Positions 1-64,000 of a stretch of DNA of 64,000 bases are shown in pieces. The translations under genes and the position numbers were made by a program. The stretch covers positions 57,491 to 121,490 of the forward strand of contig JAKSNP010000004.1 of the NCBI GenBank assembly GCA_024399655.1, read 5' to 3'. A model generated the notes under the pieces. It had not been told where the DNA came from. It did not search any database and saw only the letters and a program-made list of their open reading frames with translations. Source of the stretch: Paludibacteraceae bacterium. GTDB lineage: Bacteria; Bacteroidota; Bacteroidia; Bacteroidales; Paludibacteraceae. How positions within the stretch are numbered: the stretch's first letter is position 1; every line of letters starts with the position of its first letter.

Positions 1-62
1 GGCAACCGGCTGCCAATAGGCATATGGCGGCTATATATAACCAATTCTTCACGATTCTGCTT

Positions 63-932
63 TTATTTTGCCAAATGTTCCAAATAGCGTCCGTAAGCGG
101 TTTTTATTTCTTTGCCCAATTCACGCATCTTGTCCGTGCTGATCCATCCGTTGCGCCATGCTATCTCCTCTATGCAGGCTACATAAAAACCTTGACGGTT
201 CTGAATGGTTGCAATAAAGTTGCCTGCTTCGAGCAGACTGTCGCAATTACCGGTATCCAACCAGGCGAAACCGCGACCGAATAACTTCACTTGCAAAGTG
301 CCTTCTTCCAAATAAAGTTTGTTCAAATCGGTTATTTCGTATTCGCCACGGGCTGACGGTTGGAGTGCTGCGGCTTTCTCGCACACCGTTTGATCATAAA
401 AATACAATCCGGGTACGGCATAATTGCTCTTCGGCTGTTGTGGCTTTTCTTCAAGGCTCAGCACTTTGCCGCTTTGGTCGAATTCTACTACACCGTATGC
501 TCGGGGATCGGCCACTTCATAGCCGAATATGCAGGCCCCTTTCGCTTTTTCCCCTACGGCTACGGCTTCTCGAAGCATCTGGCTGAATCCTTGTCCGTAG
601 AACATGTTGTCTCCCAAAATCAGACAACCGGGTTCTCCGTTCAGAAATTCTTTACCTAATACGAAGGCTTGAGCCAAACCGTTCGGCACCAATTGTACTT
701 TGTATTCCAAATGCATTCCGATACGGCTTCCGTCACCCAACAGTTCTTCAAACATAGGCAGATCTCTCGGGGTGGAGATAATCAGCACCTCGCGGATTCC
801 GGCTAGCATGAGGGTCGACAACGGATAATATATCATCGGCTTGTCATATACAGGCATTATCTGTTTGCTGATAGCTTTGCTCAGGGGGTACAACCTGGTT
901 GCACTTCCGCCTGCAAGAATGATTCCCTTCAT
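63..932 (-). CDS. rfbA: Glucose-1-phosphate thymidylyltransferase
   Basis: Joins dTTP and glucose-1-phosphate to give dTDP-glucose, the first step of dTDP-rhamnose and related deoxysugar synthesis in the cytoplasm. The 289-residue protein has the family length. The nucleotide loop [11 protein letters not shown] is at residues 6-16 (Ala11 where Gly is usual), the [13 protein letters not shown] substrate motif starts at 27, and the metal-binding LGDN ends in D108-N109. I start at the ATG at 932, which gives the canonical MKGIILAGG; an in-frame TTG lies 9 nt upstream. It is read from the leftward half of a divergent promoter pair shared with thiL. No rfbB, C or D gene is adjacent inside the window; they may lie to the left of position 1. 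Confidence 0.95.
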
Positions 933-952
933 CGTTTTCAAATTTTAGCCTG

Positions 953-984
953 CAAAATTACAAAAATATTTGCATATATGCAAA
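953..984 (-). promoter_or_regulatory. Promoter of rfbA
   Basis: Read on the minus strand: TTTG (981-984), 20 nt, TAATTTTG (953-960), a full Bacteroidetes housekeeping promoter. Its -33 box is one arm of the palindrome TTTGCATATATGCAAA (969-984), whose other arm is the -33 box of the thiL promoter. Confidence 0.75.
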
Positions 985-1000
985 AAAAAGCGTAACTTTG
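969..1000 (+). promoter_or_regulatory. Promoter of thiL
   Basis: TTTG (969-972), 20 nt, TAACTTTG (993-1000). It interlocks with the rfbA promoter, so two polymerases probably cannot occupy both at once. The start codon lies only about 5-15 nt beyond the expected transcription start. Confidence 0.75.
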
Positions 1001-1010
1001 CAGCAAATTT

Positions 1011-2066
1011 ATGCATTTTATGGATAGAACTGAAATTTCTACGCTTGGTGAATTCGGTTTGATCAAACATTTGACCGAAAAATTAAATTTCCAACAGCCT
1101 TCCACAGTCGTCGGAGTAGGTGATGATGCTGCCGTAATGAATTTTGATGGCAGTCGGGTTTTGATGACCACTGACTTGCTTCTCGAGGGTATTCATTTCA
1201 ATCTTGAATATGTACCCCTCAAACATTTGGGATATAAAGCTGCCGTTGTCAATTTTTCCGATATTTATGCCATGAATGGAACGCCCACACAGATTACTGT
1301 CGGATTGGGTATATCCTCACGCTTCTCGGTGGAAGATATGGAGCAACTCTATAGCGGAATTCGTCTTGCTTGCGAGCGATACGGAGTGGATTTGGTCGGC
1401 GGCGACACCTGTGCCAGTGTCAATGGTCTTACAATAGCGATCACTTGTTTAGGCAAGGCTGCACCGGAAGATATCGTTTATCGTAACGGAGCCAAAGTGA
1501 ACGACCTTATTTGTGTTACGGGTAACCTCGGTACGGCATATATGGGCTTGCAGTTGCTGGAGCGCGAACGCATCGCTCAAAGAGGCAATAGCTCTGGCGA
1601 ACAGATTGCTGCATTTGAGGGTAGGGAATATTTGTTGGAACGCCAACTCAAACCCGAAGCACGCCGTGATATAATCGCGCGTCTTCGTGAGGCGGGTATT
1701 CATCCTACGGCCATGATGGATATTTCTGACGGATTGTCCTCTGAAATCAAACATATCTGCCAACTCAGCGGTGTGGGGTGCGCTATCTATGAAGATAAGA
1801 TTCCTATCGATTTCAAAGCCGCTGAATTGGCCGAGGAGATGAATCTCAATATCGTCACCTGTGCTCTCAATGGAGGAGAGGATTACGAACTTCTTTTCAC
1901 CTGCGATATCAACGACTACGAAAAACTTATTCCGATTGAGGATGTCTATTTGGTCGGACATATCACCAAACCCGAATACGGAACGTTGCTCATAGGTCGG
2001 AATGGAGAGGAATTGTCTTTGCAGGCGCAAGGATGGCAGGCTTTCGATAACGAGATAAAATTGTAA
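1011..2066 (+). CDS. thiL: Thiamine-monophosphate kinase
   Basis: Phosphorylates thiamine monophosphate to thiamine pyrophosphate with ATP, the last step of thiamine cofactor synthesis. The 351 residues show the AIR-synthase-like fold motifs of ThiL: VGVGDDAAV at about 34-42 (Mg/phosphate binding), the NFSDIYAMNGTP segment near 80-93, VGGDT near 128 and a late MMDISDGL motif. The start is either the ATG at 1011 or the one at 1020; with a transcription start near 1005 both give very short leaders. It is the first gene of a plus-strand series with the sugar-modification genes, and its link to them is probably only transcriptional. Confidence 0.93.
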   Translation: MHFMDRTEISTLGEFGLIKHLTEKLNFQQPSTVVGVGDDAAVMNFDGSRVLMTTDLLLEGIHFNLEYVPLKHLGYKAAVVNFSDIYAMNGTPTQITVGLGISSRFSVEDMEQLYSGIRLACERYGVDLVGGDTCASVNGLTIAITCLGKAAPEDIVYRNGAKVNDLICVTGNLGTAYMGLQLLERERIAQRGNSSGEQIAAFEGREYLLERQLKPEARRDIIARLREAGIHPTAMMDISDGLSSEIKHICQLSGVGCAIYEDKIPIDFKAAELAEEMNLNIVTCALNGGEDYELLFTCDINDYEKLIPIEDVYLVGHITKPEYGTLLIGRNGEELSLQAQGWQAFDNEIKL

Positions 2067-2076
2067 TATTAGGTTT

Positions 2077-3195
2077 ATGAAGATTGTAATTCTTGGTACG
2101 GCATATCCTTTCCGTGGAGGTTTGGCCACTTTCAACGAGCGTCTTGCAAGGCAGTTCCTGCAAGAAGGGCATCAGGTGGAGGTTTGGACATTTACCCTCC
2201 AATACCCCTCGTTCCTTTTCCCTGGTAAAACGCAATATTCAACCGAGAAGCAACCTGCTGGATTGATAATTAAACGTTGTCTTAATTCTTGCAATCCGTT
2301 CAATTGGTGGAAAGTCGGCCGTGCTTTGCGTCAGGCGGCTCCCGATCTGCTCATTTGTTGCTATTGGATGGCTTTCTTTGCTCCTGCTTACGGATTGGCT
2401 TGCCGTCTTGCTCGTCGCAACCGTCATACGCGCTGCATCGCTTTGGTTCACAATATGTTCCCTCACGAAAAAAACGTTCTGGATCGTTTCTTCGCTCCCT
2501 ATTTTGTCAAAAGTCAGGACGCGTTTGTGGCTCTCTCTGATAGTGTGGTGCAGCAGATTCATTCTCTTACCCCAGCTCCGGCTGCTTTCTCTCCGCATCC
2601 CATCTACGACCATTATGGCGAACGTATGTCCAAACAGGAAGCTTGTCAGGCTTTGGGGCTCGATCCTTCCCGCAAATACCTGCTGTTCTTTGGATTGGTA
2701 AGGGCTTACAAAGGATTGGATCTTTTGTTGGATGCCATGGCTTTATTGCCCGAAAAACCCTATCTTTTGGTGGCTGGTGAATTCTACGAGGACGAGGAAA
2801 AGTACCGCAATCAAATACAGCGTTTGCAATTGACAGATTTTGTTATCCTCCGCAACGAATTCATTCCGGATGCCGACCTCCGAAAATATTTTGGAGCGGC
2901 CGATTTGGTTGTGCAACCCTATAAATCCGCCACTCAATCGGGTGTTACGCAGGTGGCTTTTCATTTCGAAAAACCGATGCTTGTCACCAATGTGGGCGGC
3001 TTGGGCGAAATAGTTCATCACGGATGTATGGGATATGCCGTTCAGCCGGATCCTGCTTCTATTGCCGAAGCGCTCCGCGATTATTTTGAAAATAATCGAC
3101 AGTCTGATTTCGTAGATTATCTGCGCAACGAAAAATCCAAATACGATTGGGATAAGATGACGGCGCAGTTCTATCTGCTTATGGATCGTTTGTAA
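2077..3195 (+). CDS. Glycosyltransferase, family 4
   Basis: A GT-B glycosyltransferase of the GT4 family, likely adding a sugar to a surface polysaccharide or lipid carrier on the cytoplasmic side. The N-terminal half begins with GTAYPFRGGLATFNERLA, the usual acceptor-domain glycine-rich entry. The C-terminal Rossmann half contains LLFFGLVRAYKGLDLLLDA (about residues 203-221) and the donor-binding stretch SGVTQVAFHFEKPMLVTNVGG near 290-310. At 372 residues it has the usual length. It begins 10 nt after thiL and is followed by nucleotidyltransferase and phosphatase genes. Donor and acceptor cannot be told from sequence. Confidence 0.87.
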   Translation: MKIVILGTAYPFRGGLATFNERLARQFLQEGHQVEVWTFTLQYPSFLFPGKTQYSTEKQPAGLIIKRCLNSCNPFNWWKVGRALRQAAPDLLICCYWMAFFAPAYGLACRLARRNRHTRCIALVHNMFPHEKNVLDRFFAPYFVKSQDAFVALSDSVVQQIHSLTPAPAAFSPHPIYDHYGERMSKQEACQALGLDPSRKYLLFFGLVRAYKGLDLLLDAMALLPEKPYLLVAGEFYEDEEKYRNQIQRLQLTDFVILRNEFIPDADLRKYFGAADLVVQPYKSATQSGVTQVAFHFEKPMLVTNVGGLGEIVHHGCMGYAVQPDPASIAEALRDYFENNRQSDFVDYLRNEKSKYDWDKMTAQFYLLMDRL

Positions 3196-3216
3196 ATCAA
3201 GTGAAATAACTTGTAC

Positions 3217-3915
3217 ATGAAAAATATCGCAGTTATATTGGCTTCAGGTGTAGGCAAAAGGGCCGGAGGTGATTTGCCGAAACAGTTCCGACTCCTTTCC
3301 GATGGTCGCTCGGTACTCGAAACATGTGTAGATGCGTTCGAGAAGTCCCCTTCTGTCGATCATATCCTGATAGTTTCGCATCCCGACTATATATCTTTGG
3401 TACAGCAGTCGATGTTGGCTTGTGGTTGGCAGAAAATCATCGATATCGTTCCCGGGGGCGCTGAACGTTGGCAGTCGTCTTTCAATGCGGTTTCTTTCCT
3501 GCATGATTGGTGTGCTGCCTCATCCGATATTTCCTGCCTTTCCGAGGTCAATGTTCTCCTCCACGATTGTGCTCGCCCGTTTGTCAGTCAGCGGATCCTC
3601 TCCGATGTATGCGATGCGCTCCTTCAATATCCGGCTGTTACGGTCGCTGTTCCGGCTGTGGATACGATGTATGTCGTGCAGGATAATTGCCTTGTATCTA
3701 TCCCTCCGCGGACTTCTATGTATCGTGCCCAAACACCGCAGGCTTTCCGCCTTGCCCTTGTTTACGAGGCTTATCTAACTGTCCTTTCGCATGATACATC
3801 TCTCATCACCGATGATATAGGAGTCTTGCGGCTCGCCTGCCCCGACCGACAGGTCTATATTGTTCAAGGGGAAGAAAACAACCGAAAACTGACTTTTAAT
3901 CAGGATTTTGCCTGA
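3217..3915 (+). CDS. IspD/TarI-family cytidylyltransferase
   Basis: Transfers CMP from CTP to a phosphorylated polyol. The family holds IspD (methylerythritol phosphate, isoprenoid pathway) and TarI/Bcs1-type enzymes (ribitol-5-phosphate for surface polymers). The 232 residues have the signature VILASGVGKRAGGDLPKQF at 6-24 (Gly-rich loop with Lys), the LLHDCARPF motif near 110 and TDDIGVL near 200. I start at ATG 3217 instead of the in-frame TTG 6 nt before it. Its setting among glycan genes (HAD phosphatase, LicC-like fusion, LicD) makes a CDP-polyol role possible, but it may equally be the cell's IspD; sequence alone does not decide. Confidence 0.8.
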   Translation: MKNIAVILASGVGKRAGGDLPKQFRLLSDGRSVLETCVDAFEKSPSVDHILIVSHPDYISLVQQSMLACGWQKIIDIVPGGAERWQSSFNAVSFLHDWCAASSDISCLSEVNVLLHDCARPFVSQRILSDVCDALLQYPAVTVAVPAVDTMYVVQDNCLVSIPPRTSMYRAQTPQAFRLALVYEAYLTVLSHDTSLITDDIGVLRLACPDRQVYIVQGEENNRKLTFNQDFA

Positions 3916-3942
3916 TCCTTTGATTTTGAACTGATTTTGCTT

Positions 3943-4494
3943 ATGAAAGATATACGGCTTTTTCTTACAGATGTGGATGGCTGCCTTACGGATGGCGGTA
4001 TGTACTATAGCGCCAATGGCGATGAACTCAAGCGTTTTTGTGTTTACGACGGCATGGGGATGGTCTTGCTGTCCCAACAAGGTATCCGTTGCGGTATTCT
4101 TACCAGCGAAACTACGGATATTGTTCGCAACAGGGCTCGTAAATTGAATCTGGATTATCTCTATATGGGAGTCGGGCGTCGCAAGGACCTTACTCCCGTT
4201 CTGCGTTTTGCTCCGGCGCTCGCCGAACCAGTTGCCTTGCCGTATATGTCCAAACTGGACGCCTGTCTCGCTATCTGTGACGAATTGGGAATTTCCCTCC
4301 AGCAGGTTTGCTATGTGGGTGATGATGTCAACGATATCGATATCTTGAGTAAGGTCGGTCTTCCGGCTTGTCCCGCTAATGCTTTGCCTGAAATTCAGGC
4401 TATCCCCGATATCCTTCATCTCCAACATAAAGGTGGCGATGGCGCTATTCGTGAACTTTGTGAGATGATTTTACACAACAATAATATATTATAA
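3943..4494 (+). CDS. KdsC-like HAD phosphatase
   Basis: A compact HAD hydrolase of the KdsC/YrbI class (183 residues, no cap domain, usually a tetramer), removing phosphate from a sugar or sugar-acid phosphate. Motif I is LFLTDVDGCLTDG at 6-18 (nucleophile D11, acid D13); motif II threonine lies in ILTSETTD near 56; motif III/IV is YVGDDVNDIDIL near 125. In known pathways such proteins act on Kdo-8-phosphate or related acids next to cytidylyltransferases, which fits the neighbours. No Kdo-8-phosphate synthase is nearby, so the substrate is unknown. The gene ends 1 nt before the next start codon, so translation is probably coupled. Confidence 0.82.
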   Translation: MKDIRLFLTDVDGCLTDGGMYYSANGDELKRFCVYDGMGMVLLSQQGIRCGILTSETTDIVRNRARKLNLDYLYMGVGRRKDLTPVLRFAPALAEPVALPYMSKLDACLAICDELGISLQQVCYVGDDVNDIDILSKVGLPACPANALPEIQAIPDILHLQHKGGDGAIRELCEMILHNNNIL

Positions 4495-4495
4495 T

Positions 4496-6283
4496 ATGCA
4501 AGCGATTATTTTGGCTGCCGGCATGGGTAAACGGCTTGGCGAACTCACCAAAGGGAATACAAAATGCATGATTGAAGTCGGAGGGGAAACCCTGATTTCT
4601 CGCCTGTTGCATCAATTGGATAAGTATCAATTGGCCCGTATTGTTCTCGTCGTCGGTTACAAAGCGGCTGAACTGCGACAGTATCTGGCTTCTGTTCAGG
4701 TCAATACGCCGCTTGAATTTGTCGAGAATACTATTTATGATACCACCAACAATATCTACTCGCTCTATATGGCCAAATCTTGGCTCGAACAGGACGATAC
4801 GCTCCTTTTTGAGTCGGATATTATTATGGAAGATGCTGTAATTGAGCGCCTGGTTTCCAACCCTTATCCCAATCTCGCTTTGGTGGATAAGTTCGAGAGT
4901 TGGATGGATGGTACCGTGGTTACGCTTGATGATGAAAATAGAATCTTGCGATTCATCCCTAATAGTCAGTTCCGCTATGCGGAAATTCCGTCTTACTACA
5001 AAACGGTTAATGTCTACAAATTCTCGCGTTCTTTCTCACAATCGATGTATGTCCCCTTCCTGGAAGCCTATTGCAAGGCATTGGGACGTAACGAATACTA
5101 CGAGCAGGTGCTTCGCGTAATCACAATGTTGGATAATTCGGGAATGCGTGCTTTACCCTTGAATGGCGAAAAATGGTATGAGATTGATGATATCCAGGAT
5201 TTGGATATCGCTGAATCGATGTTTACCGAGCATTCTTTTGATCTGTTATGCTCGCGGTATGGAGGTTATTGGCGTTATCCGCAGCTCCTGGATTTCTGTT
5301 ATCTGGTCAATCCCTATTTTCCCAATCAGCGCCTGCGCGACGAACTGTCTGCTAATTTCAATCGCCTTCTTACCGAATATCCGTCCGGACAACGCGTCAA
5401 CAGCCTTTTGGCTGCCAAGGATTTTGGCGTTCGTCAGGATTATATTGCTGTCGGAAACGGGGCTGCCGAATTGATCAAAGCGCTTTGTGAACAGATGATC
5501 GGACGCGTGGGGGTTATCCGACCTACTTTTGAGGAATATCCCAATCGCCTGATGCCCGAGCAGCTGGTGGTCTTCAACGCTACTGCACCTGATTTCCGTT
5601 ATTCGGCGGATGATTTGATGAACTTCTTTGCCGACAAGGATATTTGGTCGCTCGTCCTAATCAATCCCGATAATCCCTCGGGCAACTACATCCCCTTTGA
5701 GGATTGTATCCGATTGGCGGAGTGGTGCCGGAATCGTGATATCGTTTTTGTGCTTGACGAGAGTTTTATTGATTTCTCCACCGAGCATCCTACGTTCTTC
5801 TCCGATGCACTTTTGGAGCGTTTCAACCGTCTCGTGGTCCTCAAAAGTATATCCAAGTCTTATGGCGTTCCCGGACTTCGTTTGGGTATCGCTGCCTCGT
5901 CCAATGCCGCTTTGATGACCAATTTGCGTCGTTCACTTTCTATATGGAACATCAATTCGTTTGCGGAGTTTTATTTGCAGATTATGGGCAAGTATCAACG
6001 CCCGTATGCTGAGGCTATGGATAGATTCCGTGAAGAGCGTTCGCGCTTTGTGGATGCTTTGCAATCGGTTCCTTATTTGCGTGTCCTGCCTTCCGAAGCC
6101 AATTATGTGCTTTGTGAAGTGCTCGCTCCTCATTCTCCGCGTGAATTGGCTGTCCGTCTTCTCAAAGAACGCGGAATTCTTATCAAAGATTGTTCTTCCA
6201 AATGTGCTGCGCCTTACATCCGACTTGCAGTAAGGGACACTCATGACAACGATATGTTGGTTCAAAGTTTGCTCGAATTATGA
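4496..6283 (+). CDS. Nucleotidyltransferase-aminotransferase fusion
   Basis: A two-domain enzyme of 595 residues. Residues 1-240 are a LicC-like NTP transferase (LAAGMGKRLGELTKGNTKCM at 6-25, YDTTNNIYSLY near 80, ESDIIM near 108). Residues about 245-595 are a fold-type I PLP enzyme of the HisC/CobD group, with NPDNPSGN and the Schiff-base lysine K454 in SISKSYGVPGLRLG. The same domain order is known from PntC proteins that make CMP-aminoethylphosphonate; an alternative is a CobD-like amino-acid-phosphate decarboxylase giving CDP-ethanolamine-like products. No PEP mutase lies in the window. A LicD-type transferase 2.3 kb downstream could use the product. The start overlaps no gene and follows the HAD stop by 1 nt. 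Confidence 0.85.
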   Translation: MQAIILAAGMGKRLGELTKGNTKCMIEVGGETLISRLLHQLDKYQLARIVLVVGYKAAELRQYLASVQVNTPLEFVENTIYDTTNNIYSLYMAKSWLEQDDTLLFESDIIMEDAVIERLVSNPYPNLALVDKFESWMDGTVVTLDDENRILRFIPNSQFRYAEIPSYYKTVNVYKFSRSFSQSMYVPFLEAYCKALGRNEYYEQVLRVITMLDNSGMRALPLNGEKWYEIDDIQDLDIAESMFTEHSFDLLCSRYGGYWRYPQLLDFCYLVNPYFPNQRLRDELSANFNRLLTEYPSGQRVNSLLAAKDFGVRQDYIAVGNGAAELIKALCEQMIGRVGVIRPTFEEYPNRLMPEQLVVFNATAPDFRYSADDLMNFFADKDIWSLVLINPDNPSGNYIPFEDCIRLAEWCRNRDIVFVLDESFIDFSTEHPTFFSDALLERFNRLVVLKSISKSYGVPGLRLGIAASSNAALMTNLRRSLSIWNINSFAEFYLQIMGKYQRPYAEAMDRFREERSRFVDALQSVPYLRVLPSEANYVLCEVLAPHSPRELAVRLLKERGILIKDCSSKCAAPYIRLAVRDTHDNDMLVQSLLEL

Positions 6284-7284
6284 CGGATATTTGTATTTGC
6301 GGAGGTGGCTCGTTAGGGCATGTCGTAGCTGCTGTGCTCAGTAGTCGGGCTGATTGTCGTGTACATTTGTTGACGGCCCGTCCGCAACTCTGGCAACATG
6401 CTGTCCGTTGTGTCGATCCGGACGGGCGTGTCTTCTCCGGACCCTTGCATATCGTCACTTCCGATCCGGCCGAGGTTATCCCCCAATGCTCGGTCGTCTT
6501 GCTTTGTCTTCCGGGATTCCTGATTGAGCGGACACTTCGTCAGATTAAGCCGTTCATATCGTCTCAGGCAGTCGGCTCTATTGTGTCCAGCACGGGATTC
6601 TTTTTCCGGGCGCACGAAATTTTCCCCTCTTCGGCGTCGTTGTTCGGTTTCCAACGTGTACCCTTTATCGCTCGTGTCGAACAGTATGGCAGTAGTGCTT
6701 TGTTGCTCGGATATAAGAAACAACTCTTTTTGGCTACCGAAAACCTGCCTTCTGCCTTCATCGATTCTTGGTCCGAATGGTTGCAGACCCCCGTTGCTCC
6801 ACTTTCATCCTATCTCGAAGCCGCACTCACCAATAGCAATCCTTTGCTTCATCCCTCCCGCCTTTACGGCATGTGGCATGATTGGCACGAGGGGCTTTGC
6901 TATCCACAGCAGACTTATTTCTATGCTCAATGGGATATCTTTTCGGCTCAAACCTACATCGATTGCGATAACGAATTCCAACAACTCACTCGTTCACTCG
7001 GGATTCAGATTCCTTCCGTGCTTGACTATTATGAAAGCGTGGATGCCGGCTCTTTGATGAATAAACTGCGTTCGATTGAAGCTTTCAAACCGATTCTCGC
7101 CCCTATGGTTCAAACGGATGGAGGGTGGATTCCTGATTTCTCCAGTCGTTATTTTACGGAGGATTTCCCGTTCGGCTTGCAGTTGGTTCGTGATTTGGCG
7201 GCTTCTCGCTCGCTTCCTACTCCCGTAATCGATCGAGTACTTGCTTGGGGAAATAGTCATCTTCCCTCTGCCCGTCAAATATGA
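6280..7284 (+). CDS. Octopine dehydrogenase-like NAD(P) oxidoreductase
   Basis: Resembles the NAD/NADP octopine/nopaline dehydrogenase family, which reductively joins an amino acid to a 2-oxo acid or oxidises related hydroxy acids. The N-terminal Rossmann fold begins ICICGGGSLGHVVAAVLSS (GGGSLG at 8-13). The all-helical C-terminal part has SNPLLHPSRLYGMW near 187-200, matching the conserved asparagine-histidine region of the family. It overlaps the fusion gene by 4 nt (ATGA), so the two are translated together and probably act in one pathway. At 334 residues it is slightly short for the family. Substrate unknown. Confidence 0.72.
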   Translation: MTDICICGGGSLGHVVAAVLSSRADCRVHLLTARPQLWQHAVRCVDPDGRVFSGPLHIVTSDPAEVIPQCSVVLLCLPGFLIERTLRQIKPFISSQAVGSIVSSTGFFFRAHEIFPSSASLFGFQRVPFIARVEQYGSSALLLGYKKQLFLATENLPSAFIDSWSEWLQTPVAPLSSYLEAALTNSNPLLHPSRLYGMWHDWHEGLCYPQQTYFYAQWDIFSAQTYIDCDNEFQQLTRSLGIQIPSVLDYYESVDAGSLMNKLRSIEAFKPILAPMVQTDGGWIPDFSSRYFTEDFPFGLQLVRDLAASRSLPTPVIDRVLAWGNSHLPSARQI

Positions 7285-7345
7285 TTGCTGATATACATAC
7301 AAACCGAAATTTAGTTTTTTTGTCCAACCGAAATCTTTTTAGCTT

Positions 7346-7687
7346 ATGACTCAAATCGATCCGAAATATCCGATTCAAGAAATTCATGGAAAACTTCGCC
7401 GGGAAGATGATGTTTACTTCCGTATGCGAAATGGTAAAATGCAGACGGTTCATTTCAAACATCCGCGTACCTCTTTTTCCGAAAGGGAGAAGGCTGTCCG
7501 CAAATCATTTGGTTCAAGGGCCCATCAGGCTTCTCTGATTTTCCATGATCCTCAATTGTCGGCTGCTTATCTTGATGGATTCAATGCTCAAAAGGACCTC
7601 ACCGATGCCGAGGGAAATTTCATCGGCCAGCGTTCTTTTTATCATTATATCCTCTCGCATTTGCCTCAGGAGTCTGTCGAGAGCTAA
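7346..7687 (+). CDS. Conserved hypothetical protein
   Basis: A soluble 113-residue protein with no signal peptide, no membrane segment and no motif I recognise. It is polar and basic, with a YFRMRNGKMQTVHFKHPR segment at 24-41 and a C-terminal half rich in aromatic residues. It follows the oxidoreductase by 61 nt and is the last gene before an AT-rich gap. Codon use looks like its neighbours, so I take it as a real gene; nothing ties it to glycan synthesis except position. Confidence 0.6.
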   Translation: MTQIDPKYPIQEIHGKLRREDDVYFRMRNGKMQTVHFKHPRTSFSEREKAVRKSFGSRAHQASLIFHDPQLSAAYLDGFNAQKDLTDAEGNFIGQRSFYHYILSHLPQESVES

Positions 7688-8556
7688 ACGTAACATAACC
7701 GATAGGTGAAGGGACTTTCCCTGTTGGGTGTAAACGGCATTTCCCTTTGGGTGGAATGGTTTGTCTTTGGTGTTTGATTTTGGTGACTGACATAGTGTTT
7801 GAATTCATGTTTGTTTGATTTCTTTGGTTTGTTTTCCCGCTCCTTCTTCCGTTGCTATAGCGTGCTTCCTACTACTATTATACCCCATGATTGGCCAAAA
7901 TGAAAATGTTTGGGCATTTTTTTTCGTTATAGGGGTGTTTTTGGATGTTCTGATAATTGCTTTTGCTTGATTTTCGTGTTTTTTCCTTCTTGTGTTCTTC
8001 TCCATCGTGCGTATCTCGTCCTCACAAACTCTTGCACTTTTGCACATTTGCATAAAAAAAAGAGTCGAATGGAAGAGATGCAAAAAACGCCATCGGAAAG
8101 GCTGAAAAAATAGGGGGGTATGGGGTTACTAATTATTATAGTATAATATAAATATTTTTTTTGGCACTTTCGCTCACAAAATTATGCAAAAGTGCAAAAC
8201 TCCCCTGATATCATACCATTCGGTTTTCGCTCTTGTGATAGCTGCTAAGTGCTTGTAAATGAGTGATATAATATATTTCTGTTTCCGAATGGTGACCGAT
8301 ACGTTACTATAACCTTCATGATGGTTTTGTTTGTTTTTTTGTGTTTGTATCACCATTTTCTATTCGTTTTTATGCAAAAAATGTCAGATTTATGTCTGAT
8401 TCGTATCTCCTTCATCTCGGTTTTATTTTAGGAATATCTTGGGTTCATTTCCAATACATCTCGGTTTTTATCGGGTTTTTGTAGGGATGTTTCCATCCTT
8501 TCTTCTCGCTCATATTCTTCTTTTTTTGCCTCTATCTGTCGTTTTTTCACCATATA
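7688..8556. other. AT-rich intergenic region
   Basis: About 870 nt without a convincing gene. Open frames here are short, lysine/phenylalanine rich and lack promoters. The region holds an inverted pair of 18-mers, TTTTGCACATTTGCATAA (8038-8055) and its near-complement (8182-8199, one mismatch). Composition is distinctly more AT-rich than the flanks, as is common at boundaries of exchangeable glycan cassettes. Confidence 0.6.
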
Positions 8557-8588
8557 TTTGCATATTCCCCAAAAATGTTGTATCTTTG
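8557..8588 (+). promoter_or_regulatory. Promoter of the licD-like gene
   Basis: TTTG (8557-8560), 20 nt, TATCTTTG (8581-8588). The expected transcript begins near 8594, about 30 nt before the ATG at 8625. It carries a 5-codon minireading frame (ATG at 8594). Confidence 0.75.
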
Positions 8589-8624
8589 CAGCATGTTTAT
8601 TTATGATTAGCATTGGCTTTTCTT

Positions 8625-9317
8625 ATGATGAGAGATATTATTGTAAAAATATTGATAAAACTAGGAATGTATAAATTTGTTGTCGAATGCATCAATAAAG
8701 TTAAGTTTGCTATTTTTGCTTCTCGTATGCAAAAAAATGGTTTGGCTATGTTGACTGCAGTTGACAGGGTTCTTTCTGATATGGGGGTACAAGTCTTTTT
8801 GACTTATGGAACTTTGCTTGGAGCCTATCGTGATCATGGTTTTATTTCCTATGACCCTGATATTGATTTAGGCGTTTTGGGCGCTTCTGTACCCGAGGAT
8901 ATGCATGAGCGTATGGCCAAAGCAGGTTTTCGCCTTTATAGACAGAATGTGCTTGCAAATACGCAAACTGTCGTTGAGGAAACTTATATATATAGAAAAT
9001 TGCATCTGGATATTTTTTATTATCTTACTGACGGTGATGATTACTATAGTGTTATTCAGCGTAAGCACGAATATAAAGATTGGAAAGAGGCAAATCTTAC
9101 TGATGGTTTCCCTTGCGATAGATCGTATGTGCCAGCCTGTGATTTTAAACGCAGAGAATTCTTGGGCTTGCAGATTTGGATGCCTGTAGATACGGACGGA
9201 TGGTTACGCGCCATCTATTCAGATTCTTATATGACGCCAATTAAGAATTGGGATGCTAAAAACTATAAAACGCGCATCGTTCATACAAACGAACGTAGTT
9301 ATCGCAGGTTGTTTTAA
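8625..9317 (+). CDS. LicD-family phosphotransferase
   Basis: LicD proteins transfer a phospho-alcohol (phosphocholine, phosphoethanolamine or polyol phosphate) from a CDP carrier to a surface glycan. The diagnostic block is at residues 59-84: YGTLLGAYRDHGFISYDPDID, with the metal-binding DPDID at 77-81, as in LicD/fukutin nucleotidyltransferase-fold enzymes. Length is 230 residues, typical of the short members. I start at ATG 8625 downstream of a clear promoter; ATG 8628 is also possible. It is more AT-rich than the genes to its left, and with the next gene it may be a separately acquired cassette. The CDP donor could come from the cytidylyltransferases at 3.2-6.3 kb. Confidence 0.83.
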   Translation: MMRDIIVKILIKLGMYKFVVECINKVKFAIFASRMQKNGLAMLTAVDRVLSDMGVQVFLTYGTLLGAYRDHGFISYDPDIDLGVLGASVPEDMHERMAKAGFRLYRQNVLANTQTVVEETYIYRKLHLDIFYYLTDGDDYYSVIQRKHEYKDWKEANLTDGFPCDRSYVPACDFKRREFLGLQIWMPVDTDGWLRAIYSDSYMTPIKNWDAKNYKTRIVHTNERSYRRLF

Positions 9318-9360
9318 ATGATGGAGGAAACTCTAATATCTTTTTTTTTCTTTGTTTGTT

Positions 9361-10266
9361 ATGCTAAGCGTCATTATCTGTACATATAATCGTGATAAAT
9401 ACATCGGCAATCTCTTGGAGAGCATTGCAGCTAACGATTTGGATAAATCACATTACGAAATAATATTGGTCGATAATAATTGTACTGATCATACTGCTGA
9501 GGTGTGCCGACGGTTTTCCGATACTCATCCCGATGTCGCTTTCCGATATTGTGTCGAAACAGAGCAAGGATTGTCTGCTGCCCGGAACAAAGGCATAAAT
9601 GAGGCAACGGGTGATCTGCTTCTTTATGTAGATGATGATGCGTTGGTTGATACGTGGTATTTACGTACGGCTACTGAATTCATGGAAACGCATCCTGAGG
9701 TAATGGCTTGTGGAGGCCCTATTTTGCCTTTATATGAAACAGAAGAACCTAAGTGGATGTCTCCTTATACCAAAGCATTATTAACCGCTTGGATGGACTA
9801 TGGGAAGGTTGTTCGGCAGTATCCGAATGGAAAATTCCCTGGTGGAGGTAATGCGGCCTATCGAGCAACTGTTTTTCAAAAGGTCGGTTTGTTCAATACG
9901 GAATTGGGACGAAAAGGTCTCAATTTGATGGGGAGCGAGGAAAAAGATATATTTGACAAAATGACGGCATTGGGAATGATATTCTATTATCTTCCCGATA
10001 TGATTCTTCATCATATTATTCCTCAAAAGAAATTGGAACAGGATTATTTTGACCGTCTCACTACTCAAATTGGAATAAGCGAACGAAAAAGAACGCTTGC
10101 CATTTCTCGTGCGAAATATGGCAAGCGACTCTTTATGGAAGCTGTTAAATGGGGAGGTACTTTAGTACTGTGGCTTAAGTACCTTATTCTTTTGAAGCCT
10201 TCGAAAGGCAACAAGTTAATCGCTTTCCGTATAAGGGTAAGCAAAGGATTATTAGGCTTAGTATAA
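9361..10266 (+). CDS. Glycosyltransferase, family 2
   Basis: A GT-A inverting glycosyltransferase of 301 residues. It starts MLSVIICTYNRDKYIGNLLES, has the NN..TD..A nucleotide motif and the metal-binding LLYVDDDALVD near residue 95, then GGNAAYRATVFQKVGLFN near 165-182. A hydrophobic stretch near 265-280 (TLVLWLKYLILL) may hold it at the membrane. ATG 9361 is preferred over a TTG 9 nt upstream. Its last 83 nt overlap, tail to tail, with the YfhO gene on the other strand, so the two C-termini are encoded by the same DNA. Confidence 0.86.
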   Translation: MLSVIICTYNRDKYIGNLLESIAANDLDKSHYEIILVDNNCTDHTAEVCRRFSDTHPDVAFRYCVETEQGLSAARNKGINEATGDLLLYVDDDALVDTWYLRTATEFMETHPEVMACGGPILPLYETEEPKWMSPYTKALLTAWMDYGKVVRQYPNGKFPGGGNAAYRATVFQKVGLFNTELGRKGLNLMGSEEKDIFDKMTALGMIFYYLPDMILHHIIPQKKLEQDYFDRLTTQIGISERKRTLAISRAKYGKRLFMEAVKWGGTLVLWLKYLILLKPSKGNKLIAFRIRVSKGLLGLV

Positions 10267-12658
10267 CGCTTAATATCATTACTGTCTTACTTAATTTATC
10301 TATTGTCAATGCATCTGGTACGAATTCCATCGTGATTTCGTGATTGCCGGCAGGTATAAGAGCTGCGCGTAGCGTGTAGTTCACGCGGTTGATCGTGTTT
10401 TCTTCACCGTCAATGTATAGATGCCATCCATGAGGGTAATATATCTCAGAGAAAACGGCTAAGCGTTCATGGGTATTTGCAGCTTTATAAGTCAACTTGT
10501 TTGGAGCATAACTTTCCAGACATATGATATCATTTCCCGTGCTGTCCGTTTCGCTTTTCCATGTTTTTAATTCGCTATTTGCAGCTAATGTGATGTCCGT
10601 AACCGCTGTATGGCGCAAATCAAGTGTGTTGAGAGCGTCCGATTCAGCATCTGCATTATCTACGCATACCAGCGAATCTACAAACCATGCATTCCCCATA
10701 GCTCCGGGATTTTGATGAATACCGTCACGGGCGATTATATACTTCGTATTCAGCATGTTTACTACATTCCAGTTGTTCTTGCTGATATGGGCATCTATCA
10801 AATCTTGATATCTGCGTAACTTGGCTGCTGAATAGCCTCCTATGGATTTCAGCCTGTAACTGGTTCGGGCATCGTTGAAAGTGTTGGTCGCTACATTCAA
10901 AACACGATAATCTAATGTCTTGTCTTGCAGAATCTGCTCTTCCCATGGTTGCATGGCAAAATAGCGTTCGCTTTCTTTCTTGCTTACAAAGTCTTTCTTA
11001 CCGAAGAAACGACGATCTACGGGAACCATATCGGCCAAAATCAATAGGCCTACAAGTGTATATACGTATCCTGCTTTTAGTTTCTTTTGCATATATGCCC
11101 ATATGACGGCTGCACCCAAAGCGATGAATAGGAACGACCGCCACGCATCTGCTTTTAACATGGATGCTCGTTGGTCGATAATCATTTGATAGATATCATC
11201 ACCTACTTGACCTTTCCATTGTGCATCATAACTGGATGTGAATGAGCAGAGAGAACCTCCAAATAAACCGAAGAGCAAACATATGCCTGCTGTTATGCCC
11301 GCTGCTATATAGAGAGGACGGATATATTGTTTTTTGTCTTCTGCTTCAGTTATTTGTTTAACGGCTAAGAAACCGAGCAATGGAATCGTAATTTCGGCCA
11401 CTACCAATATACTTTCTACTGCCCTGAATTTGTTGTACATGGGGAAATAATCGTAGAAGAATTGGGTAAATGGCATGAAATTCCGTCCCCATGCTAAGAA
11501 TACGGAGAAGAGAGTGGCAATCAGCAATGCCCATTTATAGGGACCGCCAACAATAATAAGTCCCAATACGAATAGGAAACAGATAATGGCACCCATATAT
11601 ACCGGACCGCTTGTGAAGGCTTTCTCTCCCCAATAGGTGGGAGCGGATTGACAGAATTGGCGTGCAGATGATTTTGGTACACGAGCATTCACCAAACCCT
11701 CGTATAATTTGCTCTTCTCGCCTACATTATAGCCGCTGGCGCCACCCATATAGTTCGGAATAAGGAATGTCATCGTTTCTGCTTTTCCGTAACTCCATGC
11801 GGTGGCATAGTCTATATCCAAACCTACTGAAGATGTTTGTTCCGGGCTTTCTTGTTTCGTCAATTCGCTATGCCCGCCACGCATCGTTTCATTTAAGTAT
11901 TCATGGTTCATTTGCCACCAACTTAATTTGGTCCCAAAGATGCAAAGACTGCACAATACCAATATCCCGACACCTATCCCTAAATCTTTCCAGCGTTTAT
12001 CTTTGATGTGGATGTATAATTCTGTAATGCATAAAACACCTATCAACATACAGATGTAGTATGTCATTTGTGGGTGAAGGGTCAAACCGATAATACCGTA
12101 AATAGTAAATAGAGGGGCTCCCAACCAATACCGCTTCCTGAATATCGCATAGAATCCTCCGATCATTGGTGCCAAGAATCCTAAGGCTGCTGCCTTAGTA
12201 ATATGCCCCGCGGGGATAATCAGCATAAAATACGAAGAAAGTGATAGAGCAATAGCACCTATCATACTCCACCATGGATTTACTCCAAAGCATATCAACA
12301 TTAGAAAGAATCCAAAGAGATAACCGAAAATAATCCCCACAGCATTCAAATCTTTTGCAAATCCGAAGTGCGCAATAGTTTCCAGCTTTCCGCGTAGTTT
12401 ATTGGCCGGTGTGCTACCCGTAATTTGAAATGTAGGCATACCTCCAAACATTGAATTGGTCCACCATGTGGTTTCTCCGGTTTCCGCTAAATATGAACGG
12501 GCTTCTTGTGCTGCTCCTTGCCAATTTGTTACATCTCCGGCTTGCAATACTTTCCCTTCTAACAGTGGACTGCAATAAACCAATGCAAAACCTAAAAACA
12601 AGACCACTGCCACAAAATAGGGGAGGGCTTTCTTCCAATTGATTGACTGTATTTTCAT
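10184..12658 (-). CDS. YfhO-family multi-span membrane protein
   Basis: A 824-residue GT-C-like membrane protein of the YfhO family, common in Bacteroidetes and Firmicutes and thought to act in transfer of sugars from lipid carriers at the outer face of the membrane; its substrate is not established. It has a first membrane span at 13-30 (YFVAVVLFLGFALVYCSP), a loop with DVTNWQGAAQEARSY and MFGGMPTFQI, about ten further spans through residue 555, and a soluble C-terminal beta domain with a last span near 795-815. It is the final gene of a long minus-strand series, 20 nt after merR. The 3' end overlaps the GT2 gene. Confidence 0.85.
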   Translation of the reverse strand: MKIQSINWKKALPYFVAVVLFLGFALVYCSPLLEGKVLQAGDVTNWQGAAQEARSYLAETGETTWWTNSMFGGMPTFQITGSTPANKLRGKLETIAHFGFAKDLNAVGIIFGYLFGFFLMLICFGVNPWWSMIGAIALSLSSYFMLIIPAGHITKAAALGFLAPMIGGFYAIFRKRYWLGAPLFTIYGIIGLTLHPQMTYYICMLIGVLCITELYIHIKDKRWKDLGIGVGILVLCSLCIFGTKLSWWQMNHEYLNETMRGGHSELTKQESPEQTSSVGLDIDYATAWSYGKAETMTFLIPNYMGGASGYNVGEKSKLYEGLVNARVPKSSARQFCQSAPTYWGEKAFTSGPVYMGAIICFLFVLGLIIVGGPYKWALLIATLFSVFLAWGRNFMPFTQFFYDYFPMYNKFRAVESILVVAEITIPLLGFLAVKQITEAEDKKQYIRPLYIAAGITAGICLLFGLFGGSLCSFTSSYDAQWKGQVGDDIYQMIIDQRASMLKADAWRSFLFIALGAAVIWAYMQKKLKAGYVYTLVGLLILADMVPVDRRFFGKKDFVSKKESERYFAMQPWEEQILQDKTLDYRVLNVATNTFNDARTSYRLKSIGGYSAAKLRRYQDLIDAHISKNNWNVVNMLNTKYIIARDGIHQNPGAMGNAWFVDSLVCVDNADAESDALNTLDLRHTAVTDITLAANSELKTWKSETDSTGNDIICLESYAPNKLTYKAANTHERLAVFSEIYYPHGWHLYIDGEENTINRVNYTLRAALIPAGNHEITMEFVPDALTIDKLSKTVMILSVILSLIILCLPLYGKRLTCCLSKASKE

Positions 12659-12677
12659 CGTTTCTTCGTTATTCGGA

Positions 12678-13007
12678 TTATATATTTGCTCTTATATTTA
12701 CCAATTCTTGACGTACGCGCATTAGAATATCGTATGCCCGTTGTCGTTGATCTACACGTCTGCCTCCGCTTTGAAGCTCGTTTTTAATCGCGGCTATGCG
12801 GGTGATGTGCATTTCATCACGCAGGTATTTGATTCGCTTGATCAACTCTATATCAGCTTCAGTATAGTACCGGTTGCCGTGGTTGTCTTTTCGTGGACTC
12901 AGTTGCTCGAACTGTTTTTCCCAATAATGCAGATTCGAGGCGGGTAGATGAGTTATCTCCTCTACCTCGCTGATCGAGTAATATACTTTCTTAGGCTCTT
13001 CCATCAT
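12678..13007 (-). CDS. MerR-family transcriptional regulator
   Basis: A short (109 residues) MerR-type protein. The winged helix is at 8-75: YYSISEVEEITHLPASNLHYWEKQF, then a wing with NHGNRYYTEADIELIKRIKYL. The usual C-terminal effector domain is nearly absent; only a short helix remains, so it may respond to no small ligand. Start overlaps the transglycosylase stop by 4 nt (ATGA). Such single-domain MerR genes are common beside lytic transglycosylase genes in Bacteroidales; target unknown. Confidence 0.85.
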   Translation of the reverse strand: MMEEPKKVYYSISEVEEITHLPASNLHYWEKQFEQLSPRKDNHGNRYYTEADIELIKRIKYLRDEMHITRIAAIKNELQSGGRRVDQRQRAYDILMRVRQELVNIRANI

Positions 13008-14272
13008 CCTCCGATTCTTAAGGTTCTGCCGGCACGGATATTATCACTCTTCATGCCGTTCCATTGTTTGATTTGTTTCACGCTTACATGAAATTTCTTC
13101 GCGATTGCACTCAATGTGTCTCCGCTTTTTATGGTATATATGGTCACTTTTCCGGAGCTCACACTCTTAGGCGTCATCGTCACTTCTTCTCTACGGTTGT
13201 TTACCAATTCGTCCGCGCGATGCGCCATAATCGTATCTTTGTGGTCTATATACAGACCCGCTTTTTCAATAGGCAGACACAATGTATAATTCTTTTCGCC
13301 TCCGGGAATGAGATTGCGTGTGTATTGAGGATTCAGTCGCCGCAATTCGTCCAACGGTATATCCAATACGGCGCTTATTTGTTCCAGATGAACGCGCTCT
13401 TTGGTTTGAATAGTGTCTGTGCGCATACTGATATCCAATGAGGCGGGACATATTCCATGGTCTTCTGCATAGTTCATGGCGTATGCTGCGGCTATGAAGA
13501 TGGGTAGATACGACCTCGTCTCTTGGGGTAAATATGGATATATGCTCCAGAAATCTTTCTTACCTGCCCTATGAATGGCTTTATTCACATTTCCAGAACC
13601 GCAATTGTAGGCTGCTATGGCCAAATTCCAGTCTTCAAAGATATTGTATAATGTTTTCAGATATTTGCAGGCGGCCTCTGTGGATTTGATGGGATCCATA
13701 CGCTCGTCTACCAATGAGTTGATTTCCAATCCGTATATTTTCCCGGTAGAAGGCATAAATTGCCAAATGCCTGCTGCACCCATTTTCGATCTCGCGCTTG
13801 GATTCAAGGCGGACTCTATTACGGCCATATAGCATAATTCATAGGGCAAATCATATTGGCACAATATATCTTCAAAGATAGGGAAATAATATTCGGCTTT
13901 CCGGTTCAGAGCTGCCAGACGTTTATAGCCTTTTATATAGCGATTGATATAGTTCCTTACCACTTGATTATAAGGAACCTCTATCGTGAACGGAAGCTCT
14001 TTTAGCCTGGCTTTATAAACGGAATCAGGCAACTCGTATATCACTCCGTTCGAGGTGCATTCTGTGGTGTCCAACCATGCTAAAGCTAAGTCAAACCATT
14101 GATAACTGATTGTATCAATGGGCAACTTGTTGATGGAGTCGTTAGTGCTGCTGTCATTAGTCAACAAAGGCAAAGTGTCGGTCAATACCGTTCCTTCCAT
14201 GCTTTGTTGGGCGTTCGCATTTATGGAAAATGCGCATACAAATATTATATATAATGTCCTTAATCTTTTCAC
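13004..14272 (-). CDS. Lytic transglycosylase with LysM domain
   Basis: Cleaves the glycan strands of peptidoglycan, leaving 1,6-anhydro ends, in the periplasm or outer-membrane inner face. A signal peptide occupies about residues 1-22 (ending NANA-QQ). The SLT/MltD-like domain is at about 130-290: CYMAVIESALNPSARSK with the catalytic glutamate, then GAAGIWQFMPSTG and AIAAYNCGSGNV. A C-terminal LysM repeat (YTIKSGDTLSAIAKKFHVS onwards) binds the wall. At 422 residues it is a normal MltD-type protein. It is in a series with parAB and DUF5683, 51 nt from the latter. Confidence 0.92.
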   Translation of the reverse strand: MKRLRTLYIIFVCAFSINANAQQSMEGTVLTDTLPLLTNDSSTNDSINKLPIDTISYQWFDLALAWLDTTECTSNGVIYELPDSVYKARLKELPFTIEVPYNQVVRNYINRYIKGYKRLAALNRKAEYYFPIFEDILCQYDLPYELCYMAVIESALNPSARSKMGAAGIWQFMPSTGKIYGLEINSLVDERMDPIKSTEAACKYLKTLYNIFEDWNLAIAAYNCGSGNVNKAIHRAGKKDFWSIYPYLPQETRSYLPIFIAAAYAMNYAEDHGICPASLDISMRTDTIQTKERVHLEQISAVLDIPLDELRRLNPQYTRNLIPGGEKNYTLCLPIEKAGLYIDHKDTIMAHRADELVNNRREEVTMTPKSVSSGKVTIYTIKSGDTLSAIAKKFHVSVKQIKQWNGMKSDNIRAGRTLRIGG

Positions 14273-14323
14273 AATATCATCTCTTTGCCCGGTTGCTGCT
14301 TCCTAACTGCAACTACGGTAGTT

Positions 14324-15043
14324 TTACTTGATGGTAATAGCTACTTTCAATTCAGCCGATTTTTGGTTCATTAAATCGTGGTATAATTGAGGCTCTATAT
14401 TCAAACTCAAATCGTCCGAAATATCAAAATCAAATAGTTGGGCATCTACATAAGCGTCAATCAAAGTCAATCCGTAAACCAATATGGTGCATACTATCGA
14501 AATATCTCTATATCGTCTGTAGTTGTTTTGCCAATTCTGTAGGGTGCTCAAATAAGTATCTTGGCCACCCATCTTGTCTATCGTATATCCTTCTTGCAAC
14601 AACTGATTATATGTTTTTAAGGGATCGTCTGTCACCTTCCCGTTCTGTATGTCGGTATAAAAGTCCCTATAGGCTTGCTTGCTGATAGTATATTGCTGTC
14701 CGTTCCAGGTGATGGCATATATACAACCCATCAACCCTCCGTATACGATCGGCAGTTTCCAATAACTTCGATTATAGATTTGCCCTAAGCCGGGAACCAA
14801 TGCACCCAACCATACGGCTCGCATAGGATCGGGAGCCCACATACCGGGTTCCGTCATAGGTATGGGCTGGGCTTGACCTATGATTAGTTTGCTGCTATCG
14901 GCCGCCATTGGAATCGTATCCAAATCCACGGGGGTTATTTCCACTTTATGCACCGTTTTGTGCTTGTGCTCATCTTCTTGGTAATTTTGGGCACATAGGG
15001 AAATCGGCAATAGCAATAGCAATATGGAAATCAGTCTGTTCAA
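14324..15043 (-). CDS. DUF5683 envelope protein
   Basis: A Bacteroidetes-specific DUF5683 protein of unknown function. A signal peptide (ISILLLLLPISLCAQ) is followed by a low-complexity linker and the conserved core MRAVWLGALVPGLGQIYNRSYWKLPIVYGG with one or two membrane helices, then a helix with the WQNNYRRYRD motif. I place the start at the TTG at 15043, which overlaps the parB stop (TTGA) and puts the signal peptide at the N-terminus; an ATG at 15136 would add 31 residues inside parB and bury the signal, so I think it less likely. Confidence 0.78.
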   Translation of the reverse strand: MNRLISILLLLLPISLCAQNYQEDEHKHKTVHKVEITPVDLDTIPMAADSSKLIIGQAQPIPMTEPGMWAPDPMRAVWLGALVPGLGQIYNRSYWKLPIVYGGLMGCIYAITWNGQQYTISKQAYRDFYTDIQNGKVTDDPLKTYNQLLQEGYTIDKMGGQDTYLSTLQNWQNNYRRYRDISIVCTILVYGLTLIDAYVDAQLFDFDISDDLSLNIEPQLYHDLMNQKSAELKVAITIK

Positions 15044-15870
15044 CGTATGTGTTTGATTATGCTTTCTAATTCGTGTTCGGAAGTGAAAGGAATGATTATT
15101 TTCCCGTTCGCTATTTTTACTTTCTGTTTCAAACACTCGCTCAATTGTTTCTCCTTGGCTGCGTAATCGTATTTTGGAGCTTGTTTGGCCACTTTGTTTT
15201 TGGTGGCTTTGTTATCCGACACCAGTTCCTCCACTTTCCTGACACTCAGACCTTCACGCAAGATACGTTTGTAGATACTCAGTTGTTGCTCGGTGGATTG
15301 GCTGCCTAATATGGCGCGGGCATGACCCATCTCAATCTTTTTCTCCTTGATGCCGATTTGAATCTCTGCAGGCAATTTCAGCAATCTCAGGTAATTGGCT
15401 ACGGTGGCGCGTTTCTTTCCTACACGTTCCGACATCCGTTCTTGGGTCAATTCATAGTCATCCATCAGCCGTTGATACGCTAATGCGATCTCTATCGCAT
15501 CCAAATCTTCGCGTTGGATATTTTCAATCAATGCCCACTCACGAACCTCTTCATCTTTTGCCGTGCGGATATATGCGGGAATTGTGGTCAATCCTGCCAT
15601 CTTTGAAGCACGATATCTGCGTTCTCCGGCAATAATAAGGTAGGTCCCGTCTTCGTTTTTGCGTAAGGTGATTGGAGATATTACACCATGTTCTTTGATT
15701 GAATCACTCAATTCCTGAAGGGCTTCCTCATCAAACGAATGACGAGGCTGATCAGGATTGGCGGCTATCAATGATAAATCTACTTCATTGATGGAAGATG
15801 ATCCTTCTGTGGCAATGTGTGTATCGATCAGGGCATCTAATCCGCGCCCAAGTCCGGTAATTTTTTTCAT
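15040..15870 (-). CDS. parB: Chromosome-partitioning protein ParB
   Basis: CTP-dependent DNA clamp that loads at parS sites and works with ParA in origin segregation. The 276 residues begin MKKITGLGRGLDALI, then the N-terminal CTPase domain with NPDQPRHSFDEEALQELSDSI, the GERRYRAS motif (about 84-91) and ENIQREDLDAIE, then the helix-turn-helix segment MSERVGKKRATVANYLRLLKLP. The start at 15870 overlaps the parA stop by 4 nt. No parS-like palindrome (TGTTNCACGTGAAACA type) was noticed in the window. Confidence 0.94.
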   Translation of the reverse strand: MKKITGLGRGLDALIDTHIATEGSSSINEVDLSLIAANPDQPRHSFDEEALQELSDSIKEHGVISPITLRKNEDGTYLIIAGERRYRASKMAGLTTIPAYIRTAKDEEVREWALIENIQREDLDAIEIALAYQRLMDDYELTQERMSERVGKKRATVANYLRLLKLPAEIQIGIKEKKIEMGHARAILGSQSTEQQLSIYKRILREGLSVRKVEELVSDNKATKNKVAKQAPKYDYAAKEKQLSECLKQKVKIANGKIIIPFTSEHELESIIKHIR

Positions 15871-16625
15871 CGCTTCATTAGTTCTTTGGCTAGTTTTACA
15901 TAACTTTCCGCACCTTTGGAATGGGGATCGTAATCCAATACGCATAAGCCATGACTCGGTGCTTCACTCAAACGGACGTTACGAGCAATCACGGTATCGA
16001 ATACCAGATTGCCGAAATGGCGTTTCACTTCTGCATATACCTGATTCGACAGACGCAGACGATTGTCATACATAGTCAGCAGAAATCCTTCTATCTGCAG
16101 ACTCGGGTTCAATTTCGATTTGATAATCTTGATAGTATTCAGCAATTTGGCGATTCCTTCCAATGCGAAAAATTCGCATTGGACGGGAATAATTACCGAA
16201 TCGCTCGCGGTCAGGGCATTCACCGTTATTAGGCCCAATGATGGAGAACAATCAATTAGAATATAGTCATATTCGTCTTTCAATTGTCCTAACACATGTT
16301 TTAGAATATTCTCGCGGTTCTCTATGTTCAGCATCTCGATTTCGGCACCTACCAAGTCAATATGACTCGGTATAATGCTCAAGTTTTCTACTGCTGTAGC
16401 AATTACTGCCGTGTGAGGATCAATATCGTTCACCAAACATTCATAAATGGTGCGTTTCAAGTCTCTGATTTCGATTCCCAGTCCGGAGGAACCGTTTGCT
16501 TGTGGGTCGGCATCCACCAATAGTACTCGTTTCCCCTCCTTGGCCAGAGCGGCTGATAAGTTGATTGCGGTGGTGGTTTTTCCTACACCGCCTTTTTGGT
16601 TGGCTAAAGAGATAATTTTTGCCAT
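15867..16625 (-). CDS. parA: ParA-family partitioning ATPase
   Basis: Soj-type ATPase of 252 residues that forms gradients on the nucleoid and moves ParB-bound origins. The deviant Walker A is at 8-17 (NQKGGVGKTT with signature lysine K11), switch I is VDADPQANGS near 38, and Walker B is YILIDCSPSLG near 119. It overlaps the end of the GT9 gene by 22 nt, so it is probably co-transcribed with the upstream glycosyltransferase although function differs. Confidence 0.95.
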   Translation of the reverse strand: MAKIISLANQKGGVGKTTTAINLSAALAKEGKRVLLVDADPQANGSSGLGIEIRDLKRTIYECLVNDIDPHTAVIATAVENLSIIPSHIDLVGAEIEMLNIENRENILKHVLGQLKDEYDYILIDCSPSLGLITVNALTASDSVIIPVQCEFFALEGIAKLLNTIKIIKSKLNPSLQIEGFLLTMYDNRLRLSNQVYAEVKRHFGNLVFDTVIARNVRLSEAPSHGLCVLDYDPHSKGAESYVKLAKELMKR

Positions 16626-17617
16626 ATATCTTCTGATTTAATTTTTTTACATTCATCATTGCGGAAACGGCATTTGTCGGTTCCGTGTATCGAACATGGA
16701 CGGCAACTCAAACGGGTTTGTATGCAATCGGCTTCCGATTGCTTCCATCCGTAAAAGCCGATGCCCGGATGAGTCGCGCACCAGATGCTGACTACGCGCA
16801 AACCTACCAACGAAGCCAAATGTTGGTTGGCAGAGTCCATACATAGCATTACATCCAATTGACGCATCAATTCCATTTCTTCTTCCAAAGGCAGTATACC
16901 CGCCACACTGATGGTGCGAGGGAATACACTGGCCCATTGTTTCAGAACTTCAGACTCCATCTCACCGGCTCCGAATAAAAAGATTTGTACATCCGTTTGC
17001 TCGGCATAATGGGCAATCACTTCCTTTATGGTACGGTAGGGAAGCATGTTGGATTTCGATTTGGCGAAAGGTGCTATGCCTAACCATTTCCCGGTTTTTA
17101 TTCCGTAACGTTCCCGTATCTTTTGTAGGGCGTCTTTGTTTACTGACAAATGCTCGAATTGATCATCGGTCTCTAAGCCTGCTTGAGCGAATGTGCGGGC
17201 GTAGCGTTCAAATTCCGTAATCAGCCGTTTGCCTTGAAATCCCGTCAATGTCATCGCTTTCTTTTCAGTGCGGCCGTAATCTATGATGCGAACCGGTTTA
17301 TGATGCCATGCAAATAAGGTACGTATTATACGTGTCCTTATCACATCTTGCAAGTCTATCACTTCATCTATTTCGTATCGTTTCAATTCATGATACAATT
17401 GCCAAATGCTTTTCAATCCCCCTCTTAAGCCCGGTAAGGTGAAATCTGCTTCATGAAATTTTACATTTTCCATCCCGTAAAAAAGAGCGCTCAAGCGTTT
17501 CTTGCTGACCACAATGAATCGATCATCGGGATAACGACGGCTTAAGGAGGCTATGATTGGTACGGTCATTGCAATATTGCCGACTGATGAAAATCTGAGT
17601 ATTAGGTATGTCTTCAT
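16604..17617 (-). CDS. Glycosyltransferase, family 9
   Basis: Heptosyltransferase-type GT-B enzyme (337 residues), usually adding heptose or another core sugar to lipid A-core at the cytoplasmic face. It starts YLILRFSSVGNIAMTVPIIASL, the family N-terminal motif, with the acidic catalytic residue region DEVIDLQDVIRTRI near 90. The C-terminal donor site has GIAPFAKSKSNMLPY near 190-205 and the CMDSANQHLASLVGLRVVSIW block near 265-285. The Cys-rich tail (SCRPCSIHGTDKCRFRNDEC) resembles the CRPCSxHG tail seen in Bacteroidetes GT9 proteins. It overlaps genes on both sides. Confidence 0.88.
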   Translation of the reverse strand: MKTYLILRFSSVGNIAMTVPIIASLSRRYPDDRFIVVSKKRLSALFYGMENVKFHEADFTLPGLRGGLKSIWQLYHELKRYEIDEVIDLQDVIRTRIIRTLFAWHHKPVRIIDYGRTEKKAMTLTGFQGKRLITEFERYARTFAQAGLETDDQFEHLSVNKDALQKIRERYGIKTGKWLGIAPFAKSKSNMLPYRTIKEVIAHYAEQTDVQIFLFGAGEMESEVLKQWASVFPRTISVAGILPLEEEMELMRQLDVMLCMDSANQHLASLVGLRVVSIWCATHPGIGFYGWKQSEADCIQTRLSCRPCSIHGTDKCRFRNDECKKIKSEDIWQKLSL

Positions 17618-18291
17618 TTCTGTTTCTTGGGTTTGATTTCGAATAAGTACGCTAAATTAATACTTAAAGCCATCATGTTGGATTGCGAAAAATGATCCGC
17701 CGGGGTCGATTTGAATAGCGTACCTAAATTGTAATTGAAGCGGGCTTCCAATTGGAAACAGCCTGCTTTTTGACTCCTGCCGTAGAAACCCAAACCGCCG
17801 CATACTCCCCATGTAAAGCGTTTGTCAATGGCATTGTATTGATGTATTTCTTCGACTTGTTCTGTCCCGCTATGAGTCTCTCGAATACAGTATCCGATTT
17901 GTGGACCTATATTCACATAGCCTCTAAAAGTCGGCTTACCGAACCATATATGCGTCATAAAAGGAATCTCTATATAATCCAGGGTTCGTTTGTACGAGTG
18001 TGAGTCGGTCGTCTCACGCCATCCTTTTTGCGCGTAGTTCAACTCTAATTGTAATCCGCAGCACTTATGCCCGTTGTAGCGGAATACCAAGCCGCCGTTA
18101 CCGCTTAAAAACGCAGTGTTCTTTATGCCTGAAGTTCCGGGTACCGAAGGTGACCAGTTCACCATACTGGCTATAGCACCGCCATGTACACCTAAATAAT
18201 ATTCAGGTTGACTCAAACGGGGCTGAGCTACGGATGATATACTGACAGACAGTACAATCCAACACAATATGATGCGAATTCGTGATATCAT
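17614..18291 (-). CDS. PorT-like outer-membrane beta-barrel
   Basis: A 225-residue outer-membrane protein. A signal peptide (residues 1-22, ending SVAQ) is followed by alternating amphipathic strands typical of the PorT/OMP_b-brl_2 group: GGAIASMVNWSP, LQLELNYAQKGWRE, LDYIEIPFMTHIWFG, VNIGPQIGY and a final AYLFEIK strand. Such proteins serve in type IX secretion or as small channels; nothing here decides. It overlaps the next gene by 4 nt and is 17 nt from the LysM gene upstream. Confidence 0.82.
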   Translation of the reverse strand: MISRIRIILCWIVLSVSISSVAQPRLSQPEYYLGVHGGAIASMVNWSPSVPGTSGIKNTAFLSGNGGLVFRYNGHKCCGLQLELNYAQKGWRETTDSHSYKRTLDYIEIPFMTHIWFGKPTFRGYVNIGPQIGYCIRETHSGTEQVEEIHQYNAIDKRFTWGVCGGLGFYGRSQKAGCFQLEARFNYNLGTLFKSTPADHFSQSNMMALSINLAYLFEIKPKKQK

Positions 18292-18307
18292 TCTCGTGCC
18301 TTTGAAC

Positions 18308-19747
18308 TTATTGTTTGCTGGTACTAACTATCTTGATTTTGTGATTCAAATAACCCCCATTTTCGTTTTGACGGCGGAATTGGATATCCGATTGAAGTCC
18401 GTGATATGTTGACTCTATAATTTCTGTTTTCTCTTCTTCTGTGCTTGCCTGTGTCATACGATGAAGAATATCTAATACATGATGGGTCAAATCATATCCC
18501 AGCATATCGTATCTTGGTTGATCACTGGCCGGTATATGACCGAAATACAAATCAAAATCTGATTGATAGGAGATTGCTGCTGATGTGCTGTCCGTATGGA
18601 AAATGGATCCGTATACTTGAGGCAGCAATATTTTTTCTTTTTGCCAGGAGTAGCGGGAAAGTAGTGTTACATTATAGCGACCTATGGTCTTCAGCAGATG
18701 GGGCATTACGGTCTGTAGATTGGTATAACGCTCTGTGTTGAAAATGAATACGTTTTCTGCTCCTTCATTCAATATACCTGATAGCGAGTCACGCATGATG
18801 GCATGTATGCTGGTGGTAGTGTAGGGTATTCCTTGATTGATAATGGCATTGCGCAGTTGCTTGACACTGGTCGGGATATCTTCGTCTTTGGCATCTATCA
18901 GAATGCAATTTACATGATGACTCGCTCCGCTTAGGTAATTGGCCATTTGAGTGGCTTCCAAATCACTTGTCGAATTGAATTGTATCAGGTAAGGATTGCT
19001 TTCCAAATCCGGAACGGATGACGAAAACGGAAGCAAAGTCATAATCTTGTTCTCTTTGGCGAATTCGGCCACCAAGGCAATTTGAGGATTGTATACGGGA
19101 CCGATAATCATGTCGGCCTGCTTGAGGGCCGGTTTGGCCAATATCTCTTGTATACCTATTTCCGTCTTTCCTATATCGTATGTATGCACTCGTATATGCA
19201 GATTCGGGGATTGTACTTTGCGGATAGCAAGCAGAGATCCGGCATAGAAATCGTAGAAACGGTCCATGTTGGGATCGCGTTTCACTGCATTGGCTTGAAG
19301 CGGCAGCATAAATACCAAATCCAGCGTGTCGGATTTGTCGGAGTGTAAAGGCATAGCAACGGCATGTTGGGTTTCGGCTTTCAATTGAATGTCATTGCTT
19401 ATCTGTTGTTTGTCCCTGGTCATAGTAGCCAAAGGAAGAGTCGGCTTTTGAGTGGCGGACTCCACGGGCTTGCTTGCTGCACCTTCTGATACGCGAACGG
19501 GTATCAAAATAATTTCATCCACGTGCAAACCGCGTTCGTTCAACTGAGGATTCCATTTGATAATCTCTTCTTGAGTAACACCGAAATTCTTGCTGATACG
19601 ATACAATCCGATGCTTTTTTCCACTTGATAGCGATATACTGCCGTATGTTTTACTGTATCAATCGGATAAGGCATCAATGAATCCGTTTGGGCGAAAACG
19701 GAATAGGCTACTGTCAAGAGTGCTATGAACAAAATTGTTTTTTTCAT
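18308..19747 (-). CDS. LysM / periplasmic-binding-fold protein
   Basis: A 479-residue exported protein. After a signal peptide (1-19) comes a LysM repeat at about 40-85 (YRYQVEKSIGLYRISKNFGVT), a Ser/Thr-rich linker, and a C-terminal type I periplasmic-binding fold from about 140 (LDLVFMLPLQ, ADMIIGPVYNPQI, MTLLPFSSSVPDLESNPYL). Proteins of this build are common in Bacteroidetes; they are not linked to an ABC permease, and a role as a wall-anchored sensor or scaffold is plausible but unproven. It shares a 4-nt overlap with gldG. Confidence 0.8.
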   Translation of the reverse strand: MKKTILFIALLTVAYSVFAQTDSLMPYPIDTVKHTAVYRYQVEKSIGLYRISKNFGVTQEEIIKWNPQLNERGLHVDEIILIPVRVSEGAASKPVESATQKPTLPLATMTRDKQQISNDIQLKAETQHAVAMPLHSDKSDTLDLVFMLPLQANAVKRDPNMDRFYDFYAGSLLAIRKVQSPNLHIRVHTYDIGKTEIGIQEILAKPALKQADMIIGPVYNPQIALVAEFAKENKIMTLLPFSSSVPDLESNPYLIQFNSTSDLEATQMANYLSGASHHVNCILIDAKDEDIPTSVKQLRNAIINQGIPYTTTSIHAIMRDSLSGILNEGAENVFIFNTERYTNLQTVMPHLLKTIGRYNVTLLSRYSWQKEKILLPQVYGSIFHTDSTSAAISYQSDFDLYFGHIPASDQPRYDMLGYDLTHHVLDILHRMTQASTEEEKTEIIESTYHGLQSDIQFRRQNENGGYLNHKIKIVSTSKQ

Positions 19748-21357
19748 TTCTTGTATTTTTTACGTCGGCCTAATCCTACAACCGCACCTGGCAAAGCTAT
19801 CAGAACAAGGGGCGTAAGCAGACTGATGATTTGTATCTTTTTTCGTTGGTCGTGAGCTATCTTGTCATTCAAAAGACGCAGAGCTACGGTTTTCTGCCTC
19901 AAGGAGATCAATCCGGCATCATCCGTCAGCCATAATACCGAGTTCACCAGGAAATCACGGTTGCCGAATTGTGTTTCGGTATAGCGGTCGAAACCTACAG
20001 GAAGAGGTTGACCTTGCTCCCAATCGTTTTTGGCCAAGTTGCCGCCGGCCACCACAATCTGACGGGTCTTTTTGCCGGTCTTCAGCTGATCTCCGGGATT
20101 GATGATCCCTTCAGGTGGCATTCGATGGGCGAATACTGACGGAAATATTCCTTCCAAACTGGTGGCTACGGGTATATATGCGTATTGGAATCGTTCGCGA
20201 TTTATTGTCAGATCGCTCAAATCCACTTCTGCCGGAGTCGGGGTTAACATCGAGGCTGTTGATGTGGCAAGCAGGATGTCTTTACTCAATCCGTCTTCAC
20301 CGCCTACCCATTCAACGCAACTCACCATCGTGCTCATCACTTGCATCACGCCGCGGGTGATAGGCGAATTTTCATTGGTCAAAAGCAACGGTGCATAGGT
20401 CCAAGGCAATGGTTGAAAATTAGGTTGAGAGGGGTCTTGACTTACGTCTACTGGAATCGGCAAGCATTGCAAATCTTGTACCAGAGCCGGGTTGATTCTC
20501 ACTCCGTAACGGAATAACATATCTGTTAGGTTCAAATCCAAGGCAATTATCGGAGTTACACCTTCCGTTTGGAGCATATCACCGGAGAATCGTACTCCGT
20601 TCAGCAGCCAGAGTATGCGTCCTCCTTGCATCACATATTGATCCAGAATATATTTGTCGGTTTCGCTGAAGGGTTGTTGAGGATCGGCGATGATAACGCA
20701 TTTGTATTGGTCCAATATGCCGGCTTGATTTCCTAGTACGCCGCGGTCTATTTGAAAATAACGACTGAGAGCTTGTTCCAAATCATACACGTTTTGTTCT
20801 TCGGTTTCGCCGTGTCCTTCTAGGAAAGCCACACGAGCCACTTCGGTTTGTTTTATAGTGTGGATGGCTTCAGCCAGGGTATATTCCAAACCTTCTATTG
20901 AACGGTTCAAATTTTCCTCACCACTCAAACCTCGGTTGTTCTGTAGCAAGTTCACTATCATGCTTTTTCCGTTATATTTCAAACGGGCATAGGGATAGAT
21001 TGTCGTTTGGGCAGTTCGTCCGTCTTGGGTTCGTTCGTGGATGATAGTTGGTGATAAACCCAAAGATGCGGCTTGCTCTTGTGTTAATATTTGGGTCTTG
21101 ATATCGGCATATAACGATAATTCGCGGATTATTTCGTCGGTTGCTTTACGCAATCGGGTGAATCCGCTGTTCAGCTCACCGTCAAGCATCAAGTCTATTT
21201 TCAAAGTCCCGTTCAGATCCTTGAATTGGGTTTTGGTCGCTTCACTTAGGGTATAGCGCTTGTCTGATGTCAGATCCTGACGAATAGTCAGCCATTGTAA
21301 CGGAATATTTACCGCTACAATTCCTGCTATCAGCAATATGGCTGTCCTCAGTTTCAT
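19744..21357 (-). CDS. gldG: GldG-like ABC auxiliary protein
   Basis: GldG is the membrane-anchored substrate-binding-like subunit of the GldAFG ABC system needed for gliding in Flavobacteria; non-gliding Bacteroidales keep it with unclear purpose. The 537 residues have an N-terminal span (RTAILLIAGIVAVNIPLQWL), the conserved LTSDKRYTLSEATK block, an extracytoplasmic ABC_transp_aux domain with VAFLEGHGE near 175, and a C-terminal span (IISLLTPLVLIALPGAVVGLG) ending in GRRKKYKK. The partner gene gldF is not next to it in the window. Confidence 0.87.
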   Translation of the reverse strand: MKLRTAILLIAGIVAVNIPLQWLTIRQDLTSDKRYTLSEATKTQFKDLNGTLKIDLMLDGELNSGFTRLRKATDEIIRELSLYADIKTQILTQEQAASLGLSPTIIHERTQDGRTAQTTIYPYARLKYNGKSMIVNLLQNNRGLSGEENLNRSIEGLEYTLAEAIHTIKQTEVARVAFLEGHGETEEQNVYDLEQALSRYFQIDRGVLGNQAGILDQYKCVIIADPQQPFSETDKYILDQYVMQGGRILWLLNGVRFSGDMLQTEGVTPIIALDLNLTDMLFRYGVRINPALVQDLQCLPIPVDVSQDPSQPNFQPLPWTYAPLLLTNENSPITRGVMQVMSTMVSCVEWVGGEDGLSKDILLATSTASMLTPTPAEVDLSDLTINRERFQYAYIPVATSLEGIFPSVFAHRMPPEGIINPGDQLKTGKKTRQIVVAGGNLAKNDWEQGQPLPVGFDRYTETQFGNRDFLVNSVLWLTDDAGLISLRQKTVALRLLNDKIAHDQRKKIQIISLLTPLVLIALPGAVVGLGRRKKYKK

Positions 21358-21375
21358 GAGTCTTCCCTTTTCTTT

Positions 21376-23103
21376 TTAGTTGTTCTTTTTCAGGTTCTCG
21401 AATACTTCGCGGTTGACTACAACCTCGTATTTCTTTCTTAATTCGCTAATCCATACTTTTTCTAACTCGTCTTGGTATGCGTTGGTCACCTTGCCGCGTT
21501 CGTCTGTATAGCTTTCGGGAGCTTTGAGCAACTTGCCGACCAATATCGTCACGGGCAGTTGATCGTCACCGGCGTATTCGGCTGTCTTTTGCTTGAAGCC
21601 GTATTTGTCAACGGCGGCATTTTGTCCTTTGGTCCATAATCCGTGTTCCAATCTGACTACTTTTACACTGTCCGTGTTGATATATTCGGCAATCAGTTTG
21701 CTTACTGAGTCTGCTTCTGAACTCTTGATTATCGAGCGGACTTGAATGGCTGTCGCCATATCTGTGGCATGAATGACAAAACCTTTCCAACGGGGTGCAT
21801 CCCACTTGTACTCTTTCTTGTGGGCTTTGAAGAATTTGGTTAGTCCTTCTTGATCCTTGCTGGCTTTGTCCCACACATTTTGCATGCTGATGTCAAACAG
21901 CAAAATACCGTCGTGATATTCGCGTACCAGGTTGCGCAGTTCGGGATATTTTTCTTCAAGGTGTGCGTCGGCATATGCTCTTACATCGGCATCCGACATA
22001 CTTTCTTCAAGATTGTATTCGGCTCTTACCTTGCGGATGAACGCTTTGTCGGCTTCTTTCATACGTTCGTCACGTTGCACGTTTTTCTGCAGTTGAGGGC
22101 GAAGACTGTCCAACGGAAGAATATCCCTGCGGTCAATTACACGTGCGATGTGCCAACCGAATTTGCTCTTGAAAGGAGCGGTCATCTCGCCGGGATTCAA
22201 TGCGAAAACGGCATCTTCAAAGGGCTTCACCATCAAACCCTTACCGAACCAGTTGAGATCGCCGCCGCGTTTGGCGCTACCTTTGTCATCCGAGTATTGT
22301 GTTGCCAATTCGGCAAAATCGCCACCGTTTTGTAGCACTTTGTAGATACTGTCAATCTGATGCTTGGCAATAACCTCAATCGAGTCGTTCCCTTTGGGAA
22401 CCATCTTCATGATATGCGCGGCATGGATTTCTTCGTGCGGGCGTTCTTCTTCCACCCAAACGATATGCATGCCGAAAGGAGTACGGAATATTTCGCTTAT
22501 CTCACCGACGGGAGTGGTGTATACGGCATTTTCCAACGAATAGACATAGCGGAATGGAGTAATCCAACCCAATTCTCCTTCATTCTCTTGTACTCCTTGG
22601 TCTTCACTTACCTCTTTTGCTACGGTTTTGAAATTGGCTGTGCTCACGCGATTGCGGATAGCGGTCATCTTGGCTGTTACGGCTTCCACGGTTTCGGCAT
22701 TGGCGTTGGCATCGCAACGCAATACGATATGTGCCGCGCGACGGTCACGGGTCATTCGATCATAACTCAATGCTACCAGACTGTCGAATGCCAAAGGGTC
22801 TTTCATGTATTTGGGAGTGGCTTGAGCACGATAACCGGCCAGTTCTTTAATAAACGATGCGGACGTATCCAGATGTTGTGCTTCGGCTTCGGCAACTTTC
22901 AACTTGAAGTTGATGAAGAGATCCAGATATTCATCCATGCTTTTTTGTGTTCCTGTTGTCTCTTGATTGTTCTTCTGATAGAGATACAGAAATTCGGAAG
23001 ACTGAATTTCTTTTCCGTTAATGGTCATTACAACGGGATCTTCTTGGGCGGTGGCCGTTAGTGCGCTTGCAAGGGCAAGGAATGCAAATAACACCTTTTT
23101 CAT
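21376..23103 (-). CDS. Periplasmic parvulin-type peptidyl-prolyl isomerase
   Basis: SurA/PpiD-like chaperone helping outer-membrane proteins fold. It has a signal peptide at 1-20 (ending TATAQ), an N-terminal chaperone segment (VMTINGKEIQSSEFLYLY), and two PpiC rotamase domains at about 128-225 (AAHIVLR to GMHIVWVEEERP) and 232-335 (AAHIMKMVP, GDLNWFGKG, FGWHIARVIDRR), then a C-terminal helical and beta region without a third full rotamase domain. The start is ATG 23103; the TTG 6 nt upstream is ignored. It is first in the long minus-strand series, read from the promoter at 23183-23214. Confidence 0.9.
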   Translation of the reverse strand: MKKVLFAFLALASALTATAQEDPVVMTINGKEIQSSEFLYLYQKNNQETTGTQKSMDEYLDLFINFKLKVAEAEAQHLDTSASFIKELAGYRAQATPKYMKDPLAFDSLVALSYDRMTRDRRAAHIVLRCDANANAETVEAVTAKMTAIRNRVSTANFKTVAKEVSEDQGVQENEGELGWITPFRYVYSLENAVYTTPVGEISEIFRTPFGMHIVWVEEERPHEEIHAAHIMKMVPKGNDSIEVIAKHQIDSIYKVLQNGGDFAELATQYSDDKGSAKRGGDLNWFGKGLMVKPFEDAVFALNPGEMTAPFKSKFGWHIARVIDRRDILPLDSLRPQLQKNVQRDERMKEADKAFIRKVRAEYNLEESMSDADVRAYADAHLEEKYPELRNLVREYHDGILLFDISMQNVWDKASKDQEGLTKFFKAHKKEYKWDAPRWKGFVIHATDMATAIQVRSIIKSSEADSVSKLIAEYINTDSVKVVRLEHGLWTKGQNAAVDKYGFKQKTAEYAGDDQLPVTILVGKLLKAPESYTDERGKVTNAYQDELEKVWISELRKKYEVVVNREVFENLKKNN

Positions 23104-23182
23104 ATTCAAAATTTTTATTGGTTTCCTTTTTTTTTACACTTCTTTAGAAGTGCCTTTTCCTTTTATGTTTGTAAAAAGCCTG

Positions 23183-23214
23183 CAAAGTTACGAAATTATT
23201 TTGATATATGCAAA
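23183..23214 (-). promoter_or_regulatory. Promoter of the PPIase-gldG series
   Basis: Minus strand TTTG (23211-23214), 20 nt, TAACTTTG (23183-23190). It interlocks with the rightward promoter of the DHH gene; the two -33 boxes form TTTGATATATGCAAA. Confidence 0.75.
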
Positions 23215-23230
23215 AAAAAGTGTACCTTTG
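23200..23230 (+). promoter_or_regulatory. Promoter of the DHH gene
   Basis: TTTG (23200-23203), 19 nt, TACCTTTG (23223-23230). The ATG at 23235 lies at or within a few nt of the expected start, so the message is almost leaderless. Confidence 0.75.
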
Positions 23231-23234
23231 CAGC

Positions 23235-24332
23235 ATGATTTCCGAAAAAATAGCAAAACATCTAGTTATCGGGGCCGATAAACTTATCTCTCAGGCCTCC
23301 AATGTGGTTATTCTCACTCATCTCTCTCCGGATGGCGACGCTATGGGGTCGTCGCTCGGATTCAAGCATTGGCTGATCCGGCAGGGCAAGAAAGTGAATG
23401 TCGTAGTCCCTAATGTTTTTCCCGATTTCCTGCATTGGATGCCGGGAGCTGCTGACGACCTTGTTTATGAGAATTCCAAACTGCAGGCCGACGAATTGAT
23501 GGAGCAGGCTGATTTGATTATTTGTACCGATTTCAATGAACCGAAACGTATCGGTACTTTGGGCGATAAATTGATGAATTTGCTCGAGAGTCGGCCGACA
23601 CTCTCCCGACAGTCGGTACTCTTGGTCGACCATCATCTTTTCCCTGCTGATTTTGCCGATGTCACCATTTCTTATCCTGATTCTCCTTCCGCTTCCGAGT
23701 TGGTCTATCGCCTCATTTCCCAGATTTCTGTTCTCCGTCAGCAACCTTTCTCGCTCGACTTGGATACGGCCACTTGCCTCTATACGGGAATGATGACCGA
23801 TACCGGTAATTTCTCCTTTAATTCCAACTATCCCGAAATGTACGAAATCGTCGGGAATCTGGTCGGTATCGGAGTCAATAAAGATGCGGTCTACAACGCG
23901 GTCTTCAATAGCTATAAGGCTGATAGAATGCGACTTATGGGTTTCTGCCTTTACCAGAAAATGCGTATATTCCCTGAATATCATACAGCGCTCATTTTCC
24001 TTTCTCGCAAGGAACTCTACCGCTTCAATTTCCAATCCGGAGATGCTGAAGGTATTGTCAATTTGCCACTGCAAATCAAGGATGTTTATTATTCTTGTTT
24101 CATGCGTGAGGATAAGGTCTATCCTTCCGAGGTTTCTCAAGCCGGAGGCAGCAATATCAAAGTCAAAATTTCCATGCGTAGTCAAGGCGACCGTCCGGTC
24201 AATACTTTCTGCCACGATATATTCAATGGTGGAGGACACATGAATGCTTCGGGGGGAGAATACTACGGACCGATTGCGGAGGCGGTCAAATTGTTTGTGG
24301 ATAATTACGCAAATTTCTTCCGTCAAGATTAA
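23235..24332 (+). CDS. DHH/DHHA1 phosphoesterase (NrnA-like)
   Basis: Cytoplasmic DHH-family hydrolase that degrades nanoRNA or pAp or cyclic dinucleotide products. The 365 residues have the first motif LTHLSPDGDAMGSSLG at about 26-41 (DGD metal ligands), CTDFNEPKRIG, the DHH motif written VDHHLF near 137, and YTGMMTDTGNFSF near 186. The C-terminal DHHA1 domain ends FNGGGHMNASGGEYYG, the GGGH substrate loop. The start at 23235 follows from the promoter; an ATG 27 nt upstream lies before the -7 box. Confidence 0.9.
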   Translation: MISEKIAKHLVIGADKLISQASNVVILTHLSPDGDAMGSSLGFKHWLIRQGKKVNVVVPNVFPDFLHWMPGAADDLVYENSKLQADELMEQADLIICTDFNEPKRIGTLGDKLMNLLESRPTLSRQSVLLVDHHLFPADFADVTISYPDSPSASELVYRLISQISVLRQQPFSLDLDTATCLYTGMMTDTGNFSFNSNYPEMYEIVGNLVGIGVNKDAVYNAVFNSYKADRMRLMGFCLYQKMRIFPEYHTALIFLSRKELYRFNFQSGDAEGIVNLPLQIKDVYYSCFMREDKVYPSEVSQAGGSNIKVKISMRSQGDRPVNTFCHDIFNGGGHMNASGGEYYGPIAEAVKLFVDNYANFFRQD

Positions 24333-24489
24333 TCCTTCTACTTCCCCTTTTCCTCTTCGTATCCAAATCTTGTGCCAAAACTGATTCATGCTATACTCTG
24401 TCTTGTTTTTGCATACTTTTTCCAAACGGAAGCGAAGGATGAGCGAATGATTAGCGAACAATAACTGCTCGTCGCCCACTCAAGGCATA

Positions 24490-24522
24490 AAAAAACCACC
24501 GATCAAATGTCGGTGGTTTTTT
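24490..24522. terminator. Bidirectional terminator between DHH gene and rnf operon
   Basis: Stem AACCACCGA (24494-24502) with TCGGTGGTT (24510-24518), A-run on the left and T-run on the right, so it can end both converging transcripts. Confidence 0.85.
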
Positions 24523-24566
24523 GTCTGTTGGCAATTGCTAATTGCTCAACATCGAGTTCTCTTTTC

Positions 24567-25160
24567 TTATACTACGCCGCTGAAGCCCATGAATGCCATA
24601 GCCAAAAGACCTGCAGTAAGCAATGCGATAGGAGTACCTTGCATAGCTTTAGGAATCTTGTTCATAGCCAGTTGCTCGCGAATTCCTGCAAAGAGAATCA
24701 AAGCCAGAGAGAAACCCAGAGCTGTTGCGAATGCAAACAAAGTTCCGGTCAGCAGGTTATGATCCAATGCCATAGGCAGTTTATTGGTTCCGTTAGCCAC
24801 CAGAATGGCAACACCCAACAAGCAGCAGTTGGTCGTAATCAAGGGAAGGAATACACCAAGAGCTTGATAAAGCGACGGACTAATCTTCTTCAGAATAATC
24901 TCGATCATCTGTACCAATGCGGCAATTACCAAGATGAACAGAATGGTCTGCAGGAATTCTACTTGCCATTTTACCAGCAGAAGATTCAGCAGATAGGTAA
25001 CTACGGTTGCCAGAGTCAGCACGAATGTAACGGCTGCGCTCATACCAAGTGCAGTATCGATTTTCTTACTTACACCCAGAAACGGGCATATGCCCAAGAA
25101 CTGGCTCAATACGATATTGTTTACGAATATCGCAGAGATAAATATCAGAAAAAATGCCAT
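24567..25160 (-). CDS. rnfA: Rnf complex subunit RnfA
   Basis: Integral membrane subunit of the ion-pumping ferredoxin:NAD+ oxidoreductase. The 197 residues form six spans; the first one carries VNNIVLSQFLGICPFLGVSKK with the conserved cysteine of the membrane [2Fe-2S] site shared with RnfE, and a matching NCCLLGVAIL motif lies near 110. It is the last gene of the operon rseC-rnfBCDGEA, 38 nt after rnfE. Confidence 0.96.
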   Translation of the reverse strand: MAFFLIFISAIFVNNIVLSQFLGICPFLGVSKKIDTALGMSAAVTFVLTLATVVTYLLNLLLVKWQVEFLQTILFILVIAALVQMIEIILKKISPSLYQALGVFLPLITTNCCLLGVAILVANGTNKLPMALDHNLLTGTLFAFATALGFSLALILFAGIREQLAMNKIPKAMQGTPIALLTAGLLAMAFMGFSGVV

Positions 25161-25198
25161 ATTATTTTCGATTTACTTATTCGTTACATTTACTTTGC

Positions 25199-25786
25199 TT
25201 ATTTCTTCATCAGTTTTTGAACCAATGCCATTACATAGGCTAAGCAGATGAATGCGCCGGGAGCCAATACGAAAATCAGCATGCCGTAATTGTCTGCATA
25301 GAGGTTGAAACCGAAGATGTTACCTGTTCCCAGCAGTTCGCGGATCGCACCGATTACTGTAAGCGACAAGGTGAAACCAAGACCCATTCCAAGTCCGTCA
25401 AGTGCGCTCAAACCTACCGAATTCTTGGCGGCAAATGCTTCTGCACGACCCAATACGATACAGTTTACTACAATCAGAGGAATAAACAAACCCAGTGTTG
25501 CATATACTGTAGGAACATAAGCCTGCATTACCAATTGTACCATCGTTACGAAAGTGGCAATCACTACGATGAATGCGGGGATACGCACTTTGTCTGGAAT
25601 TACATTCTTAAGCATCGAAATCACTACGTTCGAGCAAATCAGCACGAAACAGGTGGCTAAACCCATCGACATACCGTTGACGGCGCTGGTGGTTGTAGCC
25701 AGGGTCGGACACATACCGAGTACCAAACCGAATGTCGGATTCTCTTTCAGAATACCGTTGGTGAATGTTTTTAATCCGTTATTCAT
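25199..25786 (-). CDS. rnfE: Rnf complex subunit RnfE
   Basis: Second membrane subunit related to RnfA, 195 residues with about six spans. It shows NPTFGLVLGMCPTLATTTSAVNG at 16-38 and IVVNCIVLGRAEAFA near 105, the paired Cys motifs that with RnfA hold the intramembrane iron-sulfur cluster. The start overlaps the rnfG stop by 4 nt. Confidence 0.96.
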   Translation of the reverse strand: MNNGLKTFTNGILKENPTFGLVLGMCPTLATTTSAVNGMSMGLATCFVLICSNVVISMLKNVIPDKVRIPAFIVVIATFVTMVQLVMQAYVPTVYATLGLFIPLIVVNCIVLGRAEAFAAKNSVGLSALDGLGMGLGFTLSLTVIGAIRELLGTGNIFGFNLYADNYGMLIFVLAPGAFICLAYVMALVQKLMKK

Positions 25787-26382
25787 TTTTGTGCCTCCGT
25801 TTCTTCTGCTTGTTCTACAATAATATCTTCTTCAGCTCCTTCTGCAATCATTACGGTTGCAGCGCTGTCGGCATCAATACTGTCGACGGTGTTTTTGCTT
25901 GCGCAAAACTCTTCATAGGCCATATTGATGGCTTTCAAGAAGGCACGACTCGAAATCGTAGCTGCTGTGATTGCATCTACATCGCCGCCGTCCTTGCTTA
26001 CTACCAGTTCTTTGCTGGCGTTACGGCCAATAATATTCTGACCGGGTTTGTCTGCGTTTTGGAACCAAGCGCCTGCTTTGTCACCCAGACCCGGAGTCTC
26101 ACTGTGCTCCAGAATCTTGTAACCTAAAATGGTGCCGTCTTCTGCAAAACCGACCATTACTTTCATTTTACCACCGAAACCGTCGGTTTCCACCAAGATA
26201 GGCGTTCCGTTTTCGTCACCTGCCAATACCGACAGTTTGGCCTGAGTTTCGGCTTCCGCTTTCTGCTGCTCTATAGTCTCGAATGTCAGCATATAGATAC
26301 CTGCAAGAGCTGCGGCTGCAACCAAAGTGATGCAGGTAAGCGAGAGAAGCATGTTTTTCAATGAACTTTCCATTTTTGCCAT
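25783..26382 (-). CDS. rnfG: Rnf complex subunit RnfG
   Basis: Periplasm-facing flavoprotein subunit; FMN is attached covalently to a threonine in the motif S/T-G/A-A-T, here TAAT with T142 in DAITAATISS. An N-terminal membrane anchor spans about 12-33. HSETPGLGDK at 93-102 is the other family hallmark. The C-terminus is a Glu-rich tail. The start at 26382 has AGAGGAGG 8 nt upstream, a rare strong Shine-Dalgarno match for this phylum; an internal ATG 9 nt later is the alternative. Confidence 0.95.
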   Translation of the reverse strand: MAKMESSLKNMLLSLTCITLVAAAALAGIYMLTFETIEQQKAEAETQAKLSVLAGDENGTPILVETDGFGGKMKVMVGFAEDGTILGYKILEHSETPGLGDKAGAWFQNADKPGQNIIGRNASKELVVSKDGGDVDAITAATISSRAFLKAINMAYEEFCASKNTVDSIDADSAATVMIAEGAEEDIIVEQAEETEAQK

Positions 26383-26399
26383 AGTTGTGTCCTCCTCTC

Positions 26400-27398
26400 T
26401 TATTTCTTCTTCTCACCGAAACGGGTGGGACGAATCTTGTTCAACAAAGGAACGGTAGCGTTCATAATCAGAATGGCGAACGACATACCTTCGGGATATG
26501 CTCCCCAGGTACGAATCACCATAGCGATCAAACCGATACCGACACCGAAGATGATTTTGCCCCAGCCTACCATAGGACTGGTGACGTAGTCGGTTGCCAT
26601 GAAGAAAGCACCCAACATCATACCGCCGGCCAGCAGCTCGTATGCTACGTATTCGCAAGTGCAAAGACCCTCGGGCAGAGCACCACACCAACCGGTAACG
26701 GCTGCGAACAAAGCAACGGTAGCCAGAATGCTGACTGGAATATGCCAGGTTATCACGCGCGTAATAATAAGGAATAAGCCACCGATGATAAGAGCGATAG
26801 CACAAACCTCACCGAGCGAACCGCCTATCATACCGCGGAACATATCCCACAAGTTGGGCATTTGGTCCAACATGGAGTTGTCGCCGCTCTTGATCATCTG
26901 TTTGAGCATAAACAGAGGGGTGGCGCCGGTTTCTGCATCTACATACTGAGTGGCGAAGCCCAGAGGACGAGGCCATGTGGTCATTTGTACGGGGAAGGAG
27001 ATGAGCAGGAATACACGACCTACCAATGCGGGGTTGAAGGGATTCTGTCCCAAACCGCCGAAAGTCATTTTTCCCACACCGATTGCCACAATAGCTCCGA
27101 TTACAATAATCCACCAAGGCAGGTTGCAGGGAAGGTTGAATGCCAGCAGCAGACCCGTCAAAATGGCGGAGCAGTCACAAATAGTGGGTTTCTGCTTCAG
27201 AATGTATTTGGCGATTGCCCATTCTGCCAATACGCAGGCTGCTACGGCAATCAGCGCTGTAAGCAAAGCTCCCCAACCGAAAGCAATCACAGATACCACA
27301 TATGCGGGCATCAAAGCTGCTATCACCAGGAGCATATTTTTCCGGACGCTGTCGCCGCTATGTGCGTGCGGAGCCGGAGCAACAATTAATTTTTTCAT
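26400..27398 (-). CDS. rnfD: Rnf complex subunit RnfD
   Basis: Membrane flavoprotein subunit, 332 residues and roughly nine spans. FMN attachment is expected at the threonine of TGATPLFML (near 189). Other family marks are GGLGQNPFNPALVGR near 126-140 and MATDYVTSPM near 266-276. It belongs to the NqrB/RnfD family. Gap to rnfG is 17 nt. Confidence 0.95.
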   Translation of the reverse strand: MKKLIVAPAPHAHSGDSVRKNMLLVIAALMPAYVVSVIAFGWGALLTALIAVAACVLAEWAIAKYILKQKPTICDCSAILTGLLLAFNLPCNLPWWIIVIGAIVAIGVGKMTFGGLGQNPFNPALVGRVFLLISFPVQMTTWPRPLGFATQYVDAETGATPLFMLKQMIKSGDNSMLDQMPNLWDMFRGMIGGSLGEVCAIALIIGGLFLIITRVITWHIPVSILATVALFAAVTGWCGALPEGLCTCEYVAYELLAGGMMLGAFFMATDYVTSPMVGWGKIIFGVGIGLIAMVIRTWGAYPEGMSFAILIMNATVPLLNKIRPTRFGEKKK

Positions 27399-27432
27399 AT
27401 AGTAATTTCTTCTTTGCGAATGATTAACCTAC

Positions 27433-28803
27433 TTATTTCTTAGCAGCTTCGGCTGCGGCTTTGGCAGCCATTTGGCGTGCACGGATAATACCGCCTACTT
27501 TGCCTTTACCCATACGGATATAGTCAAGCAGGGGACGATGACTCGGGCAGGTGAAGAGACAGCAACCGCAATCGATACAATCCATTACATCGTGTTTTTC
27601 CATCTCGTCCCACATTTCCAGTTCGGCTTGTTTGCTGAGCAGGTAGGGCTCCAGTCCCATCGGGCAGGCGCTGACGCATTTACCGCAACGGATGCAGTTT
27701 TCCGGTTCCTGACGGCGACTTTCGTTCTCGGGCAGGAAGAGCAGACCGCTCGTGCGTTTGTTGGCGGGCATGTCGATGTTGTTCATGGCTCTACCCATCA
27801 TTGGGCCGCCACCGATGATTTTACCGGTATCTTCAGGCACTCCGCCTGCCAGTTCTACCACTTCGGTCAACGGAGTTCCGAAACGGACCATATAGTTGCC
27901 CGGTTTTCGCAGACTCTTGCCGGTTACCGTCATTACTCGGGAAATCAGAGGTTTGTTCTTTTGAACGGCCTCGTATACGGCATAGATGGTAGCTACATTG
28001 TCCACTACGGCACCCACTTCGATAGGAAGGGCTCCGCTGGGAACTTGACGATGGATAGTGGCGTCAATCAGCTGTTTTTCGCCGCCTTGCGGGTATTTGA
28101 GCTTCAGGGGCATCACTTCCACACCGTTCACTTTGGCTGCCAGTTCTTTCATACGGGCGATGGCGTCGGGCTTGTTTTTCTCAATACCGATTACGGTACG
28201 GGTTACACCCAAAGCTTTCATCAGAATCTGAATACCGATCATCAGTTCTTCACCGTGTTCCAGCATCAATTGGTGGTCGCAAGTCAGATAGGGTTCGCAT
28301 TCTACACCGTTCACTACCAGCACTTCGGCTTTCTTCCCGGGAGGCGGCAACAGTTTTACTTGGGTGGGGAAGCAGGCGCCGCCCAAACCTACGATACCTG
28401 CAGCGGCAATCTTGTCAACTATCTCTTTGGGCTCCAAGTTGCATTCGCGAATCACATCGGGAGTGCGGTCGATGGTTTCAAGCCATTCGTCGCCTTCTAC
28501 ATCCATAAAGATGGCGGGCATCTTCATTCCCCATGCATCGATGGTGGTATCTATTTTGGTAATCGTACCGCTATAAGGTGCGTGAATGTTGGCGCTTACG
28601 AAACCGCCGGCTTTGGCGATCAGTTCACCTACTTTCACTTTCTGTCCTTTTTCCACTACAGCCTGTGCGGGGGCACCGATATGCTGTACCAAAGGAATGA
28701 TGGCTTTGGTGGTCAACGGGCATTCTGTAATCGGCTGGTGTGCGCTGTATATTTTGTTGTCGTGCGGATGTACGCCGCCAATCTTAAATGTACTCATACT
28801 CAA
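27433..28803 (-). CDS. rnfC: Rnf complex subunit RnfC
   Basis: NADH-facing subunit (456 residues) with FMN/NADH site and two [4Fe-4S] clusters. It has the barrel-sandwich N-terminal domain, the GLGGACFPTQVKL nucleotide loop near 135-148, and two cluster motifs CIRCGKCVSACPMG (near 371) and CIDCGCCLFTCPSHRP (near 411). The C-terminus is an Ala/Lys-rich tail, shorter than in proteobacteria. It overlaps rnfB by 4 nt. Confidence 0.96.
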   Translation of the reverse strand: MSMSTFKIGGVHPHDNKIYSAHQPITECPLTTKAIIPLVQHIGAPAQAVVEKGQKVKVGELIAKAGGFVSANIHAPYSGTITKIDTTIDAWGMKMPAIFMDVEGDEWLETIDRTPDVIRECNLEPKEIVDKIAAAGIVGLGGACFPTQVKLLPPPGKKAEVLVVNGVECEPYLTCDHQLMLEHGEELMIGIQILMKALGVTRTVIGIEKNKPDAIARMKELAAKVNGVEVMPLKLKYPQGGEKQLIDATIHRQVPSGALPIEVGAVVDNVATIYAVYEAVQKNKPLISRVMTVTGKSLRKPGNYMVRFGTPLTEVVELAGGVPEDTGKIIGGGPMMGRAMNNIDMPANKRTSGLLFLPENESRRQEPENCIRCGKCVSACPMGLEPYLLSKQAELEMWDEMEKHDVMDCIDCGCCLFTCPSHRPLLDYIRMGKGKVGGIIRARQMAAKAAAEAAKK

Positions 28804-29687
28804 GCCTCCTCTTTTTTAGGTTCTACATTTTGTGCGGGAGCGGCGGGAGCTGCTTCCTCTTTGGGTTTGCGGGGCGGGAAATTCACAGCGTGTATAGCTC
28901 CGGTGGGGCAAGCGTCTTCACACTTGCGGCACAGACGGCACTTGGCGGGATCGATGTATGCCAGGTTGTTTTCCACTGTGATAGCTTCAAACTGACATTC
29001 TTTCTGGCATTTGCCGCAACCGATACATGCATTCAGACAAGCTTTGCGAGCGATAGCGCCTTTGTCCTTGTTGACGCATTCCACCACCATACGGCGGCCT
29101 TTCGGACCTTTCTTGCGGAGCTCGATAATGTTGCGGGGGCATGCTTTCACGCATTTGCCGCAACTGGTACATTTCTCTTCGTCCACTACGGGCAGTCCGG
29201 TTTTCTCGTCAATCGACAATGCACCGAATTGGCAGGCGGCCACGCAGTCGCCACAACCGAGGCAACCGAACGGACAGCCCGTCTCGCCTACATACAGATT
29301 GTGTTGGATTTGGCAGGTCCTTACACCGTTGTACTCACTGGTCTTCGGACGAGCTTCGCATGTGCCGTTACAGCGCACTACCGCTACTTTTGGTTCGGCC
29401 GCACCGGCAGCCAGACCCAGGATGGCTCCCACTTTTTCCATCGTGGGCGCACCGCCTACAGGGCAGAGCAGACCGTCAAGCGAGTCGGCTTTCACACAGG
29501 CCTCGGCCAGTGCACGGCAACCCGCAAAACCGCAACCGCCGCAGTTGGCGCCCGGAAGCACTTCCTGCACTTGGTCGATTCGTGGATCTTCCTCCACCTT
29601 GAACTTCTGGGCGATCAGGTAGAGCAGGATTGCTGCCACCAGACCTGTGATGCCCAGAACGAGCAAAGAAATCAAGATTAAATTCAT
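28800..29687 (-). CDS. rnfB: Rnf complex subunit RnfB
   Basis: Ferredoxin-docking iron-sulfur subunit (295 residues). An N-terminal membrane anchor is at 3-25, followed by the four-Cys 4Fe-4S domain LPGANCGGCGFAGCRALAEAC, and three pairs of ferredoxin CxxCxxCxxxC motifs: CLGCGDCVAAC with CTSCGKCVKACP, CIGCGKCQKEC, and CRLCRKCEDACP. The tail is rich in Pro, Ala and Lys. This multi-cluster form is usual in Bacteroidales. Confidence 0.96.
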   Translation of the reverse strand: MNLILISLLVLGITGLVAAILLYLIAQKFKVEEDPRIDQVQEVLPGANCGGCGFAGCRALAEACVKADSLDGLLCPVGGAPTMEKVGAILGLAAGAAEPKVAVVRCNGTCEARPKTSEYNGVRTCQIQHNLYVGETGCPFGCLGCGDCVAACQFGALSIDEKTGLPVVDEEKCTSCGKCVKACPRNIIELRKKGPKGRRMVVECVNKDKGAIARKACLNACIGCGKCQKECQFEAITVENNLAYIDPAKCRLCRKCEDACPTGAIHAVNFPPRKPKEEAAPAAPAQNVEPKKEEA

Positions 29688-29833
29688 AAAATTTTTGTTT
29701 TATTTAGTTATTATTTGTGTTTTCGATTGGGTTTGACCGCTTTACTTCCTCCCTCTGTCTGTTCCCCGCTATTCGTGGTAACTCCCGTCTGCCGAGTGCC
29801 GGTCGAGTGTCGGTCGAAGGTCGGACCGGATTG

Positions 29834-30247
29834 TCAGATCTTGATGGCCGTAAAGGAGAAGTCTTTGTGCAACTTGTTCTTGAAAAACGATAATACAATA
29901 TAATATACGCCTGTTACGCACAGAGCGATAGTGCCTACTACGGCTTCGTTTTCCACCCAATGCCCGATAACAGCTACACACAGCATCAGTACCACGAACG
30001 GAAGTATATACGCGAGCAGGATGGCTTTCCAGCCCAAGGCTTGCGTTACGGCCACTTCCACACGGTCGCCCGGCTGACAAGGCTCGCCGGCTACGGTGCA
30101 GTCAAGTATCTTCTCCTTGCTGTCGGCCGACATGCACATCGATTTGGCCTGACACTGGCTGCATGCACTCATCTGCACGATTTTAACGCGCACTTTGTCG
30201 CCTTCCGCCTCCAGTACAATTCCTTCGTGTTTGATCAGTTCTGACAT
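29834..30247 (-). CDS. rseC: SoxR-reducing/RseC-family membrane protein
   Basis: A 137-residue RseC/MucC-type protein, typically the first gene of the rnf operon and thought to help reduce SoxR or assemble the complex. The N-terminal part has four cysteines in SACSQCQAKSMC (28-39); two membrane spans follow (AILLAYILPFVVLMLCVAVIG, then VVGTIALCVTGVYYIVLSFF). It is 146 nt from rnfB. The promoter lies at 30267-30298. Confidence 0.88.
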   Translation of the reverse strand: MSELIKHEGIVLEAEGDKVRVKIVQMSACSQCQAKSMCMSADSKEKILDCTVAGEPCQPGDRVEVAVTQALGWKAILLAYILPFVVLMLCVAVIGHWVENEAVVGTIALCVTGVYYIVLSFFKNKLHKDFSFTAIKI

Positions 30248-30266
30248 AGTAATACAAAATAACGCG

Positions 30267-30298
30267 CAAAATTATAAATAATTTTTCACATGTACAAA
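30267..30298 (-). promoter_or_regulatory. Promoter of the rseC-rnf operon
   Basis: Minus strand TTTG (30295-30298), 20 nt, TAATTTTG (30267-30274); start expected about 15 nt before the rseC ATG. Confidence 0.75.
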
Positions 30299-30354
30299 TA
30301 ATTTTTGAATAATCTGCTTAAATAGGTGAATTTTGTTGATATTTTTGCCTTTTA

Positions 30355-30386
30355 TTTGGCGATTTCAAATATATTTCGTATCTTTG
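30355..30386 (+). promoter_or_regulatory. Promoter of ftsK
   Basis: TTTG (30355-30358), 20 nt, TATCTTTG (30379-30386). The expected transcript start near 30391 precedes the ATG at 30458. Confidence 0.75.
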
Positions 30387-30457
30387 CAGGCTAATTGACT
30401 AAACCTGCCCCGAAAACGAAGGGCAAATCCGCTAACTTTAACACACATACATTCTAT

Positions 30458-33046
30458 ATGCCTCGTAAACCCGTTACAAAACCCTCTCCACGTACTGCTG
30501 ATTCCAAATGCAACCAGGTTGTCAAACACCCGTTTTTCACCCGTTTGCGCAACGGTCTGGCCGACAACCGTACCCAACTGATTATCGGCTTGCTGATTGG
30601 CGCTTTGGCGCTTTTCCTCTTGCTGGCTTATTTCAGTTTCTTCGTTTCCGGCCGTCATGATTTCTCCATCCTTCAGCTTTCGCCTGAGGAACGTCGTGCT
30701 GCCCGTGAGAGCATCAGCAATTGGGTAGGTCTTCCCGGTGCGCATCTGAGTAGATTCCTCATCGATGGAAGCTACGGACTCGTTTCGTTGGTGTTTATCG
30801 TGCTGTTGGGCGTTTATGGCCTTCATTTGATGAAGGTGGTTCATGTACGTTGCTGGCGTTGGTTCTTCTGTAGCGTCTTTTGGTTGGTGTGGGGGTCTGC
30901 TGCCCTTGCGTTTGTGCAGGATATGTTGCATGCCGAATCGTTCTTCCGTTGGGGGGGAGCGCATGGAGAATGGCTTTCACGCTTGGTTTGTTCCTATCTG
31001 CAGCCTCTTGGTTTTATGCTGGTTTTCTTGATCAGTTTGGTGGTTTTCCTTATCCTTACTGACCGCCAGTTCTTGCCCAATATGAAACGTTTGGGCGAAT
31101 GGTTGCGTCGTCTTTTCACAAAAAATGACCGACAGGAAGATTTAGTCGCCGATCCTACAGCTCCTCTTGATTTGGATGCCGCTGATGCAGACGACGAGCA
31201 GGCTGGTCCGGTGCTGGTGGATTTCCCTGAAGCGGTGCCGGCAGCAGATGTGGTATCCGAAACAGCTGCCGCTATGCCTGCTTTGCAGATTGCCGATACG
31301 GCTGACGGGGAGCATCTTGAGCCCTTGGAGAACGAGCCTGAACTCGAACCTGAGGACGAACCGGAGCTCTTGTCTGCAGATATCGAAACGGGAAAGTCGG
31401 GCGAAGATCAACCGATCGATACCGGTTTGGAAATCAACCAGGTGGTGGAGGACGAGCAGGTGGAGCAGGATCCTGAATATCTGCTCCGGAAACTTGGCCC
31501 TTATGATCCGCGTAAGGACTTGGAGAATTATCATTTCCCGCCGCTCGATCTCCTGAAAATATACAACAACGAAACGGCTCCCGTTATCAATAAGGAGGAG
31601 CAACAGGCCAATGCCAATCGTATTGTCACCACTTTACGTAACTACGGAATTGAAATCGAACAGATAAAAGCCACGGTCGGTCCTACGGTCACACTCTACG
31701 AAGTGGTGCCCAAAGCAGGTACCCGTATCGTCAAGATTCAGTCGTTGGAGAACGATATCATGCTTTCGCTGGCGGCTACCGGAATACGTATCATCGCCCC
31801 GATGCCCGGTAAAGGTACGGTAGGTATCGAAGTGCCCAACGAGACGCCCCAAACCGTTTCCATGCATTCTGTGATTGCGTCCAAACGTTTCCAGGAGGAG
31901 CAGAAAATGCGCTTGCCTATCGCCATCGGACGTACGATTACCAACGAAGTCTTTATGTTCGATTTGGCCAAGACGCCTCACCTGCTCGTTGCCGGTGCCA
32001 CCGGTCAGGGTAAGTCTGTGGCTATCAATGCGATTATCACCTCTTTGCTCTATAAGAAACACCCCGCCGAACTCAAGTTCGTACTGGTGGATCCCAAGAA
32101 AGTGGAATTCTCACCTTATCGTGCGCTCATGCGCCATTATCTGGCCGCTATGCCGGGTGCCGAGGAGAAGGAAATTATCATCACCGACTGCCAGAAAGTG
32201 ATCGACACCCTCAATTCGTTGGTCATCGAAATGGAAAACCGCTACGAATTGCTGGAAGATGCCGGTGTACGTAACCTGGAGGACTACAACGAGAAATTTG
32301 TCAACCGTCGCCTCAATCCCGAAAAAGTGGTGGCCAACAACCTTCACCACCAGTTCTTGCCCTATTTGGTGATTATCATCGACGAGTACGGCGACTTTAT
32401 TATGCAGGCCGGCAAACAGGTGGAAACGCCTATCGCTCGTATCACCCAGAAGGCCCGTGCCGTAGGTATGCACATGATTCTGGCTACCCAGCGTCCGTCG
32501 GTGAATATCGTCACCGGTGTGATCAAAGCCAATATCCCGACACGTATCGCGTTGCGTACGCAGTCGGTGGTCGACAGCCGCACCGTGCTTGATGCCAAGG
32601 GTGCCGACCAGCTGGTGGGTAAGGGCGACATGCTCTATTCCGGTAATGGCACCACTACGCGTATCCAATGCGCTTTCGTGGATACGCCCGAGGTGGACCA
32701 GATTGTGGCTCATGTGAAGGAGCAACAGCATTATTTCGAACCTTATCAGTTGCCTGAATATATTTCCGGTGAGGCGGAAGGCGAAGCGCTTCAGCCCGGA
32801 AGTGTGGATATGAAACGCCTTGATCCCATGTTCGCCGATGTGGCGAGATACGTGGTGACCAAGCAGGAAGGGTCCACTTCCCGTCTCCAGCGCGCTTTCG
32901 AAATCGGCTACAACCGAGCCGGCAAATTGTCCGACCAATTGGAGGCTGCAGGCATCGTCGGACCTAACAAAGGACCTAAAGGTCGCGATGTTTTGATCCA
33001 AGATATGGAAAGTTTGGAACAGATTTTGCAGGGATTGGGTGTATAG
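30458..33046 (+). CDS. ftsK: FtsK/SpoIIIE DNA translocase
   Basis: Septal DNA pump that clears chromosome dimers and activates XerCD. The 862 residues have a basic N-terminus, four membrane spans within about 40-210 (IIGLLIGALALFLLLAYFSFF and three more), an acidic Glu/Asp-rich linker at 225-350, and the alpha-beta motor: Walker A GATGQGKS near 512-519 and Walker B LVIIIDEYGDF near 640. The C-terminal gamma winged helix (QEGSTSRLQRAFEIGYNRAGKLSDQLEAAG) is complete. ATG 30458 is taken; a TTG at 30395 would add 21 residues. Confidence 0.95.
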   Translation: MPRKPVTKPSPRTADSKCNQVVKHPFFTRLRNGLADNRTQLIIGLLIGALALFLLLAYFSFFVSGRHDFSILQLSPEERRAARESISNWVGLPGAHLSRFLIDGSYGLVSLVFIVLLGVYGLHLMKVVHVRCWRWFFCSVFWLVWGSAALAFVQDMLHAESFFRWGGAHGEWLSRLVCSYLQPLGFMLVFLISLVVFLILTDRQFLPNMKRLGEWLRRLFTKNDRQEDLVADPTAPLDLDAADADDEQAGPVLVDFPEAVPAADVVSETAAAMPALQIADTADGEHLEPLENEPELEPEDEPELLSADIETGKSGEDQPIDTGLEINQVVEDEQVEQDPEYLLRKLGPYDPRKDLENYHFPPLDLLKIYNNETAPVINKEEQQANANRIVTTLRNYGIEIEQIKATVGPTVTLYEVVPKAGTRIVKIQSLENDIMLSLAATGIRIIAPMPGKGTVGIEVPNETPQTVSMHSVIASKRFQEEQKMRLPIAIGRTITNEVFMFDLAKTPHLLVAGATGQGKSVAINAIITSLLYKKHPAELKFVLVDPKKVEFSPYRALMRHYLAAMPGAEEKEIIITDCQKVIDTLNSLVIEMENRYELLEDAGVRNLEDYNEKFVNRRLNPEKVVANNLHHQFLPYLVIIIDEYGDFIMQAGKQVETPIARITQKARAVGMHMILATQRPSVNIVTGVIKANIPTRIALRTQSVVDSRTVLDAKGADQLVGKGDMLYSGNGTTTRIQCAFVDTPEVDQIVAHVKEQQHYFEPYQLPEYISGEAEGEALQPGSVDMKRLDPMFADVARYVVTKQEGSTSRLQRAFEIGYNRAGKLSDQLEAAGIVGPNKGPKGRDVLIQDMESLEQILQGLGV

Positions 33047-33074
33047 CTTTCCTTGACCCTTTAAATTGATTATT

Positions 33075-33629
33075 ATGAAAACACTTCTACTTGCCCTCAC
33101 CGTCCTTCAGTCGTTGTTCGCCACGCTCGATCAGAAAATCTTTCAGTCGGATATCACACTGTCGGTATCCGAGATGCAGTCGCAACCCATATCCTATTCG
33201 GGCAAGTTCACGATGCAAGGCGAGAAATTCCTTGTGGATATCTTCAATATTCATGCGGCCTACGACGGCTCCACCCTCTATGTCTTTTCGCCGGATGACG
33301 ATGAGTTGACCCTCTCGCGCCCCACCAAACAGCAGCTCTACGAGAACAATCCCCTCCTTTTCGCTAAAGCGATGGCGGATGCATGCAATATCACCGAGCG
33401 TACCAATCAGGACGGCTCGTTCACTGTCGTTCTTACACCCAAAGACCGCTCGTTGGGTATCGACCGTATCACGGTGCGCCTCGATGCAGCCAAAATGCCG
33501 ATGTCAGTAGAAATGAAGGAGGGAAAGAAAACCACCACCTTGCGCTTCCGTAATGCCAAATTTATAGCCAAGGCTCCCGCTTTCGTGTTGCGCCCTGCCG
33601 TCACCACTTTTGTCAACGATATACGCTGA
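33075..33629 (+). CDS. LolA-like outer-membrane lipoprotein carrier
   Basis: Periplasmic LolA-fold protein of 184 residues that carries lipoproteins, or in this phylum possibly other lipids, to the outer membrane. A signal peptide is at 1-16; the remainder is a single half-barrel of antiparallel strands (PISYSGKFTMQGEKFLVDIF, GSTLYVFSPDDDELTLSRP, PMSVEMKEGKKTTTLRF). It starts at ATG 33075, 28 nt after ftsK, as is common in Bacteroidales where lolA follows ftsK. Confidence 0.85.
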   Translation: MKTLLLALTVLQSLFATLDQKIFQSDITLSVSEMQSQPISYSGKFTMQGEKFLVDIFNIHAAYDGSTLYVFSPDDDELTLSRPTKQQLYENNPLLFAKAMADACNITERTNQDGSFTVVLTPKDRSLGIDRITVRLDAAKMPMSVEMKEGKKTTTLRFRNAKFIAKAPAFVLRPAVTTFVNDIR

Positions 33630-33697
33630 CATACTTTTGATTCAAACTTTTTTGGGGCTGCCGCCCCGTCAACTTATATACAACCCTATATCTATTT

Positions 33698-34630
33698 ATG
33701 ACACACGTTCAATGCCTTATTATCGGCTCCGGCCCTGCCGGCTATACTGCTGCCATCTATGCAGCTCGTGCTAACCTCACTCCCGTACTTATCGAAGGCC
33801 CCCAAACCGGCGGCCAATTGATGATTACTACCGAAGTGGAGAATTTCCCCGGCTATCCCGAAGGAGTGGAGCCGTTCCAGATGATGGCCGATATGCGTAG
33901 TCAGGCCGAGCGTTTCGGCACACAGTTCGTGTCGGGCTGCGTCACCCGTGTCGATTTCTCCTGCTCTCCCAAACTCGTCGTGGTGGAGGATACCGATGAA
34001 TACACGGCCGATACCGTTATCGTGGCTACAGGAGCAAGTGCCAAGTTCCTGGGGATTCCTTCCGAAGAGGCTTATCGCGGCCACGGCGTTAGTGCATGTG
34101 CTACGTGCGACGGATTCTTCTATCGTCGGAAGACGGTGGCTGTTGTGGGCGGTGGCGATACGGCTTGCGGCGAAGCCGAATATCTTGCCGGACTTTGCTC
34201 CAAGGTATATCTTATCGTCCGCAAACCTTTCCTACGCGCTTCTCAAATCATGCAGCAACGAGTGCTCAACAACCCCAAAATCGAGGTCCTTTTCGAGCAT
34301 AATACCCTTACCCTTACCGGTGAAAACAAAGTACAGGGTGCCGATTTGGTGTATCGTAAGGGGACGCCTGATGAGGAAATCCGACATATCGAAATCGACG
34401 GCTTCTTCCTCGCTATCGGACATAAGCCCAACACCGACCTCTTTGCCGACTATCTCAATCGGGATGAGGAGGGATATATCCTTACGGAGGCCGACAGTCC
34501 TCGCACCAACGTACCCGGTGTATTCGCTGCCGGTGACTGTGCCGATCCCCACTACCGTCAGGCTATCGTGGCTGCCGGGTCGGGATGCAAAGCCGCTATC
34601 GAAGCCGACCGATATATCAAAAGCCTCTGA
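33698..34630 (+). CDS. trxB: Thioredoxin-disulfide reductase
   Basis: NADPH-dependent flavoenzyme reducing thioredoxin. The 310 residues have the FAD motif GSGPAGYTAA at 10-19, the redox-active pair C134-A-T-C137, the NADPH motif VGGGDTACGEAEYLA near 152 and the final FAD contact GVFAAGDCAD near 275. It is 68 nt after the lolA-like gene, with a short GC-rich spacer between. Confidence 0.95.
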   Translation: MTHVQCLIIGSGPAGYTAAIYAARANLTPVLIEGPQTGGQLMITTEVENFPGYPEGVEPFQMMADMRSQAERFGTQFVSGCVTRVDFSCSPKLVVVEDTDEYTADTVIVATGASAKFLGIPSEEAYRGHGVSACATCDGFFYRRKTVAVVGGGDTACGEAEYLAGLCSKVYLIVRKPFLRASQIMQQRVLNNPKIEVLFEHNTLTLTGENKVQGADLVYRKGTPDEEIRHIEIDGFFLAIGHKPNTDLFADYLNRDEEGYILTEADSPRTNVPGVFAAGDCADPHYRQAIVAAGSGCKAAIEADRYIKSL

Positions 34631-34654
34631 TTGTTTTATTTCAAACTACCTAAA

Positions 34655-34701
34655 AACCGTCCTGCCTTGGATCTTACCTTGTGCAGGACGGTTCTTTTTT
34701 T
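34655..34701 (+). terminator. Terminator after trxB
   Basis: Stem AACCGTCCTGC (34655-34665) with GCAGGACGGTT (34683-34693), then seven T. The loop is 17 nt. Confidence 0.85.
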
Positions 34702-35008
34702 ATTCATTCTTCTCTTTTGCGCTCTCGTGGCGGTTGGGATTGGATGGAAACCAGCCTTTTCTTACGCGTTCTCTTTGCTCAAAAAGTTCAAGTATCGACC
34801 AAAAACAGGAGAAACTGAATACTCCGAGCAAAACCGAGATATAGGTGTTGTCCACCAGCAACGAACCGACACATCCTCCTATGCCCACTGCGAGAAAGAC
34901 CGGCCAGCATCCTACCCCGAAATAGTATTCGCTTTTTATTACGATGGGATGAAAAAGCCCGATTAGCAGAAAGGTGGAAAGTCCGAGAATAATGCCTTCG
35001 ATATTCAT
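34700..35008 (-). CDS. DUF4491 small membrane protein
   Basis: A 102-residue membrane protein matching the DUF4491 pattern (GIILGLSTFLLIGLFHPIVIKSEYYFG at 5-31), with three predicted spans and a charged C-terminus (FEQRERVRKGWF). The function of the family is unknown. It has its own promoter and converges on trxB across a terminator whose T-run its stop codon overlaps. Confidence 0.82.
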   Translation of the reverse strand: MNIEGIILGLSTFLLIGLFHPIVIKSEYYFGVGCWPVFLAVGIGGCVGSLLVDNTYISVLLGVFSFSCFWSILELFEQRERVRKGWFPSNPNRHESAKEKNE

Positions 35009-35050
35009 ATTTGTTTATAGCTATTAAAGGGGGTGAACCTGAATTTTCTG

Positions 35051-35082
35051 CAAAGGTACATTCTTTTTCGCAATTCTCCAAA
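35051..35082 (-). promoter_or_regulatory. Promoter of the DUF4491 gene
   Basis: Minus strand TTTG (35079-35082), 20 nt, TACCTTTG (35051-35058). A perfect 20-bp direct repeat (35072-35091 and 35095-35114) covers the -33 box and the DNA just upstream. Confidence 0.7.
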
Positions 35083-35114
35083 AGTTTCCGAATAAATTCT
35101 CCAAAAGTTTCCGA
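35072..35114. repeat. Two 20-bp direct repeats
   Basis: AATTCTCCAAAAGTTTCCGA occurs at 35072-35091 and 35095-35114 with 3 nt between, a 23-bp period close to two helical turns, over the -33 box of the leftward promoter. It could be a regulator site. Confidence 0.6.
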
Positions 35115-35204
35115 CTTTCTTAGTGGGAATTGAAGGATTTGTACGCCGAAATAGGCTGCTTTTTACTTAAAAATGACTATTTTGTATGCAAAATATTATA
35201 AATA

Positions 35205-35236
35205 TTTGCATATCCCAAAAAATCATTATATCTTTG
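35205..35236 (+). promoter_or_regulatory. Promoter of the Ntn-hydrolase lipoprotein gene
   Basis: TTTG (35205-35208), 20 nt, TATCTTTG (35229-35236); the leader to the ATG at 35305 is about 65 nt. Confidence 0.75.
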
Positions 35237-35304
35237 CACCCGAATTTCTTGAAATTCTGTATCTGGTCCACTAAATATCAATCAACCCCAATCAAAATAA
35301 AATT

Positions 35305-36570
35305 ATGCGTAAACTGTTTTTTGCTTTTATGGCACTCGCGGCTATCTCATTGGTAGGCTGCAAAGAGCGTAATGACGAACCTCAACAAAATGACGGTATC
35401 ATCCAGGTCACTCACCAATTGGGCGAGAAGGTAACCAATCCTGTCAATGCGCAATGGTGCAAACCTCAAACGGCTGAGGCAACCCTGACTTCCCTGCGTT
35501 GCATCTCCGATATTTTCTATTATATGGACTATCAGACCGACATGCAGTTGGACGACCTCCTTGCCGGCAATTATCGTACTCGCGAGGAGTTTGAAAGAGC
35601 ATTCAGCGACATTATGTTCTATCCCGAAGGAGAAGAACCCATTTATGCTCCTCAGGAAACCGCCTGCTCCGGATTCGTTTGCAAAAACGAACAGGGCGAA
35701 ATCCTGCTCGGACGTAATTTTGACGGCGATTTCGGACCGATGGTGATGTTGTTCAATAGAGCGAATGGCGCCAAGTATGTGCAAATGACCGATCCTTGTT
35801 ATAATTCGATTCTCTATATCAATCGTGAAACTCGCAAAGCCGACGGTACGTTGAGCAACGGAACGGCTTCCCTTCACCGCCTGCTTCGCCAGCCGCTTCT
35901 GACGATGGATGGTATGAACGAATATGGTTTGTGCTTTGGGGCATTCCAACTGCCCAAAATTGACACCGTAAATATCTTCCCTATCATCCAGACCGGTCAT
36001 GGCGACGCTATGGGAGCCAACTTGATGCACAACCTGATCCTGAGCAAATGCAAAACGGTGAAAGAAGTGGAAGAGTTTATGAGCCAACACGACTACGTTA
36101 CCAACAACCCGACGCTCAACGTGCATTGGCTGATGGCTGATGCCACCGGCGATTGGGCTATGTTCGAGTTCTGGGACAACGAATTGAATGTCTATCGTGA
36201 GGATACGCTCTATACCATGTGCAGCAACGTCTGCACGCCGATACCTTACGAGTGGTACAGCATCGAGAACTACTATCGTTCATGGGTTCCTTATACATCT
36301 TATCCCAAACCGGGTGAAGCCACCAAGGCCGACTGGCAGGCTGTATTCTCATCCAAGGTTCGTGCAACTCACATGATGAACAACTATCGCCCCGTAATGA
36401 GCGAGATGGAAGCCTTGAAGTGCTTGCAGGAAGGCAGATATAGCCTTGAGGTTCACAATAAACTCACCAACTGGTCGTGTGTCTACAATCCCAAGCAACG
36501 TACCATTCTCTTTGCGCTTCGCAACGACATGTCCAAGATTTATAAATTGGACTTGAAAACGGAGTTGTAA
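35305..36570 (+). CDS. Ntn-hydrolase (choloylglycine hydrolase-like) lipoprotein
   Basis: A lipoprotein (lipobox LVGC, C19) with an N-terminal nucleophile amidase domain. The putative nucleophile C121 in ETACSGFVCKNEQG would be freed by removing a propeptide of about 100 residues; R137 and D140 follow at +16 and +19, the same spacing as C2, R18 and D21 of bile salt hydrolase. Later motifs (MDGMNEYGLCFG; LNVHWLMADATGDWAMFEFW) fit the C45/C59-like linear amide C-N hydrolases. The substrate, perhaps a bile-salt, acyl-amine or dipeptide amide, is unknown. Surface lipoprotein placement and autocatalytic processing are inferred. Confidence 0.78.
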   Translation: MRKLFFAFMALAAISLVGCKERNDEPQQNDGIIQVTHQLGEKVTNPVNAQWCKPQTAEATLTSLRCISDIFYYMDYQTDMQLDDLLAGNYRTREEFERAFSDIMFYPEGEEPIYAPQETACSGFVCKNEQGEILLGRNFDGDFGPMVMLFNRANGAKYVQMTDPCYNSILYINRETRKADGTLSNGTASLHRLLRQPLLTMDGMNEYGLCFGAFQLPKIDTVNIFPIIQTGHGDAMGANLMHNLILSKCKTVKEVEEFMSQHDYVTNNPTLNVHWLMADATGDWAMFEFWDNELNVYREDTLYTMCSNVCTPIPYEWYSIENYYRSWVPYTSYPKPGEATKADWQAVFSSKVRATHMMNNYRPVMSEMEALKCLQEGRYSLEVHNKLTNWSCVYNPKQRTILFALRNDMSKIYKLDLKTEL

Positions 36571-36590
36571 ACGTCTCCCCTTATTGGCCT

Positions 36591-36627
36591 GAAAAAAGCG
36601 ATTTTTCATCTGGAAAGTCGCTTTTTT
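36591..36627 (+). terminator. Terminator after the Ntn-hydrolase gene
   Basis: AAAAAAGCGA (36592-36601) pairs with TCGCTTTTTT (36618-36627), followed by GTTTTTC. Confidence 0.8.
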
Positions 36628-36668
36628 GTTTTTCTTGCTTATAAAACCAATCCCATGCAAAACAAAAA

Positions 36669-36690
36669 AGAGACTCAATCTTGAGTCTCT
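36669..36690. terminator. tRNA operon terminator left of attL
   Basis: Perfect stem AGAGACTCAA (36669-36678), loop TC, TTGAGTCTCT (36681-36690), with an A-run on its left that reads as a T-run on the minus strand. It lies 2 nt past the tRNA 3' end and is the native terminator of the interrupted tRNA gene. Confidence 0.75.
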
Positions 36691-36692
36691 TG

Positions 36693-36721
36693 TGGGCGTT
36701 GACGGATTCGAACCGCCGACC
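36693..36721 (-). tRNA. 3' fragment of a tRNA gene (prophage attL)
   Basis: Read on the minus strand it gives a complete T-arm (stem GGCGG/CCGTC around TTCGAAT) and the 3' acceptor strand AACGCCC plus discriminator A; CCA is not encoded. The anticodon arm, D-arm and 5' acceptor strand (expected GGGCGTT) are missing: beyond about 36721 the sequence no longer folds as tRNA. This is the pattern left by site-specific integration into a tRNA 3' end, so an intact copy should lie at the right end of the element. The isotype cannot be read from this piece. Confidence 0.8.
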
Positions 36722-36804
36722 CAAACCCTTTCAAAGATTGTTAACCGTTACTCGTTGTGTTTCAGCGAGTTAATAATTATGTTGCTGTGTCAGTTGTACA
36801 AAAA

Positions 36805-36825
36805 TTTGACACAATATTGACACAA
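36805..36825. repeat. Paired TTGACACAA repeats near attL
   Basis: TTTGACACAA (36805-36814) and ATTGACACAA (36816-36825) are spaced by 11 bp, one helical turn, about 85 bp inside the element. They could be arm-type integrase sites. Confidence 0.45.
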
Positions 36826-36902
36826 ATTTTTTTGCTCGTTTGCGACTGCAAAGTTACAAAAAATAATTGATATACACAAGTTTATGAGCAAAAAAATGTA
36901 AA

Positions 36903-36958
36903 AAAAATAGTACACTTTTTTTCCAAGTTTCGTCCAAGCATTTTGCAGTGTACTATTT
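36903..36958 (-). terminator. Terminator of the repressor transcript
   Basis: AAAATAGTACACT (36903-36915) pairs perfectly with AGTGTACTATTTT (36946-36958); on the minus strand the stem is followed by a run of T. It lies 11 nt past the repressor stop codon. Confidence 0.75.
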
Positions 36959-36968
36959 TACACCCTTG

Positions 36969-37337
36969 CTATTTGTCCTGTAACATCTTTTGCAGTAACT
37001 CGATTTGGGCATCCCTTTTTAGGAGCTCCATTTCATATTCTTTGACGGTGCTTTTGAGTTGGTCTATCCTCGACATCAGAGCAGCCGGACTGCTTTTGCT
37101 CGTCAGCTCACTGTAAAGCATTTCCCCACTACCGGTAAACACCCAGTCCTTATTCAAGTCAGGGTAAGCCGCAAAGATTTTCATTATTACATCAATAGAC
37201 AGCCCACGCGTGCCGTTTAATTGGCTGATGAGGGTTGGTACTTTCATCCCTAAAAGTGCCGCCAAATCGGTTCTTTTGACCCCCTGTTTGTCGAGAAACT
37301 CGTTAATTTTTTCTCTAATGCGTTTATCCATAGTCAT
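36969..37337 (-). CDS. Phage repressor-like HTH protein
   Basis: A 122-residue protein with an N-terminal XRE/CI-type helix-turn-helix: KRTDLAALLGMKVPTLISQLNGTRGLSIDVIMKIF (about 21-55). The C-terminal part (ALMSRIDQLKSTVKEYEMELLKRDAQIELLQKML) is a coiled coil, likely for dimerisation, and there is no LexA-like peptidase domain. So it probably holds lysogeny without RecA-driven self-cleavage. It is the only clear leftward gene of the element, read from the promoter at 37431-37461. Starts at 37337 or 37331 are both possible. Confidence 0.82.
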   Translation of the reverse strand: MTMDKRIREKINEFLDKQGVKRTDLAALLGMKVPTLISQLNGTRGLSIDVIMKIFAAYPDLNKDWVFTGSGEMLYSELTSKSSPAALMSRIDQLKSTVKEYEMELLKRDAQIELLQKMLQDK

Positions 37338-37354
37338 TTAGCGTTGTTTTTTCG

Positions 37355-37367
37355 TCCAAAATTTGGA
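37355..37367. promoter_or_regulatory. Palindrome, possible repressor operator
   Basis: TCCAAAATTTGGA lies between the repressor start and the switch promoters, in the repressor 5' leader. A related TTTTCCAAAATATGC lies at 37445-37459 inside the leftward promoter. Confidence 0.4.
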
Positions 37368-37382
37368 AAAATAATACAATTA

Positions 37383-37414
37383 TTTGCACAATAATTCAAA
37401 ATGTATTATCTTTG
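37383..37414 (+). promoter_or_regulatory. Rightward early promoter of the prophage
   Basis: TTTG (37383-37386), 20 nt, TATCTTTG (37407-37414). It points at the leftward repressor promoter 17 nt away, so the two transcripts start almost at the same point and run through each other's promoter. Confidence 0.72.
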
Positions 37415-37430
37415 CACTCGAAATCGGATG

Positions 37431-37461
37431 CAAAGGTACACCTTTTTTCCAAAATATGCAA
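37431..37461 (-). promoter_or_regulatory. Repressor promoter
   Basis: Minus strand TTG (37459-37461), 20 nt, TACCTTTG (37431-37438), giving a leader of about 85 nt before the repressor gene. AAAGGTACACCTTT, a short palindrome, overlaps the -7 box. Confidence 0.65.
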
Positions 37462-37734
37462 GAAAAAATGAAAAAAAATGACACTCGTTTCAAATTATTT
37501 GTGGAGAATGTGGCTACAAAAGACATTTCGTTAGTGCGTAAATACATAATGTATTACTGCAAAATCTCTAAATCGTGCTATTACAAATGGCTTGGGGGCG
37601 GCTCCACCCCGTGCGTGCGCAGGCGTATATATATAAATGGTATAGCGTTTAAGTTCGGCTATCCCATCGTGTACCCCCATGTTAAGGGCTATTGTGAACA
37701 ACCAAAACTAATCGCTATATGGAAACAGGACTAA
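37456..37734 (+). CDS. Small basic early phage protein
   Basis: First gene rightward of the switch, 92 residues if started at ATG 37456 (or 88 from 37468). It is basic, with a helix KDISLVRKYIMYYCKISKSCYYKWLGGG that looks like a DNA-binding helix-turn-helix with a following beta stretch (RRRIYINGIAFKFGYP). By position it could be a Cro- or CII-like regulator. It overlaps the next gene by 16 nt. Confidence 0.55.
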   Translation: MQEKMKKNDTRFKLFVENVATKDISLVRKYIMYYCKISKSCYYKWLGGGSTPCVRRRIYINGIAFKFGYPIVYPHVKGYCEQPKLIAIWKQD

Positions 37735-37922
37735 TCTATTGGCAGTTCTATCTGTCGCTTGACAAGGAAGTCAAGCAGGACTTTATGATTGAGGTTCAGC
37801 AGCGCACCCAGTGGGGACGCTCCACTTTTTACACGCGAATGAAAGGTGGTCCGGCTTTATCTGAAGCCGAACGCGATGCTATTGATAAGGTTTATCGTAA
37901 ATACAAAAAGATGTATGGTTAA
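37719..37922 (+). CDS. Small HTH-like early phage protein
   Basis: A 67-residue protein; QQRTQWGRSTFYTRMKGGPALSEAERDAIDKVYRKY reads as a helix-turn-helix followed by a helix. The last helix resembles the end of the larger protein encoded at 46934 (both have AIDK, V or I, then Tyr and basic residues). A role in early regulation is likely but unproven. Confidence 0.55.
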   Translation: METGLIYWQFYLSLDKEVKQDFMIEVQQRTQWGRSTFYTRMKGGPALSEAERDAIDKVYRKYKKMYG

Positions 37923-38226
37923 TTCGCGTTTATTTACGGTTGTCAGCAGTGTCGAGGACGACCATTGCTTTGTCATTTTCCTTGATAAATCTAAAGCAGC
38001 ACAGGCAGCTGATCTGCTTACTGAAAATGAACACCTCGAAAGTGTCGCTTACTATCGCCGTGACCATTTCCTTGTGGGTAGTGTTTCGTTTACCTCTTGT
38101 GCCATCATAGATGTCAAGTACAAAGGAAGCCGGAAATTGTTAGATTTGGTTTCCATTGAGGTAATAGCAGCGGCTGCTGCTTACGAAATATCGGAGGTTC
38201 TTTATGGAGGAAATAGACAGCAATAG
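37915..38226 (+). CDS. Small early phage protein
   Basis: A 103-residue protein, not recognised. It has alternating hydrophobic strands (LFTVVSSVEDDHCFVIFLD; SVAYYRRDHFLVGSVSF) and a C-terminal helix rich in Ala. The start at 37915 overlaps the preceding stop, and its own end overlaps the primase start by 23 nt, so it belongs to the replication operon. Confidence 0.55.
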   Translation: MVNSRLFTVVSSVEDDHCFVIFLDKSKAAQAADLLTENEHLESVAYYRRDHFLVGSVSFTSCAIIDVKYKGSRKLLDLVSIEVIAAAAAYEISEVLYGGNRQQ

Positions 38227-40579
38227 TACCCCACAGCAAGAAACCCAACCTGAACGCAGCTATTTTCAGCAGCGCGTTTTTGATGAGATGGGGCTGTCGG
38301 CAAAGGAGAATAAGATAAAACTCTCCTACGATTGCGGCGACGGCGTGCGGACTGGCACTGGCACCTTTGACATCTTTTCCGAGGATAAGCACGGAAATAT
38401 ACGCATACTTGTGTATTCCCTTGGTGGCTGGGTTATTCAGTATATGTCGGATAACCAATTAAGTGACCTTAATGCCTCTGAATTTATGCGCCTGACCAAT
38501 TACTATGTCACGCGCAAAAATCCTGCGAATATCAAAGAGGGAGAGGGCAAGTATTCTTTCCCCAAAGGGCAAGGTATATATCCGTTTTTCCCGCCTAATC
38601 TCCTCAAAAAGTATAAGGCGCAGGAGGACATCGACACCCTCGTTCTGACAGAGGGCTATTTTAAGTCGATGTGTGCAAGTATGCACGGCTTTGATATTGT
38701 GGGGCTGGGTTCTATCACCCACTATGCCGATACCAACACCCGTGATTTGCACCCGGACATTAAGCGACTGATAAACACCTGCCATGTCCGGAAAGTGGTC
38801 CTGCTCTACGATGGCGATTGCCTCAATCTCTCTATGAAAGATTTTGAGAAAGGGCGCGACCTTGCGCGCCGTCCCAAGGGCTTTTACAATGCCATCCTTA
38901 ATACGCGCGACTTGCTTGTGGATTTCTCGTCAGTCCTCATCGAGTTCGCCTATGTGCGCTCCGAGAAATTGATTGACAACCCCAAGGGCTTGGATGATCT
39001 TCTGCTAACTCCTGCCTATAAGGACAAGTCCAAGGAAATTTTGAAAGACCTTGTGGAGGAGGACAACAATGGGGACTACTTTTTCCGTATGAATGTACGC
39101 GACCAAGTAAACCGCCTCAAAAAAAAGTTCTACCTCGATAGTGTGGACAGCTTCTATAAGCATTGGGCTGATGTCATCGGCGACAAGGAGTTTATCTTTG
39201 AAAAGATGGTGTACTCCTACGACCGCAACGAGGAGAAAGTCAAGCGCGCTATGCCGCTGGCCATCCGTGATTTTATTCGTGTCGGAGATGATTACTTCGA
39301 GATGATTAAAATGCCCAATGTCCGCACTGGGGCACAGGAAACCAAATTGGTTTGCCGGAAAAAGAGCACCATTATTGACGATTTCGGGCGTGAGCAGCTG
39401 AAGAACATCTTAAAGTACAAAGCATTTATCAATAAGCCCAGCCACATAGATTATAAACCTGTCGTCGGTGACTGCTTTAATCTATATTCCCCCCTCAATT
39501 ATGAAGCCGAGGCGCGCCCATGGACCCACATCCGTTCCCTGATGGAGCACATATTTGGCGAGCAAATAGAATTGGGCTACGATTATATGCAGCTGCTGTA
39601 CTTGCAGCCCATGCAGATTCTGCCTATACTCTGCCTCGTTAGCCACGAACGCGGAACAGGTAAAACTTCTTTCCTCGATTTGCTACGCGAAATGTTCGGA
39701 AACAACGCTATCAATGTCGGCAACTCCGAAATTGCCAGCGATTTTAACGCCCTTGTCAGCGGTAAACTGCTTGTCGGTGTGGACGAAACCGCACTGGACG
39801 ACAATGTCAAGGTTACCGAGCGTCTGAAGATGCTTTCTACTGCCAAGCGCGCACCTATGCAGCGTAAGGGCAAAGACCATGAGGAGGTCGAGAACTTTAC
39901 AAAGTATGTTCTCTGTTCTAACAACGAAACGCGCTTCATCTACACCCAAGAGGATGAAATCCGTTTTTGGGTGCGCAAGATAGATCCAATTCCAAAGGAA
40001 CAGGCAATACCCGATATCCTGCCTATCTTGTGCGATGAAATCCCCGGCTTTATGAGTTATTTGCTGTCCCGTAAAATGCACATCAAAGAACCCCAGTCCC
40101 GAATGTGGTTCAGCGCGCAGGACTTGGAAACGCAAGCGTTGCGCGACCTCAAAGCGGCGCAGCAACCCTTGCCTATCCGTGAGATAAAGGAGCAGGTTAA
40201 AACCTTGTTTATGGATTTCCCTGCCGAGCAGTACATCATTTCAATCAAGGTACTCAAAATGATGGTGGACGAAATCCAGCGAATGCCCGCCGACACAGTA
40301 CGCACGCTCTTACGCACCCATTTGAGGGTGGAAAACGCCTTGGATGACGACGGCTTATGCAAAACCAAATACATCAAAATCCCTTACTATTTTGGCACGC
40401 AAGACGGCAAAAATAGTGTCGCCTATTATCGGGATAAAGGCAAGGGATTTGTGTTCAAGGCAGAGGTTTTCCTCAACGAGCAGGAGCTGGCGTATGTTAG
40501 GCGGATAGTTACCGCGCGTTACTCCTCCACGCCGGAGGAGGTTACCAAGCCCGACCCTCAACAAACCATGCCAATCTAA
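38204..40579 (+). CDS. Toprim primase / SF3 helicase
   Basis: A 791-residue phage replication protein. A Toprim-like domain has DTLVLTEGYFKSMCASMHG (about 143-161) and VVLLYDGD (198-205). The C-terminal helicase of the D5/DUF5906 type has Walker A HERGTGKTS (about 480-488), Walker B LLVGVDETAL near 522 and the sensor YVLCSNNETRF near 568. Such proteins prime and unwind DNA at their own origin, as in P4 alpha and many Bacteroidetes phages and integrative elements. A GTAAC repeat array lies directly downstream. It ends with a terminator at 40608-40647. Confidence 0.85.
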   Translation: MEEIDSNSTPQQETQPERSYFQQRVFDEMGLSAKENKIKLSYDCGDGVRTGTGTFDIFSEDKHGNIRILVYSLGGWVIQYMSDNQLSDLNASEFMRLTNYYVTRKNPANIKEGEGKYSFPKGQGIYPFFPPNLLKKYKAQEDIDTLVLTEGYFKSMCASMHGFDIVGLGSITHYADTNTRDLHPDIKRLINTCHVRKVVLLYDGDCLNLSMKDFEKGRDLARRPKGFYNAILNTRDLLVDFSSVLIEFAYVRSEKLIDNPKGLDDLLLTPAYKDKSKEILKDLVEEDNNGDYFFRMNVRDQVNRLKKKFYLDSVDSFYKHWADVIGDKEFIFEKMVYSYDRNEEKVKRAMPLAIRDFIRVGDDYFEMIKMPNVRTGAQETKLVCRKKSTIIDDFGREQLKNILKYKAFINKPSHIDYKPVVGDCFNLYSPLNYEAEARPWTHIRSLMEHIFGEQIELGYDYMQLLYLQPMQILPILCLVSHERGTGKTSFLDLLREMFGNNAINVGNSEIASDFNALVSGKLLVGVDETALDDNVKVTERLKMLSTAKRAPMQRKGKDHEEVENFTKYVLCSNNETRFIYTQEDEIRFWVRKIDPIPKEQAIPDILPILCDEIPGFMSYLLSRKMHIKEPQSRMWFSAQDLETQALRDLKAAQQPLPIREIKEQVKTLFMDFPAEQYIISIKVLKMMVDEIQRMPADTVRTLLRTHLRVENALDDDGLCKTKYIKIPYYFGTQDGKNSVAYYRDKGKGFVFKAEVFLNEQELAYVRRIVTARYSSTPEEVTKPDPQQTMPI

Positions 40580-40607
40580 CACCGCAGAGGCAACTGCGGT
40601 CTTCCGG

Positions 40608-40647
40608 GGGAGTGTCCACTCGTGAGAGCCGACGCTCCCTTTTTTTG
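40608..40647 (+). terminator. Terminator after the primase gene
   Basis: GGGAGTGTC (40608-40616) pairs with GACGCTCCC (40631-40639, one G-T pair), then eight T. A second small stem CCGCAG/CTGCGG precedes it (40582-40599). Confidence 0.75.
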
Positions 40648-40678
40648 GAGGTTTGTTGCAATTTTCTGCGAATAGGCA

Positions 40679-40805
40679 GTAACTTTGTAACTTTTCGTCA
40701 AATTCGCTGAAAATAAACACATTTGCAGGTTACTTGACAAGTAACTTTTGGTAACCTTTGTAACTTTCGGTAACCTGTTGTAACTATTTGTAACTATATG
40801 TAAAA
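40679..40805. other. Phased GTAAC repeat array, possible replication origin
   Basis: GTAAC occurs at 40679, 40687, 40741, 40751, 40760, 40770, 40780 and 40790, with GTAAA at 40800; the last run is spaced 9-10 bp, so all copies face the same side of the helix. A near-perfect palindrome GTTACTTGACAAGTAAC (40729-40745) opens the run, and the DNA just after it is AT-rich. The place, 32 nt past the terminator of the primase-helicase gene, suits an iteron origin. Confidence 0.55.
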
Positions 40806-40869
40806 CCTTATAAATCAATATATAAAATGATAAGTTACCAAAGTGACGCGATTTTGTATTTTCAAAAAA

Positions 40870-40948
40870 TTTTGGGCGTTTCCTGTCGGTCGGGCTATGC
40901 AGGGGTTCCGTACTGGGTACACAGTTGTCCCTTACTATCCCTAACGCG
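40870..40948 (+). repeat. Dispersed intergenic repeat, copy 1
   Basis: Begins TTTTGGGCGTT and ends ACTATCCCTAACGCG, with a shared middle (CCTGTCGGTC, GGGCTAT). A diverged copy in the same orientation lies at 52840-52936. Both sit in gaps just beyond a gene block. Confidence 0.6.
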
Positions 40949-41100
40949 AAATCGTCCTGACGGACAGAGATGTGTTTTCCCACCTTGGGCGTTTCGCTTT
41001 TGGAATCCGTCTCATTGGTGTCCTTGTGCTCCCATAGATAATTCATATTTGCTATGGGCATTTTTCTTACTTGGTATTGGAGCAGCACGCTCCTAATGAT

Positions 41101-41350
41101 ATACCTTTCCGATGCGAAGTTAAAACGCGTGCTCATTTGTGCAAGGTCGGGCTATGTTTTGCCGCAGACTTCTGCTAAAAAAATCTCCACACTCCAAGCC
41201 AAGACTGCTGGCGCAGTTCTCGCCTTGTCAGTAGTATTTTTTGCAAAAACCTTGCGCCACTCCGCCGCTAACTTTTGTAAAGCACCGTAAAGGTTATATC
41301 GGAGCGAACTGCTTTATACGCAAGTGAAAAATGTTAAAACAAATATGATT
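41101..41350 (+). repeat. Leader repeat A of the anti-restriction island
   Basis: About 250 bp before the gene at 41351. Shared with the leaders at 43410 and 44980: CTTTCC..TGC.AAGTTA, GCAAGG, CTAAAAAAATCTCC, GTATTTTTT, and (with copy at 44980) GCACCGTAAAGGTTATATC and AACTGCTTTATACGCAA shortly before the start codon. Confidence 0.7.
41115..41144 (-). promoter_or_regulatory. Leftward promoter in leader A
   Basis: Minus strand TTG (41142-41144), 19 nt, TAACTTCG (41115-41122). Its position and spacing are conserved in the other two leaders. No gene follows leftward, so any transcript is probably non-coding. Confidence 0.5.
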
Positions 41351-41866
41351 ATGGAAACACAGTACACATTATTCAATGATTCGGATTTTGGCTACACGCC
41401 AAAGGTAGAAAAACCAGTTATTACAACAACTCAAAAAGTTGTTGATGTAAAGGTTGCTCAAAGCTCGCGCTTTACCGCAAGTATGTTGCAGGCATTAGTT
41501 GATGGTGGCATTTTCACGGAGGGCGAGGGCATCAATGTTGAGGACATCTATGTTGAGTATGGGCACGCGCACGGAATAGAATTGCCCCATTTAGCAGGCA
41601 TAGAGGAGGAGCACGAATATGATTGCCAAATGGAGGAACTCCGCCACATCTTCGAGGAGGGCACGGAGCAGATTTTGGAGGCAATGGACAATTTGCACGA
41701 GGTAAGCGATAAGGGCTTTTTCTCCCCCGCAGAGTATGCCGAAAATGTTTGCTACTATTACGGCATAAATGCCGCCTGCAAGGGTATAAAGCCCATTTCC
41801 TACCACGATTTTATGCACGCGTGCCGCAATTTTATTTCGGAAAGTTCAACCTATAATTTACGATAA
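41351..41866 (+). CDS. Small acidic protein of the anti-restriction island
   Basis: 171 residues, strongly acidic, not recognised. The N-terminal segment (VVDVKVAQSSRFTASM, then INVEDIYVEYGH) is related to that of the 61-residue protein at 45196 (VNVKVAHRTSITANV, then WGDIYEDYV), and both follow the same leader repeat, so they are probably paralogues. Net acidity and the company of ardA suggest a DNA-mimic anti-restriction role, which is inference. ATG 41351 is chosen by comparison with the other copy. Confidence 0.6.
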   Translation: METQYTLFNDSDFGYTPKVEKPVITTTQKVVDVKVAQSSRFTASMLQALVDGGIFTEGEGINVEDIYVEYGHAHGIELPHLAGIEEEHEYDCQMEELRHIFEEGTEQILEAMDNLHEVSDKGFFSPAEYAENVCYYYGINAACKGIKPISYHDFMHACRNFISESSTYNLR

Positions 41867-41867
41867 T

Positions 41868-42134
41868 ATGAAAGTCACGAAAGAAGAAATTAAAGAGCGT
41901 GCAATGATTACCTTTCAAAATTGGGTAGCAAGCACCTTTGAAGAAGATGTAGAGAAAATTTTGCGGTCAGGTTTGGTAGATTTTGACAAGGCAGAGGGCA
42001 ACTTTTTGGACAGTTACCCAATCTTTGCCGCTATCCTCCAAAAGTCGGTAGATAGTGCCATTTACGGCAGCAGTTACGAACACACGCGCCGCAGTCAAAA
42101 ACGGAAAATGAACTTATATATGCACGCACTATGA
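41868..42134 (+). CDS. Small hypothetical protein
   Basis: 88 residues, mostly helical (KEEIKERAMITFQNWVASTFEEDVEKIL), with a basic tail. It begins 1 nt after the preceding stop and overlaps the next small gene by 4 nt. No family recognised. Confidence 0.55.
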   Translation: MKVTKEEIKERAMITFQNWVASTFEEDVEKILRSGLVDFDKAEGNFLDSYPIFAAILQKSVDSAIYGSSYEHTRRSQKRKMNLYMHAL

Positions 42135-42259
42135 GCGAAATTAAAGAATGTAAATTTTACTTTTTGGGCTTTTGCCACTGCTTCAAAGGGGGCTGCTGCT
42201 CCGTTATCGGGGCAGATGTTTGCCCACTGAAAAAAATGCTTAAAAATTATGGGCTATGA
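42131..42259 (+). CDS. 42-residue cysteine-rich protein
   Basis: A small gene tied to both neighbours by ATGA overlaps. The protein has six cysteines (7, 15, 17, 22, 23, 31) and His16, as in FCHC and GGCC, which could bind a metal ion such as zinc or an iron-sulfur cluster. There is no signal peptide. It is shorter than most gene finders accept, but the double 4-nt overlap is strong evidence that it is translated. Confidence 0.6.
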   Translation: MSEIKECKFYFLGFCHCFKGGCCSVIGADVCPLKKMLKNYGL

Positions 42260-42477
42260 TTAAGTTAGAAGAAATTTTGAACGCTTGCACGGACAAGCAG
42301 TTAGAAGATTTGCACACGCACAGCTATGAGATTGTGCGCACCATTGAAACCGCCACAGGGCTAAAATTTGAAGGGCTCTATGGCGAAAGTGAAACCTACT
42401 CTAAAATTTTGATTTTTGAACTTGCCGCGTTTGATATGATACGCAACCGCGCAAAGGGATTACAACCGCACAAGTAA
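42256..42477 (+). CDS. Small hypothetical protein
   Basis: 73 residues, acidic and helical (KLEEILNACTDKQLEDLHTHSYEIVRTIE). The start overlaps the cysteine-rich gene. The operon ends at a GCAA-loop hairpin (42485-42506). Not recognised. Confidence 0.55.
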   Translation: MIKLEEILNACTDKQLEDLHTHSYEIVRTIETATGLKFEGLYGESETYSKILIFELAAFDMIRNRAKGLQPHK

Positions 42478-42484
42478 AACAACC

Positions 42485-42506
42485 GCAGGGGGCGCAAGCC
42501 CTCTGC
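42485..42506 (+). terminator. GCAA-loop hairpin
   Basis: GCAGGGGGC, loop GCAA, GCCCTCTGC. It lacks a T-run, so it may be an attenuator or RNA-stability element and not a full terminator. The same GGGGC-GCAA-GCCCC core recurs after ardA and, inverted, at 42946-42960. Confidence 0.5.
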
Positions 42507-42522
42507 TAAAAGACCTAATAAT

Positions 42523-42855
42523 ATGAAACAAGCAATCAATCTGACAGAGTTATTCGGTATGCTCCACGAAAACCGAAATTATGTAGTCATTAAGGGCTAC
42601 CAGTATGTAACCACTTTTGAGCCGCACTATTCACTGCCGCTTTCTATCCGTTCTTATGTGAAAGACGACTTTCGCTATTTGGAATTGATCGGGGAGGGCT
42701 ACAAGTCCTGCCATATTACGGCACTCTTGCAGCAATTCCTTTTGGAAAAGTTTAAGATGGTGATGGTGTTCCGCTATGAGTATGCAGAGGAACACAAAAT
42801 AGTCTATGAACTATTCACCCAAGAGGAGATGGAGGAAGATTTGAAAGATGAATAA
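42523..42855 (+). CDS. Small hypothetical protein of the island
   Basis: 110 residues with alternating strands and an acidic C-terminus (FTQEEMEEDLKDE). KGYQYVTTFEPHYSLPLSIRSYVKDDFRYLELIGEGYKSCHITALLQQFL shows no family motif I know. It is the last gene before a strong terminator. Confidence 0.55.
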   Translation: MKQAINLTELFGMLHENRNYVVIKGYQYVTTFEPHYSLPLSIRSYVKDDFRYLELIGEGYKSCHITALLQQFLLEKFKMVMVFRYEYAEEHKIVYELFTQEEMEEDLKDE

Positions 42856-42856
42856 A

Positions 42857-42890
42857 GAGAGGGGCAGCCGAAAGGTTGCCCTTCTCCTTG
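42857..42890 (+). terminator. Terminator with GAAA loop
   Basis: GAGAGGGGCAGCC (42857-42869), GAAA, GGTTGCCCTTCTC (42874-42886), 13 pairs. The T-run is weak (CTTG). Confidence 0.65.
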
Positions 42891-43409
42891 ACTATTGGTC
42901 AGAGCAAGACGACAGATTTGTCGCTTGTCCGGGACTTTCATACATAGGGGCTTGCGCCCCCTTGTTACGGCTAATATGGCTATCACTCTCTACGCTTGCC
43001 GCACCTGCTCCAAATGGCTAATCAAAGACCCCTACTATCAGGCACCTTGTACCATTTCCATACGGGTTCTGCTACATCGGCTCCCTTTCCTTTAATGGCA
43101 CTCTATTTCTCTTGTTATTCGCTTTCGTAACATGCCTCGTTTCGGCTCGTCTTCGTTCGTACTGCATAGCGTTTCCTCCACTTTCTCCTATCTCTTGGGG
43201 CAAATCTTGCACGGCTTGGCTATCGCAGCAGCCGGAACTCCTCTCCTCTACATCTTCGGTTCTCTCCCCATATTCCGAACCACCTACCTTGCCGGTGCCT
43301 AACTGACGGCTGTTTTCGTGGCTGTCCTTGTGATATTTCTATCGCCTACTGCTCACTGCGTTTTTTCTCCACCTGTTTTCCGATTGCCATTTTGTCTGTG
43401 ATTATGTAT
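42891..43409 (+). other. Intergenic region with possible small genes
   Basis: Before leader C there is no long gene. Three short frames follow one another on the plus strand: 42976-43095 (39 residues with CRTCSKW), 43095-43130 (11 residues) and 43132-43302 (56 residues, listed separately). The inverted hairpin AGGGGCTTGCGCCCC is at 42946-42960. Confidence 0.45.
43132..43302 (+). CDS. Possible 56-residue membrane peptide
   Basis: The frame encodes a Ser-rich N-terminus (MPRFGSSSFVLHSVSSTF) and a hydrophobic centre (YLLGQILHGLAIAAAGTPLL) that could span the membrane, ending TTYLAGA. Composition looks protein-like, but I see no promoter or Shine-Dalgarno sequence directly before it, so it stays tentative. 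Confidence 0.35.
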   Translation: MPRFGSSSFVLHSVSSTFSYLLGQILHGLAIAAAGTPLLYIFGSLPIFRTTYLAGA

Positions 43410-43604
43410 GTTCCTTTTCCAATGCAAAGTTAGTTGATTTTCGCTGTACGGCAAGGCTATATAAATGCCACCGTTCCACTAAAAAAATCTTCCTTTTCCT
43501 GACGGGCAGGAAACGAGTATTTTTTTTGGCAGTCTTGCTTTTATTGCTCCAACCGCGCTGCGCTAACTGGAACAGCATTGTAAAAGAAACTAATCACTAA
43601 CAAA
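43410..43604 (+). repeat. Leader repeat C, before ardA
   Basis: The most diverged of three related leaders: CCTTTTCCAATGCAAAGTTAG, GGCAAGG, CACTAAAAAAATCT, GTATTTTTTTT and a CTTGC stretch occur in the same order as in leaders A (41101) and B (44980). Confidence 0.6.
43425..43454 (-). promoter_or_regulatory. Leftward promoter in leader C
   Basis: Minus strand TTG (43452-43454), 19 nt, TAACTTTG (43425-43432). Perfect match to the phylum consensus. Confidence 0.55.
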
Positions 43605-44201
43605 ATGTATAACAATCCAAAAACTTTTTCGGTTATGAAAAAAACTTTGTATCGTGAGCCGCTTACGGCAGCAGAAATTGAACTTCACAGTAACAACTAC
43701 GAAAACGAAACGCCTGCCGTTTATGTCGGCACTTATGGCAAGTACAACGATGGTTCTCTTGATGGAATGTGGGTAGATTTATCCACCTTTGATGCTTACG
43801 AGGATTTTTTGGAGTTCTGCGAGCGTCTGCACGCTGATGATCCAGATCCTGAACTGATGTTCCAAGATTTTGAATGCTTCCCAAGAGAGTATTACGGAGA
43901 AAGTCATTTGGAGTTCAATGCCATCAAAGAATGGTACGAACTCGGTGAAGATGAGCGCGAAGCTTTTGAGGCATATATGGGTTACGAGGGCGAAGATGCC
44001 ACTATCGAGAAATTTCACGAGTGCTATCAAGGGAAATGGGATAGCCCCGAAGATTTCGCCGAGAACCTGTATTTGGAAATCTATGGGCACGAGATACCCG
44101 ATTTCTTGCAGGGGTACATTGATTGGTCCGCCGTTTGGCGCAATTTGGATACGGCAGGCGATTATTTCGAGAGCGATGGCTATATCTTCAGCCGTTATTA
44201 A
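43605..44201 (+). CDS. ardA: Anti-restriction protein ArdA
   Basis: DNA-mimic protein that blocks type I restriction-modification enzymes. The 198 residues carry the ArdA pattern: AVYVGTYGKYNDGSLDGMWVDL near 33-54, FQDFECFPREYYGESH near 86-101 and the late PEDFAENLYLEIYGHEIPDFLQGYIDWSAVWRNL block, with the high Asp/Glu content needed to imitate DNA. An N-terminal extension of about 30 residues precedes the core. It is monocistronic, behind leader C and before a terminator at 44206-44229. Confidence 0.9.
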   Translation: MYNNPKTFSVMKKTLYREPLTAAEIELHSNNYENETPAVYVGTYGKYNDGSLDGMWVDLSTFDAYEDFLEFCERLHADDPDPELMFQDFECFPREYYGESHLEFNAIKEWYELGEDEREAFEAYMGYEGEDATIEKFHECYQGKWDSPEDFAENLYLEIYGHEIPDFLQGYIDWSAVWRNLDTAGDYFESDGYIFSRY

Positions 44202-44205
44202 CACA

Positions 44206-44229
44206 AGGGGGCGCAAGCCCCTTTTTTTA
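44206..44229 (+). terminator. Terminator after ardA
   Basis: AAGGGGGC, loop GCAA, GCCCC then seven T (44223-44229). Confidence 0.75.
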
Positions 44230-44979
44230 TGCCCGACTACTTGCGGGCTTCCATTAAGGTGCTCACGGCGTGGATGGCGGAAAAAGCTATCGCGTCTATT
44301 TTTTCCGTACACTCCCAAAGGTCGCGTGAGAATTGGGATGTTTAGGTTGGGGGTTGAATAACCCTGCTAAAAGTGGCTAAAATTGGCAAAAAATAAAAGG
44401 TTATATAATATAATGGGCTCACTCCGACTCGCCTGCCTATTTCGCCAACGGCTGCACTCCTGATGTCCTTTCACTGTTAGCGGGCATTCTCGCTCCGTTC
44501 GCCCATTATATTATTGGGGAGCCCCTCCTCAAACTTCTTGGTACCAACCCCTTTCCATTTCCCCTTCCTATGGAGGGGCAATATAAGGCAACAAAATGAA
44601 GTGCTTTATCTACAGGGCATAAACCCCTTCAATGTGTCAGTTTGTCCTACTATCCGGGCTTGCGCTCCAGCCGGTACGCTACTCCACGCCCTTAACCTTT
44701 CCAGCCCTTATCACAAAAGGGCTCTCTTACCCTTTTAATTCCCTATCACAAAGGGAAATGAAAGACGCTAATCCACACACCGACTGCCGTTTCACTGTGG
44801 CGGTTTAGTGGGCGCAGAGGTCGTTTTTCCATGGAATTGAGAAAAACATTAGATGTTTGTTTTCTGCAGATTGTGGTCCTGCCTCAATACTATGAAATGG
44901 AGGAACTTAATTGTTGCCATATTCTCTTTGTAAATGTTTGGGGACATTGCTGTATAGGCAGTTCGCGCTTAACTTGATT
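44230..44979. other. 750-nt gap with a long inverted repeat
   Basis: I see no credible gene. The main structure is a perfect 14-bp inverted repeat at 44405-44514. The remainder has short A/T tracts and a GC-rich stretch (44630-44700) similar in style to the dispersed repeat at 40870. Confidence 0.5.
44405..44514. repeat. 14-bp inverted repeat with 82-nt loop
   Basis: ATAATATAATGGGC (44405-44418) and GCCCATTATATTAT (44501-44514) are exact complements. As RNA or single-stranded DNA they would close a 110-nt structure. Function unknown; candidates are an ssDNA promoter or transfer/replication signal. Confidence 0.55.
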
Positions 44980-45195
44980 ATATCCTTTCCGGTGCAAAGT
45001 TAGTTACCGCTTTCGTTGTAGCAAGGTCGAGGTGAATTTTGTACCGCAGGACTAAAAAATCTCCACACTATACAGGTAGTATTTTTTCCAAAAATCTTGC
45101 AACGCTCCTTCGGAACACTTATAAGGCACCGTAAAGGTTATATCAAACGCAAACTGCTTTATACGCAAATGTTAAACATTAAAACAAATAGAATT
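44980..45195 (+). repeat. Leader repeat B
   Basis: About 215 bp before the gene at 45196, closely similar to leader A: ATATCCTTTCC, CAAAGTTA, GCAAGGTCG, ATCTCCACACT, AGTAGTATTTTTT-like core, CTTGC, then GCACCGTAAAGGTTATATC and CTGCTTTATACGCAA. Confidence 0.7.
44995..45024 (-). promoter_or_regulatory. Leftward promoter in leader B
   Basis: Minus strand TTG (45022-45024), 19 nt, TAACTTTG (44995-45002). Confidence 0.55.
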
Positions 45196-45381
45196 ATGGC
45201 ACAGTTAAGTATTTCATTTGGTATTGAGTTGGGCAATCTGCCTCAAAACAAACAAGTAAATGTAAAGGTTGCTCACCGCACCAGCATTACCGCAAATGTT
45301 GCTGATGTTGAAGATGTAAATTGGGGCGATATTTACGAAGATTATGTAGATTTTGAATACACCTCGCAAAAGTGGAAATAA
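45196..45381 (+). CDS. Small acidic protein, paralogue of the 41351 product
   Basis: 61 residues. VNVKVAHRTSITANVADVEDVNWGDIYEDYV matches the order of motifs in the N-terminal part of the protein at 41351, but the C-terminal two thirds are missing. It may be a shortened paralogue. Start chosen because the shared leader ends at the same distance before this ATG. Function unknown. Confidence 0.55.
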   Translation: MAQLSISFGIELGNLPQNKQVNVKVAHRTSITANVADVEDVNWGDIYEDYVDFEYTSQKWK

Positions 45382-45417
45382 TAAATACAAATGTTTTACA
45401 ATTAAATTTTTACAACT

Positions 45418-45792
45418 ATGGCAAAAACAACTAACAAAACCGTCGAAATGGCAGAACTGAATTTAACTGCTCAGGCAGAGAGTGCAAAACAAAGTGCAAG
45501 CGCAAAAATGCACGAGTACCGCGAACATCTGAAAACGATTACTAACGGCTTAATGGAAAATGCAAAGCAAGCAGGGCGCACCCAATACACCCGAAACCAA
45601 CTGCTCCGCGAGTGCTACAATTTAGTTGATGTAGAACTAAACACCTTTGAGGGGTGGAAAGAAAAAGGTGCCCAAGTCCGCAAAGGTCAGCACGCCTACC
45701 TATTTTGGGGCGCACCCATTGAAAAAGGAGAACAAAGATTTTGCCCTGTTCGGTTCCTGTTCGCCAAAGAGCAAGTGCATTTGGCAGAGTAA
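45418..45792 (+). CDS. ArdC-like ssDNA-binding domain protein
   Basis: 124 residues that correspond to the N-terminal ssDNA-binding domain of ArdC/DUF1738 anti-restriction proteins: NQLLRECYNLVDVELNTFEGWKEKGAQVRKGQHAYLFWG (about 60-98) and CPVRFLFAKEQV. In full ArdC a metalloprotease domain follows; here it is absent, so only the DNA-coating function could remain. It is preceded by a basic helix (residues 20-40). It ends at a GAAA-loop terminator. Confidence 0.75.
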   Translation: MAKTTNKTVEMAELNLTAQAESAKQSASAKMHEYREHLKTITNGLMENAKQAGRTQYTRNQLLRECYNLVDVELNTFEGWKEKGAQVRKGQHAYLFWGAPIEKGEQRFCPVRFLFAKEQVHLAE

Positions 45793-45821
45793 AGGAGAGG
45801 AGCGAAAGCTCCTTTTCCTTT
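45791..45821 (+). terminator. Terminator after the ArdC-like gene
   Basis: AAAGGAGAGGAGC (45791-45803), GAAA, GCTCCTTTTCCTTT (45808-45821). Confidence 0.75.
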
Positions 45822-45900
45822 GTCCGACCAAGCCGCTGACCTCCGACAGACGGCTAAAATGCAAAAAAATCACTCAAAATATAATTTTTTTGCTGATTAA

Positions 45901-45933
45901 GACACGAAATGTCCGAATCTTTTTGTAATTTTG
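45901..45933 (+). promoter_or_regulatory. GACAC-type phage promoter before the WYL gene
   Basis: Palindrome GACACGAAATGTC (45901-45913), 12 nt, TAATTTTG (45926-45933). There is no TTG at -33; that position falls inside the palindrome (CAC). The same layout is found at 57282 and 62126. Confidence 0.65.
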
Positions 45934-45942
45934 CAGTCAATT

Positions 45943-46851
45943 ATGAAAGCGAGCATTTATAATCAGTATCTTTGGCTGATAAATACAATTTATTCAGCCG
46001 GTCAAATTACACTCCCGGAACTGGACGAGAAGTGGGCTCACTCCAACTACAATCTGAAAGGAGAAAATCATTACGGAGCGCGTAGGTTTTTGCGTCATCG
46101 TGACGATATTGTGGATTTGTTTGGCATAGTCATTGAGTGCGACAAGCGCACAGGCAATGTGTATTACATCGCTAATAAGGAGGTGATGAAAGAAGACCAC
46201 CTGCGCAAGTGGCTCCTCAATTCGTTTGCCGTTCACGCGATCTTGCACGAGAGCGAGCCACTGCGTCACCGCATTTTGTTTGAGGACATACCATCAGGGC
46301 ACATGTACCTGCTGCCGATTATTGAAGCTATGCGCGATAATCGGAAAATGGAAATGTCCTACCAAGCGTATTCCCGGAACGAGGCAACTACTTTGGAGTT
46401 TTCCCCCTACTGCTTAAAAGTATTCAAGCAGCGGTGGTATGTGGTTGGCTTCAGCAGTGCCCATCAATCCGTCCGGATTTTTGCGCTTGACCGCATCCTG
46501 TCACTTGCTGCCATGGACGATACTTTCAACCTCCCCAAAGATTTTGTGGCAGACAATTATTTTCGTGGCTATTTTGGTGTAATCCGGGACATCGACACCA
46601 AACCGCAAACTATCCGCATCAAAGTGGAAGCAATGACAGCGAACTATCTTCGTTCCCTGCCGTTGCATAGTTCACAAAAAGAAATTGAACACACGGAAAA
46701 GTACGCCGTGTTTGAATATATGGTGGCTCCCACCTACGACTTTATACAGGAACTCCGTATGCAGGGTGCTAATTTAGAGGTTTTAGCACCGGCTGACCTA
46801 CGGGAGTTATTCAAACAAGAGGCGAAAAAGGCGTTTAACAACTACCGTTAG
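45943..46851 (+). CDS. WYL-domain transcription regulator
   Basis: A 302-residue regulator of the WYL superfamily. The N-terminal winged helix covers about 1-80 (YLWLINTIYSAGQITLPELDEKW), the WYL domain about 120-200 (IEAMRDNRKMEMSYQAY; LKVFKQRWYVVGFSS with the WYV signature at 165-167; VRIFALDRI), and a WCX-like dimerisation tail ends near 295. Relatives (BrxR, CapW) control defence islands through inverted repeats and sense a ligand or nucleic acid. Here a palindrome overlaps its own promoter and recurs twice in the prophage, so it may control a phage regulon. ATG 45943 is about 3-5 nt after the expected transcript start. Confidence 0.85.
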   Translation: MKASIYNQYLWLINTIYSAGQITLPELDEKWAHSNYNLKGENHYGARRFLRHRDDIVDLFGIVIECDKRTGNVYYIANKEVMKEDHLRKWLLNSFAVHAILHESEPLRHRILFEDIPSGHMYLLPIIEAMRDNRKMEMSYQAYSRNEATTLEFSPYCLKVFKQRWYVVGFSSAHQSVRIFALDRILSLAAMDDTFNLPKDFVADNYFRGYFGVIRDIDTKPQTIRIKVEAMTANYLRSLPLHSSQKEIEHTEKYAVFEYMVAPTYDFIQELRMQGANLEVLAPADLRELFKQEAKKAFNNYR

Positions 46852-46879
46852 CACTTTTCCAATCTTTGGACGGCTTTTA

Positions 46880-46911
46880 TTTGCTTGTCTAACAGATATT
46901 TAGTAATTTTG
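46880..46911 (+). promoter_or_regulatory. Promoter of the 46934 gene
   Basis: TTTG (46880-46883), 20 nt, TAATTTTG (46904-46911): the normal host type. Confidence 0.7.
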
Positions 46912-46933
46912 CACTCACAAAGTTTATTGCTTT

Positions 46934-47485
46934 ATGAGTGCTTTTTGTATATACTTGAATTTGCCCACTTATCTTGCCCAATGGTACGCCTACGAGTGCC
47001 GTGCCCATCATTTCATCGAGGAGGACATTTGCCCCAAAGACCCTTATGTGCCCCTCAATCCTGTTGAACCTATCCGCAATTCCCAAGAAAGCCGCATTTT
47101 GGAACAGTTCCTGCAAAAGCAGCCGTCGGCTGTTCCTGAACCGGTGCCGGAGGATGCAACCATCGCTATCGCTATTCCGTATTATCGGGACAAAGACCCA
47201 CGCACTTATAACTATCTTGGCGCACACGCCAAGTTGCTGCTTGCCAAAGCCATTTCGGAACGCTTTAAGCGTGAGATGTGGGACGAACTGCATTGTTTCC
47301 TGTCATACCTCCATCAGCGTGAGCGCAAGGATGAGCTCATTTATTGCTTTATGGAAAACCACGGTATCGAACTCACGGAAACAAATTGGCTTGCCATTGA
47401 TAAAATTTATCAGCGTGCGCGTGATGTGTACCGCACAACGAAAAGCAGAAAAAAGTTATCGACTTCGGGCAAAAAAATACGGTAG
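46934..47485 (+). CDS. Phage protein before the head genes, candidate late regulator
   Basis: 183 residues, not a family I can name. The middle segment AIAIPYYRDKDPRTYNYLGAHAKLLLAKAISERF and the C-terminal helices (ENHGIELTETNWLAIDKIYQRARDVYR, then a Lys/Arg-rich tail TTKSRKKLSTSGKKIR) suggest a nucleic-acid-binding protein. The last helix resembles that of the early protein at 37719. It has a host-type promoter and directly precedes the structural genes, the usual place of late activators such as Mor or C of Mu; this is inference. Confidence 0.6.
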   Translation: MSAFCIYLNLPTYLAQWYAYECRAHHFIEEDICPKDPYVPLNPVEPIRNSQESRILEQFLQKQPSAVPEPVPEDATIAIAIPYYRDKDPRTYNYLGAHAKLLLAKAISERFKREMWDELHCFLSYLHQRERKDELIYCFMENHGIELTETNWLAIDKIYQRARDVYRTTKSRKKLSTSGKKIR

Positions 47486-47530
47486 TGTTTAGCCCTGTTT
47501 AGTATTGTTTAGTGTTGTTTATGTTTTCTT

Positions 47531-47959
47531 ATGGCTGACAAATTTTCACTTCCCGGCATCAAATCCATCGGCTACTTACTCGCCAATCAGTTGGAATCTA
47601 ACATAGCTATGCGCGCACAGGCAGGCATACCTATTGTTATTCCGCGCCCGAACAAAATGGACTTTGCACCCGAACCCACGCCCGAATGCTCTTGTCTGTG
47701 TACCAATGCTAACAATGGCTGTACGGAGAAAGTCAAACTTTCTTTTACATCCCAAACGCTACTCTCGCCCGAAGCCGATTATGCGTTTGTTGTTACCGAC
47801 TGCCACAACTGCTGCTATCTAATCGGTGCTATGGAAGCACCTTTCCCTGTTATGAATCGTACCACCGCGTTTGGATCGCCAGCCGGCGAACCTCGCTCGG
47901 TGGCGTATGAGATTGAATTTGCCTCTATTCGTGCCCTAATTCCTTGCCATACCTCCTAA
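47531..47959 (+). CDS. Phage protein, cysteine-containing
   Basis: 142 residues beginning MADKFSLPGIKSIGYLLANQLES. Two cysteine groups (CSCLCTNANNGC near 53-64; CHNCCYL near 91-97) may bind metal or form disulfides. The build (short N-terminal helix, then beta strands) fits a small virion or head-assembly protein. It lies just before the protease-scaffold gene and after the candidate regulator. Confidence 0.55.
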   Translation: MADKFSLPGIKSIGYLLANQLESNIAMRAQAGIPIVIPRPNKMDFAPEPTPECSCLCTNANNGCTEKVKLSFTSQTLLSPEADYAFVVTDCHNCCYLIGAMEAPFPVMNRTTAFGSPAGEPRSVAYEIEFASIRALIPCHTS

Positions 47960-47976
47960 TTTTGGGGTGTGGCGCG

Positions 47977-48011
47977 TCTTTTCTTATGCCCCTTAAAGAT
48001 TGTACTTTTGC
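47977..48011 (+). promoter_or_regulatory. GTCTTTTC-type late promoter before the protease-capsid genes
   Basis: GTCTTTTC (47977-47984), 19 nt, TACTTTTG (48004-48011). No TTG at -33. Same motif and spacing at 55053 and 58057. Confidence 0.65.
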
Positions 48012-48030
48012 AGCATAATAATTTGCTGCA

Positions 48031-49068
48031 ATGTCTAAATCGTACAATCTTTATCTTCGTGGCTATGTAGGCGGTGCCGATTTTGACGCATCCTATGTTT
48101 CCTACATCCTTTCCAAAAATGCCAATAAATCAGTCGAAGTGCTGATAGATTCGCTCGGTGGTTCACTCGCTACCGCACTTTCCGTTGCTTCTGCTTTTGC
48201 TGACCACGGCGATGTTCACGCCCATTTTGTCGGGATGAATGCTTCTGCCGCTACCATCGCTTCGCTTGGTGCCAAGCGTATCACGATGGACGCTAACGCT
48301 ATGTACCTCGTGCATAAGTGCTCAATGGCGTTTTTCCAATGGGCTTCCCTCAATGCCGACCAACTGGAGCAACAAATCGCCCAAATGGAACAGACCCGCA
48401 CCGACCTTGAGAAGATGGATGCCAATGTCGCTTCCATGTATGCCCGTAAGTGCAAAAAGACGACTGCCGAAATGCTCGCCCTGATGAAAGTCGGTGGCTG
48501 GCTGACAGCGCAAGAGGCACTGGATTGGGGCTTCGTGGACGAACTCACCTCCGCCAAAGAGGACGCTGCTCCTGTTCTTACCGACAAAGTGGCCGCTTCG
48601 ATGGCATCTGTCGGTATGCCTATCCCCAATGTGCCCATTGAGCAGAACTCCGCTTGGGAAAAACTCTGCTCCGCCATTTCGTCCCTGTTAGGTACCAAAA
48701 CTCCCTCTGCTAAACAACCAACCCAAAATACTATCGAAATGAAAAATCTTGTATTACTCGCTTCGGTGTTGGCGTTAGACGCTATCACCTTGCAGGACGG
48801 CAAATGCTCTCTCACGGAGGAACAGCTATCCGCTATTGAGGCACGCCTCAAAGAACTCACGGACGCGCAAACCGCCGCTGCTTCTGCTGCTGAACAGCAC
48901 ACCGCTACTATTGCCGAGAAAGACGCTAAAATCGCTTCTCTGCAAGCCCTATTGGAACAGAAACCTGCTGCTGCAGGTTCGCAAGTCGTTGATGATGGCA
49001 AATCCACTACTGACGATTTTATCGCCTCTGTGAATGCTGCCAATGAGTTGATGGCTCAACTATCGTAA
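48031..49068 (+). CDS. ClpP-like prohead protease fused to a scaffold
   Basis: 345 residues. Residues 1-185 are a ClpP/S14 serine protease: VEVLIDSLGGSLATALSVASAF (36-57), nucleophile S72 in MNASAATIASLG, and H95 in YLVHKC. After a linker, residues about 235-345 are an Ala/Glu/Gln-rich coiled coil (LTEEQLSAIEARLKELTDAQTAAASAAEQHTATIAEKDAKI) as in phage scaffolding proteins. The protease would mature the head and remove the scaffold. It is the first gene after a GTCTTTTC-type promoter. Confidence 0.85.
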   Translation: MSKSYNLYLRGYVGGADFDASYVSYILSKNANKSVEVLIDSLGGSLATALSVASAFADHGDVHAHFVGMNASAATIASLGAKRITMDANAMYLVHKCSMAFFQWASLNADQLEQQIAQMEQTRTDLEKMDANVASMYARKCKKTTAEMLALMKVGGWLTAQEALDWGFVDELTSAKEDAAPVLTDKVAASMASVGMPIPNVPIEQNSAWEKLCSAISSLLGTKTPSAKQPTQNTIEMKNLVLLASVLALDAITLQDGKCSLTEEQLSAIEARLKELTDAQTAAASAAEQHTATIAEKDAKIASLQALLEQKPAAAGSQVVDDGKSTTDDFIASVNAANELMAQLS

Positions 49069-49093
49069 CTAACAACCATAAACTTATACTACT

Positions 49094-50206
49094 ATGGCAG
49101 GAAAATTAACATTTACACTTGAGCAGTACCAAGATGCTGCGCGCAAGTTCAAAAAGGAGTTACTGATGTTGCCCATCTTGGGTAGCAAAGACACGCTCCA
49201 ATTTATGACTGGTCGCCCCGGAATCCGTTACAAAGAAACTGTGGGGACTGCTGACTATTCCGCACAATTCGGTCCGTACAATCCTTCGCGCCGTTCAAAC
49301 GAAAACCTCAAACTCGACTTCCGTACCTTGGAAACTTTCTTGGGTTCTGTTGTATCGGATTTTGAGCCGAACTCCGCTATTTCTACGCTCCTTGGTCAAG
49401 GTGCTACGAAAGGCGATGGTCAGATGCAAACGCCTACTGCTAAACTCGTTTTGGCTCTTATGGCAAAGTCGCTGTCCTATAATTTGAACAACGCCATTTG
49501 GGGTGCTACTCGCAACCCGAACGGCTCCACCACGATGGATTTGTTTGATGGCTTCGACACCATCACTTCCAAGGAAATTGTGGCAGAGACTATCTCCGCG
49601 AGCAAAGGCAACTACCTGAAGCTGACCGACCAAATCACCAAGCAGAACTGCTGTGATGTACTCAAAGACATTCTTTTCCACCTCGACCCGCACCTCCGCG
49701 CTCAAAACCTCTACGCGTACTGCTCACAGGAAATCGTTGATATGTACAACGAATCCTACCAACTGTCGCACGGTGGACTGCCCTACAACACCAAGTATGT
49801 GCAGAACGCTGTCGAGGGTTCAGATGGTCGCTTGATCCTTGTGCCGTTGGCTAACAAGTCCAACTCCAAATTTATCCACATCACCACCAAGGCAAACATG
49901 CTGTATGGCTATGACAACATGGGAGACGAAACTTCCATCAATGTTAAGGAGTTTTCGCCCTTTATGCTCTCCTTTATTGCCACGATGTTCTTTGGTGTTC
50001 AGTTTGAAACCATTGATAAACGCCGCTTCAAAGTCATTGAGTTTGCAGACGAAACGCCTGCTCCTCAAGGTGGAGAGGGTGGCGACAACCAACCCGAAAA
50101 CGGTGGCAATGGTAGTGGTGCAGGTGCTGGTGAGGGAAGCGGCAACGGTGGCAATAACAACCCCGAAAATGGTGGTGACAATAACCCCGAAAACGCTCCC
50201 GAATAA
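49094..50206 (+). CDS. Probable major capsid protein
   Basis: 370 residues, placed right after the protease-scaffold gene, the usual spot for the capsid. It has a long helix at the start (FTLEQYQDAARKFKKELL), then mixed alpha-beta sequence and no catalytic motif. The last 45 residues are an unusual Gly/Asn/Glu tail with repeated PENGG or NPENGG units, likely disordered and exposed. The next gene ends in a similar acidic tail. HK97-type fold is assumed from context, not seen in a motif. Confidence 0.7.
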   Translation: MAGKLTFTLEQYQDAARKFKKELLMLPILGSKDTLQFMTGRPGIRYKETVGTADYSAQFGPYNPSRRSNENLKLDFRTLETFLGSVVSDFEPNSAISTLLGQGATKGDGQMQTPTAKLVLALMAKSLSYNLNNAIWGATRNPNGSTTMDLFDGFDTITSKEIVAETISASKGNYLKLTDQITKQNCCDVLKDILFHLDPHLRAQNLYAYCSQEIVDMYNESYQLSHGGLPYNTKYVQNAVEGSDGRLILVPLANKSNSKFIHITTKANMLYGYDNMGDETSINVKEFSPFMLSFIATMFFGVQFETIDKRRFKVIEFADETPAPQGGEGGDNQPENGGNGSGAGAGEGSGNGGNNNPENGGDNNPENAPE

Positions 50207-50279
50207 TAAACAACGCAACTCTGCTGGGACTACTCCCTGCAGAGCTGCTTAATTAGCAACCCTAAAAATACAACGCAAT

Positions 50280-50897
50280 ATGTCACAATCTTGTTCACCT
50301 ATGCAACAGTCCCTGACTTGGTGCCCCGGTACACCCGAACTGCCCGGCATCAAAAGTCGCATCTATTACATCGCTAAATCGTTGATAGCCCAATGGCCTA
50401 CTTTGCCTACTGACGCGCACGGTCGCCCTACAGCAGCAAAGTACACAGGTTCGTTTGTCCTCGTGGCAGACGCTACTTGGAAGCGTATTGATGTGCTGCC
50501 CGATAAGTGCCAAGTCACTTCCGAGGCGCAGGGAGAAGTCCCCAGCCAAACGCAGCTCAATAAACTCACTGCCGTCCATCCAGCCGTTGGTGAGGAAGCC
50601 AGCGCAGCAGCCGCCTATATCAACAACACGGACAATGTGTTCCTTGTTGAGACGATGAAAAGCAAGTTCCGCGTCATCGGTAATGATATGTGGAATACCA
50701 AATCTACTGTCGCCCAAGACCTCGGTCAGGGTGCTACTGGTACCACCTCCACCACTATCACCGCAGAGGCAGCCGATGTGGTACCTGCTCCGTTCTATGA
50801 GGGCGAAATCGTCACAGATGCTGGCACCATCAATCCCTTGGAGGAGGAAGACGAAAATGGTGGCGATAATGGTCCCGAAAATCCCGAAGAAGACTAA
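50280..50897 (+). CDS. Phage head-associated protein
   Basis: 205 residues starting MSQSCSPMQQSLTWCPGTPELPGIKSRI. Mostly beta with a Gly/Thr-rich zone; the acidic tail (EEEDENGGDNGPENPEED) echoes the capsid tail, so the two may share a partner or origin by local duplication of the tail. A decoration or tail-tube-like structural role is a guess from position. It touches the next gene (TAATG-type junction). Confidence 0.6.
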   Translation: MSQSCSPMQQSLTWCPGTPELPGIKSRIYYIAKSLIAQWPTLPTDAHGRPTAAKYTGSFVLVADATWKRIDVLPDKCQVTSEAQGEVPSQTQLNKLTAVHPAVGEEASAAAAYINNTDNVFLVETMKSKFRVIGNDMWNTKSTVAQDLGQGATGTTSTTITAEAADVVPAPFYEGEIVTDAGTINPLEEEDENGGDNGPENPEED

Positions 50898-51523
50898 TGG
50901 GATTATTCTCTCTATCGGAAGCAACAGATATGTCGGGGGCTATAAAGACCCCCGATGTATCTTTGGCGCAGAAAGATATTTTTGCCGAAAACGCAGCGCG
51001 TAAGGGTTGGCACAAAGACGAAGCCACGGCAGCGCGCTGTGATCTATCTATTGAACACATCGCTACTTCTCCCCACGCTGGCTGTCAAGTGATTTCGATT
51101 TGGAAGAAGTCCATAAAAGGACGACTTCTTACAGATATTAAAGCAGACGACAATATGGTCGCCTACTTTGCCAATCACATGACACCTGTTATTCAAGCCA
51201 TCTTGGGGCAGTATCTTTCCCAAGGCGGCTATGCTATTTGTGCCACTCCGAAACGGCGACACTTGACAAAGAACTTTGCCTGTCGTATCGCCTCGGAGAT
51301 TGCCAATAAATTGGGCATCCCTTATTATGAGGATGTAGCGTTAGCGCATACGCGCCAGCGTGTCAATGTGGATTTTGATTTGGGCACACTACCGCCCGAA
51401 CCTAATCTGATAATCTTTGATGATTTCGTTACAACAGGTTCAACCATCGCCTCTATGCGCCGACTGCTTGAACCCCTCGGCAAAAATCTTACTTTCTTTG
51501 TCGGGATAAATAATAACATGTAG
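50897..51523 (+). CDS. Phosphoribosyltransferase-like protein
   Basis: 208 residues. The PRPP-binding loop of type I phosphoribosyltransferases is clear: LIIFDDFVTTGSTIASM (171-187). An upstream ATPKRRHLTKNFACRIASEIAN resembles the ComF-type substrate region. The N-terminal 60 residues are unique. In the middle of a head operon this is odd: possible roles are nucleotide salvage, base modification, or interference with host signalling. It overlaps the preceding stop by 1 nt and is 1 nt from the next gene. Confidence 0.72.
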   Translation: MGLFSLSEATDMSGAIKTPDVSLAQKDIFAENAARKGWHKDEATAARCDLSIEHIATSPHAGCQVISIWKKSIKGRLLTDIKADDNMVAYFANHMTPVIQAILGQYLSQGGYAICATPKRRHLTKNFACRIASEIANKLGIPYYEDVALAHTRQRVNVDFDLGTLPPEPNLIIFDDFVTTGSTIASMRRLLEPLGKNLTFFVGINNNM

Positions 51524-51524
51524 T

Positions 51525-52094
51525 ATGGACCAAAAACTTACACAGGAAATCCAAAATTGGCTGGCTATGCCTGCTGATAAACGCACCATTGCAGACCTGC
51601 AACATGGTGCTTTGCTTGTTCTCCGTTTGTCAAACAACCAAATTTTATATAACAACCTGGTACGCAACCCACAGCAGCGCGCCGCCGATATTGAGTATCA
51701 GCTCAAAAAGTACGCCCAGTTCCGACTGGCTAATCTCACGCACGAGCAGGTTGTTACTATGCAGGCACAGGTGAACACGATTGCAAAACGCGATCACCTC
51801 GATACGCCCACCAATACGCCGGCTGAAAAGCGTGCCGCTACTTTGGAGTTTAAGAAAGGCAAGCGCGCCGACCATGATTCGTTACCTAAAGAGATACAAG
51901 CCCTCTATGTGGAAAACTTGTCTCTCTTGCAGAAAATGCGCAATCTCCATACGAAGCTTACGCTTTTGAGTACCGAGCAGCACACTTGCCCCGATTCGGA
52001 ACGCTATCCTTTCTTAAAGGAACTCATTGCCCTCGATAAGACCTACCACGCTAATTGGAAACAGTACGACACTTTCGGTCGTGATGGTGAATGA
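51525..52094 (+). CDS. Helical phage protein
   Basis: 189 residues, almost wholly helical with a basic middle (AATLEFKKGKRADHDSLPKEI) and heptad-like segments (ENLSLLQKMRNLHTKLTLL). No family recognised. It lies between the phosphoribosyltransferase and the PLD-like gene and overlaps the latter by 4 nt, so the three are translated together. Confidence 0.55.
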   Translation: MDQKLTQEIQNWLAMPADKRTIADLQHGALLVLRLSNNQILYNNLVRNPQQRAADIEYQLKKYAQFRLANLTHEQVVTMQAQVNTIAKRDHLDTPTNTPAEKRAATLEFKKGKRADHDSLPKEIQALYVENLSLLQKMRNLHTKLTLLSTEQHTCPDSERYPFLKELIALDKTYHANWKQYDTFGRDGE

Positions 52095-52609
52095 AAAGAG
52101 GTCAGACGATAGCAGATTACTTGCGCCCATTGGCAGACGCACCTTTGCAGTGCTACCTTACCAATGTTCTCCAAGTGGCAGATGTTATTGAGTGGGTGCT
52201 GTCCCAAGTCGGGAAAGCCACCATTTGGCAAACATCTTTCTCTATTTCGGAGGAGTTTTTGCGCCGCCTGTACTTCATAGAGAAGTCGGGAAAAGTGGAT
52301 AAGATAAATCTTATACTGGATTTCAAGGCGACTAACAAAACCCTCCGACTGTGGGCTTTTCTCACGCAGGTTATCGAAAACACTTTCCTCGCTGACAACC
52401 ACAGCAAGGTTATTCTCATTCGGTCAGAAGCTGGCGAAACGGTCAGCATCATTACCTCACAGAACCTGACGCGCGGTAATCGTATGGAATCGTCCGTAGT
52501 CACCACAGACAAAGCTGTTTTTGACACGCTCCATACTCAAATAGACGACCTCATTACTAACCATTCCGTCCCTCTCTCCGAGTTGTTTCGGAATAAAATT
52601 GCCGACTAA
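52091..52609 (+). CDS. PLD-like single-motif phosphodiesterase
   Basis: 172 residues. The C-terminal half has the phospholipase D catalytic pattern of nuclease-type members: H104-x-K106 (NHSKVILI), S123-x-N125 (ITSQNLTRGN) and E133. One HxK motif per chain means a dimer is needed for a full active site, as in Nuc and BfiI. The strand before it (KINLILDFK) also fits. It may cut DNA, RNA or phospholipid; in this operon a nuclease is the likeliest. It overlaps the next gene at TAATG. Confidence 0.65.
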   Translation: MKRGQTIADYLRPLADAPLQCYLTNVLQVADVIEWVLSQVGKATIWQTSFSISEEFLRRLYFIEKSGKVDKINLILDFKATNKTLRLWAFLTQVIENTFLADNHSKVILIRSEAGETVSIITSQNLTRGNRMESSVVTTDKAVFDTLHTQIDDLITNHSVPLSELFRNKIAD

Positions 52610-52839
52610 TGCAAACTATCCATTTTTCCACCGCACAAGCGATGCTTAATACCCCTGACCCTGTGGACCTCTCCGTTTGGAAGTCTGACGGCTCTATTAT
52701 GGAACTGCACAACTGCATTTCCCTCAAATACAATTTTTACGCTGGCACGCGCACTATAAAATTGCTGAACTCCAACCAAATCCGAACGGTTCGTGATGTT
52801 TGCATTTTCCGCGTCAATGGGTTAGAGGTCATTCTCTAA
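52609..52839 (+). CDS. Small phage protein
   Basis: 76 residues with beta-strand character (LHNCISLKYNFYAGTRTIKLLN, RDVCIFRVNGLEVIL). No family recognised. Its start overlaps the PLD-like stop, which makes it part of the same translational unit. Confidence 0.55.
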   Translation: MQTIHFSTAQAMLNTPDPVDLSVWKSDGSIMELHNCISLKYNFYAGTRTIKLLNSNQIRTVRDVCIFRVNGLEVIL

Positions 52840-52936
52840 TTTTGGGCGTTCCTTTGCTTCCTGTCAGTCGCAAGGGCGGGCTATTCGGGAGTGCCGTGCT
52901 ATGCACCATTAAAATGTCCCTACTATCCCTAACGCG
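52840..52936 (+). repeat. Dispersed intergenic repeat, copy 2
   Basis: Begins TTTTGGGCGTT and ends ACTATCCCTAACGCG like the copy at 40870-40948, with an insertion in the middle. It marks the left border of the secreted beta-helix cargo unit. Confidence 0.6.
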
Positions 52937-53007
52937 TCACTAAAATGAGGTTTATCTTAAAAATTGGGCAGTTTTCATTAAAAAATGAATTTTGTGAGCC
53001 CTAAAAA

Positions 53008-53038
53008 TTGCTTATGTCCCAAAAAAGTTGTACCTTTG
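53008..53038 (+). promoter_or_regulatory. Promoter of the beta-helix cargo genes
   Basis: TTG (53008-53010), 20 nt, TACCTTTG (53031-53038). It is a host-type promoter, unlike those of the flanking structural genes; a TGTC half-site lies 12 nt before the -7 box. Confidence 0.7.
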
Positions 53039-53074
53039 CACACAATTTTGTATAAAATATAAACCTCAAATAAT

Positions 53075-54592
53075 ATGAAGAAACTCTTTTTATTTAGCGC
53101 CGCCCTGTCGCTGAGCGCAGGGATGTGGGCAGAGACACAAAAGGTGTCTTATGTTTATCCTGTGTACAACACCGATGGTGTAGCCACCAGCGGGATTAAG
53201 GAGTGGGGAACCGATAGCGTGGACGCTACCGTAGTAGAGAACGCTTCCGCTCAAGTTACTTGGAACGCAGGTTGGTATGTGGTAAAAGGCAAAGATGTAA
53301 ACCTTACCCAAGGTGCCGTTTGCGCCGGTGCAGTGAATATTATCCTTGTTGATACTGCCAAACTCACCGCAACTGGAGCATCGAATCAAACCGGCATCCA
53401 AGTATCCGGCGAAGGCAATTCGCTCACTATCTACGGACAAACCAACCAATCCGGTCAACTGGAAGCGAACGGAGGAAAATATGCTGCCGGTATCGGTGGC
53501 GGAAATAAGGCAAACGGTTCCAATATTACCATCAATGGCGGTATAGTTACGGCAACCGGTTTGTCTGGTGGTGCCGGTATCGGTGGCGGAGCTCAAGGTG
53601 CCGGCTCTTACATTACTATCAATGCCGGTCAGGTTACAGCAACTGGAAGAGAACAAGCTGCCGGTATCGGTGGCGGAACGCGTGGCAACGGCTCCAACAT
53701 CACCATCAATGGCGGTATGGTAACTGCAAACGGTGGAGATTATGCTGCCGGTATCGGTGGCGGAAATCTTGCTTCCTGCTCAAACATCACTGTCAATGGT
53801 GGTACAGTTACGGCGACTGCCGGAGGTGATGCTGCCGGTATCGGTAGTGGACAAGGTGGCTCTTGCACAAATATCACCATCAATGGCGGTACGGTTACGG
53901 CAACCGGTGGAAAGAATGGTGCCGGTATCGGTGGCGGAGCTAGAGGTTCCGGCTCCGACATCACTATCAATGGCGGAATAGTTACGGCAACCGGTGGAGA
54001 ATATGCTGCCGGTATCGGTGGCGGAATAGGCAGCCGCTGTTATAATATCGCCATCAGCGATGGCATAGTAATTACTATCGGTGGAATCAATGCTCCTGGT
54101 ATAGGTTGTGGATATGGTTGCACAACCCCTGCTGCTAATGTTACCGTAGCTATTTCACTCACCGTTTATGCAGATAACACGAATCCTCCTACGACCGAGA
54201 TATTACACACCGGCGATTCTGATATTGCAACATTTATTACTAAGCGTTATGTAACTATCAAAGATGTTGCCACTGGTTTAAAAAAGGATGCTATCGATGC
54301 TATCAACGCTACTATTGACGATGCCGACAACGACAACATAAAAGCCGTCGCTGCCGATGCTGCTACCGCTATCAATGCCACTACATCCACGGCTGAAATT
54401 AATACGATTAAGACTTTTGCTCTCGCTGCAATTGCTTCTGCAAGGGCGGCTTATAATTCTGGTCAAGCCGAACTGTTAGGCGCAATGGCTACTCCTGCTG
54501 CCGGGCAGTCGGTGATTGTGACCGACGGCACTACCACGGTCAAACTGTATAACCCCACCTCGGTGACTTATCATAAGGAGGAGGCAGAATGA
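53075..54592 (+). CDS. Secreted beta-helix repeat protein
   Basis: 505 residues with a signal peptide (1-19, cut after GMWA). Residues about 137-370 are eight 29-residue repeats of the form AGIGGG-x(3)-GS-x-ITINGG-x-VTATGG, as in right-handed beta-helix surface proteins of gut bacteria. A helical Ala/Asp-rich segment (about 395-465) and a final beta domain (VIVTDGTTTVKLYNP) follow. A signal peptide is not expected in a virion protein, so it is probably a lysogenic-conversion (moron) product made by the host cell. It has its own promoter and shares an ATGA overlap with the next secreted gene. Binding partner unknown. Confidence 0.75.
   Translation: MKKLFLFSAALSLSAGMWAETQKVSYVYPVYNTDGVATSGIKEWGTDSVDATVVENASAQVTWNAGWYVVKGKDVNLTQGAVCAGAVNIILVDTAKLTATGASNQTGIQVSGEGNSLTIYGQTNQSGQLEANGGKYAAGIGGGNKANGSNITINGGIVTATGLSGGAGIGGGAQGAGSYITINAGQVTATGREQAAGIGGGTRGNGSNITINGGMVTANGGDYAAGIGGGNLASCSNITVNGGTVTATAGGDAAGIGSGQGGSCTNITINGGTVTATGGKNGAGIGGGARGSGSDITINGGIVTATGGEYAAGIGGGIGSRCYNIAISDGIVITIGGINAPGIGCGYGCTTPAANVTVAISLTVYADNTNPPTTEILHTGDSDIATFITKRYVTIKDVATGLKKDAIDAINATIDDADNDNIKAVAADAATAINATTSTAEINTIKTFALAAIASARAAYNSGQAELLGAMATPAAGQSVIVTDGTTTVKLYNPTSVTYHKEEAE
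53486..54181 (+). repeat. Eight 87-bp tandem repeats inside the beta-helix gene
   Basis: GCCGGTATCGGTGG-type units begin at 53486, 53573, 53660, 53747, 53834, 53921, 54008 and 54095 (the last diverged). Near-identical DNA makes copy-number change by slippage or recombination likely. Confidence 0.85.
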
Positions 54593-54999
54593 AACGAATG
54601 ATATTGTGCGCTATGTGCCTGACGGCACTATGCGCGACGGCACAAGTACTTATTACGGGTGTGGTAACGGATGGACAAACGATGGACGCTAACGCCATTG
54701 CTGCCACCCAAAACGGTACAACCGATTGGTACATGTTTGGGCAGGACTTTGTAGTAACCTTGTCCGCCGACGGTCCTGTTTTTCCTACCACGAAAGCGTA
54801 TAACACCGCCGATGGCGATGTGGTAACTATCTTTGGCTATCAGTCCTCCGACGACGGCGGCGACCCCATACCTATCAAGCCGATTCATGACGCTCTGCCC
54901 GAAATAGAAGCCAACCAAGCCCCTGTGTGCAAGTATATCCACAACGGTCGCCTGATTATAGATGCCAACGGCAAGAGATATGGAGCAGTAGGTTTCTAA
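54589..54999 (+). CDS. Small secreted protein with host-like C-terminal tail
   Basis: 136 residues with a signal peptide (1-18, ending ATAQ). The centre is unrecognised; the last 21 residues (YIHNGRLIIDANGKRYGAVG) resemble the NGxLxIxxxGKxYxxxG ending of many Bacteroidales secreted proteins, possibly a sorting signal. It is coupled to the beta-helix gene by a 4-nt overlap and followed by a terminator, so the two make a closed cargo unit. Confidence 0.65.
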   Translation: MKRMILCAMCLTALCATAQVLITGVVTDGQTMDANAIAATQNGTTDWYMFGQDFVVTLSADGPVFPTTKAYNTADGDVVTIFGYQSSDDGGDPIPIKPIHDALPEIEANQAPVCKYIHNGRLIIDANGKRYGAVGF

Positions 55000-55025
55000 C
55001 CAACAGAAAACCACATAAGCAAAAG

Positions 55026-55052
55026 AAAGCAGACCTCGCGTCTGCTTTTTTT
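55026..55052 (+). terminator. Terminator of the beta-helix cargo unit
   Basis: AAAGCAGAC (55026-55034), loop CTCGC, GTCTGCTTT (55040-55048), then T to 55052. The next nucleotide begins the GTCTTTTC promoter motif. Confidence 0.85.
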
Positions 55053-55087
55053 GTCTTTTCCCCTCTCTTATATTCTCCGTATCTTTG
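55053..55087 (+). promoter_or_regulatory. GTCTTTTC-type late promoter before the portal gene
   Basis: GTCTTTTC (55053-55060), 19 nt, TATCTTTG (55080-55087). Confidence 0.65.
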
Positions 55088-55107
55088 CAGCATAAAACCT
55101 GCGCGAT

Positions 55108-56427
55108 ATGGAGATTTCTTTTTCATCGGTTCATTACATACCACAGCTAAAGGCGACTGCCATTTTCCACTCTGATTCGGCAGCCATCTTCCGTGAGGAT
55201 GGCGATATCCCCGAAAAGATTATAGACGAACGCACCACCTATATCCCTTGGGGTGGTGACGACCAACTCCCCTACAATGTGCTGCAAAAGATAGAGGAGG
55301 ACGAAACCCTCACTACCTGTCAGCAGTTCAACGCCGAAGTCTGCTATGGTGCAGGGCTTGCCTATAACACCGAAAAAGCCACCCAAGCAGTTAAAGACGA
55401 AGTGGAGGACTTCGTTCTTAATAACTGCCTGCCATCTTACTATCTCGGTGTTTGTCAAGACCTCAAACACTTCGGCTTCTGTGTTTCTGTCCTCTATCTT
55501 TCCGGGGATGGTAAACGCATTGTCGCTATTGCGCGTAAAGAAGCGTGCTATTGCCGTTTCACGAAAGCGGACAAACAGGGGCAAATTCATGAAGTCCTCT
55601 ACGCGAACTGGCGGCGATGTGTGCAGGCAGAGGATGTGGAGCATATCTCTCTGCTCAACACTTTGGCACCTTGGTACGACCTCCAAACAAGGATGGCCGT
55701 TGGTACCAAATGCCGCAAATTTGCCATCGTCACGCGCATACCGACACCCGACAGCACATATTACCCCATACCGTACTATGCCGCTTTGTTCAAGTCAAAG
55801 TGGTACGATATTAAGCAGCTAATCGCCACAGCCAAAAAAGCCAAGTTGGAAAACTCCGCGCCTATTAAATACCACATCGAGGTGGCAGATAAGTATTGGC
55901 AAAGCATTTTCAAGCGTGAGGGAATTACCGACCCCAAGAAGCAGATCCAGCGTGCCAATGAGGAAAAGGCGCGCATTATTGATTTCCTCACAGGGGCTGA
56001 AAATGCAGGTAAAGTGTGGTTCTCCTCCTACTATATTACGCCTGACGGCAAGGAGCAGCACGATGTCGTTATAAACAACATCGACAACTCCAAAGAGGGA
56101 GGAGATTGGGAATCGGACATACAGGAAGCCGTCAATATGATTTGCTTTACCACAGGGGTACACTCCAATCTTGTCGGCTCCGTTCCGGGCAAGTCCCAAA
56201 TGAACAATTCGGGTTCTGACAAACGCGAGTTGTACACGATTGCGCAGGCACGGCAAAAGCCGTATCACGACCTGCTGTTTATTCCTCATCGCATCATTAT
56301 TCGCTTCAATCGTTGGGCGAATGTTGTTCCTGAATGTCCGTTCCTGATGCTCACCACCTTGGACGAGCATACGGATGCCAAAAAAGTAAACATAGATAAT
56401 CCCAATAGCCATGCTGATACAAACTGA
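55108..56427 (+). CDS. Probable portal protein
   Basis: 439 residues, the right size for a portal. It has DERTTYIPWGGDDQLPYNVLQKI near 40-62, a mixed alpha-beta wing region, and a long C-terminal helical part (QIQRANEEKARIIDFLTG; DIQEAVNMICFTTGVHSNLVGS; IIIRFNRWANVV) like the stem and crown of phage portals. No enzymatic motif. Its own late promoter and place between the capsid block and the terminases support the call, although the order is unusual. It overlaps the next gene by 17 nt. Confidence 0.65.
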   Translation: MEISFSSVHYIPQLKATAIFHSDSAAIFREDGDIPEKIIDERTTYIPWGGDDQLPYNVLQKIEEDETLTTCQQFNAEVCYGAGLAYNTEKATQAVKDEVEDFVLNNCLPSYYLGVCQDLKHFGFCVSVLYLSGDGKRIVAIARKEACYCRFTKADKQGQIHEVLYANWRRCVQAEDVEHISLLNTLAPWYDLQTRMAVGTKCRKFAIVTRIPTPDSTYYPIPYYAALFKSKWYDIKQLIATAKKAKLENSAPIKYHIEVADKYWQSIFKREGITDPKKQIQRANEEKARIIDFLTGAENAGKVWFSSYYITPDGKEQHDVVINNIDNSKEGGDWESDIQEAVNMICFTTGVHSNLVGSVPGKSQMNNSGSDKRELYTIAQARQKPYHDLLFIPHRIIIRFNRWANVVPECPFLMLTTLDEHTDAKKVNIDNPNSHADTN

Positions 56428-57238
56428 CCAAGAACTTCGTTCTTATCTTCCTAATGTTTTTGCCACCTGTGACGGGGAGGTTTCTCTATTCGACAAACTG
56501 AATTTCTTTTTGTCTAATTCGGAAAGGTGGCTTGCAGCGTATTTCGTGGGCGATACCCACCTTGCTACCATCAGTTCCTCCTCCGGCTCACCGCTTCGCT
56601 CTCTGTGTTGTCAGATTGTTGTTGCTGACGCGTTCCATGGCGCGCTCCCGTCTCTCGACCTCGTTCTTACGCCCAATGGCTTCGGCATAGTGAGCAATAA
56701 CAATGTCGCCCCTGCAAGTGCGGATCGTGTCAATCGGCTCGGCGACGCGCTGATTGCCAACCGCGACCAACTCCTTACATCGCTCTTGCTTTCACTTGCT
56801 GAAGACAATGCTTGGCGTGAATCAGAACAAGGACAGTATTTCGCCGCTACATTGTGGCCAGATTTACATTTGGCTACGATGTGCGGTTATACTTCCGAGA
56901 AATGGGAGCATTACCGAACGCTCCGAAATGCGCTTATTACCATTGAGCGCGAACTGGCGGAAAAGTATATCTCTGATGTACTTTACAGCCGTTTTCGGCA
57001 GCATTTTCTTTCGCGGTCTATGACCGTTCAGGAAAAGCCAATAATCGACACACTCCGTTCGCTGGAGGTGGAACTGCTGCAAGGCAAGCCGCTGAACTAT
57101 TCGCTTCTGATGTCGCTTGTTCAGCAAATACGCTCCGACACCACCCATTTTGCCGAGTGGCAGACCTCTGCCACAGCGCAACTTTACCAGTTGCCACAAT
57201 TCGAGAACAAAAAGAAATCCACCGCTTTTTGGTGGTAA
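56411..57238 (+). CDS. Phage head-completion-like protein
   Basis: 275 residues, helical, with LTSLLLSLAEDNAWRESEQGQYFAATLWPDL and a final aromatic STAFWW. It resembles the DUF6712-type proteins next to portals in Bacteroidetes phages, but I hold this loosely. The start overlaps the portal stop in another frame. Confidence 0.5.
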   Translation: MLIQTDQELRSYLPNVFATCDGEVSLFDKLNFFLSNSERWLAAYFVGDTHLATISSSSGSPLRSLCCQIVVADAFHGALPSLDLVLTPNGFGIVSNNNVAPASADRVNRLGDALIANRDQLLTSLLLSLAEDNAWRESEQGQYFAATLWPDLHLATMCGYTSEKWEHYRTLRNALITIERELAEKYISDVLYSRFRQHFLSRSMTVQEKPIIDTLRSLEVELLQGKPLNYSLLMSLVQQIRSDTTHFAEWQTSATAQLYQLPQFENKKKSTAFWW

Positions 57239-57281
57239 AATACTAAAAAATGCACTTTTTTTGAATTTTTTTTGACATTCG

Positions 57282-57314
57282 GACACCAAATGTCTGCTTC
57301 TCGTTGTATCTTTG
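57282..57314 (+). promoter_or_regulatory. GACAC-type phage promoter before the secreted 57340 gene
   Basis: GACACCAAATGTC (57282-57294), 12 nt, TATCTTTG (57307-57314), no TTG at -33. An outer repeat also pairs GACATT (57274-57279) with AATGTC (57289-57294). Confidence 0.65.
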
Positions 57315-57339
57315 TAGCGAAATTAAAAACTTTCTATCT

Positions 57340-57894
57340 ATGAAAAAGGTATTTTTTATGTTGATGGCTGCCATAGCAACCACCGCAATGGCTCAAACAA
57401 TTACTTATGAGCAAATCGAAAACTCCACCGACCCTAAAGCCGAGTTTCAAAAGGAGTATTCGGAGTATGTAGCGTCTGACGGACACACCTACAAAGTGGG
57501 TGATAAAATCACCATCGGTATGCCGCAGTCGAACAAAACATTTGCCTATATGACTTCGGAAATGGGCATCGCTGCTGCCGCTATGGGTGGTGGTCCTGTT
57601 CCTGGTATTAATGCTCAATATGCAGGAACGGACATGCAGATTAAGCAGATCAAGGTACAACGCAATAAAAAACGCGGTGCTACTGTCACTTTCCGCACTT
57701 ACCTCGCAGGGCTTGGTGGCGTGCTTGTTCAAATTGAGAATTGCATTGCTTCAGGTGAAATCGTCAGCCAAGGCATGACCCCCGACAAAGCCCTTGCTGA
57801 ATTGAAGAAAGCCAAGGACAAACTCGAATTGGAGGTTATCACCCAACAGGAGTTTGACAGCATTAAAGCCGAGTTAATGCCATATCTTAAATAA
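57340..57894 (+). CDS. Secreted protein, phage cargo
   Basis: 184 residues with a signal peptide (1-19, ending AMAQ). The mature part has GHTYKVGDKITIGMPQSNKTFAYMTSE near 47-75, a Gly-rich turn and a C-terminal helix with an EVITQQEFDSIKAELMPYLK short-helix motif like the SHOCT-type tails of bacterial envelope proteins. Not a virion-type protein. It has its own promoter of the WYL-palindrome class, which suggests it is switched together with the WYL gene. Function unknown. Confidence 0.7.
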   Translation: MKKVFFMLMAAIATTAMAQTITYEQIENSTDPKAEFQKEYSEYVASDGHTYKVGDKITIGMPQSNKTFAYMTSEMGIAAAAMGGGPVPGINAQYAGTDMQIKQIKVQRNKKRGATVTFRTYLAGLGGVLVQIENCIASGEIVSQGMTPDKALAELKKAKDKLELEVITQQEFDSIKAELMPYLK

Positions 57895-57915
57895 CATTGA
57901 AATTTTGCAAATAAA

Positions 57916-57947
57916 TTTGCGTATGTCGTAAATTTGTTGTACTTTTG
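57916..57947 (+). promoter_or_regulatory. Promoter of the 57949 RNA
   Basis: TTTG (57916-57919), 20 nt, TACTTTTG (57940-57947): host-type consensus. The next convincing reading frame starts 149 nt later, beyond a terminator. Confidence 0.7.
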
Positions 57948-57948
57948 C

Positions 57949-58060
57949 AGTGGTTTCTCAATTAAGCAGCCTTCTTCCTGCGGAAGATTGTACCGGGCGC
58001 AATGCTCGAAGTAGGCGCAATGCCGAAAATTAGCTTGATTGGGAAACCACTTTTTTGTCT
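57949..58060 (+). ncRNA. Structured small RNA with repeated GCAAT loops
   Basis: From promoter to T-run the RNA folds on itself: 5' AGTGGTTTCTCAATTAAGC (57949-57967) pairs with 3' GCTTGATTGGGAAACCACT (58033-58051, two G-U pairs), followed by TTTTTT. Inside are TCTTCC-TGC-GGAAGA (57973-57987), CGGGC-GCAAT-GCTCG (57994-58008) and GGC-GCAAT-GCC (58014-58024); the last two share the ten-mer GGCGCAATGC and the same loop. The closing stem doubles as terminator. No reading frame of note. I do not know the family. Confidence 0.7.
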
Positions 58061-58091
58061 TTTCTGCTGTGGGGTAATTATATTACCTTTG
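58057..58091 (+). promoter_or_regulatory. GTCTTTTC-type late promoter before the 58096 gene
   Basis: GTCTTTTC (58057-58064), 19 nt, TACCTTTG (58084-58091). The ATG is 4 nt past the box, so translation is leaderless or nearly so. Confidence 0.65.
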
Positions 58092-58095
58092 CAGC

Positions 58096-58824
58096 ATGGA
58101 AATACTTAATCTCACAATCCCCACTTGTTGGCAGGAGTTATCCCCTAAACAACTCCGCTATGTTTATTTCCTGCTGTCGCAGGACTATACCGCAGAGCAA
58201 CTCAAAACGCTCTGCCTTTGCCGTTGGGCAGGTATTGAAATCGTTTGCCCGGAGGGTGACGGCTATTCTATCCGCCACGATTTCAAGGTTAGGCATATTA
58301 CCGCCCTGCAAATAGCGGAAGTGTTGCACCATCTCGACTGGCTCGATTCACTTCCCGCTTTTCCTGTACGCTTGGCTGCTATTGGCAAGCACCAAGCTGT
58401 CAGTGCCGATTTGCAAGGCGTTTCTTTTGAGCATTATATCGTACTTGATAATCTCTATCAAGGTTATCTGCATACCCGAAACACACAGCTACTGGAGCAG
58501 ATGGCAGCGTATTTATATAATGCTCCTGACGAGGCAATTACACTCACCGAAGAAGAACGCATCTCTATCTTCTATTGGTTCGCGTCAGTTAAACAGTTGT
58601 TTGCTCGGAAGTTTAAGCACTTTTTCGTTACAGCCGACAATAGCATTTCTACCGACCTTCGCCGACAGATCGAGGACGGTATCAATGCTCAAATTCGTGC
58701 GCTCACCAAGGGCGACATTACAAAGGAGGACACCGTTCTCCATAGTGATGTCTATCGCGCACTAACCGAACTCGACGCGCTCGCTCGTGAATATGAGGAA
58801 TTGAAAAAACAGACAAAGATATGA
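58096..58824 (+). CDS. Phage structural-region protein
   Basis: 242 residues, helical, starting MEILNLTIPTCWQELSPKQLRYVYFLLSQ. The C-terminus is a charged helix (LTELDALAREYEELKKQ). The build, with a WxxLSxKQLRYV opening, is one I associate with Bacteroidetes phage hypothetical proteins, without known function. It is under a late promoter of the same type as capsid and portal, so a virion or assembly role is likely. Confidence 0.55.
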   Translation: MEILNLTIPTCWQELSPKQLRYVYFLLSQDYTAEQLKTLCLCRWAGIEIVCPEGDGYSIRHDFKVRHITALQIAEVLHHLDWLDSLPAFPVRLAAIGKHQAVSADLQGVSFEHYIVLDNLYQGYLHTRNTQLLEQMAAYLYNAPDEAITLTEEERISIFYWFASVKQLFARKFKHFFVTADNSISTDLRRQIEDGINAQIRALTKGDITKEDTVLHSDVYRALTELDALAREYEELKKQTKI

Positions 58825-58897
58825 AATCTTGTGCAAGGCAAGTCCAAGCCGTGCTTGAGCAACTTGCCGTAGCCAAGATTAGATAAATTGAAAATTT

Positions 58898-59416
58898 ATG
58901 AACACCAAAAGCAACTGGGACGCAAGCACATTTTTCCAAACCCTAACCGCCCAAAATAAACTCGCGCAGCAACACGCTTTCACTTTCTGCCGTGTTTCGG
59001 GACTTAACGGCTTCCAAGAGGCACTCTCAAAAATGCAGGCAAAGCAGAACTTTGTGTGCGTTTCTGATATAGCGCAAGGTTACACCTCACTCGAAAACTC
59101 GCCGCATACGCGCCGCGTCAAGACGGTGTTTCTCGCTATGCGCTATCCTCTCGATAATATGGCAGCACGCCAAGACCGAATGGACACGATGCAGGAGTTG
59201 TTTCGCCAGTTTATGTCCAAACTCATTTTGGAAAAAACGCACATTGCGGAAAATTACATTTACCTCGATGAGCGCATCACCTTTAACGAAATAGACGAGT
59301 ATTTCTTTGCAGGTTGTGCTTGCACTTATTTTCAGGTTGCTGTTGATGTTTATACTGATTTACGGCTGAACGAAAATGAGTGGCTGCCTGCCGAACCACA
59401 CCCAGCCACGGAATAG
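58898..59416 (+). CDS. Phage structural-region protein
   Basis: 172 residues. FTFCRVSGLNGFQEALSKMQAKQNFVCVSD and the long strand-helix pattern after it (RRVKTVFLAMRYPLDNMAARQDRMDTMQEL; ACTYFQVAVDVYTDLRLNENEW) could be a head-tail connector or tail-completion protein. No motif decides. It is 73 nt after the 58096 gene, likely in the same transcript. Confidence 0.55.
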   Translation: MNTKSNWDASTFFQTLTAQNKLAQQHAFTFCRVSGLNGFQEALSKMQAKQNFVCVSDIAQGYTSLENSPHTRRVKTVFLAMRYPLDNMAARQDRMDTMQELFRQFMSKLILEKTHIAENYIYLDERITFNEIDEYFFAGCACTYFQVAVDVYTDLRLNENEWLPAEPHPATE

Positions 59417-59511
59417 ACATCTACCTGCGGTGCTGCTCGCTTCGCTCGATATATTTAGGACATTTAGGCGGTGGTTACACCACGACTGAAAAGGGACATC
59501 TACCTCCGGTG
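59416..59511 (+). repeat. Three GACATctAC repeats, possible packaging site
   Basis: GACATCTACCTGCGGTG (59416-59432), GACATTTAGGCGGTGG (59459-59474, shorter) and GACATCTACCTCCGGTG (59495-59511) lie just before the small-terminase-like gene, where pac or cos recognition sequences are often found. Confidence 0.5.
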
Positions 59512-59543
59512 GTGGGGCTACCGCCCATTAAAAAGCAATTAGT

Positions 59544-59819
59544 ATGGAACTGACACAAGACCAGCTCAAAGACCTTGAGGGCTACGCTTCAATTTACCTC
59601 AAAATAACCGATATTGCGGTTATTCTCGGTGTGCGTCCGGACGAACTCCGAAACGAGATAAATCTCGTTGGCTCGCCTGCTTATAATGCCTACCATAGGG
59701 GTAAGGCGTTATCCAAGGTACAACTCCACCAACAGGAAATGACCCTTGCCAAAGTGGGCTCGCCATTGGCTTTGCAGAACGCACGCGACAATCTTTTAGA
59801 TATGGAGGACGATGAGTAA
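59544..59819 (+). CDS. Small HTH protein, possible terminase small subunit
   Basis: 91 residues. YASIYLKITDIAVILGVRPDELRNEI (14-39) is a helix-turn-helix, followed by AYHRGKALSKVQLHQQEM and a second helix, like the DNA-binding part of phage small terminases. The stop overlaps the next start (TAATG), in a set that leads to the large terminase. Confidence 0.65.
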   Translation: MELTQDQLKDLEGYASIYLKITDIAVILGVRPDELRNEINLVGSPAYNAYHRGKALSKVQLHQQEMTLAKVGSPLALQNARDNLLDMEDDE

Positions 59820-60427
59820 TGCTACCAAAGATTATTGATATTTGCCACACAGACTTGTTTACGGCAGAAGACGAACTGCTCACCAAGTACAACCCCCAGC
59901 AGGTGCAGCACATAGTGCGCTTGCGAGATATGTATAATTGGTTCCTCTCGTTCCCGGACGCGACCGACCGCCAGTTTGTCGATGAATTCAAATCACGCTA
60001 TCAGTTAGGACGGTCAAAGGCATTTGCCGACCTTGCACTGATTAAAACCCTGCTCCCATCTATCTCCTCTGCAAGTCGAGATTTCCACCGTTTCCGTTAT
60101 AATGAAATGATCCTTGAAACTTACCACATGGCGAAAGCTCGCAAGGACACGAAAACGATGGAGAAAGCAGCGTCCTCTTATGCCAAGTTTAACCGCGTAG
60201 ATTTGGAGGACGAACAGGCAGTACCTTACGAGGATATCGTTATCCAACCCTTTGTGCCTACAATGGACCCGACCGTCCTTGGTATGCACGCTGTTCCTAA
60301 TCTTGACCGCAAGATACAGGAACTGCTCAAAGAGATGGGCACCTCTGACATTGAGGACATCGAGTTTGAGGAGGTGGACTTGGAAGAAAAAGAATTATTC
60401 CCTTTACCGCAAGAAACCAATGGCTGA
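59819..60427 (+). CDS. Terminase-associated protein, possible small subunit
   Basis: 202 residues. An N-terminal HTH-like segment (DATDRQFVDEFKSRYQLGRSKAFADLALI) is followed by a helical oligomerisation region (RFRYNEMILETYHMAKARKDTKTMEKAASSYAKF) and an acidic tail (IEDIEFEEVDLEEKELF), an arrangement seen in small terminase subunits. Either this or the 59544 product, or both together, may recognise the packaging site. It overlaps the large terminase by 8 nt. Confidence 0.6.
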   Translation: MLPKIIDICHTDLFTAEDELLTKYNPQQVQHIVRLRDMYNWFLSFPDATDRQFVDEFKSRYQLGRSKAFADLALIKTLLPSISSASRDFHRFRYNEMILETYHMAKARKDTKTMEKAASSYAKFNRVDLEDEQAVPYEDIVIQPFVPTMDPTVLGMHAVPNLDRKIQELLKEMGTSDIEDIEFEEVDLEEKELFPLPQETNG

Positions 60428-62066
60428 TATATATTTCAACAAACCCCAGTTGCTCACCCAACTAATTGGCGCGCAGACGACAGTTATTGTCGCCGGCCGC
60501 CGTACTGGTAAGACAGACAGCATCGCCTCACCTTTTGTGCTTCGTAATGTGCAGCGCATGGCAGGTTCGACAGGTGGAATAGTTGTGCCCACTTTCAAAC
60601 ACGGACTTACCAACACTATTCCCGGACTGCTTGCCGCTTGGAAGCGATGGGGGTTCAAGGAGGGCATCCACTATGTTGTGGGCAAGAAACCGCCCAAGTC
60701 CTTTGGCAAAGCCATCATAGAACCTGCCGAGTATGAGCATGTGATTTCGTTCTATAATGGTAGCCGTGCTATCATTATTTCACAGGACCGACCGGGTTCG
60801 TCTAACTCCCTGACGCTTTCGTGGCTCCTGATAGACGAAGCCAAATTCATAGATTACGAGAAACTCAAAGACGAAACGCTCCCTGCTAATGGTGGCATTA
60901 AGACCTATTTTGGCAAGCACTCTTTCAACCATTCGATAATGATCTTATCGGATATGCCCACTACCAAAAAAGGTTCGTGGTTCCTACAGTACAAGTCCAA
61001 GATGAACAATGAACTGATAGAAACGATTAAAGCCACCATCTATGAAATTTGGCGTACCAAGCAGCGTGTCCGCGAGTTGCGCAAGAAACAGCAGCAGGTG
61101 CCTGACTATCTCAAAACGCGCTTACGGACGCTCGACAGGCACCTCAACCAAATGCGCTCGGTGGCAGTTTACTACAAAGAGTATTCTTCCATCGAGAACC
61201 TGCAACTGCTTGGAGAGAATTATATCCGGCAAATGAAACGCGACCTTACGCCGCTTACTTTCCGCACCTCTATTTTGTGCCAACCTGTCGGCATTTCCAA
61301 AGACGGCTTTTATTCCTCGATGAGGGAGGGGCACAAGTACAATGCTTCAGACTTTGAGTATTTAGATACCCTTGGCTGGAACCCCGACCCGTCAGCCCTC
61401 GATAGTCGTGCTGACAAGGATATCAATCCTGACGCGCCCATTTGTGTCGGGATGGACTACAACGCCAATATCAACTGGATTGTGGCAGGACAGCCCACCG
61501 CACAGAAAGCTACGCCTAACGGCAGCGCGCACCGCCTCAATGTGGTCAAGTCCTTTTACACCAAATTTGAAGAAAAAATCCCTGCACTTATCCGTAACTT
61601 TTGCACCTACTACAAGCACCATCGCAACAAGACTGTCGTCTATTATTACGATACCACCGCGCTGGGTAGTAACTACGCCGTCAATGAGCAGGACTTTCAT
61701 TGGGTAGTGTGCAATGAGTTTGACCGTCACGGCTGGCGTGTGATTGATGTGTACTTGGGCAACCCTATGAAACACGATGAAAAGTACTTGCTCATCAATC
61801 AGGCATTTGCCGGCAAGCAGTCGCTTATGCCTTTCTTCAACCGCCAAAACAATGACGATCTGATTTTGGCTATCCAAACAGCAGGCGTTTACAATGGGCG
61901 CAATGGTTTCCACAAGGACAAGGGAGGAGAGAAGAACCCCGAAACGGAGGAGGACCTGCTGGAGCATCGCACCGATGGCACAGACGCTTTCGATACGCTG
62001 TTTATCGGTTGTGAAAAATTCCCCCAAGACGAGTTTACCCAGTTTAATTTTTCGGGAGTTTCATAG
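60420..62066 (+). CDS. Terminase large subunit
   Basis: DNA-packaging motor, 548 residues. The ATPase has Walker A AGRRTGKT (25-32), the adenine-stacking region before it (LLTQLIGAQTT) and Walker B SWLLIDEAKFID near 137. The nuclease half begins CVGMDYNANINWIVAGQP near 342 and has YYDTTALGSNYA and the late LLEHRTDGTDAFDTLFIGC with acidic metal ligands. Start at ATG 60420 inside the end of the preceding gene. It is the last clear structural gene in the window. Confidence 0.9.
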   Translation: MADIYFNKPQLLTQLIGAQTTVIVAGRRTGKTDSIASPFVLRNVQRMAGSTGGIVVPTFKHGLTNTIPGLLAAWKRWGFKEGIHYVVGKKPPKSFGKAIIEPAEYEHVISFYNGSRAIIISQDRPGSSNSLTLSWLLIDEAKFIDYEKLKDETLPANGGIKTYFGKHSFNHSIMILSDMPTTKKGSWFLQYKSKMNNELIETIKATIYEIWRTKQRVRELRKKQQQVPDYLKTRLRTLDRHLNQMRSVAVYYKEYSSIENLQLLGENYIRQMKRDLTPLTFRTSILCQPVGISKDGFYSSMREGHKYNASDFEYLDTLGWNPDPSALDSRADKDINPDAPICVGMDYNANINWIVAGQPTAQKATPNGSAHRLNVVKSFYTKFEEKIPALIRNFCTYYKHHRNKTVVYYYDTTALGSNYAVNEQDFHWVVCNEFDRHGWRVIDVYLGNPMKHDEKYLLINQAFAGKQSLMPFFNRQNNDDLILAIQTAGVYNGRNGFHKDKGGEKNPETEEDLLEHRTDGTDAFDTLFIGCEKFPQDEFTQFNFSGVS

Positions 62067-62125
62067 GCATTTTAACCCGAAAACGCACTTTTTATCAAAA
62101 AAAGTTCATTTTTTTTTGCAGATGG

Positions 62126-62158
62126 GACACTTTTTGTCCCACCTGTGTAGTATCTTTG
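62126..62158 (+). promoter_or_regulatory. GACAC-type phage promoter after the terminase
   Basis: GACACTTTTTGTC (62126-62138; the wider palindrome is TGGGACA-CTTTT-TGTCCCA), 12 nt, TATCTTTG (62151-62158). No TTG at -33. The transcript would start with a small hairpin (TGAAAG-C-GGCA, TGCC-C-TTTCA, 62164-62188). Confidence 0.65.
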
Positions 62159-62249
62159 CACGCTGAAAGCGGCACTAATGCCCTTTCAAGGTAAAAATAA
62201 TGGTTAAAATTTTTTGATTTGGAAACTCCGAAAAACAGTAAGGGTTTCC

Positions 62250-62399
62250 ATGCAAGATTTGGTGACGATAGCCGAAACCATCTTGCGCGTTAGACGAAAA
62301 GCAGTCAGTCTGCAAAATGACTTGGATGTGATTATCCATTTATGTGATGGGTACTTTGAACAGGTCAAAGAACAGATGGAAACCCTAAAAAAGGGTTAG
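62250..62399 (+). CDS. Small helical phage protein
   Basis: 49 residues from ATG 62250 (61 from an in-frame TTG at 62214). It is one long amphipathic helix pair (DLVTIAETILRVRRKAVSLQNDLDVIIHLCDGYFEQVKEQMETLKK). Role unknown; it is the only frame behind the GACAC-type promoter at 62126. Confidence 0.45.
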   Translation: MQDLVTIAETILRVRRKAVSLQNDLDVIIHLCDGYFEQVKEQMETLKKG

Positions 62400-62454
62400 T
62401 TTTTCGGTTTTTGGGTTAAAAAACATACATTTTTTTACTTTTAATTAAAAGTAA

Positions 62455-62486
62455 TTTGTATATGTGAGAAAAAAAGTGTATCTTTG
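62455..62486 (+). promoter_or_regulatory. Promoter of the 62492 RNA leader
   Basis: TTTG (62455-62458), 20 nt, TATCTTTG (62479-62486): host-type consensus. Confidence 0.7.
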
Positions 62487-62491
62487 TGCCC

Positions 62492-62690
62492 TGATTTTGA
62501 AACTGTTAGGCAGTTAGCGCATATCGTCATAACGGAACCGGACACTCATTTATGATTAGGATATGATTGGCAACTGCTCGCACGCTGTGTGGGCTGTTGG
62601 TTATATCCTAAGGGCAGAGTGTCCAAACTATCGCCTCGTTATGATAACTGGCGGCTCACACTTTTATTGAAAACGACAAAACCCGATATA
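62492..62690 (+). ncRNA. Long nested hairpin RNA before the AlbA_2 gene
   Basis: Between promoter and gene lies one multi-part hairpin: CAGTTA (62511) with TAACTG (62645); TCATAACG (62527) with CGTTATGA (62637); GGACACTC (62540) with GAGTGTCC (62617); TTAGGATAT (62556) with ATATCCTAA (62603); CAAC (62571) with GTTG (62596); and GCTCGCAC-GCT-GTGTGGGC (62576-62594, with G-U pairs). That is about 43 pairs over 140 nt with asymmetric internal loops. No T-run ends it, so it is either the 5' leader of the next gene or is processed from it. Confidence 0.7.
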
Positions 62691-64000
62691 ATGGATTATA
62701 GAGAACTTCAAAAGTTGATTTCTTCTGACGAATCGCGCGTACTCGAACTGAAGAAAACCACAGGCGAACTCAAGGACGCTATGCATACGGCATGTGCTTT
62801 TCTCAATACCGATGGTGGTTGGCTTATCTTTGGTGTTGCTCCTGCCTCGCTCAAAGTGGTCGGGCAGCAAGTTACCGATAATACGCAGCGTGAGATAGCG
62901 CAAGCTTTGTCCGGATTAGAACCGGCAATAGATGTGCAAGTGGAGTATATAGATGTTCCTGATGCCAAAGCAGGGGAAAAGGTGATTGCCATTCATTTTG
63001 ACGGCTGGGTATGGGGTTCTAATCCTTACACCTACCATGGTTGTCCGTATTATCGGATAGAGAGCACCACCAAGCAGATGCCGCGTGATATGTATGATGA
63101 AAGGTTGAAGGCAGCCAAGCCGGATATGTTCGCATGGGAAAGACAGATTGCTGATGGTTACACGATAGAAGACCTAGACGAGAAGCGTATTCAAGGTGTC
63201 ATTCGTTTGGGTATACAAAGTGGTCGTATGCCATCGGCAGCGACATTAGACACCATAGAGGAAGTTCTTACTAAATGGGAATTAGTTATTGATGGTCATC
63301 CCACTAATGGCGCAGTTGCTCTCTTTGGCAAGCGCGTGAATGGTTTCCCTCAATTGATGTTGAAGATGGCGCGATTCCGTGGGATGGATAAGATGTCATT
63401 TATTGACAATCAGTGTGCTTATGGCAATTATTTTGATTTGATGGATGCTGGTATGGCATTTCTCTTTAAGCATCTTAATTTAAGTGGTGAAATTAAGGGT
63501 TTCGTTCGTGAGGAACATTTGGATATTCCGGCAGAGGCATTGCGCGAAGCTTTGACTAATGCGCTTTGTCACAGACAATATGAGAAATATAACTTATGCC
63601 CGAGCATAGCTATTTATGACGACCGTGTGGAGATTGATAATCCCGGCAGATTACCTAATCAGTTAACTGTAGATAGCATTAAATTGCCGCATCCTTCTTT
63701 CCCTTATAATTTGCAGATTGCGCGTGTTCTCTATATGAGTACATTTCTTGAGAGTTGGGGAAGTGGAGTTAAGCGTATGGTTGATTTGTGTATAGCAGGC
63801 GGTCTCCCCGAACCGGAATATAGTCAACAATTGGGTTTTGTGACCGTTAGCTTTAAGAAGAAAAAGGAAGTGGAAGGGGAAAAGATAAAGCAGATTATTA
63901 CCGATAAATTGTCGATAAAGGACAAAATTGTCGATAAATTGTCGTTAAGTAGCGGAGCAATAGACAAGATGGTGGCGATTATGTTATTTTTAGAGGAGCA
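62691..64000 (+). CDS. AlbA_2 / GHKL ATP-binding protein (partial)
   Basis: The frame stays open for 436 codons to the window edge. It has an N-terminal Schlafen-type AlbA_2 domain (RVLELKKTTGELKDAMHTACAFLNTDGGWLIFGV at about 16-49) and a GHKL ATPase domain (N-box REALTNALCHRQYEKYN near 285, then VEIDNPGRLP near 310) and a Lys-rich region leading to a probable winged helix. Such proteins are called transcriptional regulators, and many occur in defence or phage-exclusion loci. It is the first gene after the terminase block and follows the long structured RNA, so it may be a lysogen-expressed cargo gene. Start ATG 62691; the 3' end is missing. Confidence 0.8.
   Translation, partial: MDYRELQKLISSDESRVLELKKTTGELKDAMHTACAFLNTDGGWLIFGVAPASLKVVGQQVTDNTQREIAQALSGLEPAIDVQVEYIDVPDAKAGEKVIAIHFDGWVWGSNPYTYHGCPYYRIESTTKQMPRDMYDERLKAAKPDMFAWERQIADGYTIEDLDEKRIQGVIRLGIQSGRMPSAATLDTIEEVLTKWELVIDGHPTNGAVALFGKRVNGFPQLMLKMARFRGMDKMSFIDNQCAYGNYFDLMDAGMAFLFKHLNLSGEIKGFVREEHLDIPAEALREALTNALCHRQYEKYNLCPSIAIYDDRVEIDNPGRLPNQLTVDSIKLPHPSFPYNLQIARVLYMSTFLESWGSGVKRMVDLCIAGGLPEPEYSQQLGFVTVSFKKKKEVEGEKIKQIITDKLSIKDKIVDKLSLSSGAIDKMVAIMLFLEE

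What the first reader, a model, noticed from the sequence alone, without database searches (positions are those of the whole stretch)
45901..62158. A second regulon: GACAC-N4-TGTC palindrome at a fixed 12 nt from the -7 box
GACACGAAATGTC (45901), GACACCAAATGTC (57282) and GACACTTTTTGTC (62126) each end exactly 12 nt before TAnnTTTG, and each replaces the -33 TTG. The three transcripts are the WYL regulator itself, a secreted protein and the post-terminase small gene. The WYL protein is the natural candidate binder. Because the site stands where -33 should be, activation is as likely as repression. A fourth promoter (53031) has the TGTC half at the same distance.
Basis: partly seen in the sequence, partly recalled or inferred. 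Interest (0 to 1): 0.8.

Follow-up and report, generated by a model that had tools for sequence, protein, structure and literature searches.

The report
Prophage WYL activator promoter code
A virus sleeping in a gut bacterium's genome carries a regulator gene and three near-identical DNA sites, each at one exact distance from a promoter core; the same arrangement stands beside relatives of this regulator in other bacteria, which suggests a shared on-switch rather than chance.

Summary
The three palindromes are real: GACAC-N4-TGTC at 45901, 57282 and 62126, each exactly 12 nt before TAnnTTTG, without a -33 TTG at 19-21 nt. The held genome has one more such promoter, divergent from its second WYL gene of this family. 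The arrangement follows WYL genes: of 79 distinct relatives fetched by the WYL protein alone, 30 have a G.CA-N5-TG.C dyad exactly 12 nt before TAnnTTTG beside them, against 0-4 at other spacings; in a later set 7 of 20, against 0-3. Viral loci picked by head genes, mostly without a WYL gene, show no such peak. The dyad extends beyond the letters used to find it, its half-site follows the WYL tree, and a T-tract lies upstream. The predicted fold is closest to DriD, an ssDNA-triggered activator whose GAC-N7-GTC site overlaps -35 at a fixed distance from -10. Best reading: a WYL dimer stands in for the -33 contact and activates its own gene plus two prophage transcripts, probably on DNA damage. 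Binding, activation and signal are inferred. The 'fourth promoter' (53031) is an ordinary TTG-N20 promoter; cas9, downstream of the genome's fourth site, has its own promoter.

The parts
45885..45891 (+). T-tract upstream of operator 1 (possible UP-like element)
   Evidence: sequence; T-tract at this position in WYL-linked site promoters
45901..45913 (+). Operator 1, GACACGAAATGTC, before the WYL gene
45926..45933 (+). -7 box TAATTTTG, 12 nt after operator 1
45943..46851 (+). WYL regulator (302 aa; N-terminal wHTH predicted, WYL and WCX domains)
   Evidence: Pfam WYL 4e-17 and WCX 2.2e-10; predicted fold nearest DriD
57266..57273 (+). T-tract upstream of operator 2
   Evidence: sequence
57282..57294 (+). 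Operator 2, GACACCAAATGTC, after the DUF6712 gene
   Evidence: a site in the same place after a 60%-identical DUF6712 gene in L249
57307..57314 (+). -7 box TATCTTTG, 12 nt after operator 2
57340..57894 (+). Secreted-protein gene (184 aa, signal-peptide-like start by eye), likely prophage cargo
   Evidence: translation; no Pfam match, one weak PHROG match of unknown function, E 0.0028, no match in the phages collection
62109..62117 (+). T-tract upstream of operator 3
   Evidence: sequence
62126..62138 (+). Operator 3, GACACTTTTTGTC (GGGACA-N5-TGTCCC), after the terminase gene
62151..62158 (+). -7 box TATCTTTG, 12 nt after operator 3
62214..62399 (+). Small ORF after operator 3 (TTG start, 61 codons); coding status unsure

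Best explanation
A prophage-encoded WYL activator that works like DriD or PafBC controls three promoters of its own prophage. A homodimer binds the dyad G.CA-N5-TG.C (here GACA-N5-TGTC), whose centre lies about 18.5 nt before the -7 box TAnnTTTG, over the place where sigma-ABfr would read -33. The operator letters leave no room for a TTG at the usual 20 nt, so the promoters should be weak alone; the bound dimer, perhaps with an alpha-CTD contact on the upstream T-tract, holds the polymerase at one fixed distance. One site gives positive autoregulation; the other two switch on cargo transcripts (secreted protein, post-terminase). By analogy, single-stranded DNA bound to the WYL domain is the probable trigger, so the regulon would answer DNA damage or phage replication. 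Shown: sites, fixed spacing, linkage to WYL genes, dyad symmetry, missing -33, predicted fold. Inferred: binding, dimer, activation, ssDNA as signal.
For: Fixed spacing: own genome 4 of 4 sites at 12 nt with 6-18 allowed; genus, 178 genomes, 22 of 30 GACACN4TGTC sites at 12 nt, next best 4 at 14 nt, 4 matches of the reversed control. Linkage: 30 of 79 distinct WYL genes fetched by protein alone have a site at 12 nt, 0-4 at each of the 30 other spacings; later set 7 of 20, others 0-3; no peak in 74 head-gene loci. Dyad: in the 30 site promoters of those 79 genes, complementarity at offsets 5, 7, 8, 9 and 11 from the centre (letters not used for selection) is 0.77/0.83/0.73/0.63/0.60 against 0.50/0.64/0.38/0.41/0.32 with shuffled partners; offset 10 shows none, 0.33 against 0.28. 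Cognate pair: half-site type needs 4 changes on the tree of 29 such proteins against 8.4 shuffled, 5 against 15.2 on 39. Activator logic: TTG at N20 in 0 of 30 site promoters against 88 of 313 other promoters; T at -39 in 93% against 34%. Fold: DriD on top in Foldseek and VIA-align. Literature: DriD consensus GAC(X)7GTC, site over -35 at a constant distance from -10 (PMC12340889, a preprint, passages).
Against: No binding or expression data. 49 of 79 WYL relatives have no detectable site, and of 9 new WYL genes from viral or phage records only 1 has one. Unconditioned, GCCA-N5-TGGC across 247 genomes of the order is only weakly peaked at 12 (14 of 128, 7.5 expected; 19 nt also has 14), and the reversed control pattern matched in many of those genomes too. 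Of 9 GACA-type sites at 12 nt in 61 relatives (22 matches over all spacings) one is in a genome with no WYL match (G052). The host's own WYL protein (C14, 43% identical) could be the binder in vivo. The relaxed rule (5 of 6 core letters) was set after seeing the first relatives. 5 of the 30 site promoters have TTG at N19 to N21, and many ordinary promoters lack it (only 120 of 313 have TTG at N19-21), so its absence alone does not prove activation.
Confidence: 0.68

Rival explanations
1. Same binder, opposite sign: the WYL dimer is a repressor (like BrxR or CapW) that sits over the promoter and blocks polymerase until a signal releases it; the WYL gene is autorepressed.
For: WYL repressors exist and bind inverted repeats with a 5-bp spacer before their own gene (PMC9122601, passages); BrxR and CapW are also among the fold matches. 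A site at this place would also exclude polymerase.
Against: A repressor site has no evident reason to stay at one exact distance or to exclude -33; BrxR's repeats lie downstream of the -10 box; DriD ranks above BrxR/CapW (best E 3e-13 against 2e-8).
Confidence: 0.2
2. The sites belong to the host: a chromosomal WYL regulator (such as the one on C14) runs a damage or defence regulon, and the prophage promoters listen to it, the phage WYL being a redundant or competing copy.
For: The G333 prophage-like locus has the site after its DUF6712 gene, while the only WYL gene found in that genome is on another contig. The C14 WYL protein groups with TGTC-type users in the tree, and the gene divergent from it has a GACA-N5-TGTC site at 12 nt.
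Against: The window and L014 prophages carry the site directly before their own WYL gene. The site beside the G333 WYL gene (L258) is GACA-N5-TAGC, not the exact GACA-N5-TGTC of its prophage.
Confidence: 0.2
3. The palindrome is not an operator but an alternative -33/-35 element read by another sigma factor, or a chance family of similar promoters.
For: It replaces -33 at a fixed distance; Bacteroides thetaiotaomicron has a second promoter motif (PMC7366714, passages).
Against: The -7 box is the ordinary TAnnTTTG; the element is a dyad wider than 13 bp, its letters change with the WYL protein, and it is found beside WYL genes.
Confidence: 0.05

Closest known systems
DriD of Caulobacter crescentus (WYL activator, SOS-independent DNA damage response)
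   Same: wHTH-WYL-WCX layout and best fold match; operator core GAC-N7-GTC, same geometry as GACA-N5-TGTC; site overlaps -35 at a constant distance from -10 (PMC12340889, passages).
   Different: Bacteroidota promoter (TAnnTTTG); encoded on a prophage; operator letters vary between relatives (GACA, GCCA, GACT and other classes); ssDNA trigger not tested.
PafBC of mycobacteria (sigma adaptation)
   Same: WYL activator that inserts between sigma domain 4 and promoter DNA at promoters with a -26 motif (PMC11804915, passages); sequence match E 3.8e-11.
   Different: PafBC is a heterodimer: one HTH reads the -26 motif, the other contacts sigma, and it does not bind promoter DNA without polymerase. 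Here a dyad suggests a homodimer.
SiwR of Mycobacterium smegmatis
   Same: Homodimeric WYL activator, 19-bp imperfect palindrome between the -35 and -10 regions, -26 region needed (PMC10693628, passages).
   Different: Other host; regulates DinB-like genes; operator letters were not compared.
BrxR / CapW WYL regulators of phage defence
   Same: WYL fold; BrxR has an autoregulatory inverted repeat with a 5-bp spacer (PMC9122601, passages).
   Different: BrxR is a repressor with 11-bp arms downstream of the predicted -10 (CapW as a repressor is recalled); weaker fold match.

Membership tests
WYL-domain transcription factors (wHTH-WYL-WCX) | WYL domain | tested here: met
   PF13280 4e-17, 62.4 bits against cut-off 21.8
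WYL-domain transcription factors (wHTH-WYL-WCX) | WCX extension | tested here: met
   PF25583 2.2e-10, 41.2 bits against cut-off 23.9
WYL-domain transcription factors (wHTH-WYL-WCX) | N-terminal winged HTH | tested here: met
   helices 2-19, 24-32, 46-60 and strands 64-67, 73-76 in the model, block pLDDT 82-91 for residues 11-80; full-length alignment to DriD. No Pfam HTH hit
DriD/PafBC-type WYL activators | fold closest to DriD/PafBC | tested here: met
   Foldseek rows 1-7 and VIA rows 1-6 are DriD; PafBC follows; pTM only 0.55 and whole-chain rmsd large (13.8 or more), so domain placement is unsure
DriD/PafBC-type WYL activators | operator over -35 at a constant distance from -10 | tested here: met
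   12 nt in 3 of 3 window sites and in 30 of 79 WYL neighbourhoods, other spacings 0-4
DriD/PafBC-type WYL activators | activates transcription on binding ssDNA | not testable with these tools
   needs protein and transcription assays
BrxR-type WYL repressors | operator downstream of -10 with long (about 11 bp) arms | tested here: not met
   sites end 12 nt before the -7 box; arms 4-6 bp in the window
Canonical sigma-ABfr promoter | -7 TAnnTTTG | tested here: met
Canonical sigma-ABfr promoter | -33 TTG about 20 nt upstream | tested here: not met
   no TTG at 19-21 nt in the three promoters; 88 of 313 comparison promoters have it at 20

The most novel reading that the evidence does not exclude
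Bacteroidota have a widespread LexA-independent, ssDNA-triggered damage response run by WYL activators that replace the -33 contact of sigma-ABfr at an invariant 12 nt; its targets include HIRAN, RtcB, HAD-type RNA repair, ArdC-like and restriction genes, and prophages have captured both the activator and its promoter code to time their own cargo genes, or listen to the host's copy.
Probability: 0.4. Interest if true: 0.85.

Novelty: new variant of a known kind. Interest (0 to 1): 0.68.

Why it matters
It suggests a readable promoter code: where G.CA-N5-TG.C stands 12 nt before TAnnTTTG near a WYL gene, candidate regulon members can be listed from sequence. It would carry the DriD/PafBC way of activation into a phylum with its own promoter type and into prophages, and it makes the question of how gut Bacteroidales and their prophages sense DNA damage directly testable. 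In my ten paper searches (open-licence PMC papers only; listings seen, and passages of six papers) I saw no description of this operator or of such a WYL regulon in Bacteroidota.

Tried and rejected
Cas9 control: the genome's fourth site lies upstream of a 64-aa gene, with cas9 and cas1 further downstream. I do not claim a cas9 link, because cas9 has its own TTTG-N20-TAACTTTG promoter, and homologues of the small gene occur in 19 of 178 genomes of the genus, the own one included, some directly behind dyad promoters (L239, L243, L244) or a HIRAN gene (L238).

53031 as a fourth promoter: set aside, canonical -33.

Promoter and terminator scans near 57282 were at chance level; one 'terminator' was operator 2 itself. 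No tRNA in the window to mark an attachment site.

Order-wide search for GCCA-N5-TGGC without regard to WYL genes: only a weak peak.

Bias found on checking: the first count over all WYL genes held (38 of 99 distinct) includes 22 genes from loci fetched later, some of them fetched because they carry the site. The headline count is therefore that, restricted to the 81 loci fetched by the WYL protein alone (79 distinct). Searches use the wider set; one search repeats them on the restricted one. Near-copies are counted apart. L014 and L181 hold the same contig stretch.

The control ORF set also peaks at 12 nt (47 of 396 ORFs with a promoter, other spacings 0-9), because its windows take in the same WYL-neighbour sites and possible true targets; I rely on the spacing comparison, not on that odds ratio.

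Left out before counts: 6 of 113 WYL hits without a protein of 200 aa; 10 of 30 later WYL genes as duplicates; 14 of 67 first ORFs (12 WYL genes and two others, L042:2096-2296 and L070:5805-7802) from the Pfam scan.

The recognition-helix test ignores relatedness and uses the wider set; the tree counts show clustering, which near-copies also cause.
Full report
What is in the window. The element looks like a prophage: primase-like gene with DUF5906 (38204), ArdA (43605), ArdC-like gene (45418; below Pfam's cut-off), WYL regulator (45943-46851), head maturation protease (48031), portal-like protein (55108; weak, E 8e-4), DUF6712 (56411) and terminase large subunit (60387). The contig ends at the window's end. 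By a composition model about 0.004 such promoters were expected within 19 spacings of the window's 83 TAnnTTTG.

Own genome. GACAN5TGTC with a gap of 6-18 nt before TAnnTTTG occurs four times in 1.41 Mb, all four at 12 nt, none with the reversed pattern. A looser pattern fixed at 12 nt gave 16 matches with up to one mismatch; only the same four have none (reversed control: 6 matches). The held genome, about 75% complete, has two genes of this WYL family. The fourth site lies on contig C14 between the second WYL gene and a divergent 64-aa gene.

Relatives. 80 genome loci (the best of 173) and one viral locus with WYL relatives were fetched by the protein alone. In these 81 loci (1.29 Mb) GCCAN5TGGC stood within 30 nt before TAnnTTTG 17 times, 15 at 12 nt; GACAN5TGTC 2 of 2 at 12 nt; the control arms GTCA and GGCA never. 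With a relaxed core (5 of 6 letters of G.CA.....TG.C), 30 of the 79 distinct WYL genes (62 have any TAnnTTTG close by) have a site at 12 nt; the 30 other spacings give 0-4. Over all WYL genes held at that point the count was 38 of 99, others 0-5, but that set includes loci fetched because they carry the site. The relaxed rule was chosen after the first look, so it was repeated on WYL genes fetched later: of 30, 10 duplicates were dropped; 7 of the 20 new ones have a site at 12 nt, other spacings 0-3. These are mostly from the same genus or order. The viral and phage records did poorly: 1 of 9 new genes. 74 viral loci fetched for related head or portal proteins, 5 of which encode a WYL relative, show no peak (5 at 12 nt, other spacings up to 12).

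The genus. In 178 genomes GACACN4TGTC before TAnnTTTG gave 30 matches, 22 of them at 12 nt, next best four at 14 nt; the reversed control gave 4. In 61 relatives GACAN5TGTC gave 22 matches, 9 at 12 nt; one of these nine is in a genome with no WYL match. In L245-L248 one site directly follows a distant WYL gene (30-32% identity) and another lies about 5-7 kb away. In L249 a site follows a DUF6712 gene 60% identical to the window's, the same place as operator 2, and leads to a different small secreted-type protein; the only WYL gene found in that genome is on another contig. In L014/L181, a related prophage (nine genes corresponding to window 46934-52839, 36-84% identical), one site precedes the WYL gene, a Y-family polymerase and an S24 peptidase (UmuD-like) gene lie divergently, and two tandem sites precede a HIRAN-like gene.

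What the sites control. First ORFs behind relaxed sites at 12 nt, near or far from WYL genes, were scanned as one set (53 of 67; 12 WYL genes and two others left out): HIRAN in 10, AAA in 6, RtcB in 2, HAD_SAK_2 (RNA repair) in 2, ArdC N-terminal domain in 2, restriction-type families (REase-ARP, GmrSD) in a few. The themes, nucleic-acid repair and conflict, fit a damage response but were not tested, and some far sites may be chance.

Anatomy of the promoter. In the 30 site promoters of the protein-fetched set the dyad extends past the letters used to find it: complementarity at offsets 5, 7, 8, 9 and 11 from the centre is 0.77, 0.83, 0.73, 0.63 and 0.60, against 0.50, 0.64, 0.38, 0.41 and 0.32 when partners are shuffled; offset 10 shows nothing (0.33 against 0.28). 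TTG at 20 nt, the peak of ordinary promoters (88 of 313), is absent (0 of 30); 5 of 30 have one at 19-21. A T-tract lies 34-40 nt before the -7 box (T 50-93% per position; 28-38% in 313 other promoters).

Operator and protein go together. The right half-site needs 4 changes on a tree of 29 WYL proteins from the protein-fetched set against 8.4 for shuffled labels, and 5 against 15.2 on the wider 39-protein tree; no shuffle was as low (0 of 200 each), but near-copies contribute. In the predicted recognition helix R-x-F, x is T in 18 of 19 TGGC users and in 5 of 15 TGTC users of the wider set (relatedness not removed).

Mechanism. The predicted structure (mean pLDDT 82.5, pTM 0.55) is closest to DriD, including its activation complex, then PafBC, then BrxR/CapW. 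DriD's consensus is GAC(X)7GTC; it is an activator triggered by ssDNA and lies over -35 at a constant distance from -10 (PMC12340889, preprint, passages). PafBC and SiwR act in the same promoter zone (PMC11804915 and PMC10693628, passages). The simplest reading is that the WYL dimer supplies the upstream contact that -33 normally gives. Shown here: sites, spacing, linkage, dyad, missing -33, predicted fold. Inferred: binding, activation, ssDNA as signal, and that the phage rather than the host WYL is the binder.

Verdict. The fourth promoter is to be dropped, and a tempting link to the CRISPR-Cas9 genes on C14 is not supported, since cas9 has its own promoter.

Noticed in passing
L086 2109-7620 (own genome C14): Type II CRISPR genes (cas9, cas1) downstream of a 64-aa gene whose promoter carries the fourth site; cas9 has its own canonical promoter.
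   Followed up: partly
window 62694-64000: ORF running off the contig end; its start resembles AlbA/Schlafen-type regulators (recalled, not scanned), behind a TTTG-N20-type promoter at 62479.
   Followed up: no
L069 3232, 4260, 5285: Three near-identical dyad promoters about 1 kb apart, each before one of three related genes (one search lists three YdcK-type beta-solenoid matches, probably these).
   Followed up: no
L181, -7 boxes at 6080 and 6163: Two tandem sites 83 nt apart, both 12 nt before a -7 box, ahead of one HIRAN-like gene.
   Followed up: no
L014 8157-9865: S24 peptidase (UmuD-like) and Y-family polymerase genes divergent from the prophage WYL gene.
   Followed up: no
WYL-linked promoters: A small second count at 2 nt spacing (4 of 79, 3 of 20 later ones; all three of the later ones also have the 12-nt site); cause unknown.
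   Followed up: no
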